From Lolium rigidum (taxonomy: Eukaryota; Streptophyta; Magnoliopsida; Poales; Poaceae): a stretch of 64,000 bases of DNA. This document shows positions 1 to 64,000 of this stretch, piece after piece. The translations under genes were made by a program, and so were the position numbers. The notes beneath the pieces are model-generated. The model searched no databases, was not told where the DNA came from, and worked only from the letters and a program-made list of their open reading frames with translations. Every line of letters starts with the position of its first letter. The stretch's first letter is position 1. The DNA lies in contig NC_061508.1 of NCBI RefSeq assembly GCF_022539505.1, positions 68,209,754 through 68,273,753 on the forward strand, given 5' to 3'.

Positions 1-956
1 TCGGAATCGGGAACACACCATGTACAAAACAATCTGCGTGGACCTGATTCCCTCAAAACGGAGAAAGCATACCCAGACCGAAAAGAAAAGGATGTCAAGC
101 AAATCAGATCGGACAAAATTGAAGAACGTCGTCCACGACACCGCGACGCCACGGCCGGAGATGGTCCTGTTGGGCCGGCGACGCAGATAATCAACCATGT
201 AGACATGTACAGACTTATCAGTTCATCTAGAGCATGACTTGAAGTTAAACAGAATAGATTGGAAACCAAATTCCATTCATAACAAAAACATCGTTTTACT
301 AGATAATATACAAATCTTTCAACATCAGAGAGAGGAAAGAGAAAACATGTTAGCAAAAAAGAAGTTCAAATCGATGTAGTGCTGCACCTCTCCAAGAATT
401 TTTTTTGCACTGACCCGCTTGGAATTAAAGCACTGGAATCTCGCTGGAGAAAAGAGTTTTGGAGGACCAAATCCGGCAGACCATGGCAAAAATTGGGGGA
501 TTTATTGAGGAAAAGCCAGGAAACTCTGAGTGCTCATGGACGAGCACGAAATGGTCACCATGGAGAGATTAAAATGAAGAAACCGACCACGATCTGCCTG
601 CTCCCGCTCCCGACCACGATCTGCTTGCTCATCCTTGAGTTTTTATCGCTCGTTTAACATCCTCCAGATCTTCTTGCTCCCGCTCCCGCAGGATGCGATA
701 GGGGATCAATGGAGCTCGGGCAGCCGCGCGCCGGCGTCGTCCGGGGAAAGCCACCCCAGCAGCACGCGTCCTCCCTGCCTCTCCGCCACACGCTGATCTG
801 CTCCTACACCTGATTCCCTCAAAACGGAGAAGCATATCCAGATCGAAAAGAAAAAGATGTCAATCAAATCAGATCGGAAAAAAAAGCAAACGGCCCTGTC
901 CGGTCGAACTGCACTCCAGGAGGGCTGCCCGTCTCGTGCTTGGTCCGGCCACACCG
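1..956. other. unassigned DNA with a dispersed direct repeat
   Basis: No recognisable gene. A segment of about 70 bp beginning CTGATTCCCTCAAAACGGAG occurs near 45 and again near 810 with a few differences, so part of this stretch is a local duplication about 765 bp apart. A shorter repeat around CCGACCACGATCTGC occurs twice at about 583-625. The open frames here have no family signature that I recognise. Confidence 0.4.
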
Positions 957-1182
957 CGAGGATAAGCGATCCGGGGCCGGCGCGCGGCCGGCGGAGGGAG
1001 CAGCTGCGCGTGTACGGTGGCAAGGATAAGCAACGCGGGGCCGGCAGTGGGGGTGGCGCGCGTCCGGCGCGCGGCCGGCGGCGGGAGCAACTGCGCGTGT
1101 ATGGTGGCAAGGATAAGCAACGCGGGGCCGGCAGTGGGGGTGGCGCGCGTCCGGCGCGCGGCCGGCGGCGGGAGCAACTGTA
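957..1182. repeat. 87-bp GC-rich tandem repeat
   Basis: The unit starting near GTGGCAAGGATAAGC recurs at a spacing of 87 bp (CAAGG at 1021 and 1108), with a diverged partial copy to the left, giving about 2.6 copies. The unit is rich in GGCCGGC and GGCGCGCG. Because 87 is a multiple of three, several frames stay open through it and give repetitive proteins on both strands. I treat those as consequences of the repeat and not as genes. Confidence 0.85.
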
Positions 1183-1351
1183 CGACGTGCGCCGGTGGCG
1201 GCTCGCGGCCGGCAGTGGAAGATGGGTCCCAACGAGCGCGTGGAAGGTGGAGAGGAATTCTCTTTCGCTCGTGGCCGCGTAGATTGAGAGAGAAGTGCAG
1301 GTGGGAATGTGGGATGTGGCCTGTGGGGTTTGGTCAGAGAGGGAAAACAGA

Positions 1352-1502
1352 GTAACGCCGTCAGTTTAGATCGAGGGTGGAGATCCTCTATAGGATAGCT
1401 ACACCCCATGGTAGCCCACTATTTTCCATAGCTACACCCACATCCAACCATTAAATCTTCCTATAGAGCATTTTAACCCTACATCTAGATTAACGGCGTT
1501 AC
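1352..1502. repeat. short inverted-repeat (MITE-like) element
   Basis: Two arms of about 44 bp (1352-1395 and 1459-1502) are imperfect inverted copies. The outer ends read GTAACGCCGT and its complement, and the inner ends read TATAGGA and TCCTATA. The core holds an AGCTACACCC motif twice in direct orientation. No clear target duplication was found, so the class is open. Confidence 0.5.
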
Positions 1503-2890
1503 CGTCCATCACCGCACGCCACCTGCCCGCCGAGCGCCCTCCACCTTGTCCCTATCCTCTCTCTCCTTATCCCGTCTTCCCCACTCTCTCATTTTCAAAG
1601 CATCCCCACGCCATGCCAAGAAAAAAGCCCGTCCCCACGCCATCCAGGGCGCAGCCGCTCAGCCCCTCCACGGCTCCACGGCTCGGTGGGGAGGCCCGAC
1701 GGCCCTGCCCCGCTCCCTTCACCTCACGGTGTCCCTGCTTCCCCAAATCCACCGCGCGCGCCCTACCAAATCGACCGTCGACGCCCCCTAATCCCACCGC
1801 TCGAGCCACGGCGAGGAGACCACCAAACCTGCATCTCCTTCGTTTGGGAGACCACCGTGCATGGATGGTGACGGATCAGCAGCGCCGCCGCTCAACTCCC
1901 TCATGCAGATGGCGGCGTGGGGCGCGGGCGGTTGCGAGGGAAGGATGCGCAGGAGGTAATCTGGATAGAGGCGAGGCGGCTGGCCCCTCGTTCAGCGGGA
2001 GGGAGCAAGCGACGGCGGCGGCGCGGGGCACCGTGCAGGAGGAGCAGGGGCTTGCGGTTGGTGCGGGGGAAGCCGGGACGGTGCCGGGAAGCAGGGCTTC
2101 GTGTCGGTGGAGGCAATCGATCGGGAGAAGGTCCGTCGTCTTTCGTGCGACGGGCCGCGGTGTAGCGACGCGGTGTCTCCCATGGTGATCTCGATCTCCG
2201 CCCGAAGGAAGAGCTAACCGCTAGCGGCAGAAGCGCACGTGGCGCAGCGGTGGAAATCCCAGGAGACCACAAAGAATCGCACTTGGCGGCGAAGAAATTG
2301 CACGGCCCGACCGCAGAATAGGACGGCTCGGCCGCGAAATTGCAGGGGGCGCGGCTGCAGCGTCAGGCCGGCGGCGCAATCACGCGAGGGCAGCGCCGGG
2401 CCGGAGGCCAACCGGTTCGAAATTAGCAGCAGGTTCCTCGCGGCCATGCTCCGTTTCTCCCACCATCGGCCGCGCCTGGTTATCGTCCTTTGGTACTCGA
2501 ACTGTCTTCACATGTCCTTTCCTTTTTTTTTTTATCCCGCACTAGTTCTTGGAGGAGGGAATAAACACATCGAATTTCTTCCATGGTACACAGATTCGAT
2601 CAGAGAGGTGCAGCACTGCAGCAGTTTGATTTTTTTTTCCTTACATGTTTCTCTCTCTCTCTCTCTGGATCAAAGATCCATCCATTATTTGAAGCGGGGG
2701 AGCGGGGGCACACGGAAAGCTGCAGACGGAGATTTTTTTTTTCATCACCAGTTCTTTGATGCATTTTCCCCAACCTTATTCTAGATGCAGCTGAAGTTTT
2801 TATGCAGCATTTGCATCTCGACCAGTTCGTCGTTCCCCAAATAAATCCCAGACGGGTGCAGCACGTGGATCCAGCGCTGTAGCTCTTGCC
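1503..2890. other. GC-rich region, no recognised gene
   Basis: GC-rich to about 2450, with long overlapping open frames on both strands that match no family I know. A (TC)n run lies near 2650. It could be the first exon or promoter of an unrecognised gene, but I saw no splice-consistent reading frame. Confidence 0.3.
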
Positions 2891-2901
2891 CTCCCTGGCT
2901 G

Positions 2902-3207
2902 GACAGAGATCCGGTGACATGCCCATGGCATGTCACCGATGAACAGTACGGTGACATGCACCTAGTTCTTTGCCATTGGATCCAATTTCGATGGACAGAT
3001 GAACATGAATAGGACTATGCTACAGTGTATGTGCTACAGTGCATATGCTACAGTACGCGCGCTACAGTGTACCTGCTACAGGAACGGCCACAGTGATGAG
3101 CTACAGTACTTAATCTGGTCCGCTTGTTTTTGATCCAACGACCCACAGTGCATGTCACCGTACTGTTCATCGGTGACATGCCATGGGCATGTCACCGGAT
3201 CTCTGTC
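2902..3207. mobile_element. Mutator-type MITE, 306 bp, 11-bp TSD
   Basis: The arms are near-perfect inverted copies of about 58 bp, starting GACAGAGATCCGGTGACATG. CTCCCTGGCTG (11 bp) flanks both sides exactly, at 2891-2901 and 3208-3218. Each arm also contains its own palindrome (GGTGACATGCC and its complement). The centre (about 3014-3085) holds a run of GCTACAGT-type units about 14 bp apart. Long TIRs with a 9-11 bp target duplication fit a non-autonomous Mutator-like element. No coding capacity is visible. Confidence 0.85.
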
Positions 3208-3218
3208 CTCCCTGGCTG

Positions 3219-4351
3219 CCTTCTGCGCCAACGTCAACGGCGCCGCAGCTCGGCGCCGCAGCTCGCGGCATGACGCCACGCCACCAGCGCTCCATCCTGC
3301 AGCTCGGACGGAAGGCAGGAGCGGGGCGTCTCCCCCAGTCCTTCCACCTTTTTTTTCCAGGATACTCTTCAGTTTGTGATTTTTTTGATTTTCTTCTGCA
3401 AAAATTTTCTTGGATGCACAGAGGTACATCAATTTGTGTTTTTCACAAGTCAAATATTTATCCATGATTTTATTAGTGTGGGGTCTGTACAAGATCCATA
3501 TTATTTGTCAGAACAAATTTCTTTTCTTTCTCACGGACGAAACAATCGCACGTTACTGTTGCTGTGTGAACTCACATAATTTTGAGAATGGTTTTGTGTC
3601 TACAAAAAATCCTAGTAGTTGGATATTTATGTGAGGATTTCATGGTGACCACGGTGAAGCTAAAGGGATTTGATCTTTTTTTTGTTCATGTTCGCTCTCT
3701 CTCAATTCCGCTATCATAATTTGTTTTCCGAATGTTCACGAAATTTTGTTCAGACGGCGACCGTACTTACATATGGCCACGGCCGGAGATGGAGTTTGTA
3801 GATTAGGGGAAATTTTCGATTTATTTTTCTTCTTGTCTATTTCTTCTCCGCTTTGCTCCGTGAGCAATCGTAGCCGGGAATCTAGGCTTAGTTATAGTAT
3901 CTTCACTGAATAAACATGCATGATCCTTTCGATTTGTGTTTGAATCTAGAATGGATCTGTGAATTAGCCCCAAATAAAAAGAATCGATTTGTGTTTGAAT
4001 CTAGAATGGATCTGTGAATTAGCCCCAAATAAAAAGAATCGATTTGTGATTTTTTCTTGAAAGCTGAAAGTGAATGGATCTTGGATGAACCAGGGGACGC
4101 GCATGCCTGGTGGCCCTTATGACGATCGCACAGTGGAGGGGTCCACCTAGCCAGTCCACGCAATGTGAAAGGACACCATTCTTTTTTATCATGTTACGGA
4201 CGGGTGGTTTGAGAAAGGATACCATTCTTTTTTGGTCAGTGTCATGGATGGGCAGGGCTGACGGACATTAACGGCAGCGCGAATCATGAGACAATATCAG
4301 ACGATCCTAAGCCTATGCACAGCTATCACCCTAGGTAGAAAATCCGCGTCG
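3219..4351. other. unassigned DNA
   Basis: Apart from the 55-bp tandem duplication listed separately, this is AT-rich non-coding sequence after a short GC-rich start. I recognise no gene. Confidence 0.35.
3931..4048. repeat. 55-bp tandem duplication
   Basis: The unit beginning GATTTGTGTTTGAATCTAG occupies 3931-3985 and 3986-4040 with no difference seen by eye, and a third copy starts at 4041 and breaks off after about 8 bases. Perfect identity suggests a recent duplication. Confidence 0.9.
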
Positions 4352-4373
4352 ATATATATATATATATATATAT

Positions 4374-4887
<514 letters not shown>

Positions 4888-5099
4888 GATGCGCTATTTG
4901 ACTCCCTGGGGGCAGAATATTATTCTGCACCCTACCAACCAGCCGCTCGAGCGATCCCGCGCGGAGCGCCACCGGCTCACGCGCAACAGCCCGGCCGGCC
5001 GCACTCACCAGGCGTCGTAGGAAATGTGGTATGCGACATAAGATTCCTGCACCCAATCGATCAGCCCGCAACACGTGCTGCGCTTCGTATGCATGCCAC

Positions 5100-8000
5100 G
5101 TAATTTAGCTGAGACAAGTTACTTCAGAAGTTAGGAACTTATGTGCATGTGACGTAAGAAAATGTGGTAAGATAAGAAACGGCGTGAGACATTCAGCCAG
5201 ACCAGCGTAATCTTTTTGATGGCATATTCTGAAGTGGAACGAGATAGATTTGGTTGCAAGAATTGACGGCCTGATTGATTACGCATTCATTCGAAAATCA
5301 TGTTGTAAGAAGGTTTAATGTGCCGGCAAAATCACGGTAGAACCGAGTACGCCATAAAATCAAGACCCCATTAACTCGTCGTGCATTCAAAGTCATGAAA
5401 CTTAAGAACTCCGATAGATATAGTATGAACATAATACACATAATATATGTCTTTACCAAGTAATTACATATGAAGGCTACTCGTATACACAATCCAAATC
5501 AGTGATAATTGCTAATGCATGAGCCGTGTTAGACCTGGACAAAAGAAACTATATAATGTCAGACGATGTTAACTTCGTATCACTTGCCCAGTTGCCCACG
5601 AACGACTTCTTTCATATCAGCGGATGCAGCTGCACAAAATGGAACTCATTTAATGCTCAACAGAGGGGAAGATACGAAGTATACAGTGGATCAAATACGA
5701 AGGGTAAAACTATGAAACATAAGATTGCACCATGTAAGAATACTATGCAGTCTGTGCTGCGAAGTTTACAGAAGAGGCAGAATCAAAACCCAATAATCAA
5801 GTTGAGAGAGATGCTGTGAGTTATGCTATTCATTATGCACTGCTGAGAAATAGAACTAGTTCCTAAACTAATCCTCAAGCCCTGCCATATACTATCAGGC
5901 ACAGTGTGTTTCCTTTATTTTAATTTTACACGTATGACTGGACCTCACATGCTAGAAAATGAGTGGTCCAAAGAAATCTTTTATTATGCCGCAGCAATTA
6001 AGTTTACAGCGATGTAAACTGCAAATTATCACTCAATTACTGCATGAAGAAAAAATGATCCAAAATGCATACCCAATTCAAATAGGTGTTCAAAATCTGA
6101 AGAAAGTTGGATAACATGCTTAACCAAGGTGAACTGATTGATGCTCTGCAACATGTATACTACAAGTTTTCCCCCCAATGCCCCATCTAGCATCCACTCA
6201 ATTTCCAGTCAATTTGACAAGCTAAATAAAACAGAAAGCATTGTACACCATACAGTACATTTACCAGGTTATAAGAAAAGAGTGGGCAGCTACTGTACCT
6301 TAAGTCGAAGGCCACCAGGCCCACCAGCATGCTCTGCCCACCGTGAAAGGACCCACAACTGGTTGCACATCATCATAGTCAGGGTAGCATCGAGATCAAC
6401 AAGAAGATAATTATACTAGTTTGTCATCCTTCTCCTGTAAAACAATCTCCAGATTTCCCGGGCCTCCCAAACATGTTATAAATTGTTGATCAGTTCATGA
6501 AGACCATAGATATAGTAGTAATTTCTGAATTAATGAAATCTTATTTATCCCGACATATGAGAAATTGCAGAGCCTACCAAAGATCAGCTCAGTCTTGAAG
6601 AATGAAGATATGGCGCATACCCTTGTATATCAGTATCCGTGTTGACCATCTTTCTAATGTTACAAATCCATTGTACATAACTAAATTTTTTTCGGTGGTG
6701 ATATTTGCCAAAAGTAACTCGAAATGGTATATAGCAAAGGGACTACATGAAGAGATACGCATATTAGAAAATAAGGATGTAAAACCAAGGGGAGACATAT
6801 GAGAAGCTATACTAGATAGAACAACATGTATTCCCAGCTGCTGATCTATTGCACAAATGACAAAAAAAGAAACGGACAAATAGCATAATAAAATTACTAC
6901 AAGGGAGAAGAGAAGGTTGCAGCTTCTTTGGAAGAGACGCCGAGAGATGCCGAGATTGCAGCTATCGCTAGCCTGCTGCTGCAACCGCCCACGCGGATTT
7001 CATAAATAATAATACCAATTCTTATTTTGATTTGGTACATTCACATAGAACCTAGCATGCCCACTAGCACTAGATTGGAGATACCATTGCAGCCAACAAC
7101 TAAGAAATTATTATGCATAAATACTTATCTCGAGCTTTATTTGTTACAGACAACAAAAATTATGGCGAGTAAAACTGGAATATTGAACACAAGAGAGCTT
7201 TCATCCCTTATTAGAGCTTTCATGCATCTCTTAATCTCTACGTGTATGTTATATGTAGCATCTGTAATGTGCTATATGCAATGGTAAAATAAACTGCAAT
7301 ACTAATTCAGAAAGTAACTGGAGCAGAAAATAAGTACTACAACTACGACGAACTACATAATACAGTCTGAAGTAACCTACATTACATGAAATGTCTCTCA
7401 ACTAAAATGATAAACATAGGAGATTTGTACAGTTTCAAGCTGCACCAAATGGTCTGCAAAATACTTGGCATTTTAGCTATGACAATTACGAGATTAGGAG
7501 AGCAAACACCATTCCAACAAGGACCATCAGAATCGATGTCACCAAGCAGTCACCAATTTACCCACACGTTATAATATGAATTATAGATAAGCAATGCTGG
7601 CAATGTTTATGATTAATCCATGTTTAACTATTTCTATGGAAGAGTTGCAAATGAGCATAATTGGCAAATGTGAATAAAAATGTTTTTTAATGTTAGATAA
7701 GAAAAAACTCTGTCCTCACAGACAGGTTGGATCTCTCATCGCTTGCTGGAATTAAACACTGCACCGAGGAGATATCAACCTGACGATATAATAGGATACC
7801 CAACTCAATTGTGAACCAAAAATGTTGCACAATGGAGACCAGCACTTAATCATCCAAATTGGTAGAAATGGGGCGGTACTGAAGAGTACCAGAAGAAAAT
7901 AAAGAAGCAGCCAATGTCAATCACCTGTTGCGTACCACCGAAATCAGCAAGGGAGCACACCGGCGCAGCTACAAGATAATATTTTTCTTGGAAATTACAT

Positions 8001-9556
8001 CTCAAAAAGCTACCTCTCTCCACGGTTGGGATGATTAAAATCACAAACAAAATTACGGCGCAGCTCTGATAGCCCAAACAATAATTACGGTTCACGCAAG
8101 CGCTAACGGTGACCAACAAGCTCACGTAAAGAAGGAAATCAGCAGGTTAAGCCTTGTAATAAAATATATCAGATGTTACAACTGACAAAATAGACCCGGT
8201 TAAGTCCAGGAGTGATGCATAATACCATTAGCTCGGTAGATCTAATCCATAAATCAGGTCGGATGACCATATGGCAATATGCGTGATATGTACAACATAG
8301 AAAGCATGACCCTAGTTATTTGTCTGTATGGTTGAGCAATCAGAGAAAATTAACAACATATGTTTGTTTCAACAATGTGGTATTCCATTTCAGTAATAAA
8401 TGGTTGATGCAACTATTATATTTTGGGAGCAACTAATGCAGACCATGATTAGAACTATTGTCAGCTAGCAAACCAGAGGCGCAAGGGCCACATAACTACT
8501 CCATGTAATTAGCTTAAACAGAAAATATCGCCAAGCAGAACATACAGAAGCGTGCAAGAAAACAGAATTGTCGAATTCAAAGGTGGACCATTCACGGATA
8601 GATGTAAATTGATCTCAGCTGTCCTCTGATGCCATCATATATTGCTACCGCATGATACTGTTACTATCAGCACTCGATATAGGAAATTTGCATGAGGTTA
8701 CTATTGACAAATGAAAGCAACCGAGGTTAACTATGTCATAGTACCACCTAAGCCACTTGACATCGAACCGATTGCTTGAGTGAGTCTCAAATTATCTTAC
8801 GACAGGTTATGGAGTTATTCCTGAGCAGCTTGTGCAAGTTTTTCATTTATCTATAACTACTTGGAAGGGGCCCCAGGCCATGTGTGCTTATCGTTGATGT
8901 ACTAACCTGTAAGTAGAAAAGTATGTGGACAATCCACCCCCTAATCTATTTATCTATGTAACATCATAAATGGGTGGGTGTTATCTATACCATCCCTAAT
9001 CTGTGTAACATTACAAATGCATGCAAGAGCTCCTACGGATGTGTGGAGAATACGTAAAAAATGTCAAGGCTTGGTGTTTAATGCAGAAACATTAATTAGC
9101 CTAGCTTTGCGTAGCGGCAAATAGATATTTTTGTATTGAAAGTGATCTTCCACGAGTAATAGGCAAGGCAACCGAAAGAACTTATAACTCACTTACGTCA
9201 AATTGAGCTACTACTAGAGTACTAGTGATGCCAAATACGCTAGCGATTAACTCGATAACAGATTCATCTTCCCTGCTCTAATCCTCACTTCCATGATGAA
9301 TTGCTAAATGCAAATCTCTGTTCGACAAAGAATGCATAAACACCCGAACTAATCTACCCTTCACGCATGTTCAAACAACAAACAATACTCGTCGAGCAAA
9401 ACAAATAATTTGTAGCGAGGCATGAATCCTGCAGATTAAAGCAATGCACAACAGAGCAATGGAACGGCATGAGCAGTCGTTGTCAGTAGCTTGGCATGTG
9501 ATGCAAGAAAATTTGAAGATCAAATACCCATAGAGGTAAGCTGAGTACTTAATTCA
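5100..9556. other. AT-rich stretch without a recognised gene
   Basis: Read on both strands. The open frames (longest about 131 codons, minus strand, 6589-6984) are AT-rich and hydrophobic and carry no family motif. The stretch could be intronic or UTR sequence of a minus-strand transcription unit starting in the GC-rich block to its right, but I could not build one. Confidence 0.35.
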
Positions 9557-10200
9557 ATGGCGCACTGTCCGACTAAGATGCACATTCGGCCCATCGATGC
9601 TGCCTGCAGCGTCGACCGCAACCCCACCTCCCTCCGCCAAAGGCCGCTCGGTATGCTAACGACTCAGCCGGCCGACCACGGCGCCGCCGATTCTACCAGC
9701 CAGCCACGACGGATACGAGGAGAACCGGAGCGCGCAGAGCACGCCCGCCACTCGCCACCGGGTTCACCCACCGCTCTCGTCGCCTGGTACGCGGTAATCA
9801 CAGCAAAATTTTCCCCACGAATCCACGATCTACCAGGGGCAGCGGTTGGAAAGAATTGCCTCACCGACGTCGATGATGGTGGAGAGGAAGCCCGTAGATG
9901 ACGGACTCGCCATGGGAACTCCGCTCGAGCTCGTGGATGCGTCCGTCACTCCGTCGTCTACTGGGAAGTGCCCCGCGCGCAGCTCCCCACGGGGCATGCC
10001 GCGCAGGCCGACTGGAATTCAAGACCGCCAGCGAGGAAGATGAAGGAAGTGGACTAGGGGAGCTCGGATTGCCGTACAGTATGAGGAAAAGGTGCAGAGT
10101 CGCCCGGATCTCCGCGGCGGCGGCGGGAACCAGAGGTCGCCGGCCGAGCTAGGAGAGGCGTGCGGGGCGGCTTCGGACCGAGTTGAGTGGGAAGTAAACA
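9557..10200 (-). other. GC-rich block, possible first exon of unknown minus-strand unit
   Basis: A sharp rise in GC content. On the minus strand a consensus-like donor (GTCG then GTGAGG) occurs near 9870, which would suit a first exon from about 10200. No protein family was recognised in any frame, so I do not call a gene. Confidence 0.2.
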
Positions 10201-10392
10201 ATTGGATCTCCCACGATAAAAAAAAAGAACTACTCGCCCAAAAATATTACATCGCGGTGTATTTTTCTTACCGTAAGCACGGATGGTTGGCTGGGCCAAT
10301 CGAGCCGCACCGAAGCACATCGGCTGGGTCGGGCCGATCGACCGGGTGTAGAATAAGTTATTCTACACCCAGGGGTTCTAATAGAGTTTTCC

Positions 10393-10418
10393 TATATATA
10401 TATATATATATATATATA
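10393..10418. repeat. (TA)13 microsatellite
   Basis: A perfect TA run lying between the perfect hairpin at 10344-10370 and another perfect hairpin at 10440-10466 (13-bp arms, core CAGAATA..TATTCTG). It marks the junction of two hairpin-ended elements. Confidence 0.97.
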
Positions 10419-10470
10419 GGGTTGCACTATTCTGAAACCGGTGCTCAGAATATTATTCTGAGCACCACCG
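10419..10470 (+). mobile_element. left end of a second hairpin-ended element
   Basis: The sequence runs GGG, TGCACTATTCTG, then a hairpin of two perfect 13-bp arms (10440-10466), directly after a TA run. It matches the end structure at 4885-4935. The opposite end was not found and may lie in or beyond the gap at 11637. Confidence 0.5.
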
Positions 10471-10655
10471 GCCCCTATATAAGGTTTATGGCCGAACGGC
10501 CCCGCTCCGATCGAGCCCCCCCCGCCCCGACCAAAATCCACCTGCCTCGATCCCGCCCCGCTTCCACCCCCGTCCTCCGCCGCCACCCCGCGCCCGCCGC
10601 CCGCCTTCCCCGTCTCCGCCCCGCCTCCCGCCTCCGGCGCCGCCGCGCGGCGACC

Positions 10656-10899
10656 GATCTCGCGCGGCGACCGATCTCGCGCGGCGACCGATCTCGCGCG
10701 GCGACCGAGCTCGCGCGGAGCGACCGAGCTCGCGCGGCGGCCGAGCTCGCGCGGCGGCCGAGCTCGCGCGGCGACCGAGCTCGCGCGGCGACCGAGCTCG
10801 CGCGGAGCGACCGAGCTCGCGCGGCGACCGAGCTCGCGCGGAGCGACCGAGCTCGCGCGGCGACCGAGCTCGCGCGGAGCGACCGATCTCGCGCGGAGC
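10656..10899. repeat. 17/19-bp GC-rich tandem array
   Basis: About 14 head-to-tail units of GAKCTCGCGCGGCGRCC (17 bp), several with a 2-bp AG insertion giving 19 bp. Each unit has GAGCTC or GATCTC followed by GCGCGG. All six frames stay open across it, producing Arg/Ala-rich false ORFs. Unit length variation and the absence of spacers exclude a CRISPR array. Confidence 0.92.
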
Positions 10900-11040
10900 A
10901 CACGGGATCTTTTTCTCCGGCGAGCCAACTTCTTCTCCGGCCGAATTCTTCTCTGGCGCGCCCCCCTCTTCTCCGGCGAGTCTCTTGAGGGATCCTTCTC
11001 TCGCATCATTCTCTCGCAAATTCAAGAAACCCAAGCAAAT

Positions 11041-11217
11041 GGATCCTCCAAAATCTAAGAAGATGCAGATTCGACGGAAAAGAGTTGTAGATGTCGTTCC
11101 TACAAGATCTTCACCTCGATTTTCTCACAAATCTACTTTGCTCTCAGATAAAATAAGGGAAACTTGCATATCTGCAGCAGCTTACACCTTTGAAACGAAG
11201 TACATCCGAACAAAATG
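11041..11217 (+). CDS. small basic ORF, unknown
   Basis: An ATG-initiated frame of 58 codons just after the GC-rich array. The N-terminus is Lys/Arg-rich (MDPPKSKKMQIRRKR). I do not recognise a family. It may be the first exon of a gene carried by the hairpin-ended element, because a possible donor context (AAAATGAGGTGAGAC) overlaps the stop codon. It may equally be chance. Confidence 0.25.
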
Positions 11218-11344
11218 AGGTGAGACAATGTTGTACAGCTAGAAACTATAATCTTGAACTTCTCAGTGGTACTTCTCCGTTTGTTTTTGTCGAATATTGA
11301 AATTGTACTTATTCTCGTATGCTTATTGTACTTCTCTGTTTCAA

Positions 11345-11636
11345 GACATGAACTTTAGTAAAAAATTGAACTTAGTAATCCCTATGACCCGCACTTCCCT
11401 GTTTTGCTAGTTGTACTTAGTAATCCTTTTGAACTCGTACTTAGCAAATTCAACTTAGCAAAATTGAACTTAGTAATGCCTCGTATACTCGTACTGCTTC
11501 AAAGACATGAACTTTAGTAAAAAATTGAACTTAGTAATCCCTATGACCTGCACTTCTCTGTTTTGCTAGTTGTACTTAGTAATCCTTTTGAACTGTACTT
11601 AGCAAATTCAACTTAGCAAAATTGAACTTAGTAATG
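11345..11636. repeat. 159-bp AT-rich tandem repeat broken by assembly gap
   Basis: GACATGAACTTTAGT begins at 11345 and again at 11504, a period of 159 bp, with the two copies nearly identical over their shared length. Within each unit, AACTTAGTAAT-type motifs recur. The second copy runs straight into the N-run, so the array is probably longer than shown. Confidence 0.88.
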
Positions 11637-11736
11637 NNNNNNNNNNNNNNNNNNNNNNNNNNNNNNNNNNNNNNNNNNNNNNNNNNNNNNNNNNNNNNNN
11701 NNNNNNNNNNNNNNNNNNNNNNNNNNNNNNNNNNNN
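11637..11736. other. assembly gap (100 N)
   Basis: Exactly 100 N, a placeholder length. It begins inside a tandem repeat, the usual reason for a collapse. Confidence 0.99.
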
Positions 11737-11980
11737 TTACAAAGGAGGACCTAGCGCATGTTCGTCGGCACCAGCGACATGGACGACGACGTCAAGGCGT
11801 GGTGCGCCGAGCAGCACGCCACGATCCTAGCCGAGAGTCGAGCTCCACCGGCGCCCCTGTCCGGCACCGCGACTCTCGCGATGGCTACTACTCCAACATC
11901 CACACCAGCATCGCCGATCGAGTGCACGCCGACGACGCCGACCATCATCCCCGATTCCCCGGTGGAGGAAATTGCTTGAT
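11737..11980 (+). pseudogene. ORF relic after gap, possibly Harbinger-associated Myb-like C-terminus
   Basis: From 11758 a frame of 73 codons begins MFVGTSDMDDDVKAWC and ends in a Thr/Pro-rich tail. An in-frame TAG sits directly upstream at 11752. The segment resembles the C-terminal part of Myb/NAM-associated proteins that accompany PIF/Harbinger transposons in grasses. This is a weak resemblance judged by eye. The 5' part is lost in the gap. Confidence 0.25.
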
Positions 11981-12217
11981 TCCGACCGCTTATGTAATGC
12001 CGGTCGGCCTGCGTGCCTTCATTTTTTTTTGGTTCTCTACACATTGCTATGTTGCGACAATGTGTTCGTCAAGACTTTCCCTTTGCGACAATGTGTTCGT
12101 CGAGACATTGGTCCTTTTTGATGGGCGCGAAATCTTTTGATCGACGATTCGTTCTATGTTTTTAAGTTTGAAATTTGGGGTGGACATTTGGGGGATGTGG
12201 CTGGACGCTGGTGCCCC

Positions 12218-12560
12218 CTATATAGGGGTTACCTGCCAGCACGCCCGTATGGGGGTGATGAGTGGTGATGCACTGACACCATGAATTAAAAACAGAGTGT
12301 CCACAAACAGAGGAGCTACCTTGGAAGCCGTGTAAGGATGCGCCAGAGGAATAAAATGCCCAAAACCTGAAAACCTGTCAACCACCAACAACAGACAATT
12401 GTACTGACCTGACAAGGTAACCGAAATCCATGGCAACCCTTCGGTACCCGCAAAGGTTCTAGCAGATCAGGGTACTTGACACCCACAAAGGTTCTAGCAG
12501 ATCAGGGTACTTGACAAGTTCAGGCTTAGCTCGCTGACAAGCCTGACAAGTCTAAAGAGA
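12218..12560 (-). pseudogene. Ty3/gypsy integrase relic
   Basis: On the minus strand there is a zinc-binding tail (CQACQRAKPE) and, further on, an integrase core (LLLVVDRFSGFGHFIPLAHP). This is the start of the catalytic domain of a gypsy integrase, with its first Asp in VVDRF. Between them lies a 35-bp tandem duplication (12446-12480 and 12481-12515) that shifts the frame. No LTRs or other domains are nearby, so this is an isolated old fragment. Confidence 0.8.
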
Positions 12561-12903
12561 CAATTAAATGTGTTTTTTCATCTCTGGCCACATAATTTAT
12601 ATTTTGATGTGAACCGGTATGAAAAGTCAAGAAGATTTTCTGCTTCAGTAGTTGATTGTTGCCAATCTAGATGTGCCCTTTTTGCTTGATCATTCCATTT
12701 TCAAAAGCGAACAATGAAGATTCATCAGAAGTGACAACTAGCTTTAGCGACTAATTTTCTAGCCTTCCCATCATCGGAATACCCTGAAATCACTTCTTCC
12801 ATTCAGGTAGGTTGGCAAACTGATAATATAACTTATGGGGGTATGTATACTTCTTTCCCACCATAGGTACATACCCCTTTGCTAAACTTGTGAGGCTATC
12901 TTA
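12561..12903. other. AT-rich spacer
   Basis: Nothing recognised beyond low-complexity AT-rich sequence. Confidence 0.4.
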
Positions 12904-13260
12904 TTTGTTTCTCCCAAATAACAAAACATAACAATTAGAAACTTTGCAGGTCAGCAGTTTTTGAAAAATAACTCCAGCCTTTTTAGCTAGTCCTTGTACT
13001 AACAAATATATTGCACACTTCTTCATGTAAGGAATCCATTTTCATCATAGCGAAATGTGTAGAAACCTACCATAGGACACATGGTACCATTAAGATTTTT
13101 GAAAATAGGAATCAATTGAGCAGAGAACCATTTGCTGTCACAGTACAAAAGTAAAATAATCATGAAACACACATCGCAACTGTACGCAACTCAAGCCACA
13201 GAATCCACAGACCACAGGCACCTCCACTTATCAGCACTTGGAACAGAGGCAAAATCTGAA
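12904..13260. repeat. left arm of a local direct duplication
   Basis: The stretch from CTCCCAAATAACA through GAACAGAGGCAAAATCTG is closely matched, in the same orientation, at 14891-15272. The two arms enclose the repeat-protein gene. A shorter third match lies near 19567-19605. Confidence 0.8.
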
Positions 13261-13447
13261 CAACAAATTACAAGTACTAGTCTTCCAGTGAATGAGCAGA
13301 GAACAAATTATTGAAATACTAAAAATCTTCATCAAGCCGAAGGACGCAATAATGGAAGGGAAAAACATTTAGACCGACAACACAAGATCGACCAACAACC
13401 ACCCTATGACAAGCGAAAACATCAAAAAAGAAGCGTCCACGTTAAAC

Positions 13448-14542
13448 TTAGTGTCGTGGTGAACCTGGGTCAATTCGAATGCCTGCGGAGAGACTTCCCT
13501 CTGGAGGCCCCTCCGCTGACAGAGACCTCCCCTCCGCTAGCTTGCTCAAACCAGGTTTGCGGAGAGACTTCACCTCTGGAGGCTCCAATGGCATGCTTAA
13601 AGCTGGCTTGCGGATAGACTTTCCTTCCAGAGCCTGCTCCACTGGCATGCTTAAAACAAGCTTGCGGATAGGTTCCAATGGCATGCTTAAAGCTGACTTG
13701 CGGATAGACTTTTCCTCCAGAGCCTGCTCCACTGGCATGCTTAAAACTGGCCTACGGAGAGACTTTCCCTGGAGAGGCTGCTCCACTGGCATGCTTAAGG
13801 CAGGCTTGCGAAGAGACTTTCCCTCATTAGGTCGCTCCAATGGCTTGCTCAAAACTGGCTTGCGGAGAGACCTTCCCTCTCGAGGCTGCTCCAATGGCAT
13901 GCTTAAGACAGGCTTGCGAAGAGACTTTCCCTCATTAGGTTGCTCCAATGGCTTGCTCAAAACTGGCTTGCGGAGAGACCTTCCCTCTCGAGGCTGCTCC
14001 AATGGCTTGCTCGAAACAGGCTCGTCCTCTGGTTTGCTCGAAACAGGCTTCCGGAGAGATGTAGCTGATCCTGTCAGTTTCCGCAGAGTCTGCTGCCTTG
14101 GATCGGTAGCTTCTACGTTTTCCTTCCGCAGAATAGCTTCCATTTTCTCGAGGAACGAATCAACGAGAAGAGGAATACTCTCCAGGCCTTGGGGGCGGAG
14201 TTCCGTCTCCCGGTCCAGACTCTTGCTCAAGTAGTCCACGGAGAATTCCATGGCTTTCCCGGTGGTGCGGCGATCGCCCAAGATACTCTCGGCGGCCTGA
14301 GCGGCGCCTTTGAGCCGCAGCAGACTCTCCATGACGACCTTGCGGTCTCTTCGGATTGACTTCCTTTCTGCTTCTACACCCACCATGCTATTGATCTCAG
14401 CAAGACCTTCCTCCAGTTCTTTCAGCTCCTTGCCCGGCGACGATAACTTCTTGCCTGCGTACTCGCGCGCCGCCTGGATCAGCTCATTAACGACCGGCAC
14501 GACGAACCACCCGATCAGTACGATTGCGGCTTCTATTACCAT
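13448..14542 (-). CDS. protein with helical N-terminus and 18-residue repeats
   Basis: The frame has 364 codons from the ATG at 14542, whose context (ACC ATG G) is favourable. Residues 1-35 form a hydrophobic helix-like start (GWFVVPVVNELIQ). A charged helical region follows to about residue 150, resembling in style the coiled-coil N-terminus of some grass NLR-type proteins. No P-loop or LRR follows. From about residue 160 there are some nine to ten imperfect 18-residue repeats with core SLRKPVLSMPLEQP, giving a basic, Pro-rich tail (54-bp period). Upstream, a 5'-UTR intron with good borders (donor at 14644, acceptor just before 14562; 82 bp) and a (CAG)8 run support a transcribed gene. Function unknown. 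Confidence 0.6.
   Translation of the reverse strand: MVIEAAIVLIGWFVVPVVNELIQAAREYAGKKLSSPGKELKELEEGLAEINSMVGVEAERKSIRRDRKVVMESLLRLKGAAQAAESILGDRRTTGKAMEFSVDYLSKSLDRETELRPQGLESIPLLVDSFLEKMEAILRKENVEATDPRQQTLRKLTGSATSLRKPVSSKPEDEPVSSKPLEQPREGRSLRKPVLSKPLEQPNEGKSLRKPVLSMPLEQPREGRSLRKPVLSKPLERPNEGKSLRKPALSMPVEQPLQGKSLRRPVLSMPVEQALEEKSIRKSALSMPLEPIRKLVLSMPVEQALEGKSIRKPALSMPLEPPEVKSLRKPGLSKLAEGRSLSAEGPPEGSLSAGIRIDPGSPRH
13480..14080. repeat. 54-bp coding minisatellite
   Basis: Period of 54 bp inside the gene above, with units that alternate between two subtypes (GRSLRKPVLSKPLEQPNE and GKSLRKPVLSMPLEQPRE). One unit is truncated by a few codons without breaking the frame. The alternation implies expansion by pairs of units. 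Confidence 0.88.
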
Positions 14543-14562
14543 GGTTAATGTGCAGTTTTCAC

Positions 14563-14644
14563 CTACCAATTCAGTACGAAATGATCAGCACAACAACTAG
14601 CTAGCAGGAGGATATGAACTGATTATGAGAGGACGAGTTCTTAC
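14563..14644 (-). other. 5'-UTR intron of the repeat-protein gene
   Basis: On the minus strand, GCAG|GTAAG opens an 82-bp intron and GGTAG|GTGAAAAC closes it, 20 bp before the ATG at 14542. Both borders fit plant consensus. Confidence 0.55.
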
Positions 14645-14694
14645 CTGCGAATTCAGAGGAGCGTCCACCAGGATCCAACGTAGCTTAATCGCCA

Positions 14695-14718
14695 CTGCTG
14701 CTGCTGCTGCTGCTGCTG
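14695..14718. repeat. (CTG)8 microsatellite
   Basis: Eight perfect CTG units, reading CAG on the strand of the gene at 13448-14542 and lying in its presumed first, untranslated exon. Confidence 0.95.
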
Positions 14719-14890
14719 CAGATCGAACCGGCCGGCGAAGGTGGGGAAAGTGGAGCTCATGAAAATTATAGACAGATGATGAAGTGAAATGGTCAAAAGG
14801 TACACAACTTTCCCTTTTTTATTAGAGTAAAATAGTCAAAAAGGACATGAATTGATTGTGAGAGGAGAAGTTTTTTTATCTAGGCCATCG

Positions 14891-15272
14891 TTTTGCTTCT
14901 CCCAAATAACATAACATAACAATTTGAAACTTTGCAGGCTAACTATAATACTGGAACATCGGTGTCTAAAAAAAACTCCAGACTTTCTGGTTAGTCCGAG
15001 TAACAAATATATTGTATATTTCGTTATGCGAGGAATCCATTTTCATCGTACCGAAATGGGTAGAAACCAACTGCAAGACGCGTCACACGCGGTACGGTTA
15101 GCTGAGATGTTTAGAAAACGGGAATCAATGATCAATCGAGCAGAGAACCATTTGCTGTCACAGTACAACAGTACTTCGATCAAGAACCACACATCACAAC
15201 TGTACGCAGCGCAAGCCAAAGCATCCACAGGCAGCTCCACATATCAGCACTTGGAACAGAGGCAAAATCTGC
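14891..15272. repeat. right arm of the local direct duplication
   Basis: A direct copy of 12904-13260 offset by about 2.0 kb, with scattered substitutions and small indels. It indicates that a segment next to or including the repeat-protein gene was once tandemly duplicated. Confidence 0.8.
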
Positions 15273-15299
15273 ACGGCAATTTCCCCATCACTACTAGAT

Positions 15300-16474
15300 A
15301 AGAAAATATCAGCACCAGAACGGCACAGCCCAATTATAAGGAGAATACACATGCTTGAGATTCACAAGGTACCATCCAAACCCAGGAAGTGAGCAGACGG
15401 GAGCAAATTTATGGATTATTTATTGTTAGTTCGAATGAAGGGAGTACTAAGGACTGATGAAAACTATTTGGGCATTTGGGGATTCTATTATTGTTAGTTC
15501 AAATAGCTAGATTCCCTATTTGGGCATTTGGGGGTTCTATTAAACAACCATGATATGCCGATGTTTACTTACCAAAAAACTTACGAGTACCAAAAAGAGA
15601 CCACAATAACAGGGAGTACTAAGGACTGATGAAAACCCAATATAACATGTATGTTGTGGCAGCACTTGACCCGATATTTTAATTCAACACATAAACCTAA
15701 GAGTAAAGAAAAAGTGACAGAACCAAGCTGAGATCAGTACAGCTATCGACATGTATCCTAGCATTACTCCAAACAAAGTGGACCTGGTGATCATGTGAAT
15801 GGAAACATACTGTGAGCATTTCACTATTGATTTTCTACAATTTTTCTGCTCACCAAATTCAAAACCTGATATCCTATTAAATCATCATATGTCACTGCAA
15901 CTCACAAAGCTTCATATGATCCATGGTGATTTGGCATCATCCATGGTGATAACCAGCTAGAGAGCACTTTTAACCAATCACTGCATGGACAGGCGCAGGA
16001 GCTCTAAGTGGCATGGTTCGTGTTCATACCTTTTAATATTTCAAATTCTTCGGGCATGAACCTGGTGAATAAGACAAACCAAGTGATAGGGAATCATAAC
16101 TTACTTATAAACAGCACCACTGACAATGTGTTTCCCCTGCAAAGGAGAACCTGATCAAGAATCTGAAGAAAACATGACAAAACAGTATAGTTCAGTCTGT
16201 AAAACTGTGAATTATTATATGTTTAGAGATTTTAACATAAACATGATAAATATCTATGGATATGTGACTATTTAATAGGCACTGATATGAAGAATTTGGA
16301 AAAAATAGATTGAAATGATATGACACAATAACCTACAGGCTGAATTGTTGTTGCAGCTGATCGCTGAACACCATCACTTGTGTCTCAAAGAAGTACGACA
16401 TGGGCAACAAGAAACGGGTTGGAGGAGGAGACTGGCGAACCCAACGCGATGCGTTTCAGCCATTCAGCCATATA
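15300..16474. other. AT-rich intergenic sequence
   Basis: No recognised gene. GGGAGTACTAAGGACTGATG occurs near 15440 and again near 15615, and a TTTGGGCATTTGGGG-type segment occurs twice near 15470 and 15520, so small direct repeats are present. Confidence 0.4.
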
Positions 16475-16989
16475 TTAGAGCAGCCCTTAAACCCTCAAAC
16501 CCTCAAAAATAACTGCTTTTTTACAGTTTGTGAGAGGAAAAACGCGTAGACTAGAACCCCTAAACCCTCGAACCCTCAAAAAAATTTAAAGGCCCAACCC
16601 TCAAACCCATTTTCAACCTGTAGAAGTAGGGGTTGGGGAGGCCAAACAGCCCCCAACCCGCACTCCTCTTCCTCGTCGCGCGGGAGGGAAATTTCCCCTC
16701 CCAACCTCCCCGCCTCCGCGCGCCGCCGCCCGCCTCCCGCCGCGATTCCGGCCGGCGCCGCCTCCGCGCGACCCCTGCCGCCGCCGCGAGCTCCCCGCCC
16801 CCGGATCCGCGCCTCCCCGCCAGCCCGCCGCCCCGAGACGCCCTGCCGCCCCGCCTCCCGCACCTCCCCGCGCCGCCGCCGACCCCTGCCTCCCCGACTC
16901 CCGCCGACCCCGCCTCCCCGAGCCGCGCCTCCCACCTCCGCGCCGCCGCCGACCCCTACCGCCCCGCCGCGCCGCCCCGAGCCGTGGAG

Positions 16990-17644
16990 ATGCCGCCGCT
17001 CCGCGCCCTGCCGCGCTCGTCCACCGGCTACCACGGCGTGCGGCGAGCGGTTTTGGCTCGGGACGTTCGACTCGGCCAAACTCGCCGCCCGCGCGTACGA
17101 CGTCATGGTGTGGCGCTACGACGACGGCGCCGGGCCACGGAACTTCTTCGACGTCGACAACCTCGCGGCGGCCGAGTTCGTGGCGTCGCCGTTCAGCGTC
17201 GTTACCTGCGCCGAGGAGCGCGCTGTCCGCCGGGAATACATGCGGATGTCCATCCGGAACCGCGATGAGGCGGAAATGGCCGCCTTCCGTGCGCCGCATC
17301 CGCAGAATGTCGCAGAGGAGCTCGAGTTCTACGCGCAACTGGCGGTGAAGCGAGCTGCGGCGGCCGCCTCTCGACCGTCTTCATCCTCGGCGCCGCCTCC
17401 CACTATCGTAGTTGACGATAGCTCCGACGACGACGATCCCGATTGGATCGATAAGCTGATCGCGGAGATGGAGGCCGAGGATGACGCGGAGGAAGCCGCC
17501 CAGAAGGCCGCGGAGGATCCCGATTGGTACGACAAGATGGTCACGGAGATGGAGGCCGATGATGCCGCGGAGGAAGCCGCCAAGAAGGCCGCGGAGGATG
17601 GCGGCGGCTCCGATTTCGATGAGGACTTCTGGGATAAACCCTAG
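16990..17644 (+). pseudogene. AP2/ERF-like gene, frameshifted in the DNA-binding domain
   Basis: The frame from ATG 16990 gives STGYHGVRR, the start of an AP2/ERF domain. One frame over, from about 17042, the sequence continues ERFWLGTFDSAKLAARAYD, the domain's third strand and helix. About 15 residues between them are missing and the frame changes, so the DNA-binding sheet cannot form as encoded. The rest (to 17644) is open: an Asn-Phe segment (NFFDVDN), a charged region and an acidic tail with two 27-residue repeats (DPDW.DK..EMEA). The layout matches a large grass family of single-AP2 proteins with acidic C-termini. Without the domain the frame could still encode a 179-residue acidic protein from ATG 17105. 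Confidence 0.75.
17435..17596 (+). repeat. 81-bp coding duplication
   Basis: Two direct 81-bp units, each starting GATCCCGATTGG, encode two 27-residue acidic modules at the C-terminus of the AP2-like protein. Confidence 0.9.
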
Positions 17645-17884
17645 ATGGTGTCAGTGTCTACCTAGTAACTATCTACCAAGTGTCAATGTCAGTGTCTACC
17701 TAGTGTCAATGTCAGTGTCTACCTATGAACAATTGTGATATATCATGAATGTTTTTAAGGGTTTGAGGGTTCTAGTATTTGCCCCTGTTTTTCACCCCTC
17801 AAAAGTGCCAAAAAATGCCCATTCTCAACCCTTAAACTGCTTTGAGGATTTGACGGTTTAGGGGTTCTACTAGTGATGCTCTTA

Positions 17885-19826
17885 AGTACAGAAGACGAGG
17901 CCAGCAAGCAGCATGGTGGATCACCGGTGGCGAAGGCCAGCGACCAGCGTGTGGGAGAGGCTTGAGGGCCGACGGTCACCAAACAGGCATACTGACAGGG
18001 AGGCCTCACCTTCCTTGCCTGCCACAGGCCACAGCCTAGCATGTGTAAGCCAGGGCCGTGATAGCAACGAGAAGGGAAAGGGAGGGAGAACGTGCATGAC
18101 GGGAAAATATTGCAACTTATTGTTCTGTGAGCGTTCTAGATGAAAAACATGCCGCAAAGGTGAGTTTAGATGTAGACATGTGTTCTAGAGAACGTTCTAG
18201 GATGCTAAATCTGACGTGCATTCTGATTGAAATCATTCCAAGGATATGTTGGATTGAACTTAGTAATGATCAAAACATTTGGTATGAGATCCAACCAATT
18301 CTGCAGTTGTGATGTTTAAACAGACAAAGGGAACCACATCTATTTTGTATTTAGTAATGTTTTTCAGTTAAGTATTCAGGAAAAGTTTGTTCTCACAAGG
18401 ATTCACAGAATTATGAATGAATATTAAACATCTGGTAGATATTTGATACATTAGGAAATGAACAGAACTATCACATCACTAACCACAATATCTGTAACAC
18501 ATCAACAGAGGAGGTGCGACTTGACCTCAGAGCAACCACACAAACGGACAGGGAGCGCACCTCGCAGTAAAAAGGAACAGGCAAGGAATATGAAACCGAC
18601 ATAAATCTGAAAATTAATACAAGTAGAATTGCTTTAGAGTATGTAGCAAAAAGTCCAATTAAAGAATTTTACTTTAGAAAGTGATGGCCTATTAATAAAC
18701 AACTAAAAGATGAAAAGGCTGGCACAGGATCCAAATCAATGAACTGAAGAATAGCATGCAAGGACAGTAAGAAAATATTATGTGTGTATGTATCTATTTC
18801 TTAATATAACCACCAAAAGCTTTGCATCATCATGTACAAGTATTTATTATTGTACATTCTAGTTTATTAAGAAGGCTAAATATGTGATTTGATGGATGAA
18901 AGCTAGCCAACTTGATGCAATACATAAACTATTCAACTAGGAGGTAAAACCCAACAAAAACAATTATGCATACAACAACTATTTAATGCATCGGTGCACA
19001 TTTTTGATTATAAATAAATGTCGACGATTGTTTTTTCCAACATGAAACATAATACGAAAACACACATCCAACTGAGGCATTCCATCGAACATCAACTGCG
19101 TGTCCTGAATAAGACCAACTCCACAGTGCAAGCAAAAATCCAAATATCAAGGTGTAATGCTGCAAACTGAAGCTAAAGTCCCAAGGTGCATGCATTGGGT
19201 AAACTTCCACTAAATGGGCAGGTAACTCACTGTTGTACTTTTTAGGGTATCAAGCCTGACCATTTATTGGATAGATGGAACTTACCACCTGCTGACCTGC
19301 AGATACAAAAAAAAAATTCCCTATGCAAACCACTAGACACAGTAGTAGCTTTCCAAATCTGATTAAACCTGACACTGCAGAGATATAACACCAATCCATC
19401 ATCGGAAAACAGTGTGCTACACAATCATGTAATGTTGGTGAAGAATCGACTGTGTTGGTAATCTCGTAAGCTAATAATAGAAAAATTCCTTTTGTAAAAT
19501 TCTGTGGTGGATACTGTAACTCGAGCATTAAGACCACACGGATAGAAGAACTTCGGAGCTGACTACATATCAACACTTTGGAACAGAAGCAAAATCTGCA
19601 CGGCATTTCCCTTGCATTACTGCGTAAGAAAGCATTAAGATCACACAAAGTACCATAAACACAGAAAGCGAGCAGAGAGTAGAAGGCAAATTTATGTCAT
19701 GTTTCTTCTTAGTTCAAATGAAGCTCTGCAAAATAAGCAGCAGCCTTACATGGGGATTGCCCCGGCGATAAAATCAGTACTTCTGAACGATATCTAAACA
19801 AAAACAAGGAATCTCGACCAAACCAC
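17885..19826. other. intergenic sequence without recognised gene
   Basis: Mostly AT-rich. A third, shorter copy of the duplication seen at 13240 and 15250 (GGAACAGAAGCAAAATCTGC) lies at about 19567-19605. Open frames on both strands lack motifs. Confidence 0.4.
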
Positions 19827-22347
19827 CTACACCTCATCACTCGCACGATTCTTCCCAGTTTTCCACTTCGAGGTCCGGCTGGAGCTTGGGCAGTGCTTGC
19901 CCAACGCTCTGTGCTCTGGACCCAGCATAGTGCGAAGATCAGGCTTGCGTTTGTTGGCTGGCAGGGTGCTTGTGCCAGCAGGAGACTGCAGAGCATTCAA
20001 TCTATTTGTACCCATGACCTGGCTAGGGGTATCAGCCTGCCTCCAAGCTGAGCCTGGAGCTTGACCAATCACACTCGTCCCAAGAGAATGACCGAGTACT
20101 GTCCAGTCTCCAGATGATCCAGGCTCAGAGGCACTAGCCTTCTTCCATGGATTGGCACTGCCCTGTGCAGTGGATCCTCCGTCCCTCTGTGCCCGAACCC
20201 ACACATTTCCTGATGAAGAAGCCTGAGTGATGCTGCTTGGGTAAAACATCACAGCCCCCTGGTAAGCAGACCCATAGTCCAGCCGCCTCAGCGCTGTCAC
20301 TGCTTTAGCTGGATCACGGAAGACCGCCAAGGCATTCTTGTCATTCAGGAAAACCAATTCGCACTCCCGGCCAAACCTCAAGACCAGGGAGCTAACATCA
20401 GCTTCCCTTGGCAGGTCCAGCATTGCAATAACGAGCCTCGGGTCCATGTCCACCATGGGATCAAAGTAAGGATGGGAAGCCGGGACAGGGATACCAGCTT
20501 TGGAGCCCAGAACACGAGCAGGCACCTTCGACTTGGGTGTGACATGGATGGTAACAAAACTCTTGGGCTCCCAACCAACAGCCTGAACAGACAGCTTCCA
20601 CCTATCTGCAATGAGCCTGATTGCATCCCTCTTGTCCTTCGTCATTTGACAGAACACATGGACCTTGATGTTACTTGAAGAATTCCCTCGCGCCTTTCCA
20701 AGCACAAGAAATTTGCACCGCTCCTCTATGGCCAGCACCCACTTTGGCTCTCGATGGAGAAGATCGAGAAAGCAATTCCGATGCGCTTGAGTTCTCACCA
20801 AAATTCAATGCATCTAGATTGGGCGGTAGGATGTCGAAAGCTTCAGCAAGGACCCTTTTCCTCTCCATTTTTGCACACTCCTCATCACAGCAAAGCTTCC
20901 TCTGCCCAAGAGGTACCCTCATCCCGCTTGAATTCATGGCTGGAGAGGCATTGGCAGCTTCTGTATGATGGAAGTATCAAACATACTATCACCATTGTAT
21001 GATCCACCAGCACTGCACGGCACAGTTGAAGTGATACGGCCACAAGAACAGGTAATAGTCACACGGACTTCACATCTAATGTCTGGGCAAGGTGATAATG
21101 GGTGGCATGGGGTATTGCAAGTGTGCTTGCATTCCCTCCTTGGGACACTGCATAACTGTCCACATGAAACTTTGCTCCCAGAGCTTGAACTAGCCTCTCC
21201 ATTTGTAGGCGGCGGATCACAAGGGGAAGGATGGCAAGTCCTGGCGCAAGCGTGCAGTCCACATTGACGGTTCTTACCGCAGGGTTGGTTGCATCGGATG
21301 TCCTTTGAACAACAAGGGATGTTCCTTAACATCACATGTCCCCCAGTGCATTCTCTCATTACAGGCACCACCCAAGGCAGGCAGTCTCCAAAATGGCATT
21401 GATGCGAAGCTGGATGCCCACAAGGTTGAGGGACAATGCACTGGTGCGGGCATGATGGAGCTGGTGTGCCGCACGGCTGTGGTGGCAGAATAGATGTCCT
21501 GCCACAGGCACAAGTGAGATCACTGAATATGGTCTCGCGGCAAGGATCGCAGTGACCGCTGTGGCAGAGATGCTAGCATCCGTGCTGCCCACACCGGAGC
21601 TTCTTGCCACATGGTATCTGGCAGAAATGACGATCCATGTTGTCACCTTCATGCTGAGCAAATGGCTTCGACATCGGGCAACAACACTCACTGCACCTGT
21701 GCCTACCACAGTTCTTCTTGCGGCCACAGGGCTTGTTGCAATGGAACTCTTCCACTGTGACCATGTAGCACTCCACCATCTGATGAGCCACAGCGGCACC
21801 TCCGCTCGACGCGTACCAAGCACGGCGGACACTTCCCCTCATGACATGTAACCTTGCACCGATGCACCCCACACGGCAACTTCTTGTCGCAAACCTTGTC
21901 GCAGGTGGGGATTGGGTCCAAGCAGCTCGCCCTCTTCTCCTGGAGCCTTGTCTTGCCGCAATGGCATGTGCTGCTGGTGCCAATCGTGCATGTGGGGCCA
22001 GCGGTGGAGGCGGCGGCAGTTGGAACTGGGAAGCCGCTGAAGCAGCAGCTGACGCGGCGGTCACCTTGGTCCTCTTTGCAGCGGGCGCCTTCTGCTTTTT
22101 CTGCGCTGCCACGGCCGGCTGGCGCAGCAGCAGATGACGGGCGCTTGGGGACGGATTTCCTAGCAGCCACCGTTGGCGCCTGCGCAACAATTTCGGCCGC
22201 CCCACTCGGCCGGGGTGCGACGAAGAGGTTGCGCACCACCCCTACGCTAGGGTTTCCCACAGCGGCCGCGGTATTTGATGTGGAAGGCGGGGATAGTCCA
22301 TCTATGCCGGCGGGATTGGGTTGGGGAGGGACAACGTGGCCGTCCAT
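19827..22347 (-). pseudogene. NFXL1: NFXL1-like NF-X1 zinc-finger pseudogene
   Basis: Start at 22347 (MDGHVVPPQ), a low-complexity N-terminus, then a jump straight into late NF-X1 repeats (CHCGKTRLQEKRASC). The RING-like finger and the first half of the Cys-rich array are absent. Further NF-X1 fingers follow (CGRKKNCGRHRC, CGQHGC, CNQPCGKNRQCGLHAC), then the plant NFXL1 C-terminal region (EPKWVLAIEERCKFLVLG, LVDMDPRL-type segment) to a stop at 19827. Lesions: a frameshift near 21790, an in-frame TAG at 21573-21575, and frameshifts near 20935 and 20762. Intact family members are nuclear proteins of stress signalling. The codon identity along the remaining parts suggests fairly recent decay. 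No introns are visible, so a retrocopy is possible. Confidence 0.88.
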
Positions 22348-22539
22348 CGCCGGCGCGAGGAAGGGGAAAAGCGAGCGTGCGTTTTCACGCGTGACAAGTT
22401 GTTTTGCCGCGCGCTGGAACGGATGCGTCAAATATGTCGCGCGCAATGCCGCAATATCGCACGCTGATTTTTTTACCGTGCTCGTTTTTACTGCTGGAGT
22501 GCCGAGTTGCACCCCCCGCGCCCAAAAAAATCGTTTTTA

Positions 22540-22581
22540 GCGTGCCTAGACTTTTTTGGGTGCATGTTGGAGATGCTCTAA
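22540..22581. mobile_element. single Harbinger-like terminus
   Basis: CTTTTTTGGGTGCATGTTGG followed by AGATGCTC and TAA has the form of a right-hand Tourist/Harbinger end plus TTA-type target. No matching left end was found between here and 19600, so the element is truncated or the left end is lost. It lies upstream of the NFXL1 pseudogene. Confidence 0.35.
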
Positions 22582-22723
22582 GGATCTTGGGTACAAGAAT
22601 TTGAAATGACGACCGGCCTTTTACATGCCTCCAAAAGACCAATACAGTATGAGAATTTGAATATAAGACGGACATGAAATAAAACACATGCAGATTCAGA
22701 AAAGCTTGGTTGTTATGGCTGGC

Positions 22724-24179
22724 TCACGACGAACTTGGTTTCTTGCAGCCGGCTCTCCCAAATGCGTTCATCTGGGCCAACCATCGATCCGCGACGTGAC
22801 GGTTAGCCGCCTCGGTGAGATGGACGCCATCCCAGTAGAGCCGATTGGACGGACGCCGGCACGTGGTTGCAGCTGCATCGCCGCATGGAACCGTCGCGTT
22901 GACCCTGTACCTTCCGGGGCCTCCACAGCACACTGTTAGCACGTCTTCCTCAAAACCTGCAATAATGGAATCATCAAATCTGTATTCATGCCTGAAACTT
23001 CTGTCTTAGTTTGAACGTAGAGCCAGTTGAGCTAGCGCTGACCAAACTTGCGAGGTGACTCCACCATCTCCATGATGGGGCCGAAGAAATCGGCGTAGAC
23101 GATCATGACGTCCCGGTGCTTGGCCCGGATCTTAGCAAGGGCTGCCTGCAGCAGCGAGTTGTGGCGCAAACCCAGCTCGTTGTACTCTTTCAGACAGCCA
23201 GTCTTAGAGTCGTACGCTGCTTGCGAGGCGCCGGCGAACTTGGCCAGAATCGGCGGCGAGCATCCTGACGGGATCACGCCGGGAACCACCAGGCTCCTGG
23301 CGCCATGCTCAATGATCAGCCTCTGTACTTGACATCGCAATGGACTTAGCATTGGTTCAGTGCAGCACATCGATCTCCATGAGTGAACTGACGGATGAGA
23401 GCAGGCAGTACCTCGATGGCCATGGAGATGGTCGCCACCACATGTGGAACGAAGGACATGACTTCATCTACCATTTTCTTCTGGAAAAAGAGGTGATAGT
23501 CGTTGACTCCGAACTCGCCCACCAAGAAGAGGGACTTGCCGAAGAATTCCTCGCACTCTGCACGCATCCCTATCCATCATTCCAGCTCGCATCATGCATC
23601 AAACACGCCAACAAGTAGATACTAACCTCGGGCTGTCCGGCACAAGGAGGGCTTCATCGACTCGAACCACTCCAGCTGCACGCCTAAGCTGGTGTTGAGG
23701 GGGAACTTGCTGGGGGCACCGGGAATGCCCCTCTCGTGGAAGAATCCGGCGTCCACAGCGGTGGCGGCGCCGACGGCGAAGTTGGCCCCTTGACGGAAGC
23801 TGCCGTTGTGCGCCAGGGTGGGCGGCACGTAAGGCAGACCCAGCTTTTCAGCTGCTCCCGCAAAGAACCTAGAGTTATCGAGTGAATAGCCAGGCCGCTA
23901 GGACAAAAACTGAAATGCAGATTATCTACCGATGAAATCAATTATCAGCCGGCCGTCGCCGTTCCGGCCCGTTGGGCGGCCGAAGAAGGTGGTGCCGTAC
24001 GGAGGTCGCGTCACCGGGTCGAAGATGGAGTACCATTGGAAGACGACGGGGTTGTTGCCCGTGTCGGCGAAGGAGTCGCCGAAGCTGAAGATGGATTGGT
24101 AGCACGGGACGCCGGGGTCCCCCGCCGTGGATGACGAGAGGAGGAGCAGAAGAAAAGCAGAGCATACGAGCTTGTGCAT
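22724..24179 (-). CDS. GDSL esterase/lipase, five exons
   Basis: Exons 24179-23930, 23851-23627, 23557-23412, 23322-23043 and 22956-22724, all GT-AG with matching phases, sum to 1134 bp, i.e. 377 residues plus stop. The four introns are 69-89 bp. The first 20 or so residues form a secretory signal (LVCSAFLLLLLSSSTAG). Block I FSFGDSFADTGNN holds the nucleophile Ser, block II is RQGANFAVG, block III GEFGVNDY holds the Asn, and block V WDGVHLTEAA holds the Asp and His. CCGGPGRY is also present. Length and exon number are typical for the plant secreted GDSL family, which hydrolyses acyl esters in the apoplast or on cuticle or wall substrates; the actual substrate cannot be told. No lesion was seen. 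The start was chosen as the first ATG after a TATA box at about 24281. Confidence 0.93.
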
Positions 24180-24280
24180 AATGACCGGCCGGGGAATGGA
24201 AGGCAAGGGAAACCAGAAGATGGATCCTAGTTGTCTTTGCCGTGCTTATTGGTCGCCACTTGTAGTTTCGAGTCGACCAT

Positions 24281-24290
24281 TATATAAATA
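24281..24290 (-). promoter_or_regulatory. TATA box of the GDSL gene
   Basis: TATTTATATA on the minus strand about 105 bp before the ATG at 24179, a normal distance for a short 5' UTR. Confidence 0.5.
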
Positions 24291-24299
24291 TCTCAAATA

Positions 24300-25017
24300 T
24301 TCATGTCTGAGATTAAGTTCAAACGTTAGGTGATGTCAACTTGGTGAAAGTATTTTAAGACAATAAACCTGAAAATACGTCAATATTTTGGATCTACATG
24401 TAGATGTTTGACTTTCCTCTATGTTCTAGGATTATCTGTAATGAAACTATAACAACTTATTGCTCGATTTTCACAGAAAAATATATTGATATCTATAATG
24501 ACAATTTAGTGGCATTAACATTTTTTCTACAGACTCAATCAATTTAGATTATTTTGACAAAGGACAAACCTTGAACTTCAAGGGATTAGTTTGAAACTGT
24601 GTGAGTATCAAATACTCACATGTTCTGGATTGATATGCGGATGACATTATTGCATTGTAAGACTGACAAATCTTGGTTTTATTTGTCTACAAGTCTACTA
24701 ACCATGTTCATGTCAGCATAGTACACATGCATTCACATGGGCTTTAGCTAAGCTTGTCCTCCTTAGACTACCCATAATAGGAGTATCATAGGTAGTATAT
24801 CATGCATCCTATGCATGCAATAAAGCTGATGTGGCAGTGCAATTAAAGATGAGAAATAGTAGTACTATCATAAGTAGATACCATATCATAGCACGTAATA
24901 CTAGAAAATTTAATATCAAATAAATATATTTGCATTGAGATTCTACAAATCAATTAATATAAGAAGATTATGATACTAGTATATGATACCATGCATTATG
25001 GACATAATAACATATAG
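24300..25017. other. AT-rich intergenic sequence
   Basis: No recognised gene or element borders. Confidence 0.4.
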
Positions 25018-25192
25018 TACTCCCTCCATCTCACTTTACTAGTATTCCCCGCATCTCCAGGTCACAAATTTGAAAATAGAACGCAAACTTTAAATTATAT
25101 AGTACTCCCTCCATCTCACTTTAAATTATATAACGCAAAAATTATATCATTAGAAAATAGAACATCTAAACTTTCTAATGATATAATTTTTT
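25018..25192. mobile_element. Stowaway-like MITE remnants and hairpin
   Basis: ACTCCCTCCATCTCACTTTA occurs at about 25019 and again at about 25102, each resembling a Stowaway terminus (CTCCCTCC). A hairpin follows with perfect 20-bp arms at 25137-25156 and 25172-25191. No complete matching right terminus is present, so these are fragments. Confidence 0.5.
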
Positions 25193-25299
25193 ATAACATA
25201 TAACTAATACTAACTTGACAAATTTGCGACCTAGGGGTACGCGCACGCCTAATAAACTGTGTGTGAGAGAGAGTAGTATCATACACATGATACTTCTAT

Positions 25300-25308
25300 A
25301 TGATACTA
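25300..25308. repeat. 9-bp target duplication, left (ATGATACTA)
   Basis: Identical to 62229-62237 on the far side of the MULE, abutting the outermost TIR base on each side. Confidence 0.93.
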
Positions 25309-25658
25309 GAATTTTTGGCAAAAAGGACCACCTGCCCCAATGAAATGGCAAAAAGGACCACTGTGAGTGAAAATGGCAAAAGTGCCATGGCGGCACGCTC
25401 GCAAGCCGACACGTGGCAGGTGCCGCCGCCGGCTGTGGCGGCAGGCCCTGCCGCCGTGGGCTGTGGCGGCACGTCCGCTCGCTCATGGTCGCCGTCACCC
25501 GCCGTTACGCCCGTCGACCGAGGTGGGCCCTGCCGCCACGGACAAGGGCGGCACGCTGACATGGCCCCCTGCCTCCACCGGGCTGTGGCGGCAAGTCGGC
25601 TGCCGGCCCGACAAACGCAGCAGGCCTGCTGCACTGATTCCCACGAGCACTGATTCCC
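25309..25658 (+). repeat. MULE left TIR
   Basis: About 350 bp, matching the right TIR with roughly a dozen differences by eye. The outer end has TGGCAAAAAGGACCAC twice and a third partial copy (TGGCAAAAGTGCCA). The inner part holds many GGCGGC/GCCGCC motifs. Such repeats near the terminus are natural candidates for transposase or host-factor binding. Confidence 0.93.
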
Positions 25659-26539
25659 ACGCATTGCTTTTCAGTTGATTGCTTTGCTTTTTGCCATGGT
25701 TTTGGGTGTGGCGCGTGAATGGAGGGACTGCAGCTGATGATTTCGATGCTGTATGGGTGTAACTCGTCCGATTCGCATGCATTTGGTGCAGACATGACTC
25801 GAATGATACAGGAAATAGACCACCGAAAGTGCTTCGAGCAGATCGACTCCGCATGCTTTAAAAGCAGCTGCTGCTCACTCCTCACAGAGCAAGTTCTCAC
25901 TCACGCGCGCGCAGCTACTGCTTCTCTTGCTTCTCTCGCTTCTCTCGTACGAACAGACAGAAAATTAGCATAGCTAGTGATTAAGTGCGTGATTAAGTGC
26001 ATGAAGGGGCAGTAGAAGGACTAATACATCAAGGTGAGTTATGTGAGATATTTGATTATATTCGTACATGCACAAATTCTGTTACCATTTGCTGTCTACT
26101 GCAGTGTATCTTACTTTAGTAATTAGACATGTAACATTGAATTTGCGTAGTCTAGTGAAGTATTATTGTATGTATGAGTGAAATTTTAACATATGAACAA
26201 ATGGATGAATTTAGGTGGATTGGAGCATATATCTGCTAGTCTAGTATTATTGTATGTATGAGTGAAATTATAACATATGAGGAAAAGAACTAATTTATTG
26301 AAGAAGTGAGTACGCACGTTAGCTGGATGATATTAGTTGGAAATATCGTGAGGCGTAATTTATTGTTTGACGAATTCTTATAGGTAAAATAATCCTTTTT
26401 AACAATAAATGAGTAGTAATTTTGAAAAAGTCATAATGTCATGTTAAAATATCTGATGTAACGAAATTATTAAAACATGAATATGATTTAAGGTAGGATG
26501 TTACTAATATTATTTTAAAAATCTGGTTGTGCGGTAGGT
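25659..26539 (+). other. MURA 5' non-coding region with probable leader intron
   Basis: No coding sequence. A donor (CATCAAG|GTGAGTTATG) at about 26033 and an acceptor (GTGCGGTAG|G) ending near 26537 would define a leader intron of about 500 bp. A segment of about 40 bp (TATTGTATGTATGAGTGAAA) is repeated directly near 26160 and 26248. Confidence 0.45.
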
Positions 26540-26967
26540 ACGAGGGAAAAATTGGTAGTGTTCTATGGGGATGTCGTACGTGATGAATTTGGAGGGGTGG
26601 ATTTCTCGAACCGTGACTCGATGGAAGTTACAGTGATAGATATGGTTAACACAGCATTTGCGGATGTAAGAAAATGCATCCGAGTCCCATTTGGTCAGGG
26701 GATGCGTGGCATGAGGATGACAGTTGAGTCTCTTATCTGCGTAGAAGGGAATGATAGGACAGGACCTCCCCGTTGGGGTTTGCGGGAGGTAAAAAATGAT
26801 ACAAATTGGCGTACGTACATGAGGTTTGCAAGCACACCTGGTGCTGCTATGTACGGACGGCCGATGGTGTATGTGAAATTTATTTCAGCTAGTGATGATG
26901 TCGGAAGTAGTAGGAGCGCTGCAGGGGAGCAATTGTCCATCACCGCAGGCCCTAGTACCGGCCCGTC
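26540..26967 (+). pseudogene. MURA transposase, 5' part
   Basis: An open frame reading KLVVFYGDVVRDEFGG through to TAGPSTGPS gives the conserved N-terminal region of this grass MURA subfamily (residues about 1-140). No ATG is present at the expected start: the codon before REKLVVFYG is ACG, consistent with loss of an ATG. The frame is cut at 26967 by the gypsy element, and the coding sequence resumes in register at 47855 after the duplicated CCGTC. Confidence 0.85.
26963..26967. repeat. TSD CCGTC, left
   Basis: Matches 47850-47854 exactly, bracketing the gypsy element. Confidence 0.93.
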
Positions 26968-27355
26968 TGACATAGGCATCCCCAATGGGCCTGCCGAAGA
27001 TGGTACCCGGGGTTTAATGAAGGCCCATGACTCGAAGGATAAGGAGAATCGGAAGCCCAAATTACTATTAAGGAAAGCTAGAGTTGTATTAGGAAATAAT
27101 ACTTGTAATCTTGCGGGATGGGTTAGAAACCCTCCCGGACTCGCGTAACTTGTGTATTACGAATCCCTCGGCTCCGCCTCCTATATAAGGGGGAGTCGAG
27201 GGACAAAGAAAGCATCGATTCATTGTCTCACAAAACCCTAGTTTTCATATCGTCGAGCACTTTTCGGCTGAAATCTTCGAGATCTACTTGCCCTCTACTT
27301 CCGACTAAAACCCTAGTCTACAACCTGTAGGCATTGATAAGTTAATCCCTTGTCA
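26968..27355 (+). repeat. gypsy 5' LTR
   Basis: Begins TGACATAGGC and ends CCCTTGTCA. TATATAAGG at about 27182 is the likely LTR promoter element. Confidence 0.95.
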
Positions 27356-27356
27356 A

Positions 27357-27375
27357 TTGGCGCCGACCGTGGGGA
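27357..27375 (+). promoter_or_regulatory. primer-binding site of gypsy element
   Basis: TTGGCGCCGACCGTGGGGA lies one base after the 5' LTR; tRNA-complementary priming sites of this form are usual in grass gypsy elements. Confidence 0.8.
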
Positions 27376-27401
27376 TTAGAGGTGTCAAGGATCTGATCTC
27401 G

Positions 27402-29970
27402 ATGGCACGTTCAAAATCGTCGACTTCGTCAACTGCAAGCAACGCAATGGACAGAGGTAAACGGATCGAAACTGGTCTAGTTGATTTTGTACCTCACCCG
27501 CCCTCCCGTTTGGATGCATATGCGTATCTGGAGGAGCCCATGGAGATGACGTTCGGAAAGTTCCACTTCCGCGTCCAGAAAGAAGGAGCGTATCGTCTCG
27601 AAATTCCGATCTCATCGGGATTATCGGCGGTCGATCCTGATTTTTCGAGTTCAGCATCATCAATCGAGTCAGGCGACGAGGAGACTTCATCGCCACGCTT
27701 CATCAGCACCAGGGCGAGTGAAAAACTCGTCAAGATCTTCAGCGACATGTCCTTCGAGTCATCTGCGGACTCCTATATAAGCGATGACTCGAGCGACACC
27801 GACAGCTTCAACTTCATCGACAAATCCATCACCATTGGAAAGGTCTTCACCAATCCCTACGATGGTGTCACCAAACCCGACAAAGTTCAGAACCCAAAAT
27901 ATCATCAGATCTACGCAATTGGAGAACCAAGCGAACAGAACCAACGACGTCAGAGGCTTTCGACAATGCGGGTAATCCATATGTCGATCCCGCAGATCTC
28001 GCGCGAGGTTTGGGAACAAAATATATCGGAACAGGAACACGAGAGATGGTGTAATTTCCGCAGGCCGTATGGGATCGAGTCACAAGAGCTATCGATGGTA
28101 CAGAACCAATGACCATTGCGGCAACACCTGAGGAGTCACAAGCGAATCAATATAGGCTCGCCCGTATCAGGAGGGAGCTCGAGAAACAGAAAATCGAGTT
28201 GGACAGGAGGCATGAAGCAGCCTCCGCATCAAGCAGGCGAAGGGCAGAGCTAAGTCGATATTCAGGAACTTCGGGAGATAGTCATAGGGAAGCTCGAAGG
28301 AGAGCGAGATCCCATCTGCGAAATATACCTGAAGCAGAGAGAGAAAACTTAGTTCAAAACCTCGACATGTCTTTTTTGTCAATCGACACGAGGGGGAATA
28401 TTATTCCCAAAACAACGGAAGCTGGGTATATGGCGACGCAAGCCGTTATCCAAGAGAAGCATTGTACAATATGGCCATGGCAGGAGTCGGAGTTATGGGG
28501 ACAACATTCGTAACTCCGCCTCCTGAAGGGGCAGTAAGGCAAAATAGTCCACGACCCGCTGCAGCAACACCAGGTCCCGAGAGAACAAGTGGAGCACGAG
28601 ACATAGCAGCACAAGCACGGGTGGACAGAGCACGACAAAATAGAAGGGAACATCGACACTCCCCAGAGATAGATGATGAGGATATGTGTGGGCTGCCGTG
28701 CTTTACAAGGAGGGTCCGGAAAACTCGAGTTCTTTCAGGGTTTAAATTACCCGACAATTTCAAAAAATTCGACGGCCTGCAAGATCTAGAGGACTGGCTA
28801 GTCGATTATCTCGAGATGGTGAAGCTGATAGGAGGAACCAGAGCAACAGCCATGCAGAGCATCTAAGTACATCTGAGTGGAGCCGCAAGATCTTGGATAA
28901 AGAAGCTTCCCCCAGGTTCCATCGACAGCTTGGAATGTTTTGAGGATGTGTTCGTCAAGAACTTCCGATCTACCTGCAAAAAACCTGCATCGTTAGAAGA
29001 GTTGAGATCGTGTCGACAAAAGCATGATGAGTCAATGAGAAAGTATATCCAAAGGTGGAACATCATTAAAAACTCGGCAGAGAACATATCTGACGAGAGA
29101 GCGATAGATGCGTTCGTAGCAGAAATTCGAAGAGGAGACTTTGTCGAGGATTTGGGGAGAACTAACCCAAAAACAGTATCAGCATTGATGGAGATAGCAA
29201 ACAGGTGGGAAGATGGAGAGGATACTGTTCACAATAAACGGCACAGGTCGCCTGAAGGGGACCGCAATCGAAATTTCCAAAATAGGCGACGATTTTCTCG
29301 GCAGTACTCGAGTTACGATGCTCCTGGTCAAATCTCGGCTGGGTTCCGAGCAAGCGCTGGAGGAGGCAATAGAGATGACTATCAAAGGAGTAGCGAGCAG
29401 CGAGGCGACAATAGAGATGATTCTCGAAATAATAGGCAAAATAATGGGCCAAGGTTCCAGAGACCTTTCGTGTCCCCTGAGGACATGATGAACGGGCTGT
29501 GTCAGATGCATTTTTATCTCGACAACAACGGAAAAAGACAGTCAGGACATTTGCAGAAGGACTGTCAAAATTTTCAAGCAATGTTAAGGTTTGCGGGGCA
29601 AGCCAATGACCAAGCGACAAATAGAAATCCTCAAGGGCCCTGGAGTGAGATCCACTTGCCACCTCCTCCCGCAATTACGGACGAAAATCGGCACCAGCTC
29701 AGAATAGCGGCAGCGCCACAACCACCTCCATACATTGACCCCAACTCCAATGGTGCGGTCTCGATGATTCAGAAGGGTAGGCCGTCCAATAGAGCTCAGA
29801 AAGTAATCTCGCGGCAAGTGTTCATGGCAGAGAAGATTCCTCCACCAACGATTGAGTACCTAAATTGGTCAGGGCAGGACATTGGCTTCACAATAGCGGA
29901 TCACCCGCAGCAAGTTCCTCGACCGGGACGATCGAGCACTTATCTTACCAGCAGTAATCGCAGGATTTGA
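27402..29970 (+). pseudogene. gypsy gag, frameshifted
   Basis: The ATG at 27402 opens a Ser-rich N-terminus. The frame changes near 28080 and again near 28458, and a TAA interrupts at 28864-28866. The capsid-like region (LPDNFKKFDGLQDLEDWL, later RSCRQKHDESMRKYIQRW) and an atypical zinc knuckle (CQMHFYLDNNGKRQSGHLQK..C) place it as gag of the Tat type. It packages element RNA in a cytoplasmic particle when intact. As encoded it cannot be made whole. Confidence 0.88.
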
Positions 29971-32900
29971 CGTATCTCGAGTATTCATAGATGGAGGCAG
30001 CGGTCTAAACCTTATGTACGCAGATACACTAAGGAAGATGAACATATCTCTAGCAAATCTGAAACCAACCGACACACGTTCCATGGTATCACGCCAGAGA
30101 AGCCGAGCTATCCGTTGGGGAAGATCAATCTCGATGTTCAGTTTGGGACCCGAGAAAATTATAGAATAGAGAGGCTGGAGTTTGAAGTCGTGGATTTCCC
30201 ATCGCAATACCACGCCTTGTTGGGACGACCAGCATATGCCAGGTTTATGGTGGTACCGCACTACACGTACCTGTTGTGGAGGATGCCTGGACCCAAAGGA
30301 CCAATTATAGTCAAAGGAAGTTTTGCGTTAGCCGATAAATGCGACAAGGATTTTCATCGACTGTCAGAAACTTTCGGGATGCAAGCAAAGTATATGGCGT
30401 CAAGGCTCACGACTGATTATGATGTGCTACCAGATGTAGGAAGGTCTAACAAAGAACCAACCTTTAACACTGCAAAAGATTCCAAGGAGGTGCAGATTCA
30501 CCCGACAGATCCGAAGAAAACGACGTCCATCGCGACAGATATGGACCTCGCATAGGAAAACGCGCTCATCGAGTTCCTCCGTGAGCACTGGAAAATCTTC
30601 GCATGGTGTCCAACTGACATGCCAGGAGTACCCAGGGAACTTGCCGAGCACCACCTAAACTTGGATCCAATAGCGAGACCAATTAAGCAACCTTTGCGGC
30701 GTTTTTCGGAACCAAACCGCAAAGCTATGCTCTGTCGGAGATTGATCGACTCGGAGAAGCGGGTTTCATTAAAGAGCTGCATACGAGAGGCCACGTGGGT
30801 AGCAAACCCGATGCTTGGTCCCGAAGAAAAACACTAAAGTCCTTCGTATGTGTATCGAATTTACGTGTCTCAACAAGCACTGTCCAAAGGATCACTTTCC
30901 CCTCCCAAGGATCGATCAAATTATCGACTCCACGGCAGGATGTGAACGTCTTTCCTTTCTGTACTCATACTCTGGTTATAACCAGATCAGGTTGAAAGAA
31001 GAGGATGAGGTCAAAACAGCGTTCATTACACCTTACAGCGTGTTTTGCTACAGAACAATGCCCTTTGGTCTGAAAAACGCGGGAGCAACATATCAGCGGA
31101 TGATGCAGAAGTGCTTAGCAACACAGATTGGGAAAAACGTATAAGTGTACATTGACGATGTCGTTATAACGTCAAAAAAGGGGGCAACACTAATCGAGGA
31201 CCTAAAGGAAACTTTCGACAACCTCGACAAGTTTTGTCTCAAGCTGAATCCAACGAAGTGTTCTTTCGGCATTCCTGCAGGAGAACTTCTCGGGTTCCTA
31301 GTCTCAGCAAGAGGGATTGAAGCTAATCCAGAAAAAATTCAAGCTATCGTAACAATGAGGAAGCCAACAAAGTTGAAAGAAATACAGCAGCTAACTGGGC
31401 GAGTCGCAGCTTTAAGAAGATTCGTCGCCAGACTGGGAGAAAAAGCGTTACCGTTCTACGCTTTAATCAAGCAAGGAGAGAAGTTCCAGTGGAACGAATA
31501 GGCAGATAGAGCTTTCGAAGATCTCAAGCGCACAATTTCGACACCACCAATCTTGGTGGCGCCTAAAGAGAAGGAACCCCTCCTGTTATATATTGCAGCC
31601 ACGCCTCAGGTGGTCAGCACGGCGCTCGTTGTCGAAAGAGAAGAGGAAGGAAAACTCCATGGAGTACAGAGGCCGGTATATTTCATCTGTGAAGTTTTAT
31701 CGCCTTCAAAACAACGGTACCCGCAGTACCAGAAGCTAGCATATGGAGTGTTTACAACCGCAAGAAAATTGCGGCACTATTTTTCGGCACATCCGATAGT
31801 AGTGGTCAATGAGGCGCCCTTGTCCAATATACTAAACAATCCAGAGGCTACGGGTCGTGTCTCCCTTTGGGGAATAGAGCTTTCCCCTCGGGACATCACA
31901 TACGAGAAAAGAAAAGCAATAAAGTCGCAAATTTTACCGGACTTCATCGCAGAGTGGATGGAGTTACAAAATACAGGACCCCCAGATTTGTCGAGAACTT
32001 GGACTATGAACTTCGACGGGTCCAAGAGACTAGAAGGAGCTGGAGCAGGAGTGATACTAATATCACCTGAAGGCGACAAGTTAAAGTATGTTTTACGGAT
32101 GACGTTCCCAAACGCGTCTAACAATGAGGCAGAATATGAGGCTCTCATACACGGGATGAAGATGGCGAAAGCTTGTGGTGCAACTCGACTAAAAATATTC
32201 GGCGATTCACAATTGGTGGCTCAACAAGTCATGAACCAATGTGTTGCAGTCAATGATAGCATGGTGGCATACAAAGAAGTGTACAATGAGCTCGAGAAGT
32301 TATTCGATGGATGCGAGGTAAATCACATCAGCAGGCTGAGCAATGATGAAGCCGATGTTCTTGCAAACATCGGGTCGCAGTGCCTCGCAATTCCACCAGG
32401 CGTGTTTTGGGAAGAGATAGCTGAGAGATCTACAAAGCCGAAGAAAGCACAGAAGAAGCAGAAGGATGAGAAACCCTCGGGGCCCCCTAAAGAGGCACTA
32501 GAAGAAGAAGAGGAACAGGAACTAGTAATGATGGTGCAGGTTCCATGGATGCAAGCGTACATATCATACATCCTAAGGAAAGAAATACCCGACGATCCAG
32601 TTGAAGCAAGGCGAGTTATTAGACGATCCAAAGCTTTTACGGTGGTTAAAGGGGAGTTGTACAAGCGAAGTATTTCGGGTGTGTTACAAAGGTGCGTCAC
32701 ACCCGAAGAAGGAAGGATGATGCTGAAGGACGTACACGAAGGAATATGTGGTTATCATGCAAGCAGTCGAGCTATCGCGGCCAAGGTCTTCCGAGTAGGA
32801 TTTTATTGGTTGACAGCAATCGAGGATGCAAAGGAGATAGTACGAACTTGCGACGCGTGCCAGAGATTTGCCGCAAAGCCTCACTCTCCGGCAGCAGAAT

Positions 32901-33800
32901 TGATGCCAATACCCTTGTCTTGGCCCTTTGCTCAGTGGGGTCTCGATATGGTGGGAAAATTACACAAAGCTTCGCCAGAAGGATACGAGTATATGCTCGT
33001 CGCTGTCGACAAATTCACGAAGTGGATAGAAGCAAAGCCGATAAATTCACCAGATGGTGCATCCGCAATTAAGTTCGTGAAAAGCATTGTCTTTCGGTTT
33101 GGAGTACCTCATAGCATCGTCACGGACAATGGCAGTAATTTTACATCCAAGGAATTCAAGGCATACTGTGCAGATGTGGGCATCAAATTGCACTTCGCGT
33201 CAGTTGCGCATCCGCAAACCAACGGCCAAGTCGAAAAAGCCAATGGTATCATCTGCAATGGTATCAAGAAACGCTTGTTAGGATCATTGGAAAAAGCTCG
33301 ACATACTTGGCCAGAGGAGTTACCAAGTGTGTTGTGGAGTATCCGAACAACACCAAATACAGCGACACAGGAGACTCCGTTTTTTCTGGTCCATGGAGCC
33401 GAGGCAGTCTTGCCGATAGAAATAGAGCATGATTCTCCAAGAGTCGCGGAATATGATGAGGAAGCTTCTAGAAAAGCATTGGAAGACGATGTCGACGCAT
33501 TGGACGAAGCCAGAGATGAAGTATTATCACGGGTCACTAAGTACCGAGCAAGACTTGAAAAATTACCACGATCGACGTTTGCGACCAAGATTCTTTCAGA
33601 GTTGGAGACTTAGTTCTACGACTCAATCAAAATAGTACTCGAAAAACTCGAGTCGCCATGGCTTGGCCCTTACATCGTCACGAAGTAATAGAAGGAGGAG
33701 CGTACGGGATAAAGGACAAGAAGACGGGGGCTCCCGAGAAAAACCCCGGAACGTGGCACAACTCGGGCGTTTTTATGCCTAGAGTCGAAATATAGTCCTC
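29971..33800 (+). pseudogene. gypsy pol: protease, RT, RNase H, integrase
   Basis: The protease active site is in FIDGGSGLNLMY (about 29987). After a TAG at 30553 comes the RT, with the YIDD box at about 31148 directly after an in-frame TAA (31142-31144). Another stop lies at 31499-31501. A second RNase H of archaeal type (MNFDGSKRLEGAGAGVILIS, about 32006) follows the first, then the integrase with its zinc domain (CDACQRFA) and core (LDMVGKLHKA, then TDNGSNFTSKEF, HPQTNGQVEKAN) and a C-terminal segment reaching about 33795 after a further frameshift. The longest uninterrupted piece is 31553-33613. Stops and shifts make it non-functional. Confidence 0.9.
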
Positions 33801-34289
33801 CTTGTAAAAATACAATGTACTGAAACGCCCGCGAGTTTTCAGACGCACTCTTTTCCTTTTTCAGGGCACCGAGTGGGGCTGGAAAAGGTTTTTAATGAGG
33901 GGGCTCGCAGTGCTGCAATATAATAAAGATAGTGGAGATATATATCTTTTTCTTCGACAGGCTCGGGGGCTTGTGCCCAAGAGTTACAATATATATTACC
34001 GAAAATATTTCGCCTTGGTGCAAAACACCTCGCAAAATAAACGAAGATACAAAATAGCGATCAGCAAAAAAGGCCCGGGGGCTCGTACCCGCAACTATAG
34101 TATACTCAATATAATTTATTGGCCTTGGTTTAAACCTCGCATACACAATAAAGAAATTCGCCACCGAAACACTCAGAGGTTCGACAAAAAATTAAGGAAA
34201 ATATATTCAGAGGCTTTACAATATAGATTATGTTTACAATATACAAGATACAACTATTGAGAAAATTCGACAGGATAAAGGCAAAATTC
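33801..34289. other. gypsy internal spacer
   Basis: AT-rich, with CTCGGGGGCT-type motifs recurring (near 33900, 33962 and 34076). No gene. Confidence 0.5.
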
Positions 34290-35213
34290 TCAATTGATGC
34301 CTAGTATGTTATCTATGGTTATTCGCTCATTATTTGCAGCACGAGTACTATGTTCAGCATAGCTACCCTTCACGAAGAACTCAGCGTCCATCCGAAGCAG
34401 TTCATCCATCATATCTTCTGCTACAGGGGTTACAGCTTCATCGATTTTGTCAATATTTCTTTTCCTCTTCGCCATTTTGGCCAGGCACTTGGCAACAATC
34501 CGACTCATGTCCAACTTCGGATAGCAGATTTTTATCATAATCATAGCAAACCTTGCACCGGCAGACATTTGGGCCCGTACAAATCCATGGATTCGAGGAG
34601 CATCCCGAAATTTATCCATCAAAGCAGGAAGGGTTTCTGGCTTGTCGCGCGGGAACATGGTGCGGTAAACTAAGGACAACGTCCTTGTGCAGAAGTCGAG
34701 AAAATCGCGGACTTGACTCGCGCGATCCTGGAATCTGACAATTTGTTGCGTACGTTCCGGAGTAGCCCAGAAAAGAACTCCATGGTCAAGTCCCAGGTTG
34801 ATAAGAAAATTGGATCTTGTGTCAACTCTCTGGTTCTCGGCGTCAGCATCCAAGAAGGAACCTATTTGGCGATAGTATACCAGTTGGACGCAGAATACAG
34901 GCAAAGAAAAAAGGAGAGGGATCAGTTTTAGGAACATACCTGCCATATCCAAGCTTGCTTCGATCATCAACTCAAGCATGGTATTTTCTCGAGAAGCAGC
35001 CTGCGCAGCTTCAGCAACAGCGGTTTCTTTAGCAGCTATAGCCTCCTGAGCTTGTTGAAGCGCAATCTTTTCCTTCTCCGAGGATTTTCGAGATTTCTCC
35101 ATTATTATAAGTGCCTGCTTCTTCATAGACTGGAGATGTTGACGAAGTTCTGCCAAGTCTTGTGTTGAACCCCTACTCGAGGAATCTTTGGCAAATTCAT
35201 CATCGACAGGCAT
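34290..35213 (-). CDS. antisense ORF of gypsy element, two exons
   Basis: Exon 1 runs 35213-34940 from an ATG (MPVDDEFAKD) and encodes a long Lys/Glu/Gln-rich coiled coil. The 78-bp intron has GT-AG borders (GCAG|GTATG and AAATAG|GTTCC). Exon 2, 34861-34290, continues in phase as FLDADAENQR and ends at ILGIN. The product (about 280 residues) matches the style of antisense ORFs in Tat elements. Its role is unknown. No internal stop was seen. Splicing on this strand implies a separate promoter or a transcript starting outside. Confidence 0.6.
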   Translation of the reverse strand: MPVDDEFAKDSSSRGSTQDLAELRQHLQSMKKQALIIMEKSRKSSEKEKIALQQAQEAIAAKETAVAEAAQAASRENTMLELMIEASLDMAGMFLKLIPLLFSLPVFCVQLVYYRQIGSFLDADAENQRVDTRSNFLINLGLDHGVLFWATPERTQQIVRFQDRASQVRDFLDFCTRTLSLVYRTMFPRDKPETLPALMDKFRDAPRIHGFVRAQMSAGARFAMIMIKICYPKLDMSRIVAKCLAKMAKRKRNIDKIDEAVTPVAEDMMDELLRMDAEFFVKGSYAEHSTRAANNERITIDNILGIN

Positions 35214-36594
35214 TTTCTTCGAGTAGGATGAGGTAAGAAAAGCATCGGCAGGACGAGGAGTTGAAGTGTAGTTGTCAAAAATCAACTGGAAATGAAAGTC
35301 TCGACATCAATCATCAAGCAAAATAGATTTCCATTGATTCTCAAAATATTTACAAGTCATTACATCAGAAGGATATCCTATCAAACTAATGAGATAGGTG
35401 TCGCCAAAGCTATTTTGGCGACAACATCAAAAGAAAAGAGAAAACAAAAGAAAGAAAGGGTGGTCTACTTGACCTCCGGCTTCGATGAGCTGGGAGCAGG
35501 AGTTGGCTTGCATCCGAGGTAGGCAAGGATTTTCTTCGCATTAGGCATGGCAGCCTTGATCAATGATTGCCACCTCTTCGTCTCCATCGCTGTTGTGTCG
35601 CCAACTCTCGTCCAGTCGTCATCTTGTTGGCTGTCAGCGACCAAGGCGATAGTGCCTTCGACGCCAACTTTCAAACCTTCTTGGCGAAGTTTGAGCCCAA
35701 GGTCTTCTTGAGACTTGAAGCATTTGGCGAGAGCAACAAAAGTGTTGGGCTCTTCCTTCTTCGGGAATAAGTAGGGAAAAAGCTGCGACAGACCTGCTCT
35801 GGCATCGGTAAGGCCTTCGCGCGCCTCGTCCCCATGGATCTCAAGGAGAGAAAGCGCATCGAGAAGGCAATCACCTTCAGGATTGTCTAGCTCATATTCC
35901 TGTTGCGTCCTCCCTGAATGAATAACAAAAAGCATATCAAGAAAAGGCAAGCAATGACAAAGATGAGGACCCGAAGAAATAGCAAGGATATAAGTACTTA
36001 CTAACAAAACGTCGACTCTGCGACTCCAGGCGAGTAAGGATCTCTTTCTCGCGAGCAGCCTGCTGAGCCATGTTCTCGCTCAATGAAGTTTCCGCGTCAT
36101 GAAGTCTTTTTCGAAGATCTTCGACAGCGGAGGCATCTTTTTCAGCTTTTTTGCAAGCTTTTTCGCTTTGCTCTAACTTGGTAGTAAGAGCGTCAGCGCG
36201 ATTGTTAGCTTCAGCAAGGGATGCTGGCAAAAAAAAAGCGACAGTAAAATGTCATGACAAAAGAAATGAAGGAGTGTGATCGACAGAAGAAGCAGGGAAA
36301 AAAGAGTACCTTCAAGCTTGGTGGCATAATCACGATACCCGATAAATTGGGTACCGAGGCGGATAAATTCCTTCATGGAAGGCTGACGAGAAAACCACAG
36401 AAAAAAGAAATCAACATAGGAAGCAAAAGCTCGACAGCACCAAGCAAAGATCGGGGAAGAGTCCAAAGCAATGCAATGGTCAAAGTATATAAAAAGAGAG
36501 AGAAAAGATAACTTACATCATCCAATAAAGGAGCCGTGGAACTGACAGTCAGCAAGGAAGGTTCCTTGCCTACCTCGACCCTAGCCCTCTTTGG

Positions 36595-36599
36595 AGAAG
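36595..36599. repeat. TSD AGAAG, left of solo LTR
   Basis: Exact match to 38318-38322. Confidence 0.9.
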
Positions 36600-38317
36600 T
36601 GATACATCTCCGACGTATCGATAATTTCTTATGTTCCATGCCACATTATTGATGATATCTACATGTTTTATGCACACTTTATGTCATATTTATGCGTTTT
36701 CCGGAACTAACCTATTGACGAGATGCCGAAGTGCCGGTTCTCGTTTTTCTGCTGTTTTTGGTTTCAGAAATCCTAGTAAGGAAATATTCTCGGAATTGGA
36801 CGAAATCAACGCCCAGGGTCCTATTTTTGCACGAAGCTTCCAGAAGACCGGAGGGGAGATGAAGTGGGGCCACGGGGCGCCGACACAGTAAGGCGGCGCG
36901 GCCAAGGGGGGGCCCGCGCCTCCCTAGTGTGTGGCCCCCCTGTCAGGCCTCCGACTCCGCCCTTCCGCCTACTTAAGGTCTCCGTCGCGAAAACCCTACC
37001 ACGTTCGACGAAACTAGAGAAAACCTTCCAGAGCCGCCGCCATCGCGAAGCCAAGATCTGGGGGACAGGAGTCTCTGTTCCGGCACGCCGCCGGGACGGG
37101 GAAGTGCCCCCGGAAGGCTCCTCCATCGACGCCACCGCCACCTTCATCAACGCTGCTGTCTCCCATGAGGAGGGAGTAGTTCTCCGTCGAGGCTTGGGGC
37201 TGTACCGGTAGCTATGTGGTTCATCTCTCTCCCTATGTACTTCAATACAATAATCTCATGAGCTGCCTTACATGATTGAGATTCATATGATGATGCTTGT
37301 AATCTAGATGTCATTATGCTAGTCAAGTGGGTTTTACTTATGTGATCTCCGGAGACTCCTTGTCCCACGTGTGTAAAGGTGACGAGTGTGTGCACCGTGT
37401 GGGTCTCTTAGGCTATATTTCACGGAATACTTATTCACTGTTATGAATGGCGTAGTGAAGTGCTTATTTATATCTCTTTATGATTGCAATGTGTTTTGTA
37501 TCACAATTTATCCATGTGCTACTCTAGTGATGTTATTAAAGTAGTTTATTCCTCCTGCACGGTGTAATGGTGACAGTGTGTGCATCCGTGTTAGTACTTG
37601 GCGTAGGCTATGATTATGATCTCTTGTAGATTATGAAGTTAACTATTGCTATGATGGTATTCATGTGATCTATTCCTCCTACATAGTGTGAAGGTGACAG
37701 TGTGCATGCTATGTTAGTACTTGGTTTAGTTGTGTTGATCTGTCATGCACTCTAAGGTTATTTAAATATGAACATTGAATATTGTGGAGCTTGTTAACTC
37801 GGGCATTGAGGGTTCGTGTAATCCTACACGGTTAGTGGTGTTCATCATCCAACAAGAGAGTGTAGAGTATGCATTTATCTATTCTGTTATGTGATCAAAG
37901 TTGAGAGTGTCCACTAGTGAAAGTCTAATCCCTAGGCCTTGTTCCTAAATATCGCTATCGCTGCTTGTTTACTCGTTTTACTTGCGTTACTACTGCTGCG
38001 TTACTACTGCTTGTTTACTGTCGTGTTGGGCAAAGCACTTTTCTGAGTGCCGTTGCCACTTGCTCATACTTATTTATACCACCTGTATTTCACTATCTCT
38101 TCGCCGAACTAGTGCACCTATTAGGTGTGTTGGGGACACAAGAGACTTCTTGCTTTGTGGTTGCAGGGTTGCATGAGAGGGATATCTTTGACCTCTTCCT
38201 CCCTGAGTTCGATAAACCTTGGGTGATCCACTTAAGGGAAACTTGCTGCTGTTCTACAAACCTCTGCTCTTGGAGGCCCAACACAGTCTACAAGAATAGA
38301 AGCTCCCGTAGACATCA
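36600..38317 (+). mobile_element. solo LTR, 1718 bp
   Basis: Starts TGATACATCTCCGACGTATC and ends CCCGTAGACATCA, with AGAAG duplicated on both sides and no internal region. A single LTR with an intact target duplication is the product of unequal recombination between the two LTRs of a former element. It interrupts the antisense gypsy ORF. Confidence 0.9.
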
Positions 38318-38355
38318 AGAAGGGGCACGGGGGCTTGGAACTGGAGTTGGATGCT

Positions 38356-38865
38356 TGATAACCCACAAGTATAGGGGATCGCAACAGTCTTCGAGGGAAG
38401 TAAAACCCAAATTTATTGATTCGACACAAGGGGAGGTAAAGAATACTTATAAGCCTTAACAACTGAGTTGTCAATTCAGCTGCACCGGAAAAGCACTAGT
38501 AACGGGGGTGATGTGAAAGTAACGAGTGATATGAGAGCAAGTAGTAGCAAGAATACACATAGCAAGTAATAGTAACACGAGAGGCAATGGCACCGTAAAA
38601 TAGTTGGTACTACTTCCAATGTCATGTAGAACGAGTATATGATGATGAGAGNNNNNNNNNNNNNNNNNNNNNNNNNNNNNNNNNNNNNNNNNNNNNNNNN
38701 NNNNNNNNNNNNNNNNNNNNNNNNNNNNNNNNNNNNNNNNNNNNNNNNNNNAGGTTAGTTCCGGAGAATGCATAAAAACATTATAAAGTGCAAGCAAAAC
38801 ATGTAAGTATTGTCATAAAACAAGCATGAAACATCAGAAATTATAGGTACGTTGGAGACGTATCA
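38356..38865 (-). repeat. element C, left LTR with assembly gap
   Basis: Matches the right LTR on both sides of the N-run: up to GATGATGAGAG before it and from AGGTTAGTTCCGG after it. Confidence 0.88.
38652..38751. other. assembly gap (100 N), true size probably about 1.1 kb
   Basis: The N-run lies inside the left LTR. The corresponding part of the right LTR is 43248-44367, about 1120 bp, so the placeholder understates the missing sequence. Confidence 0.9.
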
Positions 38866-41313
38866 GCATCCCCAAGCTTAGTTCCTGCTCGCCCTCGAGT
38901 AGGTAAACGATAAAAAGAGTAATTTCTGTAGTGACATGCTACTTACATAATCTTGATCATACTATTATAAAGCATATGAGATGAATGCAGTGACTCAAGG
39001 CAATGATCTATAGTTGCTAACAAATAGATAACATATAGCAAAAACTTTTCATGAATAGTACTTTCAAGATAAGCATCAAAAGATCTTGCATAAGAGTTAA
39101 CTCATAAGGCAATAAATTCAAAGTAAAGGCATTGAAGCAACACAGAGGAAGATTTAAGTTTCAGCAGTTGCTTTCAACTTTCAACATGTATATCTCATGG
39201 ATAATGGTCAACACAAAGTAATATGATGAATGCAAATAAGCAAGTATGTAAGAATCAATGCACAGTTGACACAAGTGTTTGCTTCTAAGATGGAAGGAAG
39301 TAGGTAAACTGACTCAACATAAAGTAAAAGAAAGGCCATTCGCAGAGGGAAGCAGGGATTAAATCATGTGCTAGAGCTTTTTAAGTTTTGAAATCATATA
39401 GAGAGCATAAAAGTAAAGTTTTGAGAGGTGTTTGTTGTTGTCAACGAATGGTAGTGGGCACTCTAACTACCTCATCAACCGGACTTTCAAGAGCGGCTCC
39501 CATGAAGGACGTTATCTCTACCAGCAAGGTAGATCATCCCTCTTCTCTTTTGTTTACACATGTATTTTAGTTTTATTTATGGTTGACACTCCTCCCAACC
39601 TTTTGCTTTCACAAGCCATGGCTAACCGAATCCTCGGGTGCCTTCCAACATTCACATACCATGAAGGAGTGTCTATTTGCAAAATTAAGTTGCTTACTGA
39701 TAGATCAGGGCAAAACACGTGAAGAGAATTATTAATGCAAGTTAATTAATTGGAGCTGGGAACCCCATTGCCAGCTCTTTTTGCAAATTATTGGATAAGC
39801 GGATGTGCCACTAGTCCATTATGAAAGTCTGTCAGGAGTAAATGACAAGATTGAAAGATAAACACCACATACTTCCTCATGAGCTATAAAACATCAACAC
39901 AAATTGAGAAGCATTTTGAAGGTTTAAAGGTAGCACATGAAGTATTTACTTGGAATGGCAGGAAATACCACATAGTAGGTAGATATGGTGGACACAAATG
40001 GCATAGGTTTTGGCTCAAGGTTTTGGATGCACGAGAAGCATTCCCTCTCAGTACAAGGCTTTGGGCTAGCAAGGTTGTTTGAAGCAAACACAAGTATGAA
40101 CCGGTACAACAAAACTTACATAAGAACATATTGCAAGCATTATAAAACTCTACCATGTCTTCCTTGTTGCTCAAACACAATTACCAGAAAATATCTAGAC
40201 CTTAGAGAGACCAATCATGCAAACCAATTTCAACAAGCTCTACGGTATTTCTCCACTAATAGGTTTAAACTACATGATGCAAGAGAAACATGATCTACTT
40301 GAGAGCTCAAAACAATTGCCAAGTATCAAATTATCCAAGACAATATGAAGCATTTTCTTTTTCCAACCAAATAGCAATAAATGCAATAGCTTCCAACTTT
40401 TATCATTGAACATTAAAAGTAAAACGAAGAACACAAGTGTTCATATGAAAAAGCGGAGCGTGTATCTCTCCCACACAAGGATTGCTAGGATCCGAATTTA
40501 TTCAAACATAAACAAAAATAAAAACACACAGACGCTCCAAGCAAAGCACATAAGATGTGACCGAATAAAAATATAGTTTCAATAGAAGAACTTGATAAGT
40601 TGATGAAGAAGGGGATGCCTTGGGCATCCCCAAGCTTAGACGCTTGAGTCTTCTTGAAATATGCAGGGATGAACCACGGGGGCATCCCCAAGCTTAGGCT
40701 TTTCACTCTTCTTGATCATATATCATCCTCCTCTCTTGACCCTTGAAAACTTCCTTCACACCAAACTTCTCATAAACTTCATTAGAGGGGTTAGTACTCA
40801 AAAAACTTTAATCCACCTTGGCCCTGTAGTGACACATTGCAAGTACTAAATAAAACATTAGCTACAGCTCTCCACGTCTAGAAAGCCTCACTTAAAGTCC
40901 ACAAGAGACAATGCAAAAAACAGAGACATAATCTGTCAAAACAGAACAGCCAGTAAACACGAATTTTGAATAGGTACTTCCGTTGCTCAAATCAGAAAAC
41001 TCAAAACTAATGAAAGTTGCGTACATATCTGAGGATCACTCACGTAAATTGGCAGGTTTTTATGAGTTACCTACAGAGAATCATACCCAGATTCGTGACA
41101 GCAAGAAATCTGTTTCTGCGCAGAAATCCAAATCTAGCATCAACTTTATATTAGAGACTTTACTTGGCACAACATTGCAATAAAATAAAGATAAGGAGAG
41201 GTTGCTACAGTAGTAACAACTTCCAAAACACAACAAAACAGTAGCAAAATAAAGACATGGGTTATCTCCCAAGAAGTGCTTTCTTTATAGCCATTAAGAT
41301 GGGCTCAGCGGTT
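38866..41313. other. element C internal non-coding region
   Basis: No pol. Related to the internal region of element D (for example GGTGGACACAAATGGCATAG at about 39989 and 54925). The motif GCATCCCCAAGCTTAG occurs three times (38866, 40624 and 40682), the first being the purine tract beside the LTR read in reverse. Confidence 0.7.
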
Positions 41314-42681
41314 TTAATGATGCACTCGCAAGAAATAAGAGTTGAAGCAAAGGAGAGCATCAAAAAGCAAGTTCAAAACACATTTAAGTCTAACCCACTT
41401 CCTATGCATAGGAATCTTGTACACAAATAAATTCATGAAGAACAAAGTGACAAGCATAAGAAGATAAGACAAGAGTAACTTCAAAATTTTAAGCATATAG
41501 AGAGGTGTTTTGGTACCATGCAAATTTCTACAGCCATATATTCCTCTCTCATAATAATTTTCAGTAGCTTCATGGATAAACTCAACAATATAACTATCAC
41601 ATAAAGCATGTCTTTCATGATCCATAAGCACATAATTTTTATCAAGCTCAAAAATAATAGGATCAAAACTTTCAAACTCACTTTTATCAATAATATAACA
41701 AGATGATTGATCAATCTCAAAAGATATGAGACTCATAGATAAAGTCAAGAACTCTCCAATCCCATTTTCATTAGTAGTACAATTAATAGTATCAAGTAAC
41801 ATAGGACCATCATATAGAGATTTATCATAAACATTTGCCAAGCAAAACTCTTTAGTACCATGCATTTCGACATCAGGAACAAACAAAGCATTATCATAAA
41901 ATTTATCAAAGTAGCATGGATTATCATGAATAACAGTAGCATAATTATTCTCACAAGTTTTACTCATAGGGAATATTTCAAGAGAATCCACAGGAACATA
42001 ACATTCATCCGCCTTTGGTAAGCATGGAGGTCAATCAAATAGTGTAAGAGATAAAGAGTTACTCTCATTAGAAGGTTGGCATGGGTAGCTAATCCATTCT
42101 TCATCCTTTTGTTCATCACTCTCCTCTTCTTTTTCATCCAATGAGCTTTCAGGTTCATCAATTTCCTCCTCTTTTTCATCCAATGAGCTTCCAGGTTCAT
42201 CAATTTCTTCTTCCACTGGTTCCTGCAAATTGTGAGTGCATTCTTGTGCATTAATGAGTCTCTCTTTATAATCAATGATATAAGGATTATCACTGTAGCT
42301 TTCTATGCAAAAATTAAGGATAGAAGAGACATAATCTTTAAGGTCCTTACAAGCAGCACAAGTTTCATAATTTCTAGCAATGAAGGATTCGATCTCAGAA
42401 GCTCCCATAAACAAAACAAATTGTTCTACTTCTTCGAACCCAAAATGAATATAGCTATTCCAATTATAGTTGTTAATTAAAACTTCCTCACTAAAGCCAC
42501 ATTGAAATTTAAGATGTTTAGTATCCTGTTCAGAGCAACAGTTTATATCATGGCGTTTAAGCAAGATTTTAGCAATTGTATTCAATTTTTCTATAACAGC
42601 ACTCATAACTTTTCCCGTTCTCGATTCTCTATAATTATTATATAATTCAATAAGCTCCAAATAGGTTGTGGGTTCTTCCAT
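41314..42681 (-). pseudogene. element C gag-like ORF with in-frame stop
   Basis: Starts MEEPTTYLELIELY at 42681 and runs to 41314 in one frame, broken by a TGA at 42031-42033. The first half is helical and carries two to three 14-residue acidic repeats (EIDEPGSSLDEKEE). The second half has Cys-poor acidic segments and ends in hydrophobic helices. I do not recognise conserved retroviral motifs. It recurs in grass non-autonomous LTR elements, judged by style and position after the primer-binding site. Whether the stop is read through is unknown. Confidence 0.55.
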
Positions 42682-42952
42682 AACAACAGTTTTTAATTTT
42701 TCGGTTTTTCAAATTTTTATGGATTTTTGGGTATATGAGGAAAGTAAAAAAAACAAAAAGAAACTAAGCAAAAGTAAACTAAGAAAAATAATACTAGACA
42801 GAAATAAACTAAGCACAAATAAACTAGACAAAAGTAAACTAAGCAAAACAAAATAAAATAAAATAAAAACAGAGATAGAGGTAGAGTGTACTCCCCATAT
42901 GAACTTATGAGTAGAGCTATGCCTCCCCGGCAACGGCACCAGAAAATAGTCT

Positions 42953-44481
42953 TGATAACCCACAAGTATAGGGGATCGCAACAGTCTTCGAGGGAAGTAA
43001 AACCCAAATTTATTGATTCGACACAAGGGGAGGTAAAGAATACTTATAAGCCTTAACAACTGAGTTGTCAATTCAGCTGCACTGGAAAAGCACTAGAAAC
43101 AGGGGTGATGTGAAAGTAACGATGATATGAGAGCAATGAGTAACAAGTAACACATCAGCAGTAATAGTAAATACGTGAGGCAATGGCACCAGAAAATAGT
43201 TGATACTACTTCCAATGTCATGTAGAACGAGTATATGATGATGAGAGATGGACCAGGGTTCCCAGCTATCTACACTAGTGGTAACTCTCCAATAACAAGT
43301 ATTGGGTGAACAAATTACAGTTGGGCAATTGATAGGATTGAAATAGCATTAAGACAGAACATCAAGATCATTAATCATGTAGGCATGTTTTCCATATATA
43401 GTCATACGTGCTCGCAATGAGAAACTTGTACAACATCTTTTGTCCTACCAGCCGGTGGCAGCCGGGCCTCTAGGGAATCTACCGGAAATTAAGGCACTCC
43501 TTTTAATAGAGCACCGGAGCAAAGCATTAATACTCCGTGAAAACATGTGATCCTCATATCTAAGCCTTTCCCTCCAGTTGTCCCAATTTCTGTCACTTTG
43601 GGGCCTTTGGTTCCGGACATAGACATGTGCATACAACTTGTAGATACAATCTAAGCAATAAGTATAGAGCTTAAATCTAAGATCGTGCCACTCGGGCCCT
43701 AGTGACAAGCATTAAACACAACAAGATTGCAGCAACAATAACTTCACAAACTTTATAGATAGACTAATCATAATGTAACAATCCATCGGATCCCAACAAA
43801 CACAACACCGATTACATCAGATGAATCTCAATCATGTAAGGCAGCTCATGAGATCATTGTATTGAAGTACATGGGGGAGAGAATACCAACTAGCTACAGC
43901 TAGAACCCGTAGTCCATGGGGGAACTACTCACGGAGCATGATGGAGGCGGTGGCGTTGATGGAGATGGCTTCCGGGGCACTTCCCCGTCCCGGCAGGGTG
44001 CCGGAACGAGACTTTCGTCCCCGAAACGGAGTTTCGCGATGGTGGCGGCGCCCCGGAGTCTTTCTCGGAGTTTCGTCAATTGGTCTCGCGTTTTTAGGTC
44101 GAAAGGGCTTATATAGGCGAAGAGGCGGCGCGGAGGGGCACCGGGCGCCCTCCCCATAGGCCGGCGCGGCCAGGGGCCTGCCCGCGCGGCCCTATGGTGT
44201 GGGGGCCCCAGGCCTCCCCTCTGACTCCCCTTCGGTGTCCTGGTCCGTCTCGGTGAATTATGATGTTTGGTATTCGTTTCGTCGAATTCTGAGAATATTG
44301 CCCGAACAGCCTTTCTGGAACCAAAAAAAGCAGAAAACAGGAACTGGCACTTCGGCATCTTGTTAATAGGTTAGTTCCGGAGAATGCATAAAAACATTAT
44401 AAAGTGCAAGCAAAACATGTAAGTATTGTCATAAAACAAGCATGGAACATCAGAAATTATAGGTACGTTGGAGACGTATCA
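42953..44481 (-). repeat. element C, right LTR (1529 bp)
   Basis: Complete LTR; on the minus strand starts TGATACGTCTCC and ends at TATCA next to the primer-binding site. Confidence 0.92.
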
Positions 44482-46065
44482 ATGCTCGACGTTTTGCTGA
44501 GGAGGCGAGGTTTCCTCCACGTCAGGTTGAGCATCCGAAACAACTAAAGTACACGACGTACTCGTTCGAGCAGCCGCGTCAATAGGTGGATCTTCTTCCT
44601 CGTCACCACTACAATAATACGTCGACAGTATAAGAAATAACACAGACAAAATATCGAGAGCAAGCAAAAAGAGTAGCAAAGACTTACGAGCTGACAAGGG
44701 CATCCAAGTAAGGGTTGAAAGTTGTCCTTTCTTCAGTAGGAGCAACTTCTTCGGCAGGAGGTGCGCCGGCGTTGGAGGTGCCGGAATCGGCAACTTCGTC
44801 CCGTTTTCTCTTGTTCCTTGGAGAAACGGCAGAGGGAAGGGAGTGTGCCGATTCGGAAGCCTCAGATTCAACTTCTTTTTCAGAGGAAGCCGCAGATTTT
44901 TGAGAACCTGCGACTTCACTCTCAGGGTGAGAAGTACCCTGGTTGTCGTCGGTGACAACAGTCCGTTATTCGACTTCTCCACCTTCAGGAAGAGGAGGAA
45001 GAGAAGCTAGAACTTGGTGGTTCTACAAAAAAACAATAATTGTCGACAAAAAGTTATGAACGCCGGCAAGATAGTAGTCGACAAATATTGAAAAATCGAG
45101 AGGACAAGATAGTAGTCGAGGGAAAAAATTACCTCGGGGAGGGGGTTGGTTCTACTATATGGTTTCACGCGGCAAGAGGATGGAATAGTATCCTTCTTGC
45201 TAAGCGATGAAAATTTTCGGATTAGCTTCTCCAAGTCCTTTACGAGAAGATCTTTGGAGAGCCTTTCGACATCTTCTTCCCCAGCATACATCCAAAGGGG
45301 ATTTTTGCGAGCTTGTAAAGGCTGCACTCTAATCCTAAGGAAGTAGGCTGTGATGTGGATACTCGACAACTCCTTGCCACGGGTGTTCTGAAGCTCACGG
45401 ATGCGAGTCATCAGCGCCTCTATCGCCGATTTCTCTTCTTCGGTGGCTTCAGCATCCCAAGATCGGCAGCGAAGAATCTTGGCTCCTCCATCAAAAGGAG
45501 CAATGTTGTAATCCACCGAGTCGGAGCTTTCTTCATGTACATAGAGCCACTTTTTGCGCCACCCTTGGACGGAGTCGGGGAATTGGACGTCGAAGTACTC
45601 GACATCAGGGCGAACGCAAATGACAACGCCGCCTATGTTGTAGGTGACGTTGTGATGGCCATTGCGGCGGCAATAGAAGATGCGCTTCCACAGATCCCAA
45701 TTGGGATGGACTCCAAGGAAGCACTCACAGAGAGTGATGAAGATAGAGATGTGGAGGATAGAATTGGGCGTTAGCTGATGCAGCTGAAGCCCATAGACAA
45801 AAAGAAGACCTCGACGAAACTCGTGGATAGGGGGAGAAAGACCGCGGATGAGATGGTCAACGAAACTGACCCGATACTCGATTGGAGGCGATGGATAGCT
45901 CTCCTCCTTGGGGAAGCGCAGCGCGTTCTCCTTCTTGGTGAACCTAAGCTTCTTCAGCAGGTTCATATCCTGATTCGAGATCTTGGATCTCTCCCACTCC
46001 AGATCTTCGGTGGCCATCTTGGATTCGGGACTGCTATGCCTGGTCAGACGCGCGCGTGGTGGCAT

Positions 46066-47462
46066 CAATGAGCGTGGAGGAGAAAGGTGTGAGCATGGTT
46101 GAGCGCAAGAGGCAATGGGAGCAGTGGAGGATTTTGCAGAGAAGAAGCAGAGGTGCGGCGCGAGCGAAAGTTTACAAGGAGGAAGACGATGACCTTAAAT
46201 AAAGGTGCGGTGAATCGACGCACCGTTGGATGAAGAGATTGCGGCATAGATGGTGTACACGTGGACAAGGGGTAAAAAGTAATTTCATTCAGACGAGAAA
46301 GAACAGGAGCTACAGTACGTGCGCCAGGAAAAGTGGAGGACGTGTGTCCCCCACTTGCACGACGTGTTAACTTGATGAGCAATTTGGGCCCGCAAGGCAG
46401 AGAGAGCAGTTCTCGTGTTTTCCCGATGCAGCGGTCGTGGCGGTCGTCAGCAATGATGTCACCTTGGCAAGAGAAAAATTCGGCTGAGCAGCTTCATAAT
46501 AATGGCGACAGCAGAAGATTGATGATTATTTCGAGAGCCTTTGGTCAAATACAAGTTTTTGATCAAATGCTCGGGGGCTACTTTGGAACAATTAAAACCT
46601 CGAGAGTGACAAAATAGAAATGGCGAGAGCCTATGATCAAATACAAGCATTTGTTCATAGCCTCGGGGACTACTCCCATCGGGAGCGCTGGTCGCGCACC
46701 CGATAGATATGAAAACTTCGAGAAAGAAGGAAAATATAGCAACATAAGGCGTTGAGCCTACACCCAAGCACAAGTCCTTGGCTGTAGCCTCGAGGGCTAC
46801 TCCCATCGGGAACGCTGTTCGCGTGCCCGATGAAATTATAATACAAAAGAGAGAGAAGGAATAACAAGTGAGCATATTTCGATTTATATAAATAACTCTA
46901 CATATACTCCCATCGGGAAGGCAATATAAGTCATCCGTTGACTCAATAAAATGTGCTATTCCAGCAGCCGAAAAAGCACTCGACAATATATTCTCAGAAC
47001 GCCGAAGTTGCGAACAATTTCTGAATGTCGCAAAAACTTTGTGAAGGTAAGACCCCAGATCCGTTCTGTGTGGCGTGGCGCCGTCTCTGACGTCGGTTTG
47101 CTACTTTTTTCCGTATCAACAGATACGAAGAAAAATCCTAACGAACGTGTTAGGTACCCGATAAAATATGACTGGGACTCGACAGAATGGTAAGACCTTA
47201 AGCGGCACCTGTCGAAGTTTACACCAGTATCCCGAGATCATGTCCAGGGACGTGATCTTGAAGTAGGTTTTTGCGGATTGCCACTAGAGCAGTTAACTAG
47301 TACCTGATCCGTCAGATGAACTAGCCCCAACTACCATTATCCCTGTACAATATATAATTACGTATCCAAAGATATGTGATAAAGTTCGGCAGAGCTATTG
47401 AATGAATATAAAGTTGGAGATTTTCCCTGATTCTGCGATTCAAGCAAAATCTCGGGGGCTAC
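46066..47462 (+). other. gypsy 3' spacer with repeats and polypurine tract
   Basis: Non-coding. A block with GGSTACTCCCATCGGGA occurs three times (about 46665, 46795 and 46905), giving imperfect repeats of about 110-130 bp. The polypurine tract CTCGGGGGCTAC sits directly before the 3' LTR at 47451-47462. This stretch is also the upstream region of the antisense gene starting at 46065. Confidence 0.7.
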
Positions 47463-47849
47463 TGACATAGGCATCCCCAATAGGCCTGCCGAAGATGGTA
47501 CCCGGGGTTTAATGAAGGCCCATGACTCGAAGGATAAGGAGAATCAGAAGCCCAAATTACTATTAAGGAAAGCTAGAGTTGTATTAGGAAATAATACTTG
47601 TAATCTTGCGGGATGGGTTAGAAACCCTCCCGGACTCTGTAACTTGTGTATTACGAATCCCTCGGCTCCGCCTCCTATATAAGGGGGAGTCGAGGGACAA
47701 AGAAAGCATCGATTCATTGTCTCACAAAACCCTAGTTTTCATATCGTCGAGCACTTTTCGACTGAAACCTTCGAGATCTACTTGCCCTCTACTTCCGACT
47801 AAAACCCTAGTCTACAACCTGTAGGCATTGATAAGTTAATCCCTTGTCA
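47463..47849 (+). repeat. gypsy 3' LTR
   Basis: 387 bp, closely matching 26968-27355, followed by TSD CCGTC at 47850-47854. Confidence 0.95.
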
Positions 47850-50031
47850 CCGTCGGAGCAGCTTGCCATCACCGCTGCTCCTAGCATGGGCCCATCGGAG
47901 CAGATGCCTAGCCACCATAATGCTGGACCAGGATATTGGTCCGCGGTCGTCGACATCAGCGAACACGTGGAGGCCGGGATTGCCTGAGGCGTTAGATGAT
48001 GACGCTCGTTCATCTTCGTCCGAATCCTCATCGGACGAAGAAGGCGCCGGTCCTTCCCAGAGGGCGGTTGCAGGTCCAATGGACCCTGACTTCTTACAGA
48101 CCATGACCATAAGCAATGAATCTTCGCTTTGTTCCAGGCCTAGGAGAGGACAGTCTGCTAGTTGGGCAAAGTTTCCCTGACAAGGAATCCGCTGACTAGG
48201 CAATACAGAGGTATGCATTGGGCATATCTCGACATCACAGAGTGAAGCAGTCTGATCAAAGTCAGCTAAAAGTGATATGTGTCAAATTGAATGAGGGGTG
48301 TAGGGGGAGAGTGATCGCTCGAAAGAGCTCTGGGGTATGTCAGCCCTGGCATATCTCAAAAATAGAACCACATACCTGCGAGCAGGTTGGGGCTCTGGAT
48401 AACCACCGGAACGTCACCGCAAAATATGTGTCACATATCATGCAAGTGTTGGTGGAAAAAGACATCAATGTCAGTGTGAAGACGCTGCAAGAGACTGCAG
48501 AAGATCAGATTGGCTTCCATGTCAGCTCCAGAAAGGCAAGGCGTGCGAAGGAGGAGATCTTCAGAGGCTGTATAGCACATATGAGCAAGCATATGACCTA
48601 GCCCCCAGAATGCTCCATCAGATATCGTCAAGTAACCCCGTGACTCAAGTATTCAGGAGACAACGTCAACACCCCAGGGAGCCAAATGAAGAAATACTTG
48701 ACCGTTTATTCTGGGCATTCCCCCAGGCTATACAGGCATTCCAACACTGTCGTCCGGTGATATCTATAGATGGTACCTTCCTCACTGGAAAGTACAAGGG
48801 CACACTCCTGTTGACGATCGCAGCAGATGCAAACAATCAGCTCCTTCCTATTGCATATGCATTGGTGGAGAACGAGAATAAAGATAGTTGGTTCTGGTTC
48901 CTGTGCTGCTTGAAGATTTCAGTTGTTAGAAATCGCCCCGATGTTTGCATCATCTCTGATCGCAACACGGGGCTATTGAGCGTGCTAGAATTTTTGAAGG
49001 TGGCACAAGATCCTGAATGGGGGTGGCCCGATCTAGAGACAAGGTGGTGCATGCGGTATTTGGCAGCCAATTTTTACTCAAAATTCAAGAACAAGGATTG
49101 GTTCAAGCTGTTCAAGAGAATGTGCATGCAGAAGACAACAGAGAAGATGAATGCAATTTGGAGTGGAATCAACGCAGAAATTGAGAAAGCTGCGTTGCCA
49201 CAGAGAACAGATCGGAGGGGTCGTACCAGGACAGTTAATTTGTCTACGTGGATTGCCGAGAGTTGCCCCGATTTTAGCAAGTGGGCGCTTGCTTACGACT
49301 CTGGGGCTCGGTACGGCATAATGACAACCAACATGTCAGAGGTGTACAATGGCGTGCTGAAAGGTGTGCGCGCCCTCCCCATCACGGCGCTGATTAATGA
49401 AACTTGGAACCGGACTTTGTCGTACTTTGCAGACAGAGTCCAGGTTGCCAACGCTCGGGACGCACTGAACAAGCCATGGTCTGAAAAGATGCAGCGACAT
49501 CTCGACGAGAAAGCCAAAAAAGCACAAAGCCATGGTTTCCGTCAAATTGATGCACTTAGGAATAAGTGGGAAATACATGTACGCGCCAAGTTTGTCAGAG
49601 GTCACCACAGAGGCTCAAGAAAGCATGCTGTCACCCTCGGACCTAGCTCATGTGAGTGCAGTTGTAACAAGCCAAAACTTTTGGGATACCCCTGTAGTCA
49701 TGTCCTCAAGGTTGCTTCAGCACAGAACATCAGCGTGGAGACCTACATATCTCCGTACTTCAACACATACAACCTACTGCACACATGGAACGGTGAGTTC
49801 TGGACATGGGGCATTGGGCAGCACTATAGGGATGTATGGCCGGATAAATCCACCATATGGGTTCCGGACCCGATGTTGAAGAGGACCGCGAAGGGTCCAC
49901 ACCAATCTCGCCATCATAGAAATGACATGGACCATAGTCAGACGGGACAACCGCGCCGTTGTCGCGTTTGCAGATGTCCCGGTTATGCGCGAAGGGAATG
50001 CCCTTACCGTAGCAACAACAACCCGGCTTGA
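47850..50031 (+). pseudogene. MURA transposase, main part
   Basis: Continues the frame interrupted at 26967. Lesions: frameshifts near 47975 and 48145, TAG at 48197-48199, and a frameshift near 48560. From 48610 the core is open for 473 codons. The MULE domain has SIDGTFL (Asp, about 48769), ISDRN (second Asp) and NMSEVYN (Glu), so the DDE triad is kept. The usually conserved CMRH box reads WCMRYLAANF, with Tyr for His. A SWIM finger (CECSCNKP..PCSH, about 49650-49700) and a zinc knuckle (CRVCRCPGYARREC) end the protein. An intact copy would bind TIRs and excise and insert the element in the nucleus. This one cannot be translated through. Confidence 0.9.
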
Positions 50032-50045
50032 TGTAATTTGTTAAT

Positions 50046-50243
50046 GTGTTGTAATAAATTTATAATAATTTGTACTCATGATTTGTTGTAACATATTTAT
50101 AATTATTTGTACTCTTGAGTTGTTGTAATAAATTTATAATAATTTGTACTCATGATTTGTTGTAACATATTTATAATTATTTGTACTCATGAGTTGTTGT
50201 AATAAATTTATAATTTTTGTGCTTATGATATGTTGTAATACTT
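50046..50243. repeat. 37-bp AT-rich tandem repeat after MURA
   Basis: About five units containing GTTGTAAYAWATTTATAAT, alternating between two subtypes (AATAAATTTATAATAATTTG and ACATATTTATAATTATTTG). AATAAA occurs in alternate units, so the block is also a likely polyadenylation region for MURA. Confidence 0.85.
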
Positions 50244-50279
50244 GCTAACATATTTATACTTATTATGTGTGTACAGGTG

Positions 50280-52054
50280 ATGACGTCGCAATTACCAGAC
50301 CTTTTAGAGGTGTCATATGATGCCGATCACCGTTGTCACCAATGGTTGGACCCGAACGCCCACTTCGACCCTCCTCACACCTTCAGGTTATGCGGCATCA
50401 AACATAGGTTGAATGTTCGTGATCGTTATATGGATCACTTGCGTGCTCACGGACTTCTTTCATATTCCAAGCTTACATCAAGCACTTGTTGATCGATGGA
50501 GACCTGAGACCCACACATTTCAGTTACGTTGTGGGGAATTGACACCTACCCTAAAAGATGTATCCATGATTACCGCTCTTCCTATCATTGGTAATCCAGT
50601 GGTCCCCCAAGCATATTCTAGTAATTGGCCGGACCAGGTTGAAGCACGGCTTGGTGTTCCATTTCCTGCTAACACCCGCAGTGGACAGCTTCCTAGGGGT
50701 GTGCCTCTGAGCTGGCTAGTCAGCCATTTTGCTAACTTACCTGCCCATGCAGATAATGTCACGTTGTCACGGCATCTATTTGCATATGTGTTGTATCTCT
50801 TAGGTATAATGTTCCCTTCGTCACATGGTGATGTTGTTCTTCCTAGTTTAATTAAAATTGCCCAAGAGATAGTAGAAGACCCATTACCTCCCGGGCCCGT
50901 ATATAGCTTTGGTTCAGCCATGCTTGCTCATACATACAGGGGGTTATGTCACGCCACCCAGAAAAAATCTAAGGGCCACATACTTGCCGTCAGCTATGAG
51001 TTTCTTCAGCTATGGTCATGGGAATACCTTCTGTTGGACGTCCCCACCTTTCCAACATAATACACCCATACGATTTTGGCCAGGCTATACATGCCCCTCT
51101 GACATTTGGAGCTCGTTGGGTACATGCTAAAAAAAAGTGGTCAACAAATGTGGTACACGGTTGTTACCCGCAATACAACCAGGAGTTTGAGGGGCTAGAG
51201 GATCACATGATCAGATGGAACCCATGGACGGATAATGTCGCCGTATGGGGTGCTCAGCCACCTACACCTGATATGTATACAGGCTCCAACATGTGGTTGA
51301 CACGCTGCAACCTCCTATTTCTTTGGATGGTTGAGACATATAACCCAGAGCGTGTTATGCGACAATTTGGTCTCTATCAACAAGTTCCACCACCAGTACC
51401 GAGGCGACTTGATGATGTAGTTCATACGTAAGTGCGCTCAACCACCACCAGCGTGCATTATTTTGACTCACATATTTGTTATTAAATATTTTATTTCATT
51501 TCAGGCAAGATAATAAAGGCTTTAATTGTGCCGAGTGGAGCAGTCGTAATAGACAGTGGATAGTTGTGGATTAATAATGCGGCATCCGATATTGTGCCGG
51601 AACATAGGTACATTGTGTATTAAATTGCTTCGATTATTTTCATAGATGTGCTAACGACAATTATTTCTTACATTTGTAGACCATATAATGATGCCTCATA
51701 TGACCACTACAATCAGTGGTATCGCAGTAGCACAAGGACTTTGCTCACCGGCCCTCCACCTGCGAGGACGACAGATTACACACAGAACGAGCAACTGGTT
51801 CTTGGGCCTGAACGAACAGCAGCATACCATCGCGAAACCTCGGTACTTACATTTGTTTACAAATATAAGCTTATTGCAATTAAAATAAATATTCACAACT
51901 TTTTGTTATTATTTTCAGATACGCGAATATAGGGAGATCGCCCGGTCTGCATCGGATGCGTTGCGGCTGCGAAACGTGAATGGCCCTGAAGGAAAATCCC
52001 TGATTAGGCGTATATTTGATACGGCCATGAGCGGGCTTAAAAGATTTGGTTGCG
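50280..52054 (+). pseudogene. PMD-domain gene of the MULE, 5' part
   Basis: The ATG at 50280 starts MTSQLPDLLEVSYDADH. The plant mobile domain (aminotransferase-like, MAIN/PMD family) follows: HTFRLCGIKHRLNV, then DRWRPETHTFQLRCGE and LTPTLKDVSMITALPIIG, later GSNMWLTRCNLLFLW. Frameshifts lie near 50465, 51025 and 51565. Introns with GT-AG borders follow at 51428, 51608 and 51843, giving exons 51505-51607, 51680-51842 and 51919-52054. The last exon is cut by element D after TTGCG. PMD genes often travel with Mutator or gypsy elements; the host relatives (MAIN, MAIL1) act in silencing and genome stability. Confidence 0.85.
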
Positions 52055-53655
52055 TGATGGCGTGTAAGCACACGTCCGTTGGGAACCCCAAGAGGAAGGT
52101 GTGATGCGTACAGCAGCAAGTTTTCCCTCAGTAAGAAACCAAGGTTATCGAACCAGTAGGAGTCAAGGAACACGTGAAGGTTGTTGATGGCGGAGTGTAG
52201 TGCGGCGCAACACCAGGGATTCCGGCGCCAACGTGGAACCTGCACAATACAATCAAAGTACTTTGCCCAAACGTAACAGTGAGGTTGTCAATCTCACCGG
52301 CTTGCTGAAACAAAGGATTAGATGTATAGTGTGGAAGATGATGTTTGTTTACGAAAAACAGTAAAAAACAAGTATTGCAGTAGATTGTATTTCAGATGTA
52401 AAGAATGGACCGGGATCCACAGTTCACTAGTGGTGTCTCTCCCATAAGATAAATGGCATGTTGGGTGAACAAATTACAGTTGGGCAATTGACAAATAAAG
52501 AAGGCATAACAATGCACATACATATATCATGATGAGTACTATGAGATTTAATCGGGGCATTACGACAAAGTACATAGACCGCTATCCGAGCATGCATCTA
52601 TGCCTAAAAAGTCCACCTTCAGCTTATCATCCGAACCCCTTCCGAGTATTAAGTTGCAAACAACGGACAATTGCATTAAGTATGGTGCATAATGTAATCA
52701 ACACAAATATCCTTAGACAAAGCATCGATGTTTTATCCCTAGTGGCAACAACACATCCACAACCTTAGAACTTTACGTCACTCGTCCCGGATTCAATGGA
52801 GGCATGAACCCACTATCGAGCATAAATACTCCCTCTTGGAGTTACAAGTATCAACTTGGCCAGAGCCTCTACTAGCAACGAAGAGCATGCAAGAACATAA
52901 ACAACATATATGATAGATTGATAATCAACTTGACATAGTATTCATCATTCATCGGATCCCAACAAACACAACATGTAGCATTACAAATAGATGATCTTGA
53001 TCATGATAGGCAGCTCACAAGATCTAACATGATAGCACAATGAGGAGAAGACAACCATCTAGCTACTGCTATGGACCCATAGTCCAGGGGTGAACTACTC
53101 ACACATCGATCCGGAAGCGATCATGGCGATGAAGAGCCCTTCGGGAGATGATTCCCCTCTCCAGGCGAGGTGCCGGAGGCGATCTCCTGAATCCCCCGAG
53201 ATGGGATTGGCGGCGGCGGTGTCTCTGGAAGGTTTTCCGTATCGTGGCTCTCGGTACTGGGGTTTTCGCGACGAAGGCTTTAAGTAGGCGGAAGGGTAGA
53301 GTCGGGGGCGTCACGAGGGGCCCACACACTAGGGCGGCGCGGGCCCTAGCCTGGCCGCGCGGCCCTGGCGTGGCGGCGCCTCGTCGCCCCACTTCGTAAT
53401 CCTTTCGGTCTTCTGGAAGCTTCGTGGAAAAATAAGACCCTGGGCGTTGATTTCGTCCAATTCCGAGAATATTTCCTTTGTAGGATTTCTGAAACCAAAA
53501 ACGGCAGAAAACAACAACTGGCTCTTCGGCATCTCGTCAATAGGTTAGTGCCGGAAAATGCATAATAATGACATATAATGTGTATAAAACATGTGAGTAT
53601 CATCATAAAAGTAGCATGGAACATAAAAAATTATAGATACGTTTGAGACGTATCA
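52055..53655 (-). repeat. element D, left LTR
   Basis: Starts TGATGGCGTGTAAGC and ends GAGACGTATCA on the plus strand. Closely matches the right LTR with scattered differences. Confidence 0.93.
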
Positions 53656-56264
53656 AGCATCCCCAAGCTTAGTACCTACTCGCCCTCGAGTAGGTAAACG
53701 ATAACACAGATAATTTCTGAAGTGACATGCTATCATAATCTTGATCAATACTATTGTAAAGCATATGAGATGAATGCAGCGATTCGAAGCAATGGTGAAG
53801 ACAATGAGTAAACAACTGAATCATATAGCAAAGACTTTTCATGAATAGTACTTTCAAGACAAGCATCAATAAAACTTGCATAAGTGTTACTCATAAAGCA
53901 ATAAATTCTTAGTAGAAAGCTTTGAAACAACACAAAGGAAGATATAAGTTTCAGCGGTTGCTTTCAACTTCAACATATATATCTCATGGATAATTGTCAA
54001 CACAAAGTAATATAACAAGTGCAATAGGTAAACATGTAAGAATCAATGCACACAGTTGATACAAGTGTTTGCTTCTAAGATAGAAAGAATAGGTAAACTG
54101 ACTCAACAATAAAGTAGAAGATTGGCCCTTCGCAGAGGGAAGCATGAATTACTATTTTTGTGCTAGAGCTTTTCATTTTGAAAACATAGAAACAATTTTG
54201 TCAACGGTAACGGTAGTAATAAATCATATGTGTTATGTATAAGACATCCTATAAGTTGCAAGCCTCATGCATAGTATACCAATAGTGCTCGCACCTTGTC
54301 CTAATTAGCTTGGATTAACATGGATTATCATTGCATAGCATATGTTTCAACCAAGTGTCACAAAGGGGTACCTCTATGCCGCCTGTACAAAGGTCTAAGG
54401 AGAAAGCTCGCATTGGATTTCTCGCTTTTGATTATTCTCAACTTAGACATCTATACCGGGACAACATAGACAACAGATAATGGACTCCTCTTTAATGCAT
54501 AAGCATTCAACAACAGATAAAATTCTCATAAGAGATTGAGGATTAATTGTCCAAACTGAAACTTCCACCATGATTCATGGCTTTAGTTAGCGGCCCAATG
54601 TTCTTCTCTAACAATATGCATACTCAAACCATATGATCATGAAAATCGCCCTTACTTCAGACAAGACGAACATGCATCGCAACTCACATGATATTCAACA
54701 AAGGTGTAATAGTTGATGGCGTCCCCAGAAACATGGTTACTGCTCAACAAGCAACTTATTAAGAAATAAGATACATAGCTACATATTCTTCACCACAATA
54801 GTTTTTAAGGCTATTTTCCCATGAGCTATATATTGCAAAGACAAAGGATAGAATTTTTAAAGGTAGCACTCAAGTAATTTACTTTGGAATGGCAGAGAAA
54901 TACCATGTAGTAGGTAGGTATGGTGGACACAAATGGCATAGTTTTTGGCTCAAGGATTTGGATGCACGAGAAGAATTCCTCTCAATACAAGGCTAGGCTA
55001 GCAAGGTTGTTTGAAGCAAACTCAAGTATAAAATGGTACATCAAAGTTTACATATGAACATATTGTAAGCATTATAAGACTTTACATCGTCTTCTTGTTG
55101 TTCAAACACCTTAACCAGAAAATATCTAGACTCTAGAGACCAATCATGCAAACCAAATTTTAACAAGCTCTATGTAGTTCTTCATTAATGGGTGCAAGGT
55201 ACATGATGCAAGAGCTTAAACATGATCTATATGAGCACAACAATTGCCAAGTCTCAATTTATTCAAGACATTATACCATTTACCACATGCAGCATTTTCC
55301 GTTTCCAACCATATAACAATGAACGAAGTAGTTCAACCTTCGCCATGAACATTAAGAATGAACATATGTGTTCATACGAAACAGCGGAGCGTGTCTCTCT
55401 CCCAAACAAAGAATGCTAGGATCCGATTTTATTCAAACAAAAACAAAAACAAAAACAAACAGACGCTCCAAGTAAAGCACATAAGATGTGACGGAATAAA
55501 AATATACTTTCACTAGAGGTGACCTGATAAGTTGTCGATGAAGAAGCGATGCCTTGGGCATCCCCAAGCTTAGATGCTTGAGTCTTCTTAAAATATGCAG
55601 GGATGAACCACGGGGGCATCCCCAAGCTTAGACTTTTCACTATTCTTGATCATATTGTATCATCCTCCTCTCTTGATCCTTGAAAACTTCCTCCACACCA
55701 AACTCAAAACAAACTCATTAGAGGGTTAGTGCATAATTGAAAATTCATATATTCAGAGGTGACATAATCATTCTTAACACTTCTGGACATTGCACAAAAC
55801 TACTGAAAGTTAATGGAACAAAGAAATCCATCAAACATAGCAAAACAGGCAATGCGAAATAAAAGGCAGAATCTGTCAAAACAGAACAGTCCGTAAAGAC
55901 GAATTTTTCAGGGGCACTTAACTTGCTTAGATGAAAATCCCCGAATTGAATGAAAGTTGCGTACATATCTGAGGATCACGCACGTAAATTGGCAGATTTT
56001 TCTAAATTTTCTACAGCAGGGGCGGCTCAATTTCGTGACAGCAAGAAATCTGTTCCTGCGCAGTAATCCAAATCTAGTATTGACTTTACTATCAAAGACT
56101 TTACTTGGCACAACAATGCAATAAAATAAAGATAAGGAGAGGTTGCTACAGTAGTAACAACTTCCAAGACTCAAATATAAAACAAAGTGCAGAAGTAAAA
56201 TAATGGGTTGTCTCCCATAAGCGCTTTTCTTTAACGCCTTTCAGCTAGGCGCAGAAAGTGTGAA
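53656..56264. other. element D internal non-coding region
   Basis: No pol genes seen. GCATCCCCAAGCTTAG occurs at about 53657, 55558 and 55616. Parts match element C (38866-41313). Confidence 0.7.
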
Positions 56265-57137
56265 TCAAGTATTATCGAGAGATGAAGCATTGAAATTCTT
56301 ACCGGGGGCGTTGCGCCTACCTTTCTTACTCTTATTCTTACTCTTTGGTTTAGGGAATATGTGCCCGCATCCAGGTATTGAGGAATTTAGAGTGCCTTTC
56401 CCCACATCTATGATTGCTCCCAAGAGTTTCAGCAGGGATCTTCCAAGTGTGATTTGTCCTGTCCCTACACATTCAATAACGAGATAATCAGTGGATACCG
56501 TTCTTCCAAGAAGGGTTGTGAACACTCCTTCAGCTATTCCTTTAGGAATTATAACATAGTTATCAGTAAGAGTCATTCCTTCTCCACCTTCAGTAAGTCC
56601 CCAGAGTGTCAAAGATTCATAAATACTTTTAGGCATAAGGCAAAATTCATTCATAATATCACAACGGGCATACATTTTTTTACCATAAATAGTAACTTTA
56701 ATAGTAGGGTCCCACATTGAAGCTTCAGAGTTTATTGGAACATAATCAAAATGCTCACGAATCCGACTATACCCTTCTTTTAAGCAAGATACATTTGTCT
56801 CAAGAGTGTTTAATCTATTATAAATGCTAACAAGGGATGGATCAAAATTATTAGCGGAGCTAGATGATGTAACCAATTTTTTTATGGCATTAAAAGCTTG
56901 ATCCCCATCACAGTGAAGGAAATCTCCTCCCACTACAACATCCAAGGCATATCTATAGCGAAGAATAAGCCCAAAATAAAAGTTACTAAGAAGCAAACTT
57001 AGGGTCATTTTAGGTTCAGTTTTACTATAAGAATCAAAAATTCTAGACCAAGCTTCTTTAAAACTCTCTTCACCACCTTGTTTAAAAGTGAAAATCGAAT
57101 CCTCAGGTGATAGAGTAACAACTACAGGACTAGTCAT
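56265..57137 (-). CDS. element D gag/protease-like ORF
   Basis: 290 codons from ATG 57137 (MTSPVVVTLSPEDS). The first part is gag-like (EESFKEAWSRIFDSYSK..MTLSLLLSNFYFGL). The second part looks like a retroviral-type aspartic protease fold: CDIMNEFCLMPKSIYESL, then MTLTDNYVIIPKGIAEGV and TDYLVIEC. The usual Asp-Ser/Thr-Gly active-site triplet is not present at the expected place (YARCDIMNEFCLMP), so proteolysis is doubtful. It ends in a Lys-rich tail (KPKSKNKSKKGRR). Lacking RT and integrase, the element must rely on relatives. Confidence 0.65.
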   Translation of the reverse strand: MTSPVVVTLSPEDSIFTFKQGGEESFKEAWSRIFDSYSKTEPKMTLSLLLSNFYFGLILRYRYALDVVVGGDFLHCDGDQAFNAIKKLVTSSSSANNFDPSLVSIYNRLNTLETNVSCLKEGYSRIREHFDYVPINSEASMWDPTIKVTIYGKKMYARCDIMNEFCLMPKSIYESLTLWGLTEGGEGMTLTDNYVIIPKGIAEGVFTTLLGRTVSTDYLVIECVGTGQITLGRSLLKLLGAIIDVGKGTLNSSIPGCGHIFPKPKSKNKSKKGRRNAPGKNFNASSLDNT

Positions 57138-57347
57138 GATAATAAAATAAAGTAAATGCAAGTAACTAATTTTTTTTGTGTTTTTAATATGGAGAACAAG
57201 ACAGTAAATAAAGTAAAGCTAGCAACTAATTTTTTTGTGTTTTTGATATAAAAGCAAACAAAGCAGTAAATGAAATAAAACAAAGCAAGACAAAAACAAA
57301 GTAAAGAGATTGGATGTGGGAGACTCCCCTTGCAGCGTGTCTTGATC

Positions 57348-57461
57348 TCCCCGGCAACGGCGCCAGAAAAAATGTTGCTGGCGTGTAGTTGACGTGGGAG
57401 TTAGAAATCTTTGTGGTGTAACTTTTCTTCAGTTCCCCGGCAACGGCGCCAGAAAAAATGC
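57348..57461 (-). repeat. duplicated primer-binding segment
   Basis: CCCCGGCAACGGCGCCAGAA (and the following AAAAATG) occurs at about 57350-57377 and again at 57435-57461, the second copy beside the LTR. Only the LTR-proximal copy is correctly placed for priming. Confidence 0.88.
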
Positions 57462-57462
57462 T

Positions 57463-59061
57463 TGATGGCGTGTAAGCACACGTCCGTTGGGAACCCCAAG
57501 AGGAAGGTGTGATGCGTACAGCAGCAAGTTTTCCCTCAGTAAGAAACCAAGGTTATCGAACCAGTAGGAGTCAAGGAACACGTGAAGGTTGTTGGTGGCG
57601 GAGTGTAGTGCGGCGCAACACCAAGGATTCCGGCGCCAACGTGGAACCTGCACAACACAATCAAAGTAATTTGCCCCAACGTAACAGTGAGATTGCCAAT
57701 CTCACCGGCTTGCTGAAAACAAAGGATTAGATGTATAGTGCGGAAGATGATGTTTGTTTGCGAAGAACAGTAAAGAACAAGTATTGCAGTAGATTGTATT
57801 TCAGATGTAAAGAATGGACCGGGATCCACAGTTCACTAGTGGTGTCTCTCCCATAAGATAAATGGCATGTTGGGTGAACAAATTACAGTTGGGCAATTGA
57901 AAAATAAAGAAGGCATAACAATGCACATACATATATCATGATGAGTACTATGAGATTTAATCAGGGCATTACGACAAAGTACATAGACCGCTATCCAGCA
58001 TGCATCTATGCCTAAAAAGTCCACCTTCAGCTTATCATCCGAACCCCTTCCAGTATTAAGTTGCAAACAACAGACAATTGGATTAAGTATGGTGCGTAAT
58101 GTAATCAACACAAATATCCTTAGACAAAGCATCGATGTTTTATCCCTAGTGGCAACAGCACATCCACAACTTTAGAACTTTCTGTCACTGTCCCATATTC
58201 AATGGAGGCATGAAGCCACTATCGAGCATAAATACTCCCTCTTGGAGTTACAAGTATCAACTTGGCCAGAGCCTTTACTAGCAATGGAGAGCATGCAAGA
58301 ACATAAACAACATATATGATAGATTGATAATCAACTTGACATAGTATTCAATATTCATCCGATTCCAACAAACACAACATGTAGCATTACAAATAGATGA
58401 TCTTGATCATGATAGGCAGCTCACAAGATCCAACATGATAGCACAATGAGGAGAAGACAACCATCTAGCTACTGCTATGGACCCATAGTCCAGGGGTGAA
58501 CTACTCACACATCGATCCGGAGGCGATCATGGCGACGAAGAGCCCTCCGGGAGATGATTCCCCTCTCCGGCAGGGTGCCGGAGGCGATCTCCTGAATCCC
58601 CCGAGATGGGATTGGCGGCGGCGGCGGCTCTGGAAGGTTTTCCGTATCGTGGCTCTCGGTACTGGGGTTTTCGCGACGAAGGCTTTAAGTAGGCGGAAGG
58701 GTAGAGTCGGGGGCGTCACGAGGGGCCCACACACTAGGGCGGCGCGGGCCCTAGCCTGGCCGCGTGGCCCTGGCGTGGCGGCGCCTCGTCGCCCCACTTC
58801 GTAATCTTTTCGGTCTTCTGGAAGCTTCGTGGAAAAATAAGACCCTGTGCGTTGATTTCGTCCAATTCCAAGAATATTTCCTTTGTAGGATTTCTGAAAT
58901 CAAAAACAGCAGAAAACAACAGATCGGCTCTTCGGCATCTCGTCAATAGGTTAGTGCCGGAAAATGCATAATAATGACATATAATGTGTATAAAATATGT
59001 GAGTATCATCATAAAAGTAGCATGGAACATAAGAAATTATAGATACGTTTGACACTTATCA
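57463..59061 (-). repeat. element D, right LTR
   Basis: Second LTR; its outer end reads GACACTTATCA instead of GAGACGTATCA in the left copy. Confidence 0.93.
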
Positions 59062-60002
59062 TTGCGCTCGAGATGATGATGTTGTTACGAGAGCTTATGA
59101 CATGCCGGAGGCACCGTCGTCCAGACCCAGTATGGCGCGTACGAGCAGCATGGCGCGTACGCGGAATCCATCATATGCACGCGTAGACTCATCTCTACTT
59201 GATCGCTCACAATCAGCTCACATTTCTCCACCACATGGTGGCACACAGGTATTATCAGATACATCTAAAATTATGAATGGTCATATGTTCTTGTACAAGA
59301 TTTACAAATATATTATCTTCTATGCACTATAAATAGGAGGAGAATATTTTCTCTACTAATCCGTTCGGGGAAAGATTTTCATACACCCAAGGGGAGACTT
59401 CAAACATCGACAACACCACTCGCGTATGTTCATATTTTACAAATATTCACTTACACAACATAAAAATACGGCTATTATTTACGAGCCTTTTCGTACGCAG
59501 CAACATGTTGAAGCTAATTGGTCAGAGATGGAAGATGGACTCGGCTACAATATACCTCCTCCACAGGTTCATTCAATTTTAATATATAATTTCTCCCACA
59601 AAAAAATATTGATGCCTATTATTGACAACTCATATTTTTACGCAGCAATCTTTTGATCCTGCTTGGCCCAACATGATAGCTGGTTTTGGCCATAATATGG
59701 CCCCACCACAGGGTCGTGAGCATATGCAGCAAGATTATTATGCTGGATCTTATAGTCAACCTGACAATCAAGGGATATTTAATCAATTCTTTGCTGCTGA
59801 CATTATGAGCGGACAAGAAAGTTTAATTCCTCCAGCGACACAAACTCAGCACGTACTACAAACTCCACCACAGAACAATGATGCCAGCACCGATGATGAG
59901 GATGAAGAGTACGGCCGAGGTTTGCTCCCACATCGTTCACCACGTCGTTTGTCGCTTTCTGGTGCTAAGCAAAGACCACCACACCGTCGTCGACAAGCTT
60001 GA
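59062..60002 (+). pseudogene. PMD-domain gene of the MULE, 3' part
   Basis: Past the duplicated TTGCG the exon broken at 52054 resumes in phase and runs to 59248 (a Ser/Arg-rich stretch with MARTSSMARTRNPSYAR), donor CACACAG|GTATT. Exon 59501-59566 (22 codons) and exon 59646-60002 follow, ending in a Gln-, Asp/Glu- then Arg-rich tail (KQRPPHRRRQA). Both of the last exons begin CAG|CAA and share a W..M..G.G.N..PPQ pattern, so one is likely a duplicate of the other. This 3' part itself has no stop. Confidence 0.75.
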
Positions 60003-60143
60003 TATGTTCAGAACTATTACATAATATTATTATTTCTATCTATGTATGACCTAAGTATGAGACATATTTCAATGATTTCGCATAATAATTCAACAGGTAC
60101 TTCAAAATGAGATACATCAACATGCCAAAAATTCAACATAAAA

Positions 60144-60695
60144 TTAAGTTACTACCAAAATGAAGATACATCGGCAATGCGAACACCACAACTTAAAATA
60201 AACGCTACGAGTAACATTATAAGCTTCACTTTTTCCCTTCTTCTTGCTCTTCGATGATGAACTAGCCTTTCCCTTCTTACTCGGTGGCGTAAAATCATCG
60301 TCCGAGTCAACGCAAGCGGATGCAGCGCTTTTTCCCTTGAAATATTCATTGCTCTTAGCCAGGCTCCTCGGCGTGAAGACTTCTTCGTCATCCTCCGTCG
60401 AGGAAGCCCATGTATATGGATACCTTAGAAATTCTTCTTGTTCCTTCTCATCATTCGGGTTCTTCTTCTCAAACCTTGCTTGCAACCTAAGAAGCTCTTG
60501 TCGTAATTCCACCGGAGTTCGGCCAGGCATACCTGCGTGCTTAGAAAAAAGCTTGCCTGCCTCAACGAGAAGATTCACATTCGTGAGCAGATCTTCGACA
60601 TTTTCTATGTTATTGGCACTCATAACTGAAGTAGCAGAGGAGATAAGAGGAGCAGCCATATGTGCAGTAAAACTACGATCTCCCCGAGGAGCCAT
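60144..60695 (-). CDS. 183-residue MULE-borne protein, unknown
   Basis: An intact single-exon frame from ATG 60695 (MAPRGDRSF). The N-terminal half is helical (ENVEDLLTNVNLLVEAGKLF, LRQELLRLQARFEKK), followed by an acidic segment and a Ser/Lys-rich stretch (PPSKKGKASSSSKSKKKGKS) that looks like a nuclear localisation signal. A TATA box (TATAAAAC) at about 60743-60750 lies roughly 50 bp upstream. It lies tail-to-tail with the PMD gene. I do not recognise a domain. Position suggests an accessory gene of the element, comparable in place to mudrB of MuDR but not visibly related. Confidence 0.6.
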   Translation of the reverse strand: MAPRGDRSFTAHMAAPLISSATSVMSANNIENVEDLLTNVNLLVEAGKLFSKHAGMPGRTPVELRQELLRLQARFEKKNPNDEKEQEEFLRYPYTWASSTEDDEEVFTPRSLAKSNEYFKGKSAASACVDSDDDFTPPSKKGKASSSSKSKKKGKSEAYNVTRSVYFKLWCSHCRCIFILVVT

Positions 60696-60741
60696 CTTCT
60701 GGCGACTTCGATTGTGTACAACAAATGAATGCCCGGGGAGG

Positions 60742-60750
60742 GGTTTTATA
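60742..60750 (-). promoter_or_regulatory. TATA box for the 183-residue gene
   Basis: Minus-strand TATAAAACC about 50 bp before the ATG at 60695. Repeated GGCGGGAA motifs (six or more, about 60769-60880) lie just upstream and may be promoter elements. Confidence 0.5.
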
Positions 60751-61024
60751 GCACGCGGGTCAGAGAAAAGGCGGGAAATCTTGGCGGGAATTCATGGCGC
60801 GGAATTTTGGCGGGAAAAAATAAGGTGGGAACTTTAGGCGGGAAAATTTACGCGCGAACTTTTTCCGGGAAATCAACATTTATTATTAATACATCTGCCG
60901 AAATAAAGTTGGAAATATAACTTAAATTAAAATATGGCTAATCACTACAACGAAATTTAATATACAACGCGAAAGTAAAATAGAATTTAAAATTTAAAAT
61001 ACGTAGTTACTACAACAGATCACT

Positions 61025-61714
61025 CTATTTGCCCTGCGTCCAGCGTGGCCATTTTCCAGTCTTGTCGCCGCGTTCTTCTACTGCATGCGCCTTAGCAGCC
61101 CTTTCTCTTAATCTCTTTCTTTCCGCTTCACGGGCCTCCCTGCGCACCTCATCCTCTGCATACCTACGTGCAGCCTCATCATCCATCCGCTTCTGATTTA
61201 CCTCGCGATTTCGAGCTTGCTCTGCCCTTAATTTTTGTATTTCTCTCTCTCTTTCTGCTTTATCATTAGCAATAGCCTTTTCGAAACGCTCCTTCTCACG
61301 GAACCTTGCCCATGCACGCCTCTGTTTTTCCTCCACCTCACGGCGCGCCCAATCCGGCTGCTCCTGGTCTATCCAGTGAAACCAGTTGCAAAGGGGCGGG
61401 GGAGACTGCAACAAAAATAATACTGTTAATAAACAAAAATTAATGAAACATACCGCAGGCCTTGAGGATTTTTAATCATGCTTTTAGAAAATTACCGCAG
61501 GCCACGAGGACGATGAACTTGTACGTGCGGGTGGATCATGATCGTAATAAGCGCACATGAAATTTTTCATGCCGAACTTATCGGAAAAATCCACCACCTC
61601 CTTCACCTTCGCAAGGCGGCCGCACCAACACCTCTCTGATGTAACCCCCGGTGGCAAGCTTGCATTCTTCCCCTTCATCGGCCTGAAATCCTGGTCCGAG
61701 CAAGGCACACTCAT
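61025..61714 (-). CDS. MULE-borne zinc-finger/coiled-coil protein, two exons
   Basis: Exon 1 runs 61714-61496 and exon 2 61405-61025. The 90-bp intron has GT-AG borders and phase 0, giving 72 + 127 codons including the stop, about 199 residues. The N-terminal finger spans the intron: RCWCGRLAKVKEV, then KNFMCAYYDHD, then PPPLCNWFHWID. This is a Cys4 zf-GRF-like pattern seen in many grass proteins. A long Arg/Glu/Lys-rich coiled coil follows (RRAWARFREKERFEKAI to the end). Intact. The upstream ATG at 61759 is only about 15 bp from the TATA box, so 61714 is preferred. GRF-type fingers bind single-stranded nucleic acid in other proteins; here the role is unknown. Confidence 0.75.
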
Positions 61715-61770
61715 GCTGGCTAAGGTATAATGACTTGTGACCTGTGTACCAAATAACATCGATCGCTGCT

Positions 61771-61780
61771 TTTATAGAGA
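61771..61780 (-). promoter_or_regulatory. TATA box just inside the right TIR
   Basis: TCTATAAAAG on the minus strand, about 60 bp before the ATG at 61714 and about 100 bp inside the inner edge of the TIR, so the TIR forms the upstream promoter region of this gene. Confidence 0.6.
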
Positions 61781-61880
61781 ACTGAACAGATCGAGCGGGA
61801 GAATTAGGCGGGAAATTACTGCAATCAGCAGAAAAGCGAAGCAATCATCACAAAAGGGAAGCAATCAGCAAAAAAGCGAA

Positions 61881-62228
61881 GGAATCAGTGCTCGTGGGAA
61901 TCAGTGCAGCAGACCTGCTGCGTTTGTCGGGCCGACAGCTGACTTGCCGCCACAGCCGGTGGAGGCAGGGGGGACGTCAGCGTGCCGCCCTTGTCCGTGG
62001 CGGCAGGGCCCACCTCGGTCGACGGGCGTAACGGCGGGTGACGGCGACCATGAGCGAGCGGACGTGCCGCCACAGCCCACGGCGGCAGGGCCTGCCGCCA
62101 CTGCCGGCGGCGGCACCTGCCACGTGTCGGCTGGCGAGCGTGCCGCCATGGCACTTTTGCCATTTTCACTCACAGGTGGTCCTTTTTGCCATTTCATTGG
62201 GGCAGGTGGTCCTTTTTGCCAAAAATTC
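61881..62228 (-). repeat. MULE right TIR
   Basis: Inverted copy of 25309-25658, with the same doubled TGGCAAAAAGGACCAC motif at its outer end. Confidence 0.93.
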
Positions 62229-62237
62229 ATGATACTA
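62229..62237. repeat. 9-bp target duplication, right (ATGATACTA)
   Basis: Exact copy of 25300-25308. Confidence 0.93.
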
Positions 62238-62739
62238 TGCATTGTGACTAGTTTTAAGCATTAGTTGGTCATTTCCTAATTAGCTAGCTTCCATAATTAT
62301 CCTTGTCATCTAATGAATGCATATGTAGTTTGGGGTATGCATCTAGGGGGCATGAGATTAGCTAGTAAAATAGAAGTACATGCAATGCCAATTAAGCATT
62401 TTGGTGACATGGCAAGTCATTAATTTTAAAAAATAGAATGTTGTGGTAACTAGCTATGTTACCTTAAAAAATACTATGTTACCATAACATCATAGGTTTC
62501 AAAATAAAATAAGTCTACAATCTAATAAATAGTAGTATGACTTTGCATGATACCACAAAAAGCTATGTTACCATAATAACTACGTAGATAAGCGAGGAGA
62601 CAGCTTGCGCCTAGAATAGATCTTGATGGGATGCAGAATCTAGTGGCGGGATCGAAGTTCTGGGTCTCTTCCCATGACCCGAAGGGAACTGGCTCCTCTA
62701 ACGGCTTGAAGACAAGTCAGACTCTGACTTTGCTTCTTC
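62238..62739. other. AT-rich flank
   Basis: No recognised gene. Several ACTATGTTACC-type motifs recur (about 62465, 62575), as in the flank left of the MULE, which is similarly AT-rich. Confidence 0.4.
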
Positions 62740-62829
62740 CTCCCGGTTGATTCTTTCCAAAAAAAAAGGAAAAAAGAAAAGGAAACCGCCCGTGACTCCC
62801 TCAGCGCCTGTGACTCCATCAACGCCTCC

Positions 62830-62943
62830 GCCCGGCTCGCTGTCGTCCGCCGCCGGTTGCCAGTGCCGCCCGGCTCGCTGTCGTCCGCCGCCGCTTGTCA
62901 GGGTCGTCCGGCTCGCTGTCGTCCGCCGCCGCTTGTCAGTGCC
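62830..62943. repeat. 38-bp tandem repeat, three copies
   Basis: Units begin at 62830, 62868 and 62906 and contain CCGGCTCGCTGTCGTCCGCC, then a truncated copy. It forms the last coded part of the FAR1-like frame below, replacing the normal family C-terminus. Confidence 0.9.
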
Positions 62944-64000
62944 GCCAGTCGTCCTCCGCTGGCTCGCCGTTGACTCGCCGCGCTTTTCTTCTGAGCCTCC
63001 TTCTTCTTGAGACGCGCAGCAATCAACAATTCATCTGATGGTTGTGTAGTTACCTGGGCATCACATCTTGGCTCGGGATTAGTTGTGCTTATACCCAAAC
63101 ATTCTTTCACCATTTGATTTGCACTATCAAGTGCATTTTCAACCAAAATGCAACATTCTTCGGAGTTCGCTGCTAGCTTGGTCAAGTTATAAAATTTGTG
63201 GGAAAGATAATTGCATCGGCTGGTGGCCTCCAACTTTGGATTTTCAACTACAGTCCTTCCACGACAATCTTTGATGGATCCTGTCCGTGCTTCTCTTGTC
63301 CATCTCTTCACAATATAGTGTGGCGGCAACAACTTGATATTCATTAAATCCAGAACTTTTAACGCATGACCACACAATATTGCAATTCTCTCAAACAGAC
63401 CACAACTACATAAAGCTGTCTGTTGGTTTTTGTCTCCAATTACTTTGTGTTCTTCTTCAAAGATTGAGAATTTCTCATCAACAAGCCTTCCAATTTTAAC
63501 CATGTACTCATTATCTGCAGGCAGTTTATCCACACAAGCTGCCATTGATCTCCCATATTCATCTTGGAAAGCTTCAAAGATAGCAGGAGTGTACAACTTA
63601 CTGACTTGTTGCACCATGGGTATGCGAAATAAAGTTCTAGGTAGGCTCTTCCTCGACTCATACTCTGAATTTATCTCGGTATTTCTTTTCACTTCCACGG
63701 CTCTTTCAAAATGATGAAAAAAGCGATTGATGTCCAAATCTGACTTCAAATGGTTCTTCAGGTCATTGTTGAGACTTTCGCAACTTAGTTGCGTGCTTCT
63801 CATTCCCAAAGTGAAAGCTTCTCTCATAAAACATTGTGCCCATTTTTGGTCAAATCTGACTCCAAATCTGACTTCAATGGTTCTTCAGGTCATGGTTGAA
63901 TCCAACAAACACACCAAATGGTATGTACTCCTTGTTTGTTCCAAAAGTAGTGTCGAAGGTTATAACATCACCAAAATGAGCATAATCTATGATCATTTTG
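62898..64000 (-). pseudogene. FAR1/FHY3-like gene relic, 5' end outside window
   Basis: From the right edge, the frame gives a MULE-type domain start of the FAR1 family (HFGDVITFDTTFGTNKEY, then FGVFVGFNHD). It then breaks off with stops at about 63880. The second part (63827-62898, 309 codons) resumes at the end of the transposase-like domain (MREAFTLGMRSTQLSCESLN) and carries a SWIM finger (CSCGLFERIAILCGH). Roughly 100 residues of the catalytic-type core are missing. The C-terminus enters a GC-rich minisatellite. Intact relatives are transposase-derived transcription factors of light signalling or still mobile MULE transposases. Confidence 0.8.

Follow-up and report, generated by a model that had tools for sequence, protein, structure and literature searches.

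Results

A Mutator-like element with four genes

The window, a 64,000-nucleotide stretch of Lolium rigidum DNA, contains a 36,920-bp interval that starts with GAATTTTTGG and is bounded by inverted termini (TIRs) of 383 and 377 bp, each directly flanked by ATGATACTA (Table 1). This bears out the inverted termini of about 350 bp and the exact 9-bp duplication reported in the initial annotation. The two TIRs are identical at 364 of 376 aligned bases, with 8 gap positions (362 of 376 in a local alignment with other scores), and the probability that a given 9-mer matches by chance is 3.8e-6. A third copy of the 9-mer lies at 24970. Within the Mutator-like element (MULE) superfamily, target duplications are 8–11 bp, usually 9, and the window element shows features of this superfamily, namely long TIRs, a 9/9 bp duplication and a MULE-type transposase domain.

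Table 1. Features of the window element and their positions in the window
Feature	Position	Strand	Basis
Left 9-bp target site duplication, ATGATACTA	25300..25308	.	Sequence
Left TIR, 383 bp	25309..25691	+	TIR alignment, genome matches
MURA N-terminal part, ends at LTR-A insertion	26519..26967	+	Open frame; also precedes the remaining MURA sequence in other copies
LTR retrotransposon A (LTR-A), nested, splits MURA	26968..47849	+	LTRs 98.7% identical; boundaries only, not reconstructed
MURA transposase, remainder	47850..50031	+	PF10551, PF04434; several frame breaks 47850-48610
Plant mobile domain (PMD) gene with several exons, interrupted by LTR-B	50280..60002	+	PF10536 in two frames
LTR retrotransposon B (LTR-B), nested, splits PMD	52055..59061	+	LTRs 96.8% identical
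g183, the '183-residue' gene	60144..60695	-	Open frame, relatives; probably frame-extended at end
GRF-like gene, second exon: coiled-coil part and final cysteine of the finger	61025..61405	-	Frames, relatives
GRF-like gene, first exon: start codon and CxC...C part of finger	61496..61714	-	GT...AG intron, 199-residue relatives
Right TIR, 377 bp	61852..62228	-	TIR alignment
Right 9-bp target site duplication, ATGATACTA	62229..62237	.	Sequence

The two nested LTR retrotransposons have target duplications of their own, CCGTC for LTR-A (26963–26967 and 47850–47854) and TTGCG for LTR-B (52050–52054 and 59062–59066). LTR-A holds further repeats and a 100-N run at 38652–38751, so the 36.9-kb length initially given for the element, which agrees with the interval, is nominal only. 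Removal of 20,887 bp for LTR-A and 7,012 bp for LTR-B leaves 9,021 bp, matching the earlier estimate of about 9.0 kb.

The element carries MURA and PMD on the forward strand followed by g183 and the GRF-like gene on the reverse strand; what had been described as two convergent pairs is actually one pair of inward-running two-gene units. MURA matched PF10551 (E 4.6e-16) and SWIM (2.4e-5), and its remainder was 93% identical to a Lolium perenne protein across 86% of the piece. Invariant acidic residues are present as well, some of which may belong to the catalytic DDE triad. Two pieces of PMD matched PF10536 (2e-32 and 1.4e-14); the gene has a 38-bp deletion relative to two other copies, L011 and L012, as well as a second frame break, and its last open frame lies at 59613–59999. 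Read from its sequence, the window copy is a dead relic. Many close copies of g183 have a TGA within a match ending at codon 155–158, and the relatives P0001 and P0003 stop at the equivalent place. Thus the gene itself recurs in other copies, but the 183-residue length first assigned to it is probably a frame extension at the end of the window copy. The 199 codons of the GRF-like gene lie in two exons, and three full-length 199-residue L. perenne proteins match it at 91, 90 and 80%. Its finger scored 12.5 bits in the window protein, below the Pfam cut-off of 25.9 (PF06839), a family matched by 9 of 13 relatives with E values up to 1 (lowest 0.0026), and each of C29, C31, C54 and C79 showed no or almost no variation in one or both of two alignments. 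The predicted structure of the relative P0008 is confident only for a long helix, with pLDDT below 50 for residues 1–87. A structure model of g183 found no fold match in the PDB (best E 2.9).

Recurrence of the four genes

Protein searches of the genome yielded 101 listed MURA matches, or 83 loci after 18 second pieces were dropped; 89 of 158 listed PMD matches, after second pieces and matches below about 47% identity were dropped; and 140 g183 matches (150 listed of 152, less 10 second pieces), divided among those listed into class 1 (at least 48% identity, n = 84) and class 2 (n = 56). Among the matches listed, MURA, PMD, g183 and the GRF-like gene kept their order and orientation at 19 of the 83 MURA loci, a count that was unchanged with 60 hand-picked or all 150 listed GRF matches. 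At least one neighbour gene was at its expected place at 61/83 loci and at a wrong place at 0/83, PMD alone accompanied MURA at 15/83, and 22/83 were without a PMD, g183 or GRF neighbour, again among the matches listed. Random placement, run with the 60-match GRF list for loci on C1–C7 and an assumed length for C3, gave an expected neighbour at a mean of 0.06 of 83 loci.

The left TIR had at least 41 matches in the genome, with 40 of 611 candidates scored. All four genes were present at 9 of the 15 TIR-anchored places fetched, or at 7 when places with duplicated flanks (L012/L030 and L017-19/L025) are counted once. Thus the check proposed with the initial annotation, for the same genes in the same order in shorter copies with these TIRs, was positive. 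One such short copy, L012, is 9,037 bp long, retains the two termini and is flanked by a perfect 9-bp duplication. Perfect duplications were found in six of eight readable class-1 terminus pairs (window, L012, L013, L014, L020/22 and L027), and those of the window, L012, L020/22 and L027 differ from one another. L011 and L017/19 have both termini and no duplication. At the nine places where both ends could be read (window, L011, L012, L013, L014, L015/16, L017-19, L020-22 and L027), MURA never stood alone. Copies of the TIR pair lacking PMD and the minus-strand genes had been named as evidence against a four-gene element; L013 and L014 retain the two termini without PMD, but both keep g183 and/or the GRF-like gene, and they look like internal-deletion derivatives. 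Fused gene models in L. perenne join MURA to the last exon of PMD (P0038) and the GRF-like gene to a g183-type protein (P0013). Because 18 places besides the window, among the matches listed, repeat the four genes with order and orientation unchanged, the four-gene element is a real transposon family; the recurrence agrees with the proposal that all four lie inside one element.

Median dN/dS of the four genes

Median dN/dS was 0.49 for MURA (below 1 in 34/34 pairs), 0.61 for PMD (44/45), 0.32 for g183 (47/51) and 0.47 for the GRF-like gene (65/66), as estimated by NG86 only, leaving out L025 and L030 (shared flanks), HSPs below 70% identity and pairs with dS of 0.02 or less. Stops or frame breaks occur in many copies.

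Related families and a possible exchange of the GRF unit

A second family, represented by L032, combines unrelated termini (134-bp TIRs, GCGATTTT) and a 34%-identical transposase with an identically ordered set of these four genes. L033 represents a sister family without g183; the 9-bp duplications of L032 and L033 are perfect too. Among the four class-2 places fetched, all four genes were present only in L031 and L032, with no PMD match in L034 and no MURA match in L035. One class-2 g183 has a nearby GRF match on the opposite strand.

We compared synonymous divergence (pS) between these elements, with ranges from a codon bootstrap and GRF columns that contain roughly 25 codons of read-through intron. 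Between the window and L032, pS was 0.80 [0.75–0.86] for MURA, 0.84 [0.74–0.94] for PMD, 0.74 [0.59–0.89] for g183 and 0.43 [0.34–0.52] for GRF. Between L031 and L032 it was 0.63 for MURA, 0.56 for PMD, 0.14 for g183 and 0.12 for GRF. The control pairs gave 0.07, 0.06 and 0.09 (MURA, g183 and GRF, L032/L034) and 0.11, 0.16, 0.08 and 0.19 (MURA, PMD, g183 and GRF, window/L012). For L012/L033, GRF (0.39 [0.30–0.48]) and MURA (0.47 [0.42–0.52]) were not clearly separated. Similarity of 86–93% between L031 and L032 spans the GRF–g183 region, including the GRF intron and intergenic DNA, and is 54–76% past position 2000 of the element. Because the synonymous divergence of the GRF unit is far below that of the accompanying transposases, these comparisons suggest that accessory genes have been exchanged between MULE families. 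L031, the sharpest mosaic, has no 9-bp duplication, so local recombination is possible there.

Discussion

The interval is very probably a single Mutator-like DNA transposon of about 9.0 kb, later split by two LTR retrotransposons, which belongs to a multi-copy four-gene family with two units running inward from the TIRs (MURA then PMD; GRF-like then g183) and was likely mobilized in a cut-and-paste manner by the MURA transposase. In maize MuDR each terminal repeat drives the unit beside it, and on that pattern each TIR may drive its adjoining unit here. The three extra genes likely help the element to move or to escape silencing. With its finger and long coiled coil, the GRF-like protein would assist excision or reinsertion by binding DNA, perhaps at the ends of the element itself, and g183 would be a small helical partner, dispensable to such elements since the sister family L033 is without it. 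PMD would act against host silencing, as has been speculated for PMDs captured by MULEs (PMC5418596).

We consider it highly improbable that the TIRs are paired by accident across two different adjacent MULEs, or across a MULE next to unrelated genes. The large nominal size and the TIR pairs without a duplication at L011 and L017/19 would fit such an arrangement, but the exact 9-bp duplication and the 364/376 identity of the window TIRs do not, and L012, L020/22 and L027 likewise hold four genes between two TIRs with 9-bp duplications, whose differences from each other and from the window argue that they are not segmental duplicates of one locus. Separate elements are ruled out by this recurrence with duplications. 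It is also unlikely, if less remotely so, that PMD, g183 and the GRF-like gene are host fragments captured once, in the style of Pack-MULEs, and carried as passengers without a role. MULEs do capture host genes, and the PMD of MULEs is thought to be host-derived (PMC5418596); the many copies with broken frames would also be expected of passengers. Against this stand the median dN/dS values of PMD, g183 and GRF and the fact that a family with a transposase about 34% identical carries this gene set in unchanged order. The element is not itself a Pack-MULE, which consists of host fragments without a transposase, as MURA is present.

For the exchange, we see perhaps an even chance that grass MULEs are modular, with a GRF-like (and GRF–g183) cassette traded between families with unrelated TIRs and transposases and spreading by vehicle switches more recent than the divergence of the vehicles. 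The low synonymous divergence of GRF could instead reflect constraint on its codons or DNA, such as overlapping regulatory sequence; we think this doubtful, although the bins over GRF rank first or near the top in similarity in both L033/L012 and L031/L032. Within class 1 GRF is not the slower gene (median dS 0.142 versus 0.071 for MURA), and the L031/L032 similarity also covers an intron and DNA between genes.

Accessory genes are an open end of Mutator biology, and many extra ORFs of MULEs are orphans. The GRF-like gene and g183 are orphan families that hold a fixed place by MURA and PMD across two or more deeply diverged MULE families; their many copies, median dN/dS below 1 and fixed place make them testable components rather than passengers. 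If exchange is true, it would offer a route for anti-silencing or insertion genes to spread between unrelated transposons. Beyond this genome, no relatives of MURA, GRF or g183 turned up in IMG/VR, and a TIR-motif scan gave one locus (L001) with a TIR match over only about 20 bases. In a bacterial genome collection, the single locus found was a 39% MURA relative on a 3.3-kb contig of a Dechloromonas assembly, which is probably contamination.

Comparison with known elements

Maize MuDR, like the window element, makes a 9-bp duplication and has a pair of units that run inward from long TIRs, but each of its units holds a single gene; the GRF-like gene sits beside the second TIR, the place of mudrB in MuDR. 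MURB is needed for insertion in maize (PMC9168764). In Arabidopsis, VANDAL21/Hiun likewise has accessory genes (VANA, VANB and VANC) beside its transposase, of which VANC, with DUF1985 and DUF287 domains, acts in anti-silencing (PMC5735166). Neither domain was matched in the ten window pieces scanned in Pfam, and on these pieces VANDAL membership was rejected.

The four-gene set had been called unusual for a MULE. This may hold for the combination of PMD, GRF and g183, which we did not find in literature covered mostly by titles and abstract openings. For the parts it is overstated, as PMD is common in plant MULEs (PMC6446971), where elements joining MURA and PMD have been published, and grass MULEs with three ORFs are known (PMC9168764). 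PMD occurs in most members of MULE-Monocots, MDR, MUDRAVI2 and MUDR (Dupeyron et al. 2019, PMC6446971), groups that, as described there, resemble the window element in a MURA with a SWIM finger, a 9-bp duplication and, in the table rows examined, TIRs of up to 447 bp. Their PMD is often antisense, whereas that of the window element is sense, and a GRF-like gene is absent from the rows of Table 1 examined, as is the word GRF from the available text of that study.

A close likeness is to Abermu of Triticeae and Poeae (Hvu_Abermu/Type I Abermu; Gao et al. 2022, PMC9168764), which also exceeds 8 kb, reads MURA and a second ORF one way and another ORF the opposite way, makes 9-bp duplications and shows Ka/Ks below 1. 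The functions of its ORF2 and ORFR are given as unknown. For one pair in its Table 2, Ks was 1.35 for ORFR versus 0.056 for ORF1, a discordance resembling that of the window family. By that description, membership in Abermu was rejected, since Abermu has termini GGG...CCC and TIRs of 138–145 bp, unlike the GAATTTTTGG termini and the TIRs of about 380 bp found here. Abermu also differs in having three ORFs, against four genes including PMD in the window element. What is new here, on sequence comparison, is the L032 family, which has the same four genes but a GRF much closer to that of the window element (0.43) than its MURA (0.80).

Structure and state of the element

The two termini that the initial annotation had paired are terminal inverted repeats (TIRs) of 383 and 377 bp, identical at 364 of 376 aligned bases, and ATGATACTA directly adjoins both. 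Two LTR retrotransposons, LTR-A and LTR-B, are nested inside this Mutator-like element (MULE). Each is flanked by a 5-bp duplication, and the gene pieces on either side were therefore formerly contiguous; without the two insertions the MULE measures ~9.02 kb. The 36.9 kb first given for the interval stands as a nominal span, but not as an exact size, because LTR-A contains a run of 100 Ns. At a substitution rate of 1.3e-8 per site per year, LTR identity dates LTR-A to ~0.5 and LTR-B to ~1.3 million years, and the MULE is older than both since both inserted into it.

Features of the window
Feature	Position	Location	Details
LTR-A	26968-47849	within MURA	target duplication CCGTC; LTRs 98.7% identical
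100-N run	38652-38751	inside LTR-A	
AT-rich tandem repeat	50044-50273	between MURA stop and PMD start	period ~37 bp
LTR-B	52055-59061	within PMD	target duplication TTGCG; LTRs 96.8% identical
Short tandem arrays	10591-10904 and 13620-14051	outside element	~17-19-bp units and 54-bp units

The element carries, in order, the transposase gene MURA and a plant mobile domain gene (PMD) on the forward strand, then the 183-residue gene (g183) and a GRF-like zinc-finger gene (GRF) on the reverse strand. In a Pfam scan MURA contains MULE (E 4.6e-16) and SWIM (E 2.4e-5) domains, and a Lolium perenne protein is 93% identical to it. PF10536 was found on two pieces of PMD in different frames (E 2e-32 and 1.4e-14), while g183 had no domain match in the scan; of its seven relatives (jgi and ena sources), four are 78-96% identical to it and the other three 28-35%. 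GRF has two exons with GT-AG intron ends, and three full-length 199-residue L. perenne proteins match its 199-residue product at 91, 90 and 80%. The window copy is dead: MURA is interrupted by LTR-A and its reading frame is broken at several points between 47850 and 48610, and PMD is interrupted by LTR-B, lacks 38 bp found in copies L011 and L012, and has a second frame break whose two pieces share one frame in L011. Judged against its relatives, g183 probably runs past their stop place.

The four genes recur together

We found at least 41 matches to the TIR of the window's family (class 1) in the assembly of origin (2.44 Gb, 1,764 contigs; 40 of 611 candidates scored). Its nearest named protein matches come from Lolium, so the source is probably a ryegrass. 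The gene set that the initial annotation had singled out as unusual recurs in the same order in other copies, at 9 of the 15 TIR-anchored places fetched (L011, L012, L015/16, L017-19, L020-22, L025, L027, L028 and L030), with MURA partial in some, and at a minimum of 19 of 83 MURA loci. L030 shares flanking sequence with L012 (C7 near 158.6 and 160.0 Mb), as does L025 with L019 (C6 near 302.16 and 302.68 Mb); because of these shared flanks both pairs look like local duplications, not separate insertions, and dropping L025 and L030 leaves seven four-gene places. Three genes lie within the stretches fetched at L023 and L024; L013 (4,221 bp) retains g183 and GRF beside the initial part of MURA, L014 (1,761 bp) only GRF, L026 only the MURA N-part, and L029 none of the four. 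Perfect 9-bp duplications flank the window element, L012 (9,037 bp; GCGGCAGCC), L013, L014, L020/22 and L027. They were absent from the terminus pairs examined at L011 and L017/19, and one terminus of L015/16 is truncated. By the same method, TIR-to-TIR likeness is 82-93% in the other class-1 pairs measured versus 96% in the window.

L026 (G000:C1:68358700-68368699), ~96 kb past the window's right TIR, repeats the left end of the window's element in inverted orientation, with the same flank and a TIR 99% identical; it is either an inverted segmental duplication or an assembly duplicate.

Separate protein searches with each gene counted PMD within 25 kb and the others within 40 kb of MURA. Among the matches listed, the 83 MURA loci neighbored PMD, g183 and GRF (at least 19), PMD and GRF (15), PMD and g183 (10), PMD only (15), g183 only (2) or none (22), and no neighbor lay in the wrong place or strand. 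At least 61 of 83 thus had an expected neighbor, versus a mean of 0.06 of 83 under random placement (60-row GRF list, loci on C1-C7 only, C3 length assumed). For the 84 class-1 g183 rows, GRF lies upstream on the same strand in at least 31 and MURA downstream on the opposite strand in at least 28, with no other arrangement of either among the matches listed. Fused gene models agree with this linkage. MURA is fused to the last exon of PMD in P0038 and to antisense GRF in P0042 (short jgi contig), and GRF to a g183-type protein in P0013 and, weakly (E 5.5e-4), to antisense PMD in P0014.

Between class-1 copies, median dN/dS was 0.49 for MURA (<1 in 34/34 pairs), 0.47 for GRF (65/66), 0.32 for g183 (47/51) and 0.61 for PMD (44/45); the pairs are not independent of one another, and the values are raised because the copies include pseudogenes.

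Related families and a proposed exchange of GRF

A second class of g183 (<48% identical; 56 rows, most without stops) has GRF upstream on the same strand in at least 24 rows and a nearby opposite-strand GRF match in one. Four places with this class were sampled. L031 and L032 hold all four genes in the window's order; in the stretches fetched, L034 gave pieces of MURA, g183 and GRF but no PMD match, and L035 gave GRF and g183 with a weak PMD piece but no MURA match. L032 spans 9,064 bp, with 134-bp TIRs (132/134 identical; duplication CACGAGGAC) that showed no match to the class-1 TIR. Its proteins are 34% (MURA), 46% (PMD), 36% (g183) and 77% (GRF) identical to the window's. L033 (8.47 kb; duplication CTACTTCGG; TIR 77.6% between its ends), from a sister family to class 1, has MURA, PMD and GRF without g183, and only ~330 bp separate its PMD and GRF matches.

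Synonymous difference (pS) by gene, bootstrap range in parentheses; sampling covers few families, and the GRF columns take in ~25 codons of intron
Pair	MURA	PMD	g183	GRF	Remark
window/L032	0.80 (0.75-0.86)	0.84 (0.74-0.94)	0.74 (0.59-0.89)	0.43 (0.34-0.52)	
L033/L032	0.80	0.75		0.42	
window/L033	0.46 (0.40-0.51)	0.63 (0.54-0.72)		0.27 (0.20-0.35)	
L012/L033	0.47 (0.42-0.52)	0.57 (0.49-0.66)		0.39 (0.30-0.48)	gene contrast not clear
L031/L032	0.63	0.56	0.14	0.12	
L032/L034	0.07		0.06	0.09	control
window/L012	0.11	0.16	0.08	0.19	control

These sequence comparisons suggest that the GRF unit (GRF with g183 in L031) was exchanged between MULE families. Identity between L031 and L032 is 86-93% across element positions 501-2000, drops to 76% in the bin that follows and is 54-70% everywhere else; the control pair L011/L012 is 85-97% identical over its whole length. 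A caveat is that L031 has no recognizable 9-bp duplication. A slow GRF clock would also lower GRF synonymous divergence, but does not readily account for it, because within class 1 the median dS of GRF is not below that of MURA (0.142 versus 0.071).

Proposed mechanism and relation to known MULEs

Given its TIRs, 9-bp duplications and MULE transposase, as in known MULEs, the element likely moved by cut-and-paste. Each TIR may act as promoter of the adjoining gene unit. GRF fingers elsewhere bind DNA. The finger here has the form CxC...C...C with a sub-threshold Pfam score, and a helix is predicted at residues 91-184 of the GRF-like relative P0008. The predicted structure of g183 is helical and had no match in the PDB. 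The PMDs of MULEs are regarded as captured host genes; their use in anti-silencing is a 'tempting speculation' according to the authors (PMC5418596).

A 3,290-bp contig of a Dechloromonas sp. H13 assembly (L002) encodes a relative of plant MULE transposases and is probably contamination of the bacterial assembly.

The literature searched, mostly titles and abstract starts, yielded no MULE with MURA, PMD, g183 and GRF; a perennial ryegrass genome report counts 1,247 Mutator elements, with gene detail not given in the part consulted (PMC9281035). PMD is already known in plant MULEs (PMC6446971, Table 1), as are three-ORF MULEs >8 kb in Triticeae and Poeae, named Abermu (PMC9168764). For one Abermu element pair, Table 2 of that paper lists a Ks of 1.35 for ORFR versus 0.056 for ORF1, which its authors take as looser selection; by analogy with the GRF unit, such unequal synonymous rates could alternatively reflect replacement of the ORFR unit.
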